The translations under genes and the position numbers were made by a program. Source: Owenia fusiformis (lineage: Eukaryota; Annelida; Polychaeta; Sabellida; Oweniidae). Taken from it: a stretch of DNA of 64,000 nucleotides. Location: positions 10,607,730 through 10,671,729 of the forward strand of contig CAIIXF020000007.1 in the NCBI GenBank assembly GCA_903813345.2. The letters run 5' to 3'. Under the pieces are notes generated by a model. That model worked only from the letters and a program-made list of their open reading frames with translations. It searched no databases and had not been told where the DNA came from. The stretch's first letter is position 1. Each line of letters starts with the position of its first letter. Of the stretch, positions 1 to 64,000 are shown piece by piece.

Positions 1-654
1 CGTCATCAACATTACCATGGGTGCACATTGAACTTATTCTTCAAATGGATGATCGAGCATTTTCTTCCCAACAGACAAATAGCTGTTCTACGAGTAAAAG
101 ATTTATCTCTGTTAAATTTTTTTTGTAAAATGAGACTTTAACGATATTTCGGGTCCATTATTTTAGTTGTTTTGGGAAACAATCTGAGGGCAACTTCTCA
201 AAAGGTTTCTTTCCATGTAATGCAGGGCTGATCAAAAATGCAAGTCGAATAACTTGAAAAAAGGATAACGATGTCCACTTGAGCGATTCTTAGAATAAAA
301 ATAATCCAAATTATTTCACAGTGGTACCTTATAATCATTCATTTACTTTCTGTCAAAGTTACTAGTTTTCCAATTTAATCGATCGAACGTGTTCTCTTCT
401 CAATGAAAAATAAAACAAAAACTGTTTACTTTTGATTTTACATTAAACCACATTTTTATCTCAAACGTTTGACGCTATAAAACTAGTCCGTGTAGACAAG
501 GATTTCCAATCGTGCGAACTCTTAGAACTGGAAGTGACAAACAGATTCTTGGAAGAGAGTCTGTTAACGCCCATCAAACTAGCAACTAAGAAGTTTGAAA
601 AAAATTCATAGTTTTGTAAAATCTAAATTCATAAATAAAAAAAAGTCCAGTCAC
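1..654. other. non-coding DNA, no feature recognised
   Basis: AT-rich sequence with no coding potential I can support and no RNA gene seen. It ends at the target-site duplication of the next element. Confidence 0.5.
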
Positions 655-659
655 TAAAT

Positions 660-1057
660 CACGCGGTCTTCGACCGTTATTTTGAATTTTTGACCTACCG
701 GATGTTTGAAAATCAAGGATTACGAGTCTCATACTGCACCGTTTTTCTTCAAACTTGTTCCATTCAAACCATAACAAAAATCCCTTTCTGATGGTACATC
801 ATTCTCTTAAACTGAGTCCCTACTTCCAGCGGCATTTTGGTCCCCAGCTGTAAGAAGGCTTTCTAACAGCTGGGGACCAAAACGCTGCTAGAACGAGGGA
901 CTTTTTACAATAAAGTAATGCACCGACAGAAAGGCAATTTTGTTCTGCTTTTAATGGTATAAGTTTGAAGAAAAACTGTGCAGTATGACAGTCGCAATCC
1001 TTGATTTTCAAACATCTGGTAGGTCAAAAATTCAACGGTCGAAGTTAGGACCGCGTG
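660..1057. mobile_element. MITE-like foldback element with 5-bp target-site duplication
   Basis: The two halves are long imperfect inverted copies of each other. The left end begins CACGCGGTC and the right end finishes GACCGCGTG. Both arms carry the same inner blocks in opposite orientation (the ATTTTTGACCTACC-type and AAAATCAAGGATT-type blocks), and the centre (about 836-881) is a near-perfect hairpin built on TTGGTCCCCAGCTGT and its complement. The element is flanked by the same five bases, TAAAT, at 655-659 and 1058-1062. It has no coding capacity, so it is a non-autonomous DNA element. The superfamily is not assigned. The small open frames over it are by-products of the inverted repeat. 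Confidence 0.8.
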
Positions 1058-1062
1058 TAAAT

Positions 1063-3795
1063 ACAAAAGTGCATTTCGCCCTTTTGAGGCTCACAATTAA
1101 CCAGCTACAAGGCTGATTTTTGGACTTGGTGATGTTTCGATCAAAGTTATCATAAATAACCCGCCCATTCAATAGATTGATGCTATGTTAAAGGTCGAAG
1201 TGAACCCTTTACAAATGACAACTCTTTAAACACGCTAGGCTCATCAACATATTTAGTCTAAACCCCATGGCATAGGGAGGTTCTGTTCCTGAGTCGCTTT
1301 TCACAAAAATGAAAATCCCAGAAACACGAGAAAAAAGTACTTAACTTGAAAAGTACTTTAGGATGAGTTATAAAGATTTCGTGATTTGATTGTCACGTGA
1401 TCCTAAAATCTTGAATCTATTAGCGACTGAAATGACTCTCCAAAAAAAATTCTACTTTCTTGGAATAGATGGTTTTGTTAATTGAGAAATAGAAAAATGA
1501 GATTGAATAAGAACTCAAACTCTTTTGACACGTTTTAAAGTACTTAACTTGTTAAAGTCGTTTATTCATTTCACAAAGCAAGTTAGTCAAGCTTCCAATT
1601 TCGTGATAAGATCCGAACTAAAAAATGCCCAACATTTTTCTAACGTATGTCAATGTGGATGCAGTTTGATCTGCAGAAAATGACCTTAACTTGTCCTGAA
1701 AATTAAGGATATAATTCAAATAAACTTAGCATTTAAATTGCTACAATAGCCTCTCAAATTCTCATACGTTCGTCTACTATGGATAAATGTACTCTGTCAT
1801 GTCGTAGTCTTTCGGTCAATTTTGATTGTGTTAGCATTGGAATAGCCTAAGTATTTTGGAGGTAAATGTAAAATGGGACATGTAGAACATATATATCATT
1901 TTTCAAAATGCACCAATACTGGGCACTGTTCATTCAATTTTGAAGCAGGCCCAGCATATCACGTGAGTGGGTTTGATATGATCTTTTCAATCCTCAATAA
2001 TGAGTTCAAGTTTGGGTATCTGTTTAGAAATAATTATTTCAATTTTTCCGCGTTTTCGACTTTTCATTTAACAACTCTCTTGAAAAATGAAACATGGCAA
2101 ACGACCATATAATTTACATTCATCGACGTTTTGTATCCAATACATGTGATGGTATCAGACTGATTTTGATATTTAAAATTGGATGTACTGTTTGATTAAT
2201 GATAATTCTAATAAAGAAATAAAGATGGCAATTTTTGACTTGTAAAATGACCCTCCAACCGCACCATCCCCACCAGCTTATTGATATATATTTATTAATC
2301 ATATATATATATTGTTTCCTCGAAGTTCAGCCTATTTCGATGGCCAGAATATTGTTACTTACACAGGGCCAATAAGTAAATGCCTTGGCTAAGGCCTTGT
2401 TAATAAAGGAACTATAAAAACTAAAAATTGTTCCTGATAGCACTTACCCTATCGGGAATAAACTTCGATTCATATACCAAACACTAGATGTCACTGAACT
2501 ATAGAGAAAGAAATCAATTTAGACGTTTGTTTATTATGGACTTTTGTTGTTAGAATGGCGGGAATTTCAATATTTTGAAAATAAGAATCCGATGACTTTG
2601 ATCTATCTTATGACATCAAAAATACTTCTCTCAGTAGAAATAATGGAACGGTAAAGAATTTTTCTTTTGAAAGAGAGCAGTATCCCTGAACTGAAAACAC
2701 GATTGTTACAATTCATCAAATAGAGAACTAGTTTTTCCAAATCAATTGACAAATAGTGACAAGGCATTAACATGCGAAATGTCATCATCTACCATTTGAT
2801 ACAGATGCCGACTGCTGAACGCCGAACACCAACCGTCGAATGCCAAACGCCAAACTTGTGTCACAACCGAATGTGTCACAACCAAAGTGATAAACAATTA
2901 ACAATTGACATTGGGAAGGAGTCAACCTAACCCTGTGAACGACCAGGTTTCTAAATTCGCTTTTATCCAGGTAGAAAAGCATGATGACATAATGCGAATT
3001 CAATATTTGAGAAATTGACTGAGAAAAGTTCATCTTAATGATCTGCAGTTGTCATGTGCTGGATGTATGGTTGTCAAAACATTATAGTTCTAGATTTCAT
3101 TTTTGTTTATGGACTAACGCGTCGCAATTAACAAAGACATCTCTCAGATATCAACCACGCCCTGTCAAATACAAAAGATTTTAACTTTCCTGAATGTCAT
3201 CGAAACAATTTTATTGCGACATTTGTAATGTTATTACCTTTAAAGTTTAGGTAGTTTTATATTTGACTGTGCGATAAAAGATAAAATTAATGTCTTCTGA
3301 ATGAGTTTTTGTTGGAAAGGGTTCAACGGATTCTTTTATTTCAATTGAAATCTCAACAAACATGCTCTTAGTGAATCGATTTCTAAGATACGCTGCTCCC
3401 GATATCCCGGCGGGTGACAGATTTTTAAACTGCACTCAGACGGTCCCACGGGGTATCATGTCATCGAGATGCAAAAGAATCATTTCGCCGCGATATCGTC
3501 TAAAATATATCCTGACTTTAATTATACACATATTTCATCTTATGATTAACTATCACAGGGGAATATATAAAATTATATATCAATGACAACAGAGCATTTT
3601 GTTTACTTTGTATGTTAATTAATATAACATACTCTTGAATCCCCATCGGCTTATCACCAACCATGAAGATGATACAATGATGTCAACGCCCTTTGCCATA
3701 CAAATAAGTCTCATTCATTGCTAACCCCTTTTTTAATTTGGGACATTTATTAATTGATTTAATCCATCTGATGTACGTAACATGCACTCGAATAC
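1063..3795. other. non-coding DNA, no gene recognised
   Basis: No convincing exon. Minor structure only: the 15-mer AAAGTACTTAACTTG occurs near 1335 and 1542, an AT dinucleotide-rich stretch lies at about 2282-2313, and a short degenerate CGAACGCC-type repeat with a doubled TGTCACAACC motif lies at about 2808-2885. Open frames here are under 90 codons, have atypical composition and show no domain I recognise. Confidence 0.45.
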
Positions 3796-3810
3796 TTTGA
3801 TATAATGCCG

Positions 3811-4288
3811 TCTATGGTGTTTAAACTGCTTCTTTATTCGGTTCATTAAATATTCCATCCATACCAAATAAAACAAACAATTTATCAAACCGAACGAAAA
3901 CGAAAGTTATCGAATATTTCTTTATTGCATTCGGTAGATAGCAAATTAGCTTTCGGTAAAATGCATTAAATATGTTATAGAAAAATAAACCATTTCGTAA
4001 ATATAGACAAACTTATTTCGGTAATGTTCAAATAGAAATTCGTTATTGTGCATATAAAGAAATACCATAACAATTTACACAAAAACATTTCATTTAGGGA
4101 ATAAAACATGTAATTTAATGCACACAGTATTTAGTGATTTAATCCATTGACTTTTTGAAAATTCAATTTGTTGTAACAAATATAAAAGATATACATCTTA
4201 CCTGGAAAATTGATTTAGCGAATATAAATATTCCATATATCGAATATATTTGAATTTAATGAATAAAGAAGCAAAAATAATGCCATAG
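3811..4288. repeat. imperfect inverted repeat, possible small element
   Basis: Sequence at 3811-3851 (CTATGG, then GCTTCTTTATTC, then ATTAAAT) recurs in reverse complement at 4254-4288 with small gaps, enclosing about 400 bp. This could be a decayed foldback element. The ends are not sharp and no target-site duplication was found. Confidence 0.35.
3878..3980 (+). repeat. dispersed 103-bp repeat, copy 1
   Basis: About 96 percent identical by eye to 5129-5231, running from CAATTTATCAAACCGAAC through TTTCGGTAAAATGCATTAAA. No coding potential. It lies inside the inverted repeat of 3811-4288. Confidence 0.75.
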
Positions 4289-4531
4289 CCGTCGACGCTT
4301 TTCTGCACATTGTCGCCACCTATCCGAAAATGTTTTAATTCAAAGATATATGTAATTTGCACTGGAATCAATAAACTTTGAAACAACCGTTTTCCTGAAA
4401 ATATCCAGAATTAAAATAACGTGATATGTTCCAAAATGTTTGTTAAAAATATGATTCGCTTTTTCAAATTCCCAAGTCAATTAATTCCTTACTAGAATCT
4501 ATATAGCAATTATCAACCATTTTTGATATTA

Positions 4532-4757
4532 TTACACCCAATGTATAGTCTGTCACGTGACTTTATTCGCATGAATGTGAATGGGATATTTGGAGAATTA
4601 AATCGTCTCTAGACATTGATGGTATGGGACAAGTTTCACAGAGATACAAAGTCTAAAACCATGTTAAAGTATCAATATAAACCTGAAGTGGAAAGACTCG
4701 CGAACGATTCGCCCACCCATCATCCATAAGGTCACGTGACTATACACAGGGTGTTAT
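4532..4757. mobile_element. short inverted-repeat element with E-box palindromes in its arms
   Basis: The left end reads TTACACCC, then GTATAGT, then GTCACGTGAC (4552-4561). The right end reads the reverse complement: GTCACGTGAC (4731-4740), CTATAC, then GGGTGTTA. The arms are about 25-30 bp with small differences, and the interior has no open frame. I read this as a MITE relic, but the target-site duplication is unclear. Confidence 0.5.
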
Positions 4758-5128
4758 CAGGTAAGAAGGTTCATGCTAACTACGTACGTCTATTGATTGT
4801 GCAAGTTATTATACATCATGATGAATTAAACTAATATCCATTTTGGGGGATTTTAAAATCGAGAATGCTCTTCTAATATATAAAAATATGAAAATTTTTG
4901 TCGAATATAGCAACATAAGAAATTCGGGAAAATTGTTGGGATGCACATGCTACCTTTGAAGTACTTTGAAGAAGTTTTAGATCTTTTGCTGGATAATAAA
5001 TAATTCAAAAGTGAGTCTAATCAATTCGACTCACCGAAAAATCATTTATCAACGTATCTTAATATCTTTTGGTGAGAGAAAATACTCAGAGACAAAGATA
5101 TATGACTAAAATCACTTGTCATACCATA

Positions 5129-5231
5129 CAATTTATCAAACCGAACAACAACGAAAGTTATCGAATATTACTTTATTGCATTCGGTAGATAGCAAATTAG
5201 CTTTCGGTAAAATGCATTAAATACGTTATAA
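5129..5231 (+). repeat. dispersed 103-bp repeat, copy 2
   Basis: Direct-orientation copy of 3878-3980 with only a few substitutions. Without the inverted arms found around copy 1, it appears to be a solo fragment. Confidence 0.75.
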
Positions 5232-6250
5232 GGAAACGTTGAAAAATCGTACATTCGAGGTTCGGACAATCTTATTACCGAAACCAGCGCAATCGAGTTG
5301 AGTACCAGTGCATATGTCGTGGTTTAGCACTTTATGTGCTCTAAGTATCGAAAAGGACGCGTGTGCATATAATCAATCAATTGCAATGATATCCTGACCA
5401 GGGTCATTGCACAGGACGCGAAGTTGGTAGATGTTTAATGACGTACTTTGCGATGAAATAATAACTGTTACAGGGTTGGACTGGTGTATGAATTACACAT
5501 GTTTTTCCATTGTAAAATGTAACTCACATTTTTGATATAAGTAACATAGTTGTCTTCGAAACATACATTTTAATGCAAAACTTTTTAGCAGCCTTTTTAT
5601 CAGGATCATAATCCTGATTGGTCCAGAGCGATAAGTATGTCTTGGATTTCCAAAATATTTAGGCAATGCCGTTACTTGACAAATACATTATTTCTTATTT
5701 CCAAGAGGAAACATTTCTGTCGAATGCTTTTTCACATGATGACTTTATAATATAAAATCGAACGGGGATTGTTGACAAATTTCTCACACAAGTTCGACGG
5801 TCTATGAAAATTTAAGAATTGCTTTCCAAAAGATTTGTCATAGTTTTATGATATTGTCATGACTATCTCTTAATACTGACTAAACAACATACTGAAGATT
5901 GTAAGTTTGTTGTGACCTTGTTTATGTTTATGTTTATGTTCATTCTATTAATCTAACGACTATTTATATGGAATCCGATTTGAAATCGGGAATAAAAGAT
6001 ATACATTATTCAACGATTGTCTTTTGATATTAAAGTTTTTTTGCAATATTTTTCATGAAAAATTCTGGTAAGCTTCTTTCAAAATACTTTAAAACTACAT
6101 TCTCTCGAGCGACAGTGTTTTCTAATTATTTAATTTAATGAATTATTTTAGAATCTCTAGAAATTGTATTTGATTCAAATTAAAATCAAAGTGAGGAATC
6201 TAGGTGATGCCACTATAAAGTTATAATATAATATTTTCAGAAAAAAGTTT
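5232..6250. other. non-coding DNA, no feature recognised
   Basis: No gene seen. There is a short run of three TGTTTA units near 5923-5940. Otherwise this is plain AT-rich sequence. Confidence 0.4.
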
Positions 6251-6758
6251 TTATCCCATACTTGGACGTGTTACATGTACATAAAGCCAGTTTGTAAAAA
6301 CTTATATTTTCATCAGCGGGCAGATATAGCTTTACGTCCCGCTCCGAGCGGGCAGATATAGTACATCTGCCCGCTACGTCATAATCGCCGCTCGCATATT
6401 TGTTCATAATTTGTAACGTTCGCGTACTGACTGTAAACGACAATGGAGAAAACATAGATGATCGGGATCTGTTTGATGGTTTAAAAAAGGGAAAGAGCAT
6501 CCACGTAATCAATCAAAAATCCGAGAAAATAAATATGGGAATATTTGAGAGAACAGGAAAATCCACCCACGGCCAAGAAAACAAAACTGGACATGAATAT
6601 TCTAAAATATTTCCACGGTTGAACAATGTGGACCAGATGACCAGGATTGGTACATGTATGAGATAAACATATCATCCTGTAGTCGGCAACCTCATATAGG
6701 ATAATCTCTATTTACAAACCTACTTTATGTACCTGAAACACGTCCAAGTATGGGATAA
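6251..6758. mobile_element. MITE-like element, complete copy (family A)
   Basis: Starts TTATCCCATACTTGGACGTG and ends with its reverse complement, CACGTCCAAGTATGGGATAA. The arms stay similar for about 50 bp (GTACATAAAG, then TTTGTA). Inside is a 10-bp stem hairpin built on GCGGGCAGAT (6348-6374). A second, shortened copy lies at 7188-7550. Minus-strand open frames across both copies give similar peptides containing ISARSERDVKL; these reflect the shared repeat and I do not call them genes. Confidence 0.75.
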
Positions 6759-6764
6759 ATAAGG

Positions 6765-6895
6765 GTTATGTACTGGGAGATTTTGGATATGGGGTTTATC
6801 CAGAGGGAGATCTACCTGAGGGACCATAGGGACCGAAGGTAGATGTGCATATCTCACGAGGGATGAACCCAATATCCAAACCGACCGTACATAAC
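6765..6895. repeat. 131-bp palindrome
   Basis: The outer arms GTTATGTAC (6765-6773) and GTACATAAC (6887-6895) are exact complements. Inside them TTTGGATAT pairs with ATATCCAAA, and nearer the centre ATCTACCT pairs with AGGTAGAT. This is either a separate small foldback element or the hairpin end of a larger one. The neighbouring copy at 7188-7550 contains a related GGGACCTACGGCCCTCGGGG stretch. Confidence 0.6.
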
Positions 6896-6898
6896 TGC

Positions 6899-7181
6899 TT
6901 TATACCATACCAAGTAGAGTTTTCTAATTTTCTTTCAATTTTTTTATTTTTTCAATTTTTCACATTTTTCTAATTTTGTTCAATTTTTTCAAATCTTTTT
7001 TCTATTTTTTTTTCTTTTTTCAATTTTCTCTTTTTTCAAATTTTTTTCAATTTTTTATATGCCCTGGAGCGGGAGATATGGCGGGAGATATTGAGGATTA
7101 GGATATGGAAACCTCAAAATCAAGGTTACGGGATATATCTTACCAACTTATCTCCCTAAAACTCTACTTGGCATAGGATAA
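6899..7181. mobile_element. small inverted-repeat element around a pyrimidine-rich tract
   Basis: The left end TTTATACCATACCAAGTAGA (continuing GTTTT) matches the reverse complement of the right end, AAAACTCTACTTGGCATAGG (continuing ATAAA). Between them, 6920-7055 is a T-rich low-complexity tract with roughly TTTTTTCAAT units. No coding capacity. It sits between two copies of family A. Confidence 0.6.
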
Positions 7182-7187
7182 AATTGT

Positions 7188-7550
7188 TTATCCCATTCTT
7201 GGACGTATTACAGGTACATAAAGCAGGTATGTAAAAAGCTATATTTTCATCAGCAGGCAGACAAAGCTTTACGTCCCGTTCCGAGCGGGCAGATATAGTA
7301 TATCTGTCCGCTATGTCATAATCTCCATTCGCATATTGGTTAATTTTTGTAAAGTTCACATTCTGGAAATTTTCTGAACTGTGGCCAATTTGACAATGTG
7401 AACCAAATGACCAAGATTGGTATGGGATAAACAGATCATCATATCCATCCATCCATCGGGACCTACGGCCCTCGGGGAGATATATCATATCATATTTGCC
7501 TCGGGATAATCCCAATATCCTGAATCTCATATAGGATAATCTCTATATAT
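7188..7550. mobile_element. MITE-like element, shortened copy (family A)
   Basis: Begins TTATCCCATTCTTGGACG and follows the 6251-6758 element through its internal GCGGGCAGAT hairpin (7285-7311). It lacks most of the middle, then rejoins at ATGACCAAGATTGGTA. A palindromic stretch is inserted before the shared CTCATATAGGATAATCTCTA block. No right terminal repeat was found, so the right end is approximate. Confidence 0.65.
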
Positions 7551-8796
7551 CGACATGTAATGTGCAAATACATGGGGAAATAAATTAACTTTGGGTATTA
7601 GTATAAGAACTCTAATATAACATGAAGAATTAAAATAATAGGTATAGTATGAGAAGAAATGGTGTGAAACGAACATCTTCCATTTTGAATCATCGCATCA
7701 CCATTTTTACAGAGAACAAGCAAACTCTGATTGGAATTTTAATGACATACAATACTGAATTCGAAACACTTGATTGTATTGAGAAAATTTTGGGATAAGT
7801 TGATTGTATTCTTAACTATTTAACATTATCCTTTTCCAGGTCTACGAGCAGATAATCCACAAAGATAAAACGTGAGCCGTGGCACTTTAATAGGATATAA
7901 TATTGTGGATCATACACACTCCTCCATAAGTTGCGTAACACTGATTTACCAATTGAACAGACTGAACATTTAGTGAAATTGCAAAGGTGAAAATTAGGTA
8001 AAAATTGTCTATTTCATTACAATAAAGTATATAAATTCTTTGCAAGGTTACGTAAAATCCTCATTCAGTTAGATTTTTAGCTATTCAGTTAACGTTAGTA
8101 TATAAATAAATGATTCGTTGAATTCATCAGCTTCATCAAGTTCCTACAATATGAATGGTGTTTTGTACTACTGAACTTGTTTCAGTAGACCAAAACATTT
8201 ATCATATGTAGTAGATATCATTTAAAACAAACAAACAATGTTTTTACAATGTTCAATGGGAATTGGGTTTGAAACTCATGGATGGAATTGTACAAGTAAA
8301 AGTTGAATACGATGAAAGGAACTAAACTGCCATGACAAATTCACAAACAGAAACAAAGTGATATTTAGTTTTACCCGAAGACTGTCACATTGGAGAAGAG
8401 GAAATCAATCAGAAGCTTTTAAACTCGATTCAAGAAATGCTTTGATGTGTACTGGGAAAACTGCATTCCAGTTAGCCGTTGACGTCCACTTGCCCAAGTT
8501 TGCACTTGTATGGTTACCATATATGTACTAACAGAATGCCAATACCAAAGTAATTAGGATGCATTTCCTTAAAGAGGAAAATAAAAAGGTCATATGACCC
8601 GCGAAGAGACCTACACAGAACTGGCTTACAAAATACTTACTTGACCACACCAACATTTTACTCAGATTTAGTAAGAATGATGGTACATAAATTCAAAAGT
8701 CGAATCACCAGAAGGAGTTGACCATAAATATTTATATTATAGATAGATTTCAACTATTTAATCGATCTAGTCATTGAATATACAAAGACTGTAAAT
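7551..8796 (+). other. upstream region of the mucin-like gene
   Basis: AT-rich, with no open frame worth calling. It should contain the promoter and 5' untranslated sequence of the gene that starts at 8797. A TAG at 8740-8742 lies in frame with that ATG, so coding sequence does not continue leftwards without a splice. Possible weak splice acceptors (TTATATTATAG near 8741 and GATCTAG near 8770) leave room for a 5'UTR intron. Confidence 0.4.
8099..8108 (+). promoter_or_regulatory. candidate TATA box
   Basis: TATATAAATA is a good match to a TATA element about 690 bp upstream of the start codon. The background is AT-rich, so chance is likely. Use would imply a long 5'UTR or a 5'UTR intron. Confidence 0.2.
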
Positions 8797-9409
8797 ATGT
8801 TATACTTCCAACTGTCTGTGATTACATTCTACATATTAAACCCATTTGGGATATCTGCCCAGAATAACAAAGTCATGAATACTTACGTGGATGAAAGATC
8901 CACAAATACTCATTTGAATACTACAGAACGATTGAATAGACTTGAAAGACTGGATTCGATTAATTCAACTAAAACTGCTCTAAAACGACAAACAGCCCGG
9001 ACAAGGCCCCCAGATGTATTCTTGTCAACAAATTGGATTTATCAAACACAATTGGTCTCATCATTGACACATAAATTATCAAGTGATAAGGATTTCCATG
9101 AAAAAATTAGACATAGAGCGAAGAGAGATACTAACCACACAGAAAATATAACGTATGATGTAGAAACTACAAGTGATTTAACTCCCGAGGAAATTGATAC
9201 ACTTGAAAATGGAACTAGTGGATCACCTACAACGGACCCTAGTAATAATAAGGAAGATACTAGCAGTTACTCTCCTAAAACAGAGCCTGGCACTACTGAG
9301 GAAGATATTATTAGTGATTCACCTACAACTGAGAGGAGTACTACTGTGGGAGAAAATTCGAATGACCCACTTACAACAAAGCTTGGTACGACTGGGAAGT
9401 TTATTACTG
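8797..9409 (+). CDS. giant mucin-like secreted protein, exon 1 (signal peptide, propeptide, first repeats)
   Basis: Encodes residues 1-204 plus the first base of codon 205. Residues 1 to about 21 form a hydrophobic signal peptide ending GISAQ, so the product enters the secretory pathway. A basic, Asn/Thr-rich segment follows and ends in RAKR (107-110), a furin-type R-X-K-R site before Asp111. Five N-X-S/T sequons are visible (near 41, 56, 113, 117, 138). From about residue 142 a divergent 16-residue repeat begins, marked by Pro at 144, 160, 176 and 191. No Cys. The start is chosen because an in-frame TAG lies 57 bp upstream and the signal peptide follows directly. The donor CTG|GTGAGT at 9410 is near-ideal and leaves phase 1; reading on would meet a stop at 9457. 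Expression and cleavage are inferred. Confidence 0.8.
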
Positions 9410-10480
9410 GTGAGTTACCCAAAACAGAGTATGATACTATTTATACCTATAACCAGTGACCCATTTGCAACAATAGCTAGCAATTAGTATGTTGTAATTA
9501 TCATATCATTCACATCGATTCATTTAATTATAACTCGTCCAATGACACAAATAACACTAAACAAACAATATCGGTTGGGCTTAATCATTTTGAGTGCATT
9601 TTCACTTTTCATTCTCAAAGATTTCAAAATGCGCCCTAACACATATCCAGGTTTTACACTACATATTCAAAAACCGTATGAACAATAATTATCTTATTTA
9701 ACACAGGGTGGGAGGGAGTGGTTCAAAATCAAAACTCAAACTGACGTAACCAAAGAGAGATCACAAGTGTAAATATAAGTAGATGCTATACAAGGAGAAT
9801 GGCAAGAATATACTAGTATCGCCCGTTAAATAAAAAATCAACTCATTTACATAAATATACCACATTTTCTCGGCTGCTTGCCTTTATCTTTGCTTTCAAC
9901 AACTGTCCCTTGTGCATAAACCTTAATATCATTCCCTTCATTCCTACAAAGCCACACAATAATGGATAAATCATATTTAGATGGTTATTCTATTTAACGT
10001 TTTTCCTGATAGTTCATGAGAAGTTTCTTTTTAGGGATCATATACCAATTTTGGTGTGTATACGTCAGAGTAAATGATATTAAAGTATTGATGAGGTATC
10101 ATGAAAATAAACATGAGGTCACAAAAATATGATTTAGATTCATGAAAACCATTATCATTACATTAATTCAAAACTTTCTAAAAACATGTTTATTACAGGT
10201 TTAATTGATGAACACAAAATGTCTTTCTCATTTAATGAAAACTAGGAGTAGATTAAAATTGCAAAACAATTATCAAGTATTTTCATTACATTATCTCAAA
10301 GTTAAATTAACCATAACATAGCTGTATAAAGATTTATATTCACACGGTGTAAAACAAAAATACGATGACAAAGAGTGCAAATGAAAATTGTCTAAATATG
10401 TGAAATTGTAAATAATCATACAAAATATAATTTCAGTGAATCCTAGAACAATTTTCACAAAATGCAACATGTTATTTCAG
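9410..10480 (+). other. intron 1 (GT-AG, phase 1)
   Basis: Donor GTGAGT at 9410 and acceptor TTATTTCAG ending at 10480. The single base left by exon 1 (G) joins AG of exon 2 to give GAG, and the repeat register continues: KFIT, then ETNSTTNAEF, matches VTSETDSTTNAEV later in exon 2. A second acceptor-like site, ATAATTTCAG ending at 10436, aligns with the acceptor of intron 2 but cannot reach the long frame, because TAG follows at 10444 in that frame and the phase-1 reading is one base off. The first about 80 bp (9410-9490) resemble the end of exon 2, and much of the rest resembles intron 2. Confidence 0.75.
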
Positions 10481-13400
10481 AGACAAACAGTACAACTAAT
10501 GCTGAATTCACAACTGATGTTACTTCAGAGACAGACACTACAACTGATGGTGAGGTAACAACTGATGTTACTTCAGAGACAGTCACTACAACTGATGGTG
10601 AGGTCTCAACTGATGTTACTTCAAAGACAGTCACTATTACTGATGGTGAGGTAACAACTGATGTTACATCAGAGACAGTCACTACAACTGATGGTGAGGT
10701 AATAATTGATGGTACTACAGAGACAGTCACTACAACTGATGATGAGGTCACAACTGATGTTACTACAGAGACAGTCTCTACAACTAATGGTGAGGTAACA
10801 CCTGATGTTACTACAGAGACAATCACTACAACTGATACTGAGGTCTCAACTGATGTTATATCAGAGACAGGCACTACAACTGATGCTGAGGTCACAACTG
10901 ATGTTACTACAGAGACAGTCACTACAACTGAAGGTGAGGTTACAACTGATATTACTACAGAGACAGTCACTACAACCGATGGTGAGGTAACAACTGATGT
11001 TACATCAGAGACAGTCCCTACAACTGATGGTAAGGTCTCAACTAATGTTACTTTAGAGACAGTCACTACAACTGATGGTGAGGTAACAACTGATGTTACT
11101 TCAGAGACAGTCACTACAACTGATGGTGAGGTAACAACTGATGTTACATCAGAGACAGTCACTACAACTGATGGTGAGGTAACAACTGATGTTACTTCAG
11201 AGACAGTCACTACAACTGATAGTGAGGTAAAAACTGATGTTACATCAGAGACAGTCACTACAACTGATGGTGAGGTAACAACTGATGTTACATCAGAGAC
11301 AGTCACTACAACTGATGGTGAGGTAACAACTGATGTTACATCAGAGACAGTCACTTTAACTGATGGTGAGGTAACAACTGATGTTACTACAGAGGCAGTC
11401 ACTACAACTGATGGTGAGGTCTCAACTGATGTTACATCAGAGACAGTCACTACAACTGATGGTGAGGTCTCAACTGATGTTACTACAGAGACAGTCACTA
11501 CAACTGATGGTGAGGTCTCAACTGATGTTACATCAGAGACAGTCACTACAACTGATGGTGAGGTAACAACTGATGCTACATCAGAGACATTCACTACAAC
11601 TGATGGTGAGGTCTCAACTGATTTTACTACAGAGACAGTCACTACAACTGATGGTGAGGTCACAACTGATGTTACTACAGAGACAGTCACTGCAACTGAT
11701 GGTGAGGTCTCAACTGATGTTACATCAGAGACAGTCACTTCATCTGATGGTGAGGTCTCAACTGATGTTACTACAGAGACAGTCACTACAACTGATGGTG
11801 AGGTCACAACTGACGTTACTACAGAGACAGTCACTACAACTGATGGTGAGGTCACAACTGATGATACTACAGAGACAGACAGTACAACTGATGGTGAGGT
11901 AACAACTGATGTTACATCAGAGACAGTCACTACAACTGATGGTGAGGTCTCAACTGATGTTACATCAGAGACAGTCACTTCATCTAATGGTGAGGTTTCA
12001 ACTGATGTTACTACAGAGACAGTCATTACAACCGATGGTGAGGTAACAACTGATGTTACTACAGAGACAGTCACTACAACTGATGGTGAGGTAACAACTG
12101 ATGCTACATCAGAGACAGTCATTACAACTGATGGTGAGGTAACAACTGATGTTACTGCAGAGACAGTCACTACAACTGATGGTGAGGTCACAACTGATGT
12201 TACTACAGAGACAGACAGTACAACTGATGGTGAGGTCTCAACTGATGTTACATCAGAGACAGTCACTACAACTGATGCTGAGGTCACAACTGATGTTACT
12301 ACAGAGACAGTCACTACAACTGATGGTGAGGTCACAACTAATATTACTACAGAGACAGTCACTACAACTGATGGTGAGGTAACAACTTATTTTACTTCAG
12401 AGACAGACAGTACAACTGATGGTGAGGTCTCAACTGATGTTACATCAGAGACAGTCACTACAACTGATGGTGAGTTAACAACTGATGTCACTACAGAGAC
12501 AGTCACTTCAACTTATGGTGAGGTAACAACTGATGTCACAACAGAGACAGTCACTACAACTGATACTGATGTCACAACTGATGTAACTTCAGATAGAGTC
12601 CCTACAACTGATGGTGAATTCTCAACTGATGTTACTACAGAGACAGTCACTTCAACTGATGGTGAGGTGACAACTGATGTTACTTCAGATAGAGTCCCTA
12701 CAACTGATGGTGAGGTAACACCTGATGTTACTTCAGAGACAGTCACTACAACTGATGGTGAGGTCTCAACTGATGTTACATCAGAGACAGTCACTACAAC
12801 TGATACTGAGGTCACAACTGATGTTACTTCAGAGACAGTCACTACAACTGATGGTGAGGTCTCAACTGATGTTACATCAGAGACAGTCACTACAACTGAT
12901 GGTGAGGTAACAACTGATGTTACTACAGAGACAGTCATTACAACTGATGGTGAGTTCACAACTGATGTTACTACAGAGACAGACAGTACAACTGATGGTG
13001 AGGTCTCAACTGATGTTACATCAGAGACAGTCACTACAACTGATGCTGAGGTCACAACTGATGTTACTACAGAGACAGTCACTACAACTGATGGTGAGGT
13101 CACAACTAATGTTACTACAGAGACAGTCACTACAACTGATGGTGAGGTAACAACTTATTTTACTACAGAGACAGTCACTACAACTGATGGTGAGGTCACA
13201 ACTAATGTTACTACAGAGACAGTCACTACAACTGATGGTGAGGTAACAACTTATTTTACTTCAGAGACAGACAGTACAACTGATGGTGAGGTCTCAACTG
13301 ATGTTACATCAGAGACAGTCACTACAACTGATGGTGAGTTAACAACTGATGTCACTACAGAGACAGTCACTTCAACTTATGGTGAGGTAACAACTGATGT

Positions 13401-16400
13401 CACAACAGAGACAGTCACTACAACTGATACTGATGTCACAACTGATGTAACTTCAGATAGAGTCCCTACAACTGATGGTGAATTCTCAACTGATGTTACT
13501 ACAGAGACAGTCACTTCAACTGATGGTGAGGTGACAACTGATGTTACTTCAGATAGAGTCCCTACAACTGATGGTGAGGTAACACCTGATGTTACTTCAG
13601 AGACAGTCACTACAACTGATGGTGAGGTGTCAACTGATGTTACATCAGAGACAGTCACTACAACTGATACTGAGGTCACAACTGATGTTACTTCAGAGAC
13701 AGTCACTACAACTGATGGTGAGGTCTCAACTGATGTTACATCAGAGACAGTCACTACAACTGATGGTGAGGTAACAACTGATGCTACATCAGAGACAGTC
13801 ACTACAACTGATACTGAGGTCACAACTGATGTTACTTCAGAGACAGTCACTACAACTGATGGTGAGGTCTCAACTAATGTTACTACAGAGACAGTCACTA
13901 CAACTGATACTGAGGTCACAACTGATGTTACATCAGAGACAGTCACTTCATCTGATGGTGAGGTCTCAACTGATCTTACTACAGAGACAGTCACTACAAC
14001 TGATGGTGAGGTCACAACTGATGTTACTACAGAGACAGTCACTACAACGGATGGTGAGGTCACAACTGATGTTACTACAGAGACAGACAGTACAACTGAT
14101 GGTGAGGTAACAACTGATGTTACACCAGAGACAGTCATTACAACTGATGGTGAGGTAACAACTGATGTTACATCAGAGACAGTCACTACAACTGATGGTG
14201 AGGTAACAACTGATGTTACTACAGAGGCAGTCATTACAACTGATGGTGAGGTCTCAACTGATGTTACATCAGAGACAGACAGTACAACTGATGGTGAGGT
14301 CTCAACTGATGTTACTACAGAGACAGTCACTACAACTGATGGTGAGGTCTCAACTGATGTTACATCAGAGACAGTCACTACAACTGATGGTGAGGTAACA
14401 ACTGATGTTACTACAGAGGCAGTCACTACAACTGATGGTGAGGTCTCAACTGATGTTACATCAGAGACAGACAGTACAACTGATGGTGAGGTCTCAACTG
14501 ATGTTACTACAGAGACAGTCACTACAACTGATGGTGAGGTCTCAACTGATGTTACATCAGAGACAGTCACTACAACTGATGGTGAGGTAACAACTGATGC
14601 TACATCAGAGACATTCACTACAACTGATGGTGAGGTCTCAGCTGATTTTACTACAGAGACAGTCACTACAACTGATGGTGAGGTCACAACTGATGTTACT
14701 ACAGAGACAGTCACTGCAACTGATGGTGAGGTCTCAACTGATGTTACATCAGAGACAGTCACTTCATCTGATGGTGAGGTCTCAACTGATGTTACTACAG
14801 AGACAGTCACTACAACTGATGGTGAGGTCACAACTGATGTTACTACAGAGACAGTCACTACAACTGATGGTGAGGTCACAACTGATGATACTACAGAGAC
14901 AGACAGTACAACTGATGGTGAGGTAACAACTGATGTTACATCAGAGACAGTCACTACAACTGATGGTGAGGTCTCAACTGATGTTACATCAGAGACAGTC
15001 ACTTCATCTAATGGTGAGGTTTCAACTGATGTTACTACAGAGACAGTCATTACAACCGATGGTGAGGTAACAACTGATGTTACTACAGAGACAGTCACTA
15101 CAACTGATGGTGAGGTAACAACTGATGCTACATCAGAGACAGTCATTACAACTGATGGTGAGGTAACAACTGATGTTACTACAGAGACAGTCACTACAAC
15201 TGATGGTGAGGTCACAACTGATGTTACTACAGAGACAGACAGTACAACTGATGGTGAGGTCTCAACTGATGTTACATCAGAGACAGTCACTACAACTGAT
15301 GCTGAGGTCACAACTGATGTTACTACAGAGACAGTCACTACAACTGATGGTGAGGTCACAACTAATGTTACTACAGAGACAGTCACTACAACTGATGGTG
15401 AGGTAACAACTTATTTTACTTCAGAGACAGACAGTACAACTGATGGTGAGGTCTCAACTGATGTTACTACAGAGACAGTCACTACAACTGATGGTGAGGT
15501 TTCAACTGATTTTACTACAGAGACAGTCACTACAACTGATGCTGAGGTCACAACTGATGTTACTACAGAGACAGTCACTACAACTGATGGTGAGGTCTCA
15601 ACTGATGTAACATCAGAGACAGTAACTTCATCTGATGGTGAGGTCTTAACTGATGCTACTACAGAGACAGTCACTACAACTGATGGTGAGGTCACAACTG
15701 ATGTTACTACAGAGACAGTCACTACAACTGATGGTGAGGTCACAACTTATGTTACTACAGAAACAGACAGTACAACTGATGGAGAGGTAACAACTGATGT
15801 TACATCAGAGACAGTCATTACAACTGATGGTGAGGCAACAACTGATGTTACTACAGAGACAGTCACTACAACTGATGGTGAGGTCTCAACTGATGTTACT
15901 TCAGAGACAGACAGTACGACTGATGTTGAGGTCTCAACTGATGTTACATCAGAGACAGTCACTACAACTGATGCTGAGGTCACAACTGATGTTACTACAG
16001 AGACAGTCACTACAACTGATGGTGAGGTCACAACTGATATTACTACAGAGACAGATAATACAACTGATGGTGAGGTAACAACTGATGTTACATCAGAGAC
16101 AGTCACTTCATCTGATGGTGAGGTCTCAACTGATGTTTCTACAGAGACAGTCACTACAACTGATGGTGAGGTCACACCTATTGTTACTACAGAGACAGTC
16201 ACTACAACTGATGGTGAGGTCACAACTGATGTTACTACAGAGACAGTCACTACAACTGATGGTGAGGTCACAACTGATGATACTACAGAGACAGACAGTA
16301 CAACTGATGGTGAGGTAACAACTGATGTTACATCAGAGACAGTCACTACAACTGATGGTGAGGTCTCAACTGATGTTACATCAGAGACAGTCACTTCATC

Positions 16401-19400
16401 TAATGGTGAGGTTTCAACTGATGTTACTACAGAGACAGTCATTACAACCGATGGTGAGGTAACAACTGATGTTACTACAGAGACAGTCACTACAACTGAT
16501 GGTGAGGTAACAACTGATGCTACATCAGAGACAGTCATTACAACTGATGGTGAGGTAACAACTGATGTTACTACAGAGACAGTCACTACAACTGATGGTG
16601 AGGTCACAACTGATGTTACTACAGAGACAGACAGTACAACTGATGGTGAGGTCTCAACTGATGTTACATCAGAGACAGTCACTACAACTGATGCTGAGGT
16701 CACAACTGATGTTACTACAGAGACAGTCACTACAACTGATGGTGAGGTCACAACTAATGTTACTACAGAGACAGTCACTACAACTGATGGTGAGGTAACA
16801 ACTTATTTTACTTCAGAGACAGACAGTACAACTGATGGTGAGGTCTCAACTGATGTTACTACAGAGACAGTCACTACAACTGATGGTGAGGTTTCAACTG
16901 ATTTTACTACAGAGACAGTCACTACAACTGATGCTGAGGTCACAACTGATGTTACTACAGAGACAGTCACTACAACTGATGGTGAGGTCTCAACTGATGT
17001 AACATCAGAGACAGTAACTTCATCTGATGGTGAGGTCTTAACTGATGCTACTACAGAGACAGTCACTACAACTGATGGTGAGGTCACAACTGATGTTACT
17101 ACAGAGACAGTCACTACAACTGATGGTGAGGTCACAACTGATGTTACTACAGAAACAGACAGTACAACTGATGGAGAGGTAACAACTGATGTTACATCAG
17201 AGACAGTCATTACAACTGATGGTGAGGCAACAACTGATGTTACTACAGAGACAGTCACTACAACTGATGGTGAGGTCTCAACTGATGTTACTTCAGAGAC
17301 AGACAGTACGACTGATGTTGAGGTCTCAACTGATGTTACATCAGAGACAGTCACTACAACTGATGCTGAGGTCACAACTGATGTTACTACAGAGACAGTC
17401 ACTACAACTGATGGTGAGGTCACAACTGATATTACTACAGAGACAGATAATACAACTGATGGTGAGGTAACAACTGATGTTACATCAGAGACAGTCACTT
17501 CATCTGATGGTGAGGTCTCAACTGATGTTTCTACAGAGACAGTCACTACAACTGATGGTGAGGTCAAAACTGATTTTACTACAGAGAGAGTCACTACAAC
17601 TGATGGTGAGGTCACACCTATTGTTACTACAGAGACAGACAGTACAACTGATGGTGAGGTAACAACTGATGTTACATCAGAGACAGTCATTACAACAGAT
17701 GGTGAGGTAACAACTGATGTTACTTCAGAGACAGTCACTACAACTGATGGTGAGGTCTCAGCTGATGTTACATCAGAGGCAGTCACTACAACTGATGCTG
17801 AGGTCACAACAGATGTTACTACAGAGACAGTCACTACAACTGATGGTGAGGTCACAACTGATGTTACATCACAGACAGTCACTGCAACTGATGGTGAGGT
17901 CTCAACTGATGCTACATCAGAGACATTCACTACAACTGATACTGAGGTCACAACTGATGTTACTTCAGAGACAGTCACTACAACTGATGTTGAGGTCTCA
18001 ACTGATGTTACTACAGAGACAGTCACTACAACTGATGGTAAGGTAACAACTGATGTTACATCAGAGACAGACAGTACAACTGATGGTGAGGTCTCAACTG
18101 ATGTTACTACAGAGACAGTCACTACAACTGATGGTGAGGTCTCAACTGATGTTACATCAGACACAGTCACTACAACTGATGCTGAGGTCACAACTGATGT
18201 TACTACAGAGACAGTCACTACAACTGATGGTGAGGTCAAAACTTATGTTACTACAGAGACAGTCACTTCATCTGATGGTGAGGTAACAACTGATGTTACA
18301 TCAGAGACAGATAGTACAACTGATGGTGAGGTAACAACTGATGTTACATCAGAGACAGTCACTTCATCTGATGGTGAGGTCTCAACTGATGTTACTACAG
18401 AGACAGTCCCTACAACTGATGGTGAGGTCTCAGCTGATGTTACATCAGAGACAGTCACTACAACTGATAGTGAGGTCACAACTGATGTTACTACAGAGAC
18501 AGTCACTACAACTGATGCTGAGGTCACAACTGATGTTACTACAGAGACAGTCACTACAACTGATGGTGATGTAACAACTGATGTTACTACAGAGGCAGTC
18601 ACTACAACTGATGGTGAGGTAACAACTGATGTTACATCAGAGACAGACAGTACAACTGATGGTGAGGTCTCAACTGATGTTACTACAGAGACAGTCACTA
18701 CAACTGATGGTGAGGTCTCAACTGATGTTACTACAGAGACAGTCACTACAACTGATGCTGAGGTCACAACTGATGTTACTACAGAGACAGTCACTACAAC
18801 TGATGGTGAGGTAACAACTGATGTTACTACAGAGACAGTCACTACAACTGATGGTGAGGTATCAACTTATGTTACTTCAGATAGAGTCCCTACAACTGAT
18901 GGTGAGGTAACAACTGATCTTACTACAGAGACAGTCACTACAACTGATGGTGAGGTCACAACTGATGTTACATCAGAGACAGTCACTACAACTGATGCTG
19001 AAGTCACAACTGATGATACTACAGAGACAGTCACTACAACTGATGGTGAGGTAACAACTGATGTTACTACAGAGGCAGTCACTACAACTGATGGTGAGGT
19101 AACAACTGATGTTACATCAGAGACAGACAATACAACTGATGGTGAGGTTTCAACTGATGTTACTACAGAGACAGTCACTACAACTGATGGTGAGGTCTCA
19201 ACTGATGTTACATCAGAGACAGTCACTACAACTGATGCTGAGGTCACAACTGATGTTACTACAGAGACAGTCACTACAACTGATGGTGATGTAACAACTG
19301 ATGTTACTACAGAGACAGTCACTACAACTGATGGTGAGGTCTCAACTGATGTTACATCGGAGATAGTCACTACAACTGATACTGAGGTCACAACTGATGT

Positions 19401-22400
19401 TACTACAGAGATAGTCACTACAGCTGATGGTGAGGTCACAACTGATGTTACTACAGAGACAGTCACTACAACTGATGGTGAGGTCTCAACTTATGTTACA
19501 TCGGAGACAGTCACTTCAACTGATACTGAGGTCACAACTGATGTAACTTCAGATATAGTCCCTACAACTGATGGTGAGGTTACAACTGATGTTACTACAG
19601 AGACAGTCACTACAGCTGATGGTGAGGTCACAACTGATGTTACTTCAGAGACAGTCACTACAACTGATGGTGAGGTAAAAACTGATGTTACTACAGAGAC
19701 AATCCCTACAACTGATGGTGGGGTCTCAACTGATGTTACATCAGAGACAGTCACTACAACTGATGGTGAGATCTCAACCGATGTTACATCAGAGGCAGTC
19801 ACTAGAACTGATGGTGAGGTCTCAACTGATTTTACTTCAGAGACAGACAGTACAACTGATGGTGAGGTCTCAGCTGAGGTCACAACAGATGTTACTACAG
19901 AGACAGTCACTACAACTGATGGTGAGGTCACAACTGATGTTACATCAGAGACAGTCACTACAACTGATGGTGAGGTAACAACTGATGTTACTACAGAGGC
20001 AGTCACTACAACTGATGGTGAGGTCACAACTGATGTTACATCAGAGACAGTCACTTCATCTGATGGTGAGGTCTCAACTGATGTTACATCAGAGACAGTC
20101 ACTACAACTGATGCTGAGGTCACAACTGATGTTACATCACAGACAGTCACTACAACTGATGGTGAGGTCTCAACTGATGCTACATCAGAGACATTCACTA
20201 CAACTGATACTGAGGTCACAACTGATGTTACTTCAGAGACAGTCACTACAACTGATGGTGAGGTCTCAACTGATGTTACTACATACAGAGTCCCTACAAC
20301 TGATGGTGAGGTAACAACTGATTCTACTACAGAGACAGTCACTACAACTGGTGGTGAGGTCACAACTGATGTTACTTCAGAGACAGTCACTACAACTGAT
20401 GGTGAGGTAAAAACGGATGTTACTACAGAGACAGTCACTACAACTGATGGTGAGGTCTCAACTGATGTTACTACAGAGACAGTCACTACAACTGATGGTG
20501 AGGTAACAACTGATGTTACATCAGAGACAGTCACTACAACTGATGGTGAGGTAACAACTGATGTTACTTCAGAGACAGTCACTACAACTGATAGTGAGGT
20601 AAAAACGGATGTTACTACAGAGACAGTCACTACAACTGATGGTGAGGTCTCAACTGATGTTACTACAGAGACAGTCACTACAACTGATGGTAAGGTAACA
20701 ACTGATGTTACATCAGAGACAGTCACTACAACTGATGGTGAGGTAACAACTGATGTTACATCAGAGACAGACAGTACAACTGATGGTGAGGTCTCAACTG
20801 ATGTTACATCAGAGACAGTCACTACAACTGATGCTGAGGTCACAACTGATGTTACTACAGAGACAGTCACTACAACTGATGGTGAGGTCACAACTTATGT
20901 TACTACAGAGACAGATAGTACAACTGATGGTGAGGTAACAACTGATGTTACATCAGAGACAGTCACTTCATCTGATGGTGAGGTCTCAACTGATGTTACT
21001 ACAGAGACAGTACCTACAACTGATGGTCAGGTCTCAGCTGATGTTACATCAGAGACAGTCACTACAACTGATGCTGAGGTCACAACTGATGTTACTACAG
21101 AGACAGTCACTACAACTGATGGTAATGTAACAACTGATGTTACTACAGAGGCAGTCACTACAACTGATGGTGAGGTGACAACTGATGTTACATCAGAGAC
21201 GGACAGTACAACTGATGGTGAGGTCTCAACTGATGTTACTACAGAGACAGTCACTACAACTGATGGTGAGGTCTCAACTGATGTTACATCAGAGACAGTC
21301 ACTACAACTGATGCTGAAGTCACAACTGATGTTCTTACAGAGACAGTCACTACAACTAATGGTGAGGTCACAACTGATGTTACTACAGAGACAGTCACTA
21401 CAGCTGATGGTGATGTAACAACTGATGTTACTACAGAGGCACTCACTACAACTGATGGTGAGGTAACAACTGATGTTACATCAGAGACAGTCACTACAAC
21501 TGATGCTGAGGTCAAAACTGATGTTACTTCAGAGACAGTCACTACAACTGATGCTGAGGTCACAACTGATGTTACTTCAGAGACAGTCACTACAACTGAT
21601 GGTGAGGTCTCAACTGATTTAACTTCAGAGACAGACAGTACAACTGATGGTGAGGTCTCAACTGATGTTACATCAGAGACAGTCACTACAACTGATGGTG
21701 AGGTAAAGACTGATGCTACTACAGAGGCAGTCGCCACAACTGATGGTGAGGTAACAACTGATGTTACATCAGAGACAATCACTACAACTGATGCTGAGGT
21801 CACAACTGATGTTACTACAGAGACAGTCACTACAACTGATGGTGATGTAACAACTGATGTTACTACAGAGGCAGTCACTACAACTGATGGTGAGATAACA
21901 ACTGATGTTACATCAGAGACAGACAGTACAACTGATACTGAGGTCACAACTGATGTTACTTCAGATAGAGTCCCTACAACTGATGGTGATGTAATAACTG
22001 ACGTTACTACAGAGACAGTCACTACAACAGATGGTGAGGTAACAACTGATGTTACTACAGAGACAGTCACTAGAACTGATACTGAGGTCATAACTGATGC
22101 TACTTCAGATAGAGTCCCTACAACTGATGGTGAGGTAACAACTGATGTTACTACAGAGACAGTCACTACAACTGATGGTGATGTCTCAACTGATGTTACA
22201 TCGGAGACAGTCACTACAACTGATACTGAGGTCACGACTGATGTAACTTCAGGTATAGTCCCTACAACTGATGGTGAGGCTACAACTGATGTTACTACAG
22301 AGACGGTCACTACAGCTGATGGTGAGGTCACAACTGATGTTACTACATATAGAGTCCCTACAACTGATGGTGAGGTAACAACTGATGCTACTATAGAGAC

Positions 22401-25400
22401 AGTCACTACAACTGGTAGTGAGGTCACAAGTGATGTTACTTCAGAGACAGTCACTACAACTGATGGTGAGGTAAAAACTGATGTTACTACAGAGACAGTC
22501 ACTACAACTGAAGATGGGGTAACAACTGATGTTACATCAGAGACAATCACTACAACTGGTGATGAGGTCACAACTGATGTTACTACAGAGACAGTCACTA
22601 CAACTGATGGTGAGGTCTCAACTGATGTTACATCGGAGACAGTCACTACAACTGATACTGAGGTCACGACTGATGTAACTTCAGATATAGTCCCTACAAC
22701 TGATGGTGAGGCTACAACTGATGTTACTACAGAGACAGTCACTACAGCTGATGGTGAGGTCACAACTGATGTAACTTCAGATATAGTCCCTACAACTGAT
22801 GGTGAGGTTACAACTGATGTTACTACAGAGACAGTCACTACAGCTGATGGTGAGGTCACAACTGATGTTACTTCAGAGACATTCACTACAACTGATGGTG
22901 AGGTAAAATCTGATGTTACTACAGAGACAGTCACTACAACTGATGGGGAGGTCTCAACTGATGTTACTACAGAGACAGTCACTACATCTGATGGTGAGGT
23001 CACAACTGATGTTACTTCAGAGACAGTCACTACAACTGATGGTGAGGTAAAAACTGATGTTACTACAGAGACAGTCACTACAACTGATGCTGAGGTCACA
23101 ACTGATGTTACTACCGAGACAGTCACTACAACTGATGGTGAGGTCACAACTGATGTTACATCAGAGACAGTAACTACAACTGATGGTGAACTGACAGTCA
23201 TTACAACAGATGGTGAGGTAACAACTGATGTTACTACAGAGACAGTCACCACAACTGATACTGAGGTCATAATTGATGTTACTTCAGATAGAATCCCTAC
23301 AACTGATGGTGAGGTAACAACTGATGTTACTACAGAGACAGTCACTACAACTGATGGTCAGGTCTCAACTGATGTTACATCGGAGACAGTCACTACAACT
23401 GATACTGAGGTCACGACTGATATAACTTCAGATATAGTCCCTACAACTGATGGTGAGGCTACAACTGATGTTACTACAGAGACAGTCACTACAGCTGATG
23501 GTGAGGTCACAACTGATGTTACTACATATAGAGTCCATACAACTGATGGTGAGGTAACAACTGATGCTGCTACAGAGACAGTCACTACAACTGGTAGTGA
23601 GGTCACAAGTGATGTTACTTCAGAGACAGTCACTACAACTGATGGTGAGGTAAAAACTGATCTTACTACAGAGACAGTCACTACAACTGATGGTGAGGTC
23701 TCAACTGTTGTTACTACAGAGACAGTCACTACAACTGAAGGTGGGGTAACAACTGATGTTACATCAGAGACAGTCACTACAACTGGTGGTGAGGTAACAA
23801 CTGATGTTACTTCAGATAGAGTCCCTAAAACTGATGGTGAGGTAACAACTGATGTTACTACAGAGACAGTCACTACAGCTGATGGTGAGGTCACAACTGA
23901 TGTTACTTCAGAGACATTCACTACAACTGATGATGAGGTAAAATCTCATGTTACTACAGAGACAGTCACTACAACTGATGGGGAGGTATCAACTGATGTT
24001 ACTACAGAGACAGTCACTACAACTGATGGTGAGGTCACAACTGATGTTACTTCAGAGACAGTCACTACAACTAATGGTGAGGTAAAAACTGATGTTACTA
24101 CAGAGACAGTCACTACAACTGATGCTGAGGTCACAACTGATATGACTACAGAGACAGTCACTACAACTGATGGTGAGGTCACAACTGATGTTACATCAGA
24201 GACAGTCACTACAACTGATGGTGAACTGACAGTCATTACAACAGATGGTGAGGTAACAACTGATGTTACTACAGAGACAGTCACTAGAACTGATACTGAG
24301 GTCATAACTGATGTTACTTCAGATAGAGTCCCTACAACTGATGGTGAGGTAACAACTGATGTTACTACAGAGACAGTCACTACAACTGATGGTGAGGTCT
24401 CAACTGATGTTACATCGGAGACAGTCACTACAACTGATACTGAGGTCACGACTGATGTAACTTCAGATATAGTCCCTACAACTGATGGTGAGGCTACAAC
24501 TGATGTTACTACAGAGACAGTCACTACAGCTGATGGTGAGGTCACAACTGATGTTACTACATATAGAGTCCCTACAACTGATGGTGAGGTAACAACTGAT
24601 GCTACTACAGAGACAATCACTACAACTGGTAGTGAGGTCACAAGTGATGTTACTTCAGAGACAGTCACTACAACTGATGGTGAGGTAAAAACTGATGTTA
24701 CTACAGAGACAGTCACTACAACTGATGGTGATGTCTCAACTGATGTTACTACAGAGACAGTCACTACAACTGAAGATGGGGTAACAACTGATGTTACATC
24801 AGAGACAGTCACTACAACTGGTGATGAGGTCACAACTGATGTTACTTCAGAGACAGTCACTACAACTGATGGTGAGGTAAAAACTAATGTTACTACAGAG
24901 ACAGTCACTACAACTGATGGTGAGGTCTCAACTGATGTTACTACAGAGACAGTCACTACAACTGATGGTGAGGTCACAACTGATGTTACTTCAGATAGAG
25001 TCCCTACAACTGATGGTGAGGTAACAACTGATGTTACTACAGAGACAGTCACTACAACTGATGGTGAGGTCTCAACTGATGTTACATCGGAGATAGTCAC
25101 TACAACTGATACTGAGGTCACAACTGATGTAACTTCAGATATAGTCCCTACAACTGATGGTGAGGTTACAACTGATGTTACTCCAGAGACAGTCACTACA
25201 GCTGATGGTGAGGTCACAACTGATGTTACTTCAGAGACATTCACTACAACTGATGGTGAGGTAAAATCTGATGTTACTACAGAGACAGTCACTACAACTG
25301 ATGGGGAGGTCTCAACTGATGTTACTACAGAGACAGTCACTACATCTGATGGTGAGGTCACAACTGATGTTACTTCAGAGATAGTCACTACAACTGATGG

Positions 25401-28400
25401 TGAGGTAAAAACTGATGTTACTACAGAGACAGTCACTACAACTGATGCTGAGGTCACAACTGATGTTACTACCGAGACAGTCACTACAACTGATGGTGAG
25501 GTCACAACTGATGTTACTTCAGAGAAAATCACTACAACTGATGGTGAGGTAACAACTGATGCTGCTACAGAGACAGTCACTACAACTGGTAGTGAGGTCA
25601 CAAGTGATGTTACTTCAGAGACAGTCACTACAACTGATGGTGAGGTAACAGCTGATGTTACTACAGAGGCAGTCACTACAACTGATGGTGAGGTAACAAC
25701 TGATGTTACATCAGAGACAGACAGTACAACTGATGGTGAGGTCTCAACTGATGTTACTACAGAGACATTCACCACAACTGATGGTGAGGTCTCAACTGAT
25801 GTTACATCAGAGGCAGTCACTACAACTGATGCTGAGGTCACAACTGATGTTACTAAAGAGACAGTCACTACAACTGATGGTGAGGTCACAACTGATGTTA
25901 CTACAGAGACAGATAGTACAACTGATGGTGAGGTAACAACTGATATTACATCAGAAACAGTCACTTCATCTGATGGTGAGGTCTCAACTGATGTTACTAC
26001 AGAGACAGTCCCTACAACTGATGGTGAGGAAACAACTGATGTTACTACAGAGACAGTCACTACAACTGATGGTGAGGTCTCAACTGATGTTACTTCAGAG
26101 ACAGTCACTACAACAGATACTGAGGTCACAACTGATGTAACTTCAGATAGAGTCCCTACAACTGATAATGAGGTAACAACTGATATTACTACAGAGACAG
26201 TCACTACAACTGATGGTGAGGTCACAACTGATGTTACTTCAGAGACAATCACTACAACTGATGGTGAGGTAACAACTGATGTTACTACAGAGACAGTCAC
26301 TACAACTGATGGTGAGGTCTCAACTGATGTTACTACAGAGACAGTCACTACAACTGATGGTGAGGTCTCAACTGATGTTACATCAGAGACAGTCACTACA
26401 ACTGATACTGAGGTCACAATTGATGTTAATTCAGAGTCAGTCACAACAACTGATGGTGAGGTCTCAACTGATGTTACTCCAGAGACAGTCACTACAACTG
26501 ATGGTGAGGTCACAACTGATGTTACTACAGAGACAGTCACTACAACTGATGATGAGGTCTCAACTGATGTTACATCAGAGACAGTCACTTCATCTGATGG
26601 TGAGGTCTCAACTGATGTTACTACAGAGACAGTCACTACAACTGATGGTGAGGTCACAACTGATGTTACTACAGAGACAATCACTACAACAGATGGTGAG
26701 GTAAGAACTGATGTTACTACAGAGACATTCACTAAAACTGATGGTGAGGTCTCAACTGATGTTACTTCAGAGACAGTCACTACAACTGATACTGAGGTCA
26801 CAACTGATGTTACTTCAGATAGAGTCCGTACAACTGATGGTGAGGTCTCAACTGATTTTACTACAGAGACAGTCACTACAACTGATGGTGAGGTCTCAAC
26901 TGATGTTACTACAGATACAGACACTACAACTAGTGGTCAGGTAACAACTGATGTTACTTCAGAGACAGTCACTACAACTGATGGTGAGTTAACAACTGAT
27001 GTTACTACACAGACAGACACTACAACTTATGGTGAGGTAGCAACTGATGTTACTTCAGAGAAAATCACTACAACTGATGGTGAGGTCTCAACTGATGTTA
27101 CTCCAGAGACAGTCACTACAACTGATGGTGAGGTCACAACTGATGTTACTACAGAGACAATCACTACAACAGATGGTGAGGTAAGAACTGATGTTACTAC
27201 AGAGACATTCACTAAAACTGATGGTGATGTAACAACTGATGTTACTTCAGAGACAGACAGTACAACTGATGGTGAGGTCACAACTGATGTTACATCAGAG
27301 ACAGTCACTATAACTGATGGTGAGGTCTCAACTGATGTTACATCAGAGAAAGTCACTACAACTGATGCTGAGGTCAAAACTGATGTTACTACAGAGACAG
27401 TCACTACAACTGATGGTGAGGTAACAATTGATGTTACATCAGAGACAGTCACTACAACTGATGCTGAGGTCAAAACTGATGTTACTACAGAGACAGTCAC
27501 TACAACTGATGGTGAGGTAACAACTGATGTTACTACAGAGGCAGTCACTACAACTGATGGTGAGGTAACAACTGATGTTACTACTGAGACAGTCACTACA
27601 ACTGTTGATGAGGTCACAACTGATGTTACTTCAGAGACAGTCACTACAACTGATGGTGAGGTAAAAACTAATGTTACTACAGAGACAGTCACTACAACTG
27701 ATGGTGAGGTCTCAAGTGATGTTACATCAGAGACAGTCACTATAGCTGATGGTGAGATCTCAACTGTTGTCACTACAGAGACAGTCACTACAACTGATGG
27801 TGAGGTAACAACTGATGTTACTACAGACACAGTCACTACAACTGATGCTGAAGTGTCAACTGATGTTACATCAGAGACAGTCACTTTAACTGATAGTATG
27901 GTCTCAACTGTGGTTACTTCAGAGACAGTCACTACAACTGATGGTGAGGTAACAACTGATGTCACTACAGAGACAGTCACTACAACTGATGGTGAGGTCA
28001 CAACTGATTTTACTACAGAGAAAGTCACTACAACTGATGCTGAGGTCTCAACTGATGTTACATCAGAGACAGTCACTATAACTGATGGTGAGGTCTCAAC
28101 TGATGTTACTTCAGAGACAGTCACTACAACTGATACTGAGGTCACAACTGATGTTACTTCAGATAGAGTCCGTACAACTGATGGTGAGGTCTCAACTGAT
28201 GTTACTACAGAGACAGTCACTACAACTGATGGTGAGGTCTCAACTGATGTTACTACAGATACAGACACTACAACTAGTGGTCAGGTAACAACTGATGTTA
28301 CTTCAGAGACAGTCACTACAACTGATGGTGAGTTAACAACTGATGTTACTACAGAAACAGACACTACAACTAATGGTGAGGTAGCAACTGATGTTACTTC

Positions 28401-31400
28401 AGAGAAAATCACTACAACTGATGGTGAGGTAACAACTGATGTTACTTCAGAGACAGTCACTACAACTGATGGTGAGGAAACAACTGATGTTACTACAGAG
28501 ACAGTCACTACAACTGATGGTGAGTTCACAACTGATGTTACTACAGAGACAGACAGTACATCTGATGGTGAGGTAACAACTGATGTTACTACAGAGACAG
28601 TCACTACAACTGATGGTGAGGTCTCAACTGATGTTACTTCAGAGACAGACAGTACGACTGATGGTGAGGTCTCAACTGATGTTACACCAGAGACAGTCAC
28701 TACAACTGATGCTGAAGTCACAACTGATGTTACATCAGAGACAGTCACTACAACTGATGGTGAGGTCTCAACTGATGTTACATCAGAGACAGTCACTACA
28801 ACTGATGGTGAGGTCTCAACTGATGTTATTTCAAAGACATTCAATACAACTGATGGTGAGGTATCAACTGATGTTACTTCAAAGACAGTCACTACAACTG
28901 ATGGTGAGGTCTCAACTGATGTTATTTCAAAGACAGTCACGACAACTGATGGTGAGGTCACAACTGATGTTACTACAGAGACAGTCACTTCAACTGATGG
29001 TGAGGTCTCAACTGATGTTACTAGAGAAACAGTCACTACAACTGACGGTGAGGTAACAACTGATGTTACATCAGAGACAGACAGTACAACTAATGCTGAT
29101 GTCACAATTGATGTTATTACAGAGACAGTCACTACAACTGATGGTGATGTCACAATTGATGTTACTTCAGAAACAGTCACTACAACTGATTCTGGGGTCA
29201 CAACTGATGTTACTTCAGAGACAGTCACTACAACTGATGGTGAGGTCACAACTGATGCTGAGGTCACAAGTGATGCTACTTCAGAGACAGACGGTACTAC
29301 TAATGCTGAGGTCACAACTGATGTTAATACAGAGACAGTCACTGCAACTGATGCTGAAGTCACAACTGATGTTACTACAGAGACAGTCACTACAACTGAT
29401 GGTGAGGTCTCAACTGATGTTACTACAGAGACAGTCACTACAACTGATGTTGAGGTCTCAACTGATGTTACTTCAAAGACAGTCACTACAACTGATGGTG
29501 AGGTCTCAACTGATGTTACATCAGAGACAGTCACTACAACTGATGCTGAGGTCAAAACTGATGTTACTACAGAGACAGTCACTACAACTGATGGTGAGGT
29601 AACAATTGATGTTACATCAGAGATAGTCACTACAACTGATGCTGAGGTCAAAACTGATGTTACTACAGAGACAGTCACTACAACTGATGGTGAGGTAACA
29701 ACTGATGTTACTACAGAGGCAGTCACTACAACTGATGGTGAGGTAACAACTGATGTTACTACTGAGACAGTCACTACAACTGGTGATGAGGTCACAACTG
29801 ATGTTACTTCAGAGACAGTCACTACAACTGATGGTGAGGTAAAAACTAATGTTACTACAGAGACAGTCACTACAACTGATGGTGAGGTCTCAACTGATGT
29901 TACATCAGAGACAGTCACTATAGCTGATGGTGAGATCTCAACTGTTGTCACTACAGAGACAGTCACTACAACTGATGGTGAGGTAACAACTGATGTTACT
30001 ACAGAGACAGTCACTACAACTGATGCTGAAGTGTCAACTGATGTTACATCAGAGACAGTCACTTTAACTGATAGTGAGGTCTCAACTGTGGTTACTTCAG
30101 AGACAGTCACTACAACTGATGGTGAGGTAACAACTGATGTCACTACAGAGACAGTCACTACAACTGATGGTGAGGTCACAACTGATTTTACTACAGAGAA
30201 AGTCACTACAACTGATGCTGAGGTCTCAACTGATGTTACATCAGAGACAGTCACTATAACTGATGGTGAGGTCTCAACTGATGTTACTTCAGAGACAGTC
30301 ACTACAACTGATACTGAGGTCACAACTGATGTTACTTCAGATAGAGTCCGTACAACTGATGGTGAGGTCTCAACTGATGTTACTACAGAGACAGTCACTA
30401 CAACTGATGGTGAGGTCTCAACTGATGTTACTACAGATACAGACACTACAACTAGTGGTCAGGTAACAACTGATGTTACTTCAGAGACAGTCACTACAAC
30501 TGATGGTGAGTTAACAACTGATGTTACTACAGAAACAGACACTACAACTAATGGTGAGGTAGCAACTGATGTTACTTCAGAGAAAATCACTACAACTGAT
30601 GGTGAGGTAACAACTGATGTTACTTCAGAGACAGTCACTACAACTGATGGTGAGGTAACAACTGATGTTACTACAGAGACAGTCACTACAACTGATGGTG
30701 AGTTCACAACTGATGTTACTACAGAGACAGACAGTACATCTGATGGTGAGGTAACAACTGATGTTACTACAGAGACAGTCACTACAACTGATGGTGAGGT
30801 CTCAACTGATGTTACTTCAGAGACAGACAGTACGACTGATGGTGAGGTCTCAACTGATGTTACACCAGAGACAGTCACTACAACTGATGCTGAAGTCACA
30901 ACTGATGTTACATCAGAGACAGTCACTACAACTGATGGTGAGGTCTCAACTGATGTTACATCAGAGACAGTCACTACAACTGATGGTGAGGTCTCAACTG
31001 ATGTTATTTCAAAGACATTCAATACAACTGATGGTGAGGTATCAACTGATGTTACTTCAAAGACAGTCACTACAACTGATGGTGAGGTCTCAACTGATGT
31101 TATTTCAAAGACAGTCACGACAACTGATGGTGAGGTCACAACTGATGTTACTACAGAGACAGTCACTTCAACTGATGGTGAGGTCTCAACTGATGTTACT
31201 AGAGAAACAGTCACTACAACTGACGGTGAGGTAACAACTGATGTTACATCAGAGACAGACAGTACAACTAATGCTGATGTCACAATTGATGTTATTACAG
31301 AGACAGTCACTACAACTGATGGTGATGTCACAATTGATGTTACTTCAGAAACAGTCACTACAACTGATTCTGGGGTCACAACTGATGTTACTTCAGAGAC

Positions 31401-31990
31401 AGTCACTACAACTGATGGTGAGGTCACAACTGATGCTGAGGTCACAAGTGATGCTACTTCAGAGACAGACGGTACTACTAATGCTGAGGTCACAACTGAT
31501 GTTAATACAGAGACAGTCACTGCAACTGATGCTGAAGTCACAACTGATTTTACTACAGAGACAGTCACTACAACTGATGGTGAGGTCTCAACTGATGTTA
31601 CTACAGAGACAGTCACTACAACTGATGGTGAGGTCTCAACTGATGTTACTTCAAAGACAGTCACTACAACTGATGGTGAGGTATCAACTGATGTTACTTC
31701 AAAGACAGTCACTACAACTGATGGTGAGGTAACAACTGATGTTACTTCAGAGACAGTCACTTCAACTGATGCTAAGGTCTCAACTGATGTTACATTAGAT
31801 ACATTCAGTGCAGTTGATGCTGAGGTCACCACTGATGTTACTTCAGAGATAGTCACTGTAACTGAAGCTGAGCTTACAACTGATTTTACTTCTGAGAGGC
31901 CCATTACTACTGATGAGGTACCCACAATAGAGTATGATACGTATAGTACTGGTAGACCTATAACCAGTGAATTACTAGCAACAGCATCTG
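10481..31990 (+). CDS. giant mucin-like secreted protein, exon 2 (48-bp coding minisatellite)
   Basis: A single open exon of 21,510 bp (7,170 codons, about 448 unit lengths). It encodes tandem 16-residue repeats with consensus TTDGEVTTDVTSETVT: 7 Thr, 1 Ser and 4 acidic residues per unit, with no Cys or aromatic and only rare Lys, Arg or Pro. Such Thr/Ser density is typical of mucin-type O-glycosylated regions; here Asp/Glu replaces the usual Pro. The last units (from about 31740) diverge and end ITSELLATASG. The donor CTG|GTAAAT at 31991 leaves phase 1, so the exon is symmetric 1-1. The ATG at 10462 is not taken as the start: it lies upstream of the chosen acceptor, has no signal peptide behind it, and the repeat continues back into exon 1. 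No known family is recognised beyond mucin-like. Confidence 0.85.
27361..31716 (+). repeat. 2,178-bp tandem duplication inside exon 2
   Basis: 27361-29538 and 29539-31716 are nearly identical and share rare variants in the same order: the CGTACAACTGAT variant (28167, 30345), ISKTFNTT, and the 18-bp TDAEVT insertion. Length is 45 units plus 18 bp, the 18 bp being that insertion. Only a handful of residues differ (for example EETTD against EVTTD, and SMVST against SEVST), so the duplication is recent. Confidence 0.85.
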
Positions 31991-33253
31991 GTAAATAGTA
32001 TATTGTATATTATATATCATTTGCAACCATTATAAATTTTTTCTCTGCTTGCTTTTATCTTTGCTTTCATAACTGCTTATCGCTTATGTCCATTTTTACT
32101 TTTTCCATCATTCCTAAAAAGCGACATCTTTGGTTAAGTCATAACCATGTAATCATGTCATGTAGTTTTACGTTTACGTTATTATTGCAAAACAAGAAAA
32201 TTACATTTTCAAAAAATCCTTTTTATTGTTAAATTCAGTACATATGTACAAGATATCCCAAAAGCATGGGACTCCCTCCCCTTTAGGCAGACAAATACCA
32301 ATGTCCTCATACGATGTGTCATATATCATTTTAAAGCTTATCCAATGTTGCATTGATTTGCCAAATATCGTGGTTCGACCCTCAAGTGGAAAAATTTTTT
32401 CAGGAGTTTAAATTTGGCCAAAATTGGAGATCGATTTACAACAAATTATTAGTCGCTTTGTACCCCCTTGGCCATGTTGACATCAGCAATTCTTTTGGGT
32501 ATGCCCTTAAAAATACTTCAAATATCTTGTAATCCTCATACTTAGGTGGTTCAAAAAGTTTTGCAGTTGATGCCATAACTTCAAGGAAAAAAGGACTTTT
32601 ACAATGAAACTTGGAACACATGTGTGTTATACATTTATACATTATATGTTAAAATTTGGGACCTCAATTTTGATTGGTTCTTGAGATATGGTTGCTATGG
32701 TAACCAGAGTGGTGGGTACCATGTTAAAAGTTCTTATCGAGCAGGACAGACATATTTCATTAGAGGAAATAAGTGATTTACTGGATATATCTAAGGGGTC
32801 CTGCCATACAATTGTCACAAAGATCTTTTTTAAAGCATTCTAGAGTTTTTTTTAGGTTTTACACTCACTCTTTTCTCAATATCCCTCCTATCTTTAACAA
32901 AAACACCCAGATTTTCGGTAACATTCATGTCAGAACTGTTTCCGGGATACTAAACTGAAGTTAAATTCCTGTAACTTTTTTAGATTTTGAGTTGAACCAT
33001 GATACTTGACAAATCAATGTAACCTTTGATAAACTTCGAAATGATATATGACTTATATGACACGTGCTATGGAGTCATCGGTATATGTCTGCCTAGGGGG
33101 TCCCAATTTTTCGGGACACCCTGCACATAAATGTACCTAAACATAGAACTATATTCACACAATGCAAAACGAAAATGCAATATCAATATGCATATTGTAC
33201 AAATGTGTAAATGTGTGAGATATGAATATCTAATCATAAAAATATAATTTCAG
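31991..33253 (+). other. intron 2 (GT-AG, phase 1)
   Basis: Donor GTAAAT at 31991 and acceptor AAATATAATTTCAG ending at 33253. The G of exon 2 joins TT to make GTT (Val), entering the frame that stays open to the window edge. Outside the transposon at 32249-33123 it aligns with intron 1: both have TGCTTGC(C)TTTATCTTTGC near the left side, and TATATTCACAC followed by the same ATATAATTTCAG ending on the right. Confidence 0.85.
32249..33123 (+). mobile_element. decayed mariner-type DNA transposon with long inverted repeats
   Basis: About 875 bp. The left end (CAAGATATCCCAAAAGCATG) and right end (read inward, CAGGGTGTCCCGAAAAATTG) are inverted copies; CAGGGTGTCCC is a familiar mariner/Tc1-type end. 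The similarity continues inward for about 165 bp to roughly 32413 and 32955, much longer than the about 30 bp usual for mariners. At 32730-32829 the plus strand encodes a helix-turn-helix remnant including DLLDISKGSCHTIV, typical of mariner transposase DNA-binding domains. The catalytic DDD/E part is absent, so the copy is inactive. The left flank has TA at 32247-32248; the right flank has CA, so the target duplication is damaged. Confidence 0.75.
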
Positions 33254-36200
33254 TTGATCATGCAACGATAATCACAGAGGTAACATCTAATACAATCGAT
33301 ATAACTGATGCTGATGATAGAGTCACTGATGTTACTTTAGCGACAGTCATTACAACTGATGCTGATGTTACTATTGAGACTGTCACAGTAACTGATGCTA
33401 ATAATATATCAACAACTGGTGTTACATCTGAGAGGGTCACTGCAACGGATGCTGATATTCAATTAACTGTAGTGACAACTAAGACGGTCACTGCAACAGA
33501 TGCTGATATCGAATCCACTACTGTTACATCCGAGACAGTCACTACAACGGATGCTGATATCCAATCCACTTCTGTTACATCTAAGACAGTCACTGCAACA
33601 GATGCTGATATCCAATCCACGGATGTAACATCTGAGACAGTCACTGCAACTGATGCTGATATTCAATCCACGACTGTTTCATCTGAGACAGTCACTGCAA
33701 CTGATGCTGATATCCAATCCACGGATGTAACATCTGAGACAGGCACTACAACGCATGCTGATATCCAATCCACTACTGTTACATCTGAGACAGTCACTGC
33801 AACAGATGCTGATATCCAATCCACGGAAGTAACATCTGAGACAGTCACTGCAACTGATGCTGATATTCAATCCACGACTGTTTCATCTGAGACAGTCACT
33901 GCAACTGATGCTGATATCCAATCCACGGATGTAACATCTGAGACAGTCACTACAACAGATGCTGATATTCAATCGACTGATGTTACATCTGAGACAATCA
34001 CTGCAACGCATGCTGATATCCAATCCACTACTGTTACATCTGAGACAGTCACTGGAACGGATGCTGATATCCAATCCACGGATATTACATCTAAGACAGT
34101 CACTGCAACTGGTGCTGATATCCAATCCACTGATGTTACATCTGAGACAGTCACTGCAACGGATGCTGATATCCAATCCACTGATGTTACATTTGAGACG
34201 GTCACTGCAACGGATGCTGATAACGAATCCACTGATGTTACATCTGAGACGGTCACTGCAACTGATGCTGATATCCAATCCACTAATGTTACATCTGAGA
34301 CAGTCACGACAACGGATGCTGATATCAAATCGACGGATGTAACATCTGAGACAGTAACTACAACGGATGCTGATATTCAATCCACAGATGTTACATCTGA
34401 GACCGTCACTGCAACTGATGCTGATATTCAATCCATTAATGTTACATCTGAGACAGTCACTGTAACGGATGTTGATATCCAATCCACTGATGTTACATCT
34501 GAGACGGTCACTACAACGGATGCTGATATCCAATCCACTACTGTTTCATCTGAGACAGTCACTGCAACGGATGCTGATATCCATTCCACGGATATTACAT
34601 CTGAGACAGTCACTGCAACTGATGCTGATATCCAATCCACTGATGTTACATCTGAGACAGTCACTGCAACGGATGCTGATATTCAATCCACTGATGTTAC
34701 ATTTGAGACGGTCACTGCAACTGATGCTGATATTCAATCCACGTCTGTTTCATCTGAGACAGTCACTGCAACTGATGCTGATATCCGATCCACGGATGTA
34801 ACATCTGAGACAGTCACTGCAACGGATGCTGATATCCATTCCACGGATATTACATCTGAGACAGTCACTGCAACTGATGCTGATATCCAATCCACTGATG
34901 TTACATCTGAGACAGTCACTGCAACGGATGCTGATATTCAATCCACTGATGTTACATTTGAGACGGTCACTGCAACTGATGCTGATATCCAATCCACTGA
35001 TGTTACATCTGAGACAGTCACTGCAACGGATGCTGATATTCAATCCACTGATGTTACATCTGAGACAGTCACTACAACAGATGCTGATATCCAATCCACT
35101 GATGTTACATCTGAGACAGTCACTGCAACGCATGCTGATATCCAATCCACTACTGTTACATCTGAGACAGTCACTGGAACGGATGCTGATATCCAATCCA
35201 CGGATATAACATCTAAGACAGTCACTGCAACTAATGCTGATATCCAATCCACTGATGTTACATCTGAGACAGTCACTGCAACGGATGCTGATATCCAATC
35301 CACTGATGTTACATTTGAGACGGTAACTGCAACGGATGCTGATATCGAATCCACGGATGTTACATCTGAGACAGTCACTGCAACAGATGCTGATATCCAA
35401 TCCACTGATGTTACATTTGAGAAGGTCACTGCAACTGATGCTGATATCCAATCAACTGATGTTACATCTGAGACAGTCACTACAACAGATGCTGATATGC
35501 AATCCACTGATGTTACATCTGACACAGTCACTGCAACAGATGCTGATATTCAATCCACTACTGTTACATCTGAGACAGTCACAGCAAAAGATGCTGATAC
35601 CCAATCCACTGATGTTACATCTGAGACAGTCACTACAACAGATGCTGATATTCAATCCACTGATGTTACATCTGAGACAGTCACTACAACAGATGCTGAT
35701 ATTCAATCCATTACTGTTACATCTGAGACAGTCACAGCAAAAGATGCTGATACCCAATCCACTGATGTTACATCTGAGACAGTCACTACAACAGATGCTG
35801 ATATTCAATCCACTGATGTTACATCTGAGACAGTCACTACAACAGATGCTGATATCCAATCCACGGATGTAACATCTGAGACAGTCACTACAACAGATGC
35901 TGATATTCAATCGACTACTGTTACATCTGAGACAGTCACTACAACAGATGCTGATATTCAATCCACTACTGTTACATCTGAGACAGTCACAGCAAAAGAT
36001 GCTGATACCCAATCCACTGATGTTACATCTGAGACAGTCACTACAACAGATGCTGATATCCAATCAACTGATGTTACATCTGAGACAGTCACTACAACAG
36101 ATGCTGATATTCAATCCACTACTGTTACATCTGAGACAGTCACAGCAAAAGATGCTGATACCCAATCCACTGATGTTACATCTGAGACAGTCACTACAAC

Positions 36201-39200
36201 AGATGCTGATATTCAATCCACTGATGTTACATCTGAGACAGTCACTGCAACGCATGCTGATATCCAATCCACTGATGTTACATTTGAACCGGTCACTGCA
36301 ACTGATGCTGATATTGAATCCACCGATATAACATCTAAGACAGACACTGCAACGGATGCTGATATCCAATCAACTACTGTTACATCTGAGACAGTCACTG
36401 CAACAGATGCTGATATCCAATCCACTACTGTTACATCTGAGACAGTCACTGCAACTGATGCTGATATCCAATCCAGTACTGTTACATCTGAGACAGTCAC
36501 TGCAACGGATGCTGATATCCAATCCACTACTGCTACATTTGATACGGTCACTGCAACTGATGCTGATATCCAATCCAGTACTGTTACATCTGAGACAGTC
36601 ACTGCAACTGATGCTGATATTCAATCCACTGCTGTTACATCTGAGACGGTCACTGCAACGGATGTTGATATCAAATCCACTGATGTTACATCTGAGACGG
36701 TCACTGAAACTGATGCTGATATCCAATCCACTAATGTTACATCTGAGACAGTCACTACAACGGATGCTGATATCGAATCCACTGATGTTACATCTGAGAC
36801 GGTCACTGAAACTGATGCTGATATCCAATCCACTAATGTTACATCTGAGACAGTCACTACAACGGATGCAGATATCAAATCCACGGATGTTACATCTGAG
36901 AGAGTCACTGCAACTGATGCTGATATTCAATCCACTAATGTTACATCTGAGACAGTAACTACAACGAATGCTGATATCCAATCAACGAATGTTACATCTG
37001 AGAGAGTCACTGCAACTGATGCTGATATCCAATCCACTAATGTTACATCTGAGAAAGTCACTACAACAGATGTTGATATCCAATCCGCTACTGTTACATC
37101 TGAGACAGTCACTGCAACAGATGCCGATATCCAATTCACTGATGTAACATCTGAGACAGTCACTACAACGGATGCTGATATCCAATCCACTACTGTTACA
37201 TCTGAGACAGTCACTGCAACTGATGCTGATATCCAATCCACTACTGTTACATCTGAGACAGTCACTACAACAGATGTTGATATCCAATCCGCTACTGTTA
37301 AATCTGAGACAGTCACTGCAACAGATGCCGATATCCAATTGACTGATGTAACATCTGAGACAGTCACTACAACGGATGCTGATATCCAATCCACTACTGT
37401 TACATCTGAGACAGTCAATGCAACAGATTCTAATATCCAATCCACTGATGTTACATTTGAGACGGTCACTGCAACGAATGCTGATATCGAATCCACTGAT
37501 GTTACATCTAAGACAGTCACTACAACGGATGCTGATATCAAATCCACTACTGCTACATTTGATACGGTCACTGCAACTGATGCTGATATCCAATCCAGTA
37601 CTGTTACATCTGAGACAGTAACTACAACGGATGCTGATATCCAATCCACTACTGTTACATCTGAGACAGTCACAGCAACAGATGCTGATATCCAATCCAC
37701 TGATGTTACATCTGAGACAGTAACTACAACGGATGCTGATATCCAATCCACTACAGTTACATCTGAGACAGTCACTGCAACGGATGCTGATATCCAATCC
37801 ACTACTGTTACATCTGAGACGGTCACTGCAACGGATGCTGATATCCAATCCACTACTGTTACATCTGAGACAGTCACTGCAACAGATGCTGTTATCCAAT
37901 CCACGTATGTTACATCTGAGACGGTCACTGCAATGGATGCTGATATCCAATCCACGGATGTTAGATCTGAGGCGGTCACTGCAACGGATGCTGATATCCA
38001 ATCCACTGATGTTACATCTGAGACGGTCACTGCAACGGAAGCTGATATCCAATCCACTACTGCTACATCTGAGACAGTCACTGCAACAGATGCTGATATC
38101 CAATCCACTACTGTTACATCTGAGACGGTCACTGCAACGGATGCTGATATCCAATCCACGGATGTTAGATCTGAGGCGGTCACTGCAACGGATGCTGATA
38201 TCCAATCCACTGATGTTACATCTGAGACGGTCACTGCAACGGAAGCTGATATCCAATCCACTACTGCTACATCTGAGACAGTAACTTCAACTGATGCTGA
38301 TATCCAATCCACTGATGTTACATCTGAGACGGTCACTGCAACGGATGTTGATATCCAATCCACTGATGTTACATCTGAGACAGTCACTGCAACTGATGTT
38401 GATATCCAATCCACTGATGTTACATCTGAGACGGTCACTGCAACGGATGCTGATATCCAATCCACTGATGTTACATTTGAGATGGTCACTGCAACGGATG
38501 CTGATATCCAATCCACTAATGTTACATCTGAGGCGGTCACTACAACGGATGCTGATATCCAATCCACTACTGTTACATCTGAGACAGTCACTGCAACTGA
38601 TGCTGATATTCAATCCACTACTGTTACATCTGAGACGGTCACTGCAGCAGATGCTGATATCCAATCGACTTATGTTACATCTGAGACAGCCACTGCAGCA
38701 GATGCTGATATCCAATCCACGGATGTTACATCTGAGACAGTCACTGCAACTGATGCTTATATCCAATCCACTGATGTTACATCTGAGAAAGTCACTGCAA
38801 CAGATGCTGATATCCAATCCACTGATGTTACATCTGAGACGGTCACTGCAACGGATGCTGATATTCAATCCACTGATGTAACATCTGAGACGGTCACTGC
38901 AAAGGATGCTGATATCCAATCCTCTAATGTTACATCTGAGACAGTAACTTCAACTGATGCTGATATCCAATCCACTGATGTTACATCTGAGACGGTCACT
39001 GCAACGGATGTAGATATCCAATCCACTGATGTTACATATGAGACAGTCACTGCAACTGATGCTGATATCCAATCCACTGATGTTACATCTGAGACGGTCA
39101 CTGCAACGGATGTTGATATCCAATCCACTGATGTTACATATGAGACAGTCACTGCAACTGATGCTGATATTCAATCCCCTGATGTTACATCTGAGCCGGT

Positions 39201-42200
39201 CACTGCAACGGATGTTGATATCAAATCCACTGATATTACATATGAGACAGTCACTGCAACGGATGCTGATATCCAATCCACTGATGTTACATCTGAGACG
39301 GTCACTGCAATGGATGCTGATATCCAATCCACTGATGTTACATCTGAGACAGTCACTGCAACTGATGCTGATATTCAATCCACTGATGTTACATCTGAGA
39401 CAGTCACTGCAACGGATGCTGATATCCAATCCACTGATGTTACATCTGAGACAGTCACTGCAACTGATGCTGATATTCAATCCACTGATGTTACATCTGA
39501 GACAGTCACTGCAACGGATGCTGATATCCAATCCACTACTGTTACATCTGAGACAGTCACTGCAACAGATGCTGTTATCCAATCCACGTATGTTACATCT
39601 GAGACGGTCACTGCAATGGATGCTGATATCCAATCCACGGATGTTAGATCTGAGGCGGTCACTGCAACGGATGCTGATATCCAATCCACTGATGTTACAT
39701 CTGAGACGGTCACTGCAACGGAAGCTGATATCCAATCCACTACTGCTACATCTGAGACAGTCACTGCAACAGATGCTGATATCCAATCCACTACTGTTAC
39801 ATCTGAGACGGTCACTGCAACGGATGCTGATATCCAATCCACGGATGTTAGATCTGAGGCGGTCACTGCAACGGATGCTGATATCCAATCCACTGATGTT
39901 ACATCTGAGACGGTCACTGCAACGGAAGCTGATATCCAATCCACTACTGCTACATCTGAGACAGTAACTTCAACTGATGCTGATATCCAATCCACTGATG
40001 TTACATCTGAGACGGTCACTGCAACGGATGTTGATATCCAATCCACTGATGTTACATCTGAGACAGTCACTGCAACTGATGTTGATATCCAATCCACTGA
40101 TGTTACATCTGAGACGGTCACTGCAACGGATGCTGATATCCAATCCACTGATGTTACATTTGAGATGGTCACTGCAACGGATGCTGATATCCAATCCACT
40201 AATGTTACATCTGAGGCGGTCACTACAACGGATGCTGATATCCAATCCACTACTGTTACATCTGAGACAGTCACTGCAACTGATGCTGATATTCAATCCA
40301 CTACTGTTACATCTGAGACGGTCACTGCAGCAGATGCTGATATCCAATCGACTTATGTTACATCTGAGACAGCCACTGCAGCAGATGCTGATATCCAATC
40401 CACGGATGTTACATCTGAGACAGTCACTGCAACTGATGCTTATATCCAATCCACTGATGTTACATCTGAGAAAGTCACTGCAACAGATGCTGATATCCAA
40501 TCCACTGATGTTACATCTGAGACGGTCACTGCAACGGATGCTGATATTCAATCCACTGATGTAACATCTGAGACGGTCACTGCAAAGGATGCTGATATCC
40601 AATCCTCTAATGTTACATCTGAGACAGTAACTTCAACTGATGCTGATATCCAATCCACTGATGTTACATCTGAGACGGTCACTGCAACGGATGTAGATAT
40701 CCAATCCACTGATGTTACATATGAGACAGTCACTGCAACTGATGCTGATATCCAATCCACTGATGTTACATCTGAGACGGTCACTGCAACGGATGTTGAT
40801 ATCCAATCCACTGATGTTACATATGAGACAGTCACTGCAACTGATGCTGATATTCAATCCCCTGATGTTACATCTGAGCCGGTCACTGCAACGGATGTTG
40901 ATATCAAATCCACTGATATTACATATGAGACAGTCACTGCAACGGATGCTGATATCCAATCCACTGATGTTACATCTGAGACGGTCACTGCAATGGATGC
41001 TGATATCCAATCCACTGATGTTACATCTGAGACAGTCACTGCAACTGATGCTGATATTCAATCCACTGATGTTACATCTGAGACAGTCACTGCAACGGAT
41101 GCTGATATCCAATCCACTGATGTTACATCTGAGACAGTCACTGCAACTGATGCTGATATTCAATCCACTGATGTTACATCTGAGACAGTCACTGCAACGG
41201 ATGCTGATATCCAATCCACTGATGTTACATCTGAGATGGTCACTGCAACGGATGCTGATATCCAATCCACTGATGTTACATCTGAGACGGACACTGCAAC
41301 TGATGCTTATATTCAATCCACTGATGTTACATCTGAGACGGTTACTGCAACTGATGCTGATATTCAATCCCCTGATGTTACATCTGAGACGGTCACTGCA
41401 ACGGATGCTGATATCCAATCCACTGATGTTACATCTAAGACAGTCACTACAACGGATGCTGATATCCAATCCACTACTGCTACATTTGATACGGTCACTA
41501 CAACTGATGCTGATATCCAATCCAGTACTGTTACATCTGAGACAGTCACTACAACAGATGCTGATATCCAATCCACTACTGTTACATCTGAGACAGTCAC
41601 AGCAACAGATGCTGATATCCAATCCATTGATGTTACATCTGAGACAGTAACTACAACGGATGCTGATATCCAATCCACGGATGTTACATCTGAGACAGTC
41701 ACTGCAACGGATGCTGATATCCAATCCACTGATGTTACATCTGAGACAGTCACTGCAACGGATGCTGATATGCAATCCACTTCTGTTACATTTGAGACAG
41801 TCACTGCAACAGATGCTGATATCCAATCCACGGATGTAACATCTGAGACAGTCACTGCAACTGATGCTGATATTCAATCCACTACTGTTACATCTAAGAC
41901 GGTCACTGCAACAGATGCTGATATCCAATCCACTGATGTTACATCTGAGGCAGTCACTGCAAGAGATGCTCATATCCAATCCACGGATGTTACATCTGAC
42001 ACAGTCACTGCAACTGATGCAGATATTCAATCCACTGATGCTACATTTGAGAAGGTCACTGCAACAGATGCTGATATCCAATCCACTGATGTTACATCTG
42101 AGATGGTCACTGCAACGGATGTTGATATCGAATCCATTACTGTTACATCTGAGACAGTCACTGCAACGGATGCTGATATCCAATCCACTTCTGTTACATT

Positions 42201-45200
42201 TGAGACAGTCACTGCAACAGATGCTGATATCCAATCCACGGATGTAACATCTGAGACAGTCACTACAACTGATGCTGATATTCAATCCACTACTGTTACA
42301 TCTGAGACGGTCACTGCAACAGATGCTGAGATCCAATCAACTGCTGTTACATCTGAGACAGTCACTGCAACAGATGCTGATATCCAATCCACTGATGTTA
42401 CATCTGAGACATTCACTGCAACGGATGCTGATATCCAATCCACTTCTGTTACATTTGAGACAGTCACTGCAACAGATGCTGATATCCAATCCACTGATGT
42501 TACATCTGAGAAAGTCACTGCAACAGATGCTGATATCCAATTCACTGATGTAACATCTGAGATAGTCACTACAACGGATGCTGATATCCAATCCACTGAT
42601 GTTACATCCGAGATAGTTACTGCAACAGATGCTAATATCCAATCCTCTACTGTTACATTTGATACGGTCACTGCAACTGATGCTGATATCCAATCTACTA
42701 CTGTTACATCTGAGACAGTCACTACAACAGATGCTGATATCCAATCCACGGATGTTACATCTGAGACAGTCACTGCAACGGATGCTGACATCCAATCCAC
42801 TGATGTTACATCTGAGACAGTCACTGCAACGGATGCTGATATCCAATCCACTTCTGTTACATTTGAGACAGTCACTGCAACAGATGCTGATATCCAATCC
42901 ACGGATGTAACATCTGAGACAGTCACTGCAACTGATGCTGATATTCAATCCACTACTGTTACATCTGAGAAGGTCACTGCAACAGATGCTGATATCCAAT
43001 CCACCGATGTTACATCTGAGGCAGTCACTGCAAGAGATGCTCATATCCAATCCACGGATGTTACATCTGAGACAGTCACTGCAACTGATGCAGATATTCA
43101 ATCCACTGATGCTACATTTGAGACGGTCAATGCAACAGATGCTGATATCCAATCCACTGCTGGTACATCTGAGATGGTCACTGCAACGGATGTTGATATC
43201 GAATCCATTACTGTTACATCTGAGACAGTCACTGCAACGGATGCTGATATCCAATCCACTTCTGTTACATTTGAGACAGTCACTGCAACAGATGCTGATA
43301 TCCAATTCACTGATGTAACATCTGAGATAGTCACTACAACGGATGCTGATATCCAATCCACTGATGTTACATCCGAGACAGTTACTGCAACAGATGCTGA
43401 TATCCAATCCACTGATGTTACATCCGAGACAGTTACTGCAACAGATGCTAATATCCAATCCTCTACTGTTACATTTGATACGGTCACTGCAACTGATGCT
43501 GATATCCAATCTACTACTGTTACATCTGAGACAGTCACTACAACAGATGATGATATCCAATCCACTGATGTTACATCCGAGACAGTTACTGCAACAGATG
43601 CTGATATCCTATCATCTACTGTTACATTTGATACGGTCACTGCAACAGATGCTGATATTCAATCCACTGATGTTACATCTGAGACAGTAACTACAACGGA
43701 TGCTGATATCCAATCCACGGATGTTACATCTGAGACAGTCACTGCAACGGATGCTGACATCCAATCCACTGATGTTACATCTGAGACAGTCACTGCAACG
43801 GATGCTGATATCCTATCCACTTCTGTTACATTTGAGACAGTCACTGCAACAGATGCTGATATCCAATCCACGGATGTAACATCTGAGACAGTCACTGCAA
43901 CTGATGCTGATATTCAATCCACTACTGTTACATCTGAGAAGGTCACTGCAACAGATGCTGATATCCAATCCACCGATGTTACATCTGAGGCAGTCACTGC
44001 AAGAGATGCTCATATCCAATCCACGGATGTTACATCTGAGACAGTCACTGCAACTGATGCAGATATTCAATCCACTGATGCTACATTTGAGACGGTCACT
44101 GCAACAGATGCTGATATCCAATCCACTGCTGGTACATCTGAGATGGTCACTGCAACGGATGTTGATATCGAATCCATTATTGTTACATCTGAGACAGTCA
44201 CTGCAACGGATGCTGATATCCAATCCACTTCTGTTACATTTGAGACAGTCACTGCAACAGATGCTGATATCCAATCCACGGATGTAACATCTGAGACAGT
44301 CACTACAACTGATGCTGATATTCAATCCACTACTGTTACATCTGAGACGGTCACTGCAACAGATGCTGAGATCCAATCAACTGCTGTTACATCTGAGACA
44401 GTCACTGCAACAGATGCTGATATCCAATCCACTGATGTTACATCTGAGACAGTCACTGCAACGGATGCTGATATCCAATCCACTTCTGTTACATTTGAGA
44501 CAGTCACTGCAACAGATGCTGATATCCAATCCACTGATGTTACATCTGAGAAAGTCACTGCAACAGATGCTGATATCCAATACACTGATGTAACATCTGA
44601 GATAGTCACTACAACGGATGCTGATATCCAATCCACTGATGTTACATCCGAGACAGTTACTGCAACAGATGCTGATATCCAATCCACTGATGTTACATCT
44701 GAGACAGTCACTGCAACAGATGCTGATATCCAATCCAATACTGTTAAATCTGAGACAGTCACTACAACAGATGCTGATATCCAATCCACTACTGTTACAT
44801 CTGAGACAGTCACTGCAACAGATGCTGATATCCAATCCACTGATGTTACATCTGAGACATTCACTGCAACAGATGCTGATATCCAATCCAATACTGTTAC
44901 ATCTGAGACAGTCACAGCAACATATGCTGATATCCAATCCACGGGTTTAACATCTGAGACAGTCACTACAACAGATGCTGATATTCAATCAACTGATGTT
45001 ACATCTGAGACAGTCACTGCAACTATTGCTGATATCCAATCCACTGATGTTACATCTGACACAGTCACTGCAATTGAGGATGATATCCAATCCACTGATG
45101 TTACATCTGAGACAGTCACTGCCACATATGCTGATATCCAGTCCACTGATGTTACATCTGAGACAGTCTCTGCAACTATTGCTGATATCCAATCCACTGA

Positions 45201-48200
45201 TGTTACATCTGACACAGTCACTGCAATTGAGGCTGATATCCAATCCACTGATGTTACATCTGAGACAGTTACTGCAACAGATGCTGATATCCAATTCACT
45301 GATGTAACATCTGAGACAGCCACTGCAACGGATGCTGATATCCAATCCACTGATGTTACATCCGAGACGGTTACTGCAAAAGATGATGATATCCAATCAA
45401 CTGCTGTTACATCTGAGACAGTCACTGCAACAGATGCTGATATCCAATTCACTGATGTAACATCTGAGACAGCCACTGCAACGGATGCTGATATCCAATC
45501 CAGTACTGTTACATCTGAGACAGTCACTGCAACGGATGCTGATATCCAATCCACTGATGTTACATCTGAGACAGTCACTGCAACAGATGCTCATATCCAA
45601 TCCACTGATGTTACATCTGAGACAGTCACTGCAACTGATGCTAATATCCAATCCACTGATGTTACATCTGAGAAAGTCACTGCAACGGATGCTGATATCC
45701 AATCCACTGATGTTACATCTGAGAAAGTCACTGCAACAGATGCTGATATCCAATCCACTGATGTTACATCCGAGACGGTTACTGCAACAGATGCTGATAT
45801 CCAATTCACTGATGTAACATCTGAGACAGTCACTGCAACAGATGCTGATATCCAATCCACGGATGTTACATCTGAGACAGTCACTGCAACTGATGCAGAT
45901 ATTCAATCCACTGATGCTACATTTGAGACGGTCACTGCAACAGATGCTGATATCCAATCCACTGCTGGTACATCTGAGATGGTCACTGCAACGGATGTTG
46001 ATATCGAATCCATTACTGTTACATCTGAGACAGTCACTGCAACGGATGCTGATATCCAATCCACTTCTGTTACATTTGAGACAGTCACTGCAACAGATGC
46101 TGATATCCAATCCACGGATGTAACATCTGAGACAGTCACTACAACTGATGCTGATATTCAATCCACTACTGTTACATCTGAGACGGTCACTGCAACAGAT
46201 GCTGAGATCCAATCAACTGCTGTTACATCTGAGACAGTCACTACAACGGATGCTGATATCCAATCCACTGATGTTACATCCGAGACAGTTACTGCAACAG
46301 ATGCTGATATCCAATCCACTGATGTTACATCTGAGACAGTCACTGCAACAGATGCTGATATCCAATCCAATACTGTTACATCTGAGACAGTCACTACAAC
46401 AGATGCTGATATCCAATCCACTACTGTTACATCTGAGACAGTCACTGCAACAGATGCTGATATCCAATCCACTGATGTTACATCTGAGACATTCACTGCA
46501 ACAGATGCTGATATCCAATCCAATACTGTTACATCTGAGACAGTCACAGCAACATATGCTGATATCCAATCCACGGGTTTAACATCTGAGACAGTCACTA
46601 CAACAGATGCTGATATTCAATCAACTGATGTTACATCTGAGACAGTCACTGCAACTATTGCTGATATCCAATCCACTGATGTTACATCTGACACAGTCAC
46701 TGCAATTGAGGATGATATCCAATCCACTGATGTTACATCTGAGACAGTCACTGCCACATATGCTGATATCCAGTCCACTGATGTTACATCTGAGACAGTC
46801 TCTGCAACTATTGCTGATATCCAATCCACTGATGTTACATCTGACACAGTCACTGCAATTGAGGCTGATATCCAATCCACTGATGTTACATCTGAGACAG
46901 TTACTGCAACAGATGCTGATATCCAATTCACTGATGTAACATCTGAGACAGCCACTGCAACGGATGCTGATATCCAATCCACTGATGTTACATCCGAGAC
47001 GGTTACTGCAAAAGATGATGATATCCAATCAACTGCTGTTACATCTGAGACAGTCACTGCAACAGATGCTGATATCCAATTCACTGATGTAACATCTGAG
47101 ACAGCCACTGCAACGGATGCTGATATCCAATCCAGTACTGTTACATCTGAGACAGTCACTGCAACGGATGCTGATATCCAATCCACTTCTGTTACATTTG
47201 AGACAGTCACTGCAACAGATGCTGATATCCAATCCACGGATGTAACATCTGGGACAGTCACTACAACTGATGCTGATATTCAATCCACTACTGTTACATC
47301 TGAGACGGTCACTGCAACAGATGCTGAGATCCAATCAACTGCTGTTACATCTGAGACAGTCACTGCAACAGATGCTGATATCCAATCCACTGATGTTACA
47401 TCTGAGACAGTCACTGCAACGGATGCTGATATCCAATCCACTTCTGTTACATTTGAGACAGTCACTGCAACAGATGCTGATATCCAATCCACTGATGTTA
47501 CATCTGAGAAAGTCACTGCAACAGATGCTGATATCCAATACACTGATGTAACATCTGAGATAGTCACTACAACGGATGCTGATATCCAATCCACTGATGT
47601 TACATCCGAGACAGTTACTGCAACAGATGCTGATATCCAATCCACTGATGTTACATCTGAGACAGTCACTGCAACAGATGCTGATATCCAATCCAATACT
47701 GTTACATCTGAGACAGTCACTACAACAGATGCTGATATCCAATCCACTACTGTTACATCTGAGACAGTCACTGCAACAGATGCTGATATCCAATCCACTG
47801 ATGTTACATCTAAGACATTCACTGCAACAGATGCTGATATCCAATCCAATACTGTTACATCTGAGACAGTCACAGCAACATATGCTGATATCCAATCCAC
47901 GGGTTTAACATCTGAGACAGTCACTACAACAGATGCTGATATTCAATCAACTGATGTTACATCTGAGACAGTCACTGCAACTATTGCTGATATCCAATCC
48001 ACTGATGTTACATCTGACACAGTCACTGCAATTGAGGATGATATCCAATCCACTGATGTTACATCTGAGACAGTCACTGCCACATATGCTGATATCCAGT
48101 CCACTGATGTTACATCTGAGACAGTCTCTGCAACTATTGCTGATATCCAATCCACTGATGTTACATCTGACACAGTCACTGCAATTGAGGCTGATATCCA

Positions 48201-51200
48201 ATCCACTGATGTTACATCTGAGACAGTTACTGCAACAGATGCTGATATCCAATTCACTGATGTAACATCTGAGACAGCCACTGCAACGGATGCTGATATC
48301 CAATCCACTGATGTTACATCCGAGACGGTTACTGCAAAAGATGATGATATCCAATCAACTGCTGTTACATCTGAGACAGTCACTGCAACAGATGCTGATA
48401 TCCAATTCACTGATGTAACATCTGAGACAGCCACTGCAACGGATGCTGATATCCAATCCACTGATGTTACATCTGAGACAGTCACTGCAACAGATGCTCA
48501 TATCCAATCCACTGATGTTACATCTGAGACAGTCACTGCAACTGATGCTAATATCCAATCCACTGATGTTACATCTGAGAAAGTCACTGCAACGGATGCT
48601 GATATCCAATCCACTGATGTTACATCTGAGAAAGTCACTGCAACAGATGCTGATATCCAATCCACTGATGTTACATCCGAGACGGTTACTGCAACAGATG
48701 CTGATATCCAATTCACTGATGTAACATCTGAGACAGTCACTGCAACAGATGCTGATATCCAATCCACGGATGTTACATCTGAGACAGTCACTGCAACTGA
48801 TGCAGATATTCAATCCACTGATGCTACATTTGAGACGGTCACTGCAACAGATGCTGATATCCAATCCACTGCTGGTACATCTGAGATGGTCACTGCAACG
48901 GATGTTGATATCGAATCCATTACTGTTACATCTGAGACAGTCACTGCAACGGATGCTGATATCCAATCCACTTCTGTTACATTTGAGACAGTCACTGCAA
49001 CAGATGCTGATATCCAATCCACGGATGTAACATCTGAGACAGTCACTACAACTGATGCTGATATTCAATCCACTACTGTTACATCTGAGACGGTCACTGC
49101 AACAGATGCTGAGATCCAATCAACTGCTGTAACATCTGAGACAGTCACTGCAACAGATGCTGATATCCAATCCACTGATGTTACATCTGAGACAGTCACT
49201 GCAACGGATGCTGATATCCAATCCACTTCTGTTACATTTGAGACAGTCACTGCAACAGATGCTGATATCCAATCCACTGATGTTACATCTGAGAAAGTCA
49301 CTGCAACAGATGCTGATATCCAATACACTGATGTAACATCTGAGATAGTCACTACAACGGATGCTGATATCCAATCCACTGATGTTACATCCGAGACAGT
49401 TACTGCAACAGATGCTGATATCCAATCCACTGATGTTACATCTGAGACAGTCACTGCAACAGATGCTGATATCCAATCCAATACTGTTACATCTGAGACA
49501 GTCACTACAACAGATGCTGATATCCAATCCACTACTGTTACATCTGAGACAGTCACAGCAACATATGCTGATATCCAATCCACGGGTTTAACATCTGAGA
49601 CAGTCACTACAACAGATGCTGATATTCAATCCACTGATGTTACATCTGAGACAGTCACTGCAACGGATGCTGATATCCAATCCACTTCTGTTACATTTGA
49701 GACAGTCACTGCAACAGATGCTGATATCCAATCCACTGATGTTACATCTGAGAAAGTCACTGCAACAGATGCTGATATCCAATACACTGATGTAACATCT
49801 GAGATAGTCACTACAACGGATGCTGATATCCAATCCACTGATGTTACATCCGAGACAGTTACTGCAACAGATGCTGATATCCAATCCACTGATGTTACAT
49901 CTGAGACAGTCACTGCAACAGATGCTGATATCCAATCCAATACTGTTACATCTGAGACAGTCACTACAACAGATGCTGATATCCAATCCACTACTGTTAC
50001 ATCTGAGACAGTCACTGCAACAGATGCTGATATCCAATCCACTGATGTTACATCTGAGACATTCACTGCAACAGATGCTGATATCCAATCCAATACTGTT
50101 ACATCTGAGACAGTCACAGCAACATATGCTGATATCCAATCCACGGGTTTAACATCTGAGACAGTCACTACAACAGATGCTGATATTCAATCAACTGATG
50201 TTACATCTGAGACAGTCACTGCAACTATTGCTGATATCCAATCCACTGATGTTACATCTGACACAGTCACTGCAATTGAGGATGATATCCAATCCACTGA
50301 TGTTACATCTGAGACAGTCACTGCCACATATGCTGATATCCAGTCCACTGATGTTACATCTGAGACAGTCTCTGCAACTATTGCTGATATCCAATCCACT
50401 GATGTTACATCTGACACAGTCACTGCAATTGAGGCTGATATCCAATCCACTGATGTTACATCTGAGACAGTTACTGCAACAGATGCTGATATCCAATTCA
50501 CTGATGTAACATCTGAGACAGCCACTGCAACGGATGCTGATATCCAATCCACTGATGTTACATCCGAGACGGTTACTGCAAAAGATGATGATATCCAATC
50601 AACTGCTGTTACATCTGAGACAGTCACTGCAACAGATGCTGATATCCAATTCACTGATGTAACATCTGAGACAGCCACTGCAACGGATGCTGATATCCAA
50701 TCCACTGATGTTACATCTGAGACAGTCACTGCAACAGATGCTCATATCCAATCCACTGATGTTACATCTGAGACAGTCACTGCAACTGATGCTAATATCC
50801 AATCCACTGATGTTACATCTGAGAAAGTCACTGCAACGGATGCTGATATCCAATCCACTGATGTTACATCTGAGAAAGTCACTGCAACAGATGCTGATAT
50901 CCAATCCACTGATGTTACATCCGAGACGGTTACTGCAACAGATGCTGATATCCAATTCACTGATGTAACATCTGAGACAGTCACTGCAACAGATGCTGAT
51001 ATCCAATCCACGGATGTTACATCTGAGACAGTCACTGCAACTGATGCAGATATTCAATCCACTGATGCTACATTTGAGACGGTCACTGCAACAGATGCTG
51101 ATATCCAATCCACTGCTGGTACATCTGAGATGGTCACTGCAACGAATGTTGATATCGAATCCATTACTGTTACATCTGAGACAGTCACTGCAACGGATGC

Positions 51201-54200
51201 TGATATCCAATCCACTTCTGTTACATTTGAGACAGTCACTGCAACAGATGCTGATATCCAATCCACGGATGTAACATCTGAGACAGTCACTACAACTGAT
51301 GCTGATATTCAATCCACTACTGTTACATCTGAGACGGTCACTGCAACAGATGCTGAGATCCAATCAACTGCTGTTACATCTGAGACAGTCACTGCAACAG
51401 ATGCTGATATCCAATCCACTGATGTTACATCTGAGACAGTCACTGCAACGGATGCTGATATCCAATCCACTTCTGTTACATTTGAGACAGTCACTGCAAC
51501 AGATGCTGATATCCAATCCACTGATGTTACATCTGAGAAAGTCACTGCAACAGATGCTGATATCCAATACACTGATGTAACATCTGAGATAGTCACTACA
51601 ACGGATGCTGATATCCAATCCACTGATGTTACATCCGAGACAGTTACTGCAACAGATGCTGATATCCAATCCACTGATGTTACATCTGAGACAGTCACTG
51701 CAACAGATGCTGATATCCAATCCAATACTGTTACATCTGAGACAGTCACTACAACAGATGCTGATATCCAATCCACTACTGTTACATCTGAGACAGTCAC
51801 AGCAACATATGCTGATATCCAATCCACGGGTTTAACATCTGAGACAGTCACTACAACAGATGCTGATATTCAATCCACTGATGTTACATCTGAGATAGTC
51901 ACTGCAACTATTGCTGATATCCAATCCACTGATGTTACATCTGACACAGTCACTGCAATTGAGGATGATATCCAATCCACTGATGTTACATCTGAGACAG
52001 TCACTGCCACATATGCTGATATCCAGTCCACTGATGTTACATCTGAGACAGTCACTGCAACTATTGCTGATATCCAATCCACTGATGTTACATCTGACAC
52101 AGTCACTGCAATTGAGGATGATATCCAATCCACTGATGTTACATCTGAGACAGTCACTGCCACATATGCTGATATCCAGTCCACTGATGTTACATCTGAG
52201 ACAGTCACTACAACAGATGCTGATATTCAATCCACTGATGTTACATCTGAGATAGTCACTGCAACTATTGCTGATATCCAATCCACTGATGTTACATCTG
52301 ACACAGTCACTGCAATTGAGGATGATATCCAATCCACTGATGTTACATCTGAGACAGTCACTGCCACATATGCTGATATCCAGTCCACTGATGTTACATC
52401 TGAGACAGTCACTGCAACTGATGCTAATATCCAATCCACTGATGTTACATCTGAGAAAGTCACTGCAACGGATGCTGATATCCAATCCACTGATGTTACA
52501 CCTGAGAAAGTCACTGCAACAGATGCTGATATCCAATCCACTGATGTTACATCCGAGACGGTTACTGCAACAGATGCTGATATCCAATTCACTGATGTAA
52601 CATCTGAGACAGTCACTGCAACAGATGCTGATATCCAATCCACGGATGTTACATCTGAGACAGTCACTGCAACTGATGCAGATATTCAATCCACTGATGC
52701 TACATTTGAGACGGTCACTGCAACAGATGCTGATATCCAATCCACTGCTGGTACATCTGAGATGGTCACTGCAACGGATGTTGATATCGAATCCATTACT
52801 GTTACATCTGAGACAGTCACTGCAACGGATGCTGATATCCAATCCACTTCTGTTACATTTGAGACAGTCACTGCAACAGATGCTGATATCCAATCCACGG
52901 ATGTAACATCTGAGACAGTCACTACAACTGATGCTGATATTCAATCCACTACTGTTACATCTGAGACGGTCACTGCAACAGATGCTGAGATCCAATCAAC
53001 TGCTGTTACATCTGAGACAGTCACTGCAACAGATGCTGATATCCAATCCACTGATGTTACATCTGAGACAGTCACTGCAACGGATGCTGATATCCAATCC
53101 ACTTCTGTTACATTTGAGACAGTCACTGCAACAGATGCTGATATCCAATCCACTGATGTTACATCTGAGAAAGTCACTGCAACAGATGCTGATATCCAAT
53201 ACACTGATGTAACATCTGAGATAGTCACTACAACGGATGCTGATATCCAATCCACTGATGTTACATCCGAGACAGTTACTGCAACAGATGCTGATATCCA
53301 ATCCACTGATGTTACATCTGAGACAGTCACTGCAACAGATGCTGATATCCAATCCAATACTGTTACATCTGAGACAGTCACTACAACAGATGCTGATATC
53401 CAATCCACTACTGTTACATCTGAGACAGTCACAGCAACATATGCTGATATCCAATCCACGGGTTTAACATCTGAGACCGTCACTACAACAGATGCTGATA
53501 TTCAATCCACTGATGTTACATCTGAGATAGTCACTGCAACTATTGCTGATATCCAATCCACTGATGTTACATCTGACACAGTCACTGCAATTGAGGATGA
53601 TATCCAATCCACTGATGTTACATCTGAGACAGTCACTGCCACATATGCTGATATCCAGTCCACTGATGTTACATCTGAGACAGTCACTGCAACTATTGCT
53701 GATATCCAATCCACTGATGTTACATCTGACACAGTCACTGCAATTGAGGCTGATATCCAATCCACTGATGTTACATCTGAGACAGTTACTGCAACAGATG
53801 CTGATATCCAATTCACTGATGTAACATCTGAGACAGCCACTGCAACGGATGCTGATATCCAATCCACTGATGTTACATCCGAGACGGTTACTGCAAAAGA
53901 TGATGATATCCAATCAACTGCTGTTACATCTGAGACAGTCACTGCAACAGATGCTGATATCCAATCAACTGCTGTTACATCTGAGACAGTCACTGCAACA
54001 GATGCTGATATCCAATTCACTGATGTAACATCTGAGACAGTCACTGCAACAGATGCTGATATCCAATTCACTGATGTAACATCTGAGACAGTCACTGCAA
54101 CAGATGCTGATATCCAATTCACTGATGTAACATCTGAGACAGTCACTGCAACGGATGCTGATATCCAATCCACTGATGTTACATCCGAGACGGTCACTGC

Positions 54201-57200
54201 AACAGATGCTGATATCCGATCCACTGATGTTACATCTGAGTCGGTCACTGCAACGGATGCTGACATCCAATCCACGGATGTAACATCTGAGACAGTCACT
54301 ACAACGGATGCTGATATCCAATCCACTACTGTTACATCTGAGACAGTCACTACAACGGATGCTGATATCCAATCCACTTCTGTTACATTTGAGACAGTCA
54401 CTGCAACAGATGCCGATATCCAATCAACTGCTGGTACATCTGAGACAGTCACTGCAACAGATGCTGATATCCAATCCACTGATGTTACATCTGAGAAAGT
54501 CACTGCAACAGATGCTGATATCCAATTCACTGATGTAACATCTGAGACAGTCACTGCAACGGATGCTGATATCCAATCCACTTCTGTTACATATGTGACG
54601 GTCACTGCAACTGATGCTGATATTCAATCCACTGATGTTACATCTGAGAAAGTCACTGCAACAGATGCTGATATCCAATTCACTGATGTAACATCTGAGA
54701 CAGTCACTGCAACGGATGCTGATATCCAATCCACTGATGTTACATCCGAGACGGTTACTGCAACAGTTGCTGATATCCAATCAACTGCTGTTACATCTGA
54801 GACAGTCACTGCAACAGATGCTGATATCCAATTCACTGATGTAACATCTGAGACAGTCACTGCAACAGATGCTGATATCCAATTCACTGAGGTAACATCT
54901 GAGACAGTCACTGCAACGGATGCTGATATCCAATCCACTGATGTTACATCCGAGACGGTTACTGCAACAGATGCTGATATCCAATTCACTGATGTAACAT
55001 CTGAGACAGTCACTGCAACAGATGCTGATATCCAATTCACTGATGTAACATCTGAGACAGTTACTGCAACAGATGCTGATATCCAATTCACTGATGTAAC
55101 ATCTGAGACAGCCACTGCAACGGATGCTGATATACAATCCACTGATGTTACATCCGAGACGGTTACTGCAAAAGATGATGATATTCAATCAACTGCTGTT
55201 ACATCTGAGACAGTCACTGCAACAGATGCTGATATCCAATCAACTGCTGTTTCATCTGAGACAGTCACTGCAACAGATGCTGATATCCAATTCACTGATG
55301 TAACATCTGAGACAGTCACTGCAACAGATGCTGATATCCAATTCACTGATGTAACATCTGAGACAGTCACTGCAACAGATGCTGATATCCAATTCACTGA
55401 TGTAACATCTGAGATAGTCACTGCAACGGATACTGATATCCAATCCACTGATGTTACATCCGAGACGGTTACTGCAACAGATGATGATATCCAATCAACT
55501 GCTGTTACATCTGAGACAGTCACTGCAACAGATGCTGATATCCAATCAACTGCTGTTACATCTGAGACAGTCACTGCAACAGATGCTCATATCCAATCCA
55601 CTGATGTTACATCTGAGACAGTCACTGCAACTGATGCTAATATCCAATCCACTGATGTTACATCTGAGAAAGTCACTGCAACGGATGCTGATATCCAATC
55701 CACTGATGTTACATCTGAGAAAGTCACTGCAACAGATGCTGATATCCAATCCACTGATGTTACATCTGAGACAGTCACTGCAACTGATGCTGATATCCAA
55801 TCCACTGATGTTACATCTGAGACGGTCACTGCAACTGATGTTGATATCGAATCCACTGATGTTACATCTGAGTCGGTCACTGCAACGGATGCTGACATCC
55901 AATCCACGGATGTTACATCTGAGACAGTCACTGCAACAGATGCTGATATCCAATCCACGGATGTTACATCTGAGACAGTCACTACAACGGATGCTGATAT
56001 CCAATCCACTACTGTTACATCTGAGACAGTCACTACAACGGATGCTGATATCCAATCCACTTCTGTTACATTTGAGACAGTCACTGCAACAGATGTTGAT
56101 ATCCAATCCACGGATGTTACATCTGAGACAGTCACTGCAACGGATGCTGATATCAAATCTACTAATTTCACATCTGAGACAGTCACTGCAACTGATGCTG
56201 ATATCCAATCTTCTACTTTTATATCTGAGACGGTCACTGCAACTGATGCTGATATCCAATCCACTGATGTTACATCTGAGACAGTCACTGCAACGGATGC
56301 TGATATCCAATCCACTACTGTTACATCTGAGACAGTCACTGCAACAGATGCTGATATCCAATCCACTACTGTTACATCTGAGACGGTCACTGCGACGGAT
56401 GCTGATATCCAATCCACTGATGTTACATCTGAGACGGTCACTGCAACGGATGTTGATATCCAATCCACTGATGTTACATCTGAGACAGTCACTGCAACAG
56501 ATGCTGATATCCAATCCACTAATGTTACATCTGAGACAGTCACTGCAACGGATGCTGATATCCAACCCACTACTGCTACATCTGAGACAGTCACTGCAAC
56601 AGATGCTGATATCCAATCCACTACTGTTACATCTGAGACAGTCACTGCAACAGATGCTGATATCCAATCCACTACTGTTACATCCGAGACAGTCACTGCA
56701 ACGGATGCTGATATCCAATCCACTACTGTTACATCTGAGACAGTCACTGCAACGGATGCTGATATCCAATCCACGGATGTAACATCTGAGACAGTCACTG
56801 CAACTGATGCTGATATTCAATCCACTACTGTTACATTTGAGACGGTCACTGCAACGGATGCTGATATTCAATCCACTGATGTTACATCTGAGACAGTCAC
56901 TGCAACTGATGCTGATATCCAATCCACTGATGTTACATCTGAGACAGTCACTGCAACTGATGCTGATATTCAATCCACTACTGTTACATTTGAGACGGTC
57001 ACTGCAACGGATGCTGATATTCAATCCACTGATGTTACATCTGAGACAGTCACTGCAACTGATGCTGATATCCAATCCACTGATGTTACATCTGAGACAG
57101 TCACTGCAACTGATGCTGATATCCAATCCACTGATGTTACATCTGAAACAGTCACTGTAACGGATGCTGATATCCAATCCACTGATGTTACATCTGAGAC

Positions 57201-60200
57201 AGTCACTGCAACTGATGCTGATATCCAATCCACTGATGTTACATCTGAAACAGTCACTGTAACGGATGCTGATATCCAATCCACTGATGTTACATCTGAG
57301 ACGGTCACTGCAACGGATGCTGATATCCAATCCACTGATGTTACATCTGAGACGGTCACTGCAACGGATGTTGATATCCAATCCACTGATGTTACATCTG
57401 AGACAGTCACTGCAACTGATGTTGATATCCAATCCACTGATGTTACATCTGAGACGGTCACTGCAACGGATGTTGATATCCAATCCACTGATGTTACATC
57501 TGAGACAGTCACTGCAACTGATGTTGATATCCAATCCACTACTGTTACATCTGTGACAGTCACTGCAACGGATGCTGATATCCAATCCAGTACTGTTACA
57601 TCTGAGACAGTCACTGCAACGGATATTGATATCCAATCCACTGATGTTACATCTGAGACAGTCACTACAACGGATGCTGATATCCAATCCACTACTGTTA
57701 CATCTGAGACAGTCACTACAACGGATTCTGATATCCAATCCACTTCTGTTACATTTGATACAGTCACTGCAACAGATGCCGATATCCAATCAACTGCTGG
57801 TACATCTGAGACAGTCACTGCAACAGATGCTGATATCCAATCCACTGATGTTACATCTGAGAAAGTCACTGCAACAGATGCTGATATCCAATTCACTGAT
57901 GTAACATCTGAGACAGTCACTGCAACGGATGCTGATATCCAATCCACTTCTGTTACATATGTGACGGTCACTGCAACTGATGCTGATATTCAATCCACTG
58001 ATGTTACATCTGAGACAGTCACTGCAACAGATGCTGATATCCAATCCACTGATGTTACATCTGAGAAAGTCACTGCAACAGATGCTGATATCCAATTCAC
58101 TGATGTAACATCTGAGACAGTCACTGCAACGGATGCTGATATCCAATCCACTGATGTTACATCCGAGACGGTTACTGCAACAGATGCTGATATCCAATCA
58201 ACTGCTGTTACATCTGAGACAGTCACTGCAACAGATGCTGATATCCAATTCACTGATGTAACATCTGAGACAGTCACTGCAACAGATGCTGATATCCAAT
58301 TCACTGAGGTAACATCTGAGACAGTCACTGCAACGGATGCTGATATCCAATTCACTGATGTAACATCTGAGACAGTCACTGCAACAGATGCTGATATCCA
58401 ATTCACTGAGGTAACATCTGAGACAGTCACTGCAACAGATGCTGATATCCAATTCACTGATGTAACATCTGAGACAGTTACTGCAACAGATGCTGATATC
58501 CAATTCACTGATGTAACATCTGAGACAGTCACTGCAACTGATGCTGATATTCAATCCACTACTGTTACATCTGAGACGGTCACTGCAACGGATGCTGATA
58601 TCCAATCCACCGATGTTACATCCGAGACGGTTACTGCAAAAGATGATGATATCCAATCAACTGCTGTTACATCTGAGACAGTCACTGCAACAGATGCTGA
58701 TATCCAATCAACTGCTGTTACATCTGAGACAGTCACTGCAACAGATGCTGATATCCAATTCACTGATGTAACATCTGAGACAGTCACTGCAACAGATGCT
58801 GATATCCAATTCACTGATGTAACATCTGAGACAGTCACTGCAACATATGCTGATATCCAATTCACTGATGTAACATCTGAGACAGTCACTGCAACGGATG
58901 CTGATATCCAATCCACTGATGTTACATCCGAGACGGTTACTGCAACAGATGATGATATCCAATCAACTGCTGTTACATCTGAAACAGTCACTGCAACGGA
59001 TGCTGATATCCAATCAACTGCTGTTACATCTGAGACAGTCACTGCAACAGATGCTCATATCCAATCCACTGATGTTACATCTGAGACAGTCACTGCAACT
59101 GATGCTAATATCCAATCCACTGATGTTACATCTGAGAAAGTCACTGCAACGGATGCTGATATCCAATCCACTGATGTTACATCTGAGAAAGTCACTGCAA
59201 CAGATGCTGATATCCAATCCACTGATGTTACATCTGAGACAGTCACTGCAACTGATGCTGATATCCAATCCACTGATGTTACATCTGAGACGGTCACTGC
59301 AACTGATGTTGATATCGAATCCACTGATGTTACATCTGAGTCGGTCACTGCAACGGATGCTGACATCCAATCCACGGATGTTACATCTGAGACAGTCACT
59401 GCAACAGATGCTGATATCCAATCCACGGATGAAACATCTGACACAGTCACTACAACGGATGCTGATATCCAATCCACTACTGTTACATCTGAGACAGTCA
59501 CTACAACGGATGCTGATATCCAATCCACTTCTGTTACATTTGAAACAGTCACTGCAACAGATGTTGATATCCAATCCACGGATGTTACATCTGAGACAGT
59601 CACTGCAACGGATGCTGATATCAAATCTACTAATTTCACATCTGAGACAGTCACTACAACGGATGCTGATATCCAATCCACTACTGTTACATCTGAGACA
59701 GTCACTACAACGGATGCTGATATCCAATCCACTTCTGTTACATTTGAAACAGTCACTGCAACAGATGTTGATATCCAATCCACTGATGTTACATCTGAGA
59801 CGGTCACTGCAACGGATGCTGATATCCAATCCACTGATGTTACATCTGAGAAAGTCACTGCAACGGATGCTGATATCCAATCCACTAATGTTACATTTGA
59901 GACAGTCACTGCAACTGATGCTGATATCCAATCTTCTACTTTTATATCTGAGACGGTCACTGCAACTGATGCTGATATCCAATCCACTGATGTTACATCT
60001 GAGACAGTCACTGCAACGGATGCTGATATCCAATCCACTACTGTTACATCTGAGACGGTCACTGCAACAGATGCTGATATCCAATCCACTGATGTTACAT
60101 CTGAGACAGTCACTGCAACAGATGCTGATATCAAATCCACGGATGTTACATCTGAAACAGTCACTTCAACTGATGCTTATATCCAATCCACTGATGTTAC

Positions 60201-63200
60201 ATCTGAGACAGTCACTGCAACAGATGCTGATATCCAATCCACGGATGTAACATCTGAGACTGTCACTACAATGGATGCTGATATCCAATCCACTGATGTT
60301 ACATCTGAGACAGTCACTGAAACGGATGCTGCTATCAAATCCACTGATGTTACATCTGAGACAGTCAGTGCAACAGATGCTGATATCCAATCCACTGATG
60401 TTACATCCGAGACAGTCACTGCAACTGATGCTGATATCCAATCCACTGATGTAACATATGAGACGGTCACTGCAACGGATGCTGATATCCAATCCACTAA
60501 TGTTACATCTGAGACAGTAACTGTAATTGATGCTGATATCCAATCCACTAATGTTACATCTGAGACGGTCACTGCAACTGATGCTGATATCCAATCCATT
60601 GATGTTACATATGAGACGGTCACTGCAACGAATGCTGATATCCAATCCATGGATGTTACATCTGAGACAGTCACTGCAACTGATGCTGATATTCAATCCA
60701 CTGATGTAACATCTGAGACAGTCACTGCAACAGATGCTGATATCCAATCCACTGATGTTACATTTGAGACGGTCACTGCAACGGATGCTGATATCCAATC
60801 CACTGATGTTACATTTGAGACGGTCACTGCAACGGATGCTGATATTCAAACCTCTTATGTTACATCTGAGACGGTCACTGCGACGGATGCTGATATCCAA
60901 CCCACTGATGTTACATCTGAGACGGTCACTGCAACGGATGTTGATATCCAATCCACTACTGTTACATCTGAGACAGTCACTGCAACGGATGCTGACATCC
61001 AATCCACTACTGTTACATCTGAGACAGTCACTGCAACGGATGCTGATATCCAATCCACTGGTGTTACATCTGAGACGGTCACTGCGACGGATGCTGATAT
61101 CCAATCCACTGATGTTACATCTGAGACGGTCACTGCAACGGATTTTGATATCCAATCCACTACAGTTACATCTGTGACAGTCACTGCAACGGATGCTGAT
61201 ATCCAATCCACTACTGTTACATCTGAGACAGTCACTGCAACGGATGTTGATATCCAATCCACTGATGTTACATCTGAGACGGTCACTGCGATGGATGCTG
61301 ATATCCAATCCACTGATGTTACATCTGAGACGGTCACTGCGACGGATGTTGATATCCAATCCACTACTGTTACATCTGTGACAGTCACTGCAACGGATGC
61401 TGATATCCAATCCACTACTGTTACATCTGAGACAGTCACTGCAACGGATGCTGATATCCAATCCACTACTGTTACATCTGAGACAGTCACTGCAACAGAT
61501 GCTGATATCCAATCCACTACTGTTACATCCGAAACAGTCACTGCTGATATCCAATCCACTGATGTTACATTTGAGACGGTCACTGCAACGGATGCTGATA
61601 TCCAATCCACTACTGTTACATCTGAGACAGTCACTGCAACAGATGCTGATATCCAATCCACTACTGTTACATCTGAGACGGTCACTGCGACGGATGCTGA
61701 TATCCAATCCACTGATGTTACATCTGAGACGGTCACTGCAACGGATGTTGATATCCAATCAACTACTGTTACATCTGAGACAGTCACTGCAACGGATGCT
61801 GATATCCAATCCACTACTCCTACATCTGAGACAGTCACTGCAACAGATGCTGATATCCAATCCACTACTGTTACATCTGAGACAGTCACTGCAACAGATG
61901 CTGATATCCAATCCACTACTGTTACATCCGAGACAGTCACTGCAACGGATGCTGATATCCAATCCACTACTGTTACATCTGAGACAGTCACTGCAACGGA
62001 TGCTGATATCCAATCCACGGATGTAACATCTGAGACAGTCACTGCAACTGATGCTGAGATTCAATCCACTACTGTTACATTTGAGACGGTCACTGCAACG
62101 GATGCTGATATTCAATCCACTGATGTAACATCTGAGACAGTCACTGCAACGGATGCTGATATCCAATCCACGGATGTAACATCTGAGACAGTCACTGCAA
62201 CTGATGCTGATATTCAATCCACTACTGTTACATTTGAGACAGTCACTGCAACGGATGCTGATATTCAATCCACTGATGTTACATCTGAGACAGTCACTGC
62301 AACTGATGCTGATATCCAATCCACTGATGTTACATCTGAGACAGTCACTGCAACTGATGCTGATATTCAATCCACTACTGTTACATTTGAGACGGTCACT
62401 GCAACGGATGCTGATATTCTATCCACTGATGTTACATCTGAGACAGTCACTGCAACTGATGCTGATATCCAATCCACTGATGTTACATCTGAGACAGTCA
62501 CTGCAACTGGTGCTGATATCCAATCCACTGATGTTACATCTGAAACAGTCACTGTAACGGATGCTGATATCCAATCCACTACTGTTACATCTGAGACAGT
62601 CACTGCAACTGATGCTGATATCCAATCCACTGATGTTACATCTGAAACAGTCACTGTAACGGATGCTGATATCCAATCCACTGATGTTACATCTGAGACG
62701 GTCACTGCAACGGATGCTGATATCCAATCCACTGATGTTACATCTGAGACGGTCACTGCAACGGATGTTGATATCCAATCCACTGATGTTACATCTGAGA
62801 CAGTCACTGCAACTGATGTTGATATCCAATCCACTGATGTTACATCTGAGACGGTCACTGCAACGGATGTTGATATCCAATCCACTGATGTTACATCTGA
62901 GACAGTCACTGCAACTAATGTTGATATCCAATCCACTACTGTTACATCTGTGACAGTCACTGCAACGGATGCTGATATCCAATCCACTACTGTTACATCT
63001 GAGACAGTCACTGCAACAGATGCTGATATCCAATCCACTACTGTTACATCCGAAACAGTCACTGCTGATATCCAATCCACTGATGTTACATTTGAGACGG
63101 TCACTGCAACGGATGCTGATTTTCAATCCACTTCTGTTACATCTGAGACAGTCACTGCAACAGATGCTGATATCCAATCCACTACTGTTACATCTGAGAC

Positions 63201-64000
63201 GGTCACTGCGACGGATGCTGATATCCAATCCACTGATGTTACATCTGAGACGGTCACTGCAACGGATGTTGATATCCAATCCACTACTGTTACATCTGAG
63301 ACAGTCACTGCAACGGATGCTGATATCCAATCCACTGATGTTACATCTGAGACAGTCACTGCAACGGATGCTGATATCCAATCCACGGATGTAACATCTG
63401 AGACAGTCACTGCAACTGATGCTGATATTCAATCCACTACTGTTACATTTGAGACGGTCACTGCAACGGATGCTGATATCCAATCCACGGATGTAACATC
63501 TGAGACAGTCACTGCAACTGATGCTGATATTCAATCCACTACTGTTACATTTGAGACGGTCACTGCAACGGATGCTGATATTCAATCCACTGATGTAACA
63601 TCTGAGACAGTCACTGCAACGGATGCTGATATCCAATCCACTGATGTTACATCTGAGACGGTCACTGCAACGGATGCTGATATCCAATCCACTACTGTTA
63701 CATCTGAGACAGTCACTGCAACAGATGCTGATATCCAATCCACTACTGTTACATCTGAGACGGTCACTGCGACGGATGCTGATATCCAATCCACTGATGT
63801 TACATCTGAGACGGTCACTGCAACGGATGTTGATATCCAATCCACTAGTGTTACATCTGAGACAGTCACTGCAACGGATGCTGATATCCAATCCACTGAT
63901 GTTTCATCTGAGACGGTCACTGCAACGGATGTTGATATCCAATCCACTACTGTTACATCTGAGACAGTCACTGCAACGGATGCTGATATCCAATCCACTG
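33254..64000 (+). CDS. giant mucin-like secreted protein, exon 3 (51-bp coding minisatellite, runs off window)
   Basis: Opens after the acceptor at 33253 with VDHATIITEVTSNTIDITDAD and about 75 divergent residues, then becomes tandem 17-residue repeats with consensus TDADIQSTDVTSETVTA (5 Thr, 2 Ser, 4 acidic). The frame set at codon 33256 is the frame still in use at 63961 (10,235 codons later), and I saw no stop. That makes 30,747 bp of uninterrupted exon with no end in view, about 600 units. Joined to exons 1 and 2, the visible protein is about 17,620 residues. No Cys seen. Role inferred: extended, O-glycosylated, polyanionic extracellular domain. C-terminal domains, anchor and stop lie outside the window. 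Predicted Met-initiated frames reading MLISNPLMLHLRQSLQ are out-of-frame shadows. Confidence 0.85.
37820..41185 (+). repeat. 1,683-bp (33-unit) tandem duplication inside exon 3
   Basis: 37820-39502 and 39503-41185 are almost the same. Markers: GCTGTTATCCAATCC at 37888 and 39571, and the VRSEAVT variant (GTTAGATCTGAGGCG) at 37960, 38164, 39643 and 39847. The 204-bp spacing within each copy shows an older 4-unit duplication nested in the 33-unit one. Confidence 0.85.
41860..53820 (+). repeat. complex higher-order repeat field inside exon 3
   Basis: The rare variant GGGTTTAACATCTGAG (Thr-Gly-Leu in place of Thr-Asp-Val) occurs at 44943, 46575, 47901, 49584, 50145, 51828 and 53460. The spacings are 1632, 1326, 1683, 561, 1683 and 1632 bp, which are 32, 26, 33, 11, 33 and 32 units. 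Other variants (ATCGAATCCATTACTGTT, GCTGAGATCCAATCA, GCAATTGAGGATGAT) move with it in mixed blocks, as expected from repeated unequal exchange. Confidence 0.85.
55440..60250 (+). repeat. 3,468-bp-offset block duplication inside exon 3
   Basis: The stretch from about 55440 to 56220 recurs from about 58908, offset 3,468 bp (68 units), including the ATTTCACATCTGAG variant (56165, 59633), the TCTTCTACTTTTATATCTGA variant (56210, 59933) and the doubled GAGAAAGTC units. Interleaved differences show later small insertions. Confidence 0.7.

Follow-up and report, generated by a model that had tools for sequence, protein, structure and literature searches.

The window, which is the whole 64,000-nucleotide stretch of Owenia fusiformis DNA that was analysed, contains the left part of a predicted gene on the forward strand that starts at 8797 and, with the numbering carried on past the right edge, ends at 129,911, so that its right half is located outside the window. 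The sequence belongs to an animal chromosome; hits for haemoglobin linkers in the assembly suggest an annelid, and neither COX1 nor mollusc haemocyanin (the latter without a positive control) gave a match. Joining the segments 8797-9409, 10481-31990, and 33254-64000 yields 17,623 residues without a single stop codon, in exact agreement with the exon coordinates and the length of about 17,620 residues in the original prediction (Table 1). The open frames and compatible phase-1 junctions described there were borne out by the translation and by the junction letters, which are GTGAGT at 9410, TTTCAG at 10480, GTAAAT at 31991, and TTTCAG at 33253. An independent list of open reading frames also contains long frames at 10447-31998 (7,183 amino acids) and from 33226 to beyond 64000. 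The signal peptide and the furin-type site that had been proposed are both recognizable in exon 1, the former as a signal-peptide-like hydrophobic stretch with a best 10-residue mean hydropathy of 1.73.

The extended genomic sequence to the right of the window, which is free of N, adds five further repeat exons after exon 3 and then four ordinary exons that close the protein. The resulting model contains 12 exons rather than only three, with a summed length of 106,464 nt in which the sole stop is the last codon, and its translation predicts a product of 35,487 residues (3.65 MDa unglycosylated). The original model underestimates the gene, which the window cuts roughly in half, while the description of a giant, mucin-like protein of titin scale is supported by the extended model. 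All 11 introns are of the GT-AG type and frame-compatible, and we infer that all exons are joined in one transcript. From exon 3 to exon 9, the predicted junctions are 68377/69506, 71212/72811, 91947/93777, 96017/97541, 105814/109455, and 126365/126698. The seven repeat exons are rich in Thr, Ser, Asp, and Glu and range from 1.7 to 35.1 kb. The claim that the protein consists of repeats only holds within the window and fails for the last ~330 residues of the full model.

Table 1. Features of the locus in window coordinates, continued beyond 64000 where indicated
Feature	Position	Strand	Description
Exon 1	8797..9409	+	Start codon, signal-peptide-like stretch MLYFQLSVITFYILNPFGISA, non-repeat N-terminal region
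Exon 1, further content	8797..9409	+	Furin-type site RHRAKR (RAKR at residues 107-110); Thr-rich region begins
Intron 1 (phase 1)	9410..10480	+	Partly homologous to intron 2
Exon 2	10481..31990	+	21,510 nt; 16-residue units EVTTDVTTETVTTTDG; 443 units found
Intron 2 (phase 1)	31991..33253	+	Contains palindromic mobile element
Mobile element in intron 2	near 32238-32414 and 32958-33136		Inverted arms of ~188 nt
Exon 3, window part	33254..64000	+	17-residue units TDADIQSTDVTSETVTA
Exon 3, whole	33254..68377 (continued)	+	35,124 nt; 684 units found

Several splice sites of the model are weak when scored on a generic matrix. About half of the AGs in the region score at least as well as the acceptor at 33254, the acceptors at 69506 and 126698 reach only the top 23% and 18%, and the donors at 126366 and 71213 only the top 22% and 16%. 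For introns 2 and 10, a rival donor in the same phase scores better. In intron 1, the counterpart of the intron 2 acceptor lies 44 nt upstream of the acceptor that the model uses.

Serine and threonine make up 42.7% of the whole protein, and 265 of 354 windows of 100 residues contain at least 40% Ser+Thr. When a proline content of at least 5% is also demanded, the number falls to 66 of 354. These windows are unevenly distributed among the exons, with 0/71 in exon 2, 0/117 in exon 3, 0/6 in exon 4, 43/64 in exon 5, 4/7 in exon 6, 6/28 in exon 7, and 13/56 in exon 8; proline is almost absent from exons 2 and 3. The unit length is 17 residues in exon 3 and 23 residues in exons 5-7, with a diverged exon 4 between them.

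The open frame is more than chance. Single-nucleotide codon changes between distinct repeat units, which are not independent since the units are related by duplication, gave an expectation of about 25, 12, 14, and 4 nonsense changes in exons 2, 3, 5, and 7, and none was observed, a zero that rests on the full translation. Exons 3, 5, and 7 contain fewer nonsynonymous changes than expected, with ratios of nonsynonymous to synonymous changes of 0.87, 1.40, and 1.70 versus the expected 2.43, 2.62, and 2.41. No such depletion was found among the units of exon 2 (2.66 versus 2.58 expected). Identical copies longer than 800 nt recur at fixed spacings, for example of 1683 nt in exon 3, 2526 nt in exon 8, and 1392 nt in exon 2, and demonstrate recent expansion. 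Introns 5 and 6 have five blocks in common, 49-827 nt in length and 88-98% identical. A genome search with the repeat unit gave at least 176 matches (150 of 417 candidates scored), and the matches listed were all within exon 3. The gene may have grown by unequal exchange inside exons and by duplication of modules of exon plus intron. Since such modules would keep the frame, splice forms of differing length are possible, and shorter forms could arise via exon skipping.

The C-terminal end of the giant protein contains a stub with three cysteines, a SEA-like region, an EGF-like domain, a membrane-like segment, and a tail, so that reading to the right of 64000 for terminal domains, as originally suggested, did reveal them. 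The 13 cysteines of the protein are all located from residue 35,155 onwards, and six of them are encoded by exon 11, which carries the EGF-like domain. There is only one membrane-like run, with 18 consecutive 19-residue windows above 1.6 that start at residues 35,360-35,377, followed by a tail of ~90 residues to the stop. Three paralogous loci contain a Thr-rich stretch, a three-Cys stub, a SEA-type region, and an EGF domain in the same order, and in two of the three the reading reached the membrane segment. The SEA-type region of the giant protein is homologous to that of the paralogues and is encoded over two exons; the phase-0 intron that separates them comes after 'CS' and is also present in the three paralogues, as judged by eye from the intron positions. 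A genome search with the C-terminal region also gave weaker places at C9:24.95 Mb, C7:17.44 Mb, and C7:11.80 Mb (E-values of 1.3e-5 to 2.6e-4).

We read the SEA-type region as a diverged SEA domain. The Pfam SEA model did not match the giant protein and gave 18.7 bits (E 0.002; cut-off 26.4) in one of the two paralogues tested, and the seven places found in a genome-wide Pfam SEA search included neither the giant gene nor the three paralogues. The EGF-like domain of the giant protein scored below the Pfam cut-offs (EGF_CA 20.5 bits, cut-off 27; EGF_3 20.9 bits, cut-off 28.5), and the homologous domain of the two paralogues tested passed, with 29.0 and 34.9 bits. A mucin on C1 has a Pfam-confirmed SEA domain (31.6 bits) and an EGF_CA domain (44.2 bits), and a joint SEA and EGF profile of the giant protein and two paralogues aligned to it with an hhalign probability of 96% (E 1.6e-9). 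With the SEA-only profile, the match to this mucin was poor (1.9%, 32 columns), and no SEA structure was matched in PDB. The joint match may therefore rest largely on the EGF part.

The giant protein contains only two R-X-[KR]-R sites, at residues 107 and 35,240. While the three paralogues have a PGSI[V/I] motif at the expected place in the SEA region, the alignment shows a G in the giant protein, followed by a 13-column insertion with RRKKR and then D-V in place of S-I. The insertion also falls at the G-S site in the alignment with the C1 mucin, and neither a contiguous G-S nor the G-S-[V/I] motif of self-cleavage is found in the SEA-type region of the giant protein. In human GPR126 and in Notch, furin cleaves the SEA domain within the loop that is self-cleaved in MUC1, and the fragments stay together (PMC6954182). 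The furin-type site in the giant protein is similarly placed, in a SEA-type loop that other members self-cleave; GPR126 and Notch differ in that they are receptors rather than mucins, and cleavage of the giant protein is only predicted.

The locus is probably one gene for a membrane-tethered mucin (type I) with ~35,487 residues, in which the repeats are followed by a SEA-type, EGF-like, and membrane-like end. The membrane-like run, the two R-X-[KR]-R sites, and the 13 cysteines are all placed as in a tethered mucin. The secreted protein that the original prediction described is not supported: the last part of the frame encodes a membrane-like segment and a tail, for which reason a secreted product was rejected as the main reading and a tethered mucin is the likelier one. 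A secreted gel-forming mucin does not fit either, as the protein is cysteine-free before residue 35,155 and has the C-terminal membrane-like segment, and a Pfam scan that covered both non-repeat ends together with a single stretch of exon 2 and another of exon 3 detected no VWD or cystine-knot domains. A genome window that halves such a gene can make a tethered mucin seem secreted. In the tethered protein, furin-type proteases would remove the N-terminal region at RHRAKR, and a furin-type cut at RRKKR inside the SEA-type domain would replace the self-cleavage expected in the paralogues. The repeats would be densely O-glycosylated on up to ~15,000 Thr/Ser residues. Because the two cleaved halves would remain bound, the cell surface would hold a brush with negative charge and a length of several micrometres, which could be shed by force with a stub left in the membrane.

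Several other products were considered for the locus. Transcripts may end in the intron after a repeat exon and encode shorter, secreted Thr-rich proteins, with the tethered form, if made, being separate or rare, a reading near to the secreted protein of the original prediction. Reading through any of the donors leads to an in-frame stop after 5 to 104 nt, and an AATAAA at 68516, 89 nt past the stop that follows exon 3, is succeeded by a GT-rich stretch, as seen by eye. However, AATAAA is estimated to occur about once per kb by chance at this A+T content and is present in eight of the 11 introns, exons 4-12 would be left without a signal-peptide exon, the candidates for one in the introns being judged unconvincing, and two of the three paralogues read as far as the membrane segment; we consider such transcripts unlikely as the main products. 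It is likewise improbable that the full-length protein is produced seldom or not at all and that the real products hold subsets of the giant exons. Exons 2-8 all (7/7) have lengths that are multiples of three and symmetric 1-1 phases and would thus act as a cassette set, and length control by splicing has been suggested for the multi-exon repeat domain of chicken Muc13 (PMC1552070), but it is simpler to assume that no exon is skipped.

The shift from 17-residue units in exon 3 to 23-residue units in exons 5-7 could also be explained by two adjacent genes, with exons 1-3 encoding a Thr-rich protein that is secreted and exons 4-12, or 8-12, a membrane mucin whose first exon would have escaped detection. 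Introns 2, 4, 5, 6, and 7 contain candidates for such an exon, in which a hydrophobic stretch follows an ATG and a phase-1 GT is present. With a lowered threshold, the scan of 14,651 nt of intron sequence gave 16 forward versus 8 reverse candidates, while the 8,700 nt upstream of the gene gave 0 and 7, respectively; the stricter threshold of 2.3 left 2 forward and 0 reverse in the introns and misses exon 1 itself. No candidate was found in intron 3, the longest intron (intron 7) is only 3.6 kb, and the exons are on the same strand in an unbroken phase-1 chain, with no terminal domain after exon 3, all of which makes two genes very improbable. Still more remote is the possibility that the locus has no product, being a decayed gene or a coding satellite: repeats predominate and amino acid change in exon 2 is neutral-like, but 106 kb are stop-free against ~54 nonsense changes expected in the four exons tested, and the terminal domains have paralogues with common intron positions.

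MUC3A, MUC12, and MUC17 are SEA-EGF transmembrane mucins, with a Cys stub before the SEA domain. The giant protein resembles the group of MUC13, MUC3A, MUC12, and MUC17 in its Thr/Ser repeats in giant exons, SEA-type region, EGF-like domain, membrane-like segment, and short tail. It differs in that the repeats are spread over seven exons rather than one, are acidic and near proline-free in exons 2-3, and in having a furin-type insertion instead of a contiguous G-S at the SEA site. MUC13 is described with PTS, SEA, EGF, and membrane parts, and chicken Muc13 is also a SEA/EGF membrane mucin with a repeat region split over several exons, although there one exon corresponds to one repeat (PMC1552070), whereas here a single repeat exon can hold hundreds of units in tandem. 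MUC16 (CA125; 22,152 residues, PMC11101557) is likewise a giant tethered mucin with SEA and membrane segment, with multiple SEA domains (PMC1552070) compared to the one SEA-type region seen here. The longest mucin that we found in the literature is a human MUC12 allele of 23,080 residues (PMC13345508), as opposed to 35,487 here. Titin (connectin) has a theoretical maximum of 38,138 residues, with every human exon joined (PMC12198301), and is comparable in size class only, being an unrelated intracellular Ig/FN3 muscle protein with 363 exons. The papers listed by one literature search were mostly case reports of mucinous tumours, and the two papers given by another were not about annelid mucins, to judge by their titles.

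More tentatively, and with some doubt, the full-length membrane mucin of 35,000 residues may actually be made, which would be the longest mucin known, with a brush of ~9 micrometres and a SEA domain that has switched from self-cleavage to furin. If so, the same kind of protease would set both ends of the mucin region, and the protein would be among the longest in animals. Made in one piece, it would be of titin scale and about half longer than the largest human mucin allele found in the literature, with an mRNA holding 106 kb of coding sequence, and it would thereby test the length limits of a secretory-pathway protein, an mRNA, and a cell-surface brush. The PGSI motif in the paralogues and the furin-type site in the giant protein provide a natural comparison within one genome, which lets one ask whether very large mucins need different cutting or shedding.

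The three-exon model behind the original prediction of a secreted mucin-like protein of more than 17,600 residues proved exact: the exons contribute 613, 21,510 and 30,747 nt within the window, or 17,623 residues with 0 stops, and both introns have GT-AG junctions in phase 1. The long open frames in the window were also recovered mechanically, and the repeat arrays were also detected by Tandem Repeats Finder. For extension of the gene model, 200 kb to the right of the window, free of N, was read on the same contig (C7, 39.8 Mb, of which the window covers 10,607,730-10,671,729; the assembly comprises 498 Mb in 525 contigs). An annelid source is suggested by C-terminal domains of haemoglobin linkers in the genome (Pfam PF16915, three places above the cut-off; best PDB match 'Hemoglobin linker 1', E 0.0025), accompanied at one such locus by a module of LDL-receptor type, seen by eye. 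We infer that the giant, as the predicted gene and its protein are called here, is encoded as one gene of 12 exons, which total 106,464 nt and predict a full-length product of 35,487 residues plus stop (3.65 MDa without glycosylation).

Predicted exons of the giant, in window coordinates carried rightward past 64000 into adjoining C7 sequence
Exon	Start-end
1	8797-9409
2	10481-31990
3	33254-68377
4	69506-71212
5	72811-91947
6	93777-96017
7	97541-105814
8	109455-126365
9	126698-126810
10	128406-128691
11	129105-129260
12	129520-129911

Intron 9 is in phase 0 and the remaining introns in phase 1. Exons 2-8 all have lengths that are multiples of three and are each phase 1-1, so exon skipping could yield many forms of the giant. 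Splice sites were scored with a generic matrix not fitted to this genome. The chosen donor was the top-scoring same-phase GT for 9 of 11 introns when compared over the stretch that starts 300 nt upstream of the exon end and finishes at the in-frame stop; a same-phase rival outscored it in introns 2 and 10. Several splice sites are weak in absolute score, and the acceptor at 33254 lies near the median AG.

Variation among the repeats is consistent with a coding frame. Single-nucleotide codon changes among distinct units numbered 784, 775, 1,004 and 418 in exons 2, 3, 5 and 7, counts that are not independent because the copies are related by duplication; about 25, 12, 14 and 4 nonsense changes were expected and 0 observed (units with under 50% similarity to the consensus excluded; exons 4, 6 and 8 left out). 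When each kind of change was counted once, nonsense kinds were found in 0/2, 0/2, 0/3, 0/3, 0/3 and 0/6 cases in exons 2, 3, 5, 6, 7 and 8, and sense kinds in 100/142, 112/151, 130/204, 78/204, 90/204 and 22/201, respectively (p = 0.09, 0.07, 0.05, 0.24, 0.18 and 0.51; none significant singly, and exon 8 parsed poorly, into 15 units). Amino-acid changes were depleted in exons 3, 5 and 7, with no depletion in exon 2.

The repeat units are 16 residues long in exon 2, 17 in exon 3 and 23 in exons 5-7. Exon 4 shows an 11/22-residue pattern that has diverged, and the repeats of exon 8 are mixed, with a weaker 23-residue period. The 35,487 residues include 11,360 Thr and 3,811 Ser, with 21.5% Asp+Glu and 1.6% Lys+Arg. 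Proline accounts for 0.6% of exon 2, 0.1% of exon 3 and 5-6% of exons 4, 5 and 8; since it is nearly absent from exons 2-3, about half of the repeat region has a Thr-acidic composition and not the classic Pro-Thr-Ser one. Across the whole predicted protein, all cysteines lie at or beyond residue 35,155, the sole membrane-like run of hydropathy windows begins at residue 35,360, and R-X-[KR]-R is found just twice, starting at residues 107 and 35,240.

Exon 2 contains exact duplicates of more than 800 nt, spaced 1,392 and 2,178 nt apart; exons 3 and 8 have them too, at spacings of 1,683 and 2,526 nt respectively, and exon 7 contains none of at least 400 nt. To judge from the sequence, these fixed spacings show recent unequal exchange. 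Introns 5 and 6 have five blocks in common (49-827 nt, 88-98% identity), besides two shorter and poorer matches, and introns 1 and 2 have three (34-130 nt, 73-88% identity), which shows that exon-plus-intron modules were also duplicated. A site homologous with the acceptor of intron 2 sits 44 nt before exon 2 begins; as splicing there would break the reading frame of exon 2, this exon appears to have moved to a new acceptor. A 27-nt piece in intron 4 (L002:7734-7760) that is 96% similar to the end of exon 3 is apparently a decayed repeat remnant.

Other elements were seen in and near the gene. A palindrome at 660-1060, read by eye as a hairpin '...ccccagctgt...acagctgggg...' flanked by two long inverted arms, and an element in intron 2 (32238-33136; its inverted arms, about 188 nt long, are 69% alike) are both likely non-autonomous DNA transposons. 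Intron 7 contains a DDE-type transposase fragment (L006:2503-2895; Pfam DDE_3, E 9e-7). A 'gcgggcagatata...cccgctccgagcgggcagatata'-like block occurs twice (6310-6380 and 7250-7320, the second by eye) near T-rich low-complexity sequence, and a linker histone H1-like frame was seen by eye downstream of the gene, at 162609-163163 in the extended numbering.

A genome search with the C-terminal exons gave 11 matches: four to the giant itself, two at C7:13.98 Mb, one each at 2.303 and 2.356 Mb on contig C9, and three weaker ones elsewhere. Each of the three paralogues at the C7 and C9 loci has a Thr-rich lead-in followed by a 3-Cys stub, then an SEA-type region that an intron in phase 0 interrupts after Cys-Ser (introns by eye), and an EGF ending in 'SPDP..pGRKC' or nearly so. 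Two of the three, both on C9, were read on to a membrane segment. Whereas the Thr-rich region spans 105 kb in the giant, in the paralogues, as far as read, it covers about 1.3 and 0.7 kb in two and at least 0.4 kb in the third, where the locus ends. EGF_CA scored 29.0 and 34.9 bits in the two paralogues tested, over the Pfam cut-off of 27, and 20.5, below it, in the giant. The C7 paralogue has an in-frame TAA in its Thr-rich part (L033, about 5226; by eye); this copy may be decaying or polymorphic.

Pfam SEA gave no match to the giant and 18.7 bits, below the cut-off of 26.4, in one of the two paralogues tested; a genome-wide search found seven places, none of them in the giant or the three paralogues. 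The best is a mucin at 55.21 Mb on contig C1 (SEA 31.6 bits, EGF_CA 44.2 bits). A profile of the giant and two paralogues matched this mucin with 96% probability (E 1.6e-9), but an SEA-only profile gave no real match (1.9%, 32 columns), so the joint match may depend on the EGF part. Against the PDB, the SEA profile hit unrelated chains only (E 1 or worse). Taking together where the giant's region lies, which domains accompany it, the position of its intron and the PGSI motif in the paralogues, we read it as a putative, diverged SEA domain. The C1 mucin (L041, C1:55209001-55215000) is large, Thr-rich and single-framed (2,987 aa), with SEA, EGF and a membrane-like segment all in one exon. Another locus (L042, C7:14318001-14324000) has a Thr-rich frame of TEGVTEATTNVSV units and a Pfam SEA score of 24 bits, or 30.8 with its neighbours.

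The loop where MUC1-type SEA self-cleaves has the sequences PGSIVV, PGSIIA and PGSIVA in the three paralogues and KGGFRRKKRSTVIKNDVIA in the giant, which lacks a contiguous G-S there; two alignments agree on an insertion of 13 alignment columns bearing RRKKR in the giant. In human GPR126 and Notch, furin is described as cutting in the SEA loop, the fragments remaining associated (passages of PMC6954182). We infer that furin would cleave the giant at RRKKR.

The order of parts was read directly from the sequence. In the working proposed here, the giant would be secreted into the ER, lose its N-terminal region at RHRAKR, become densely O-glycosylated on its repeats and be cut at RRKKR with both halves remaining together. 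It would be displayed as a long, negatively charged brush, detachable under force. With about 0.25 nm for each residue, 35,000 residues would reach some 9 micrometres. For the MUC17 glycocalyx, an excerpt of PMC12172626 gives 1 micrometre.

Some non-animal proteins, such as PKZILLA-1, are larger still. Human titin would have 38,138 residues if every exon were joined, and its largest exon is 17,106 bp (excerpt of PMC12198301); the giant falls below this theoretical maximum, in the same size class. MUC16, with 22,152 residues, is termed the largest mucin ever discovered in part of PMC11101557. Sections of a preprint (PMC13345508) give 23,080 residues for the longest human MUC12 allele, a 55-kb length range among alleles, and an exon that its authors call the largest protein-coding one in some humans. 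Judging from that range, the longest MUC12 alleles must contain a larger exon than the giant's 35-kb one, which is thus not a record. By its predicted architecture, the giant ranks as an extreme form among SEA-EGF tethered mucins.
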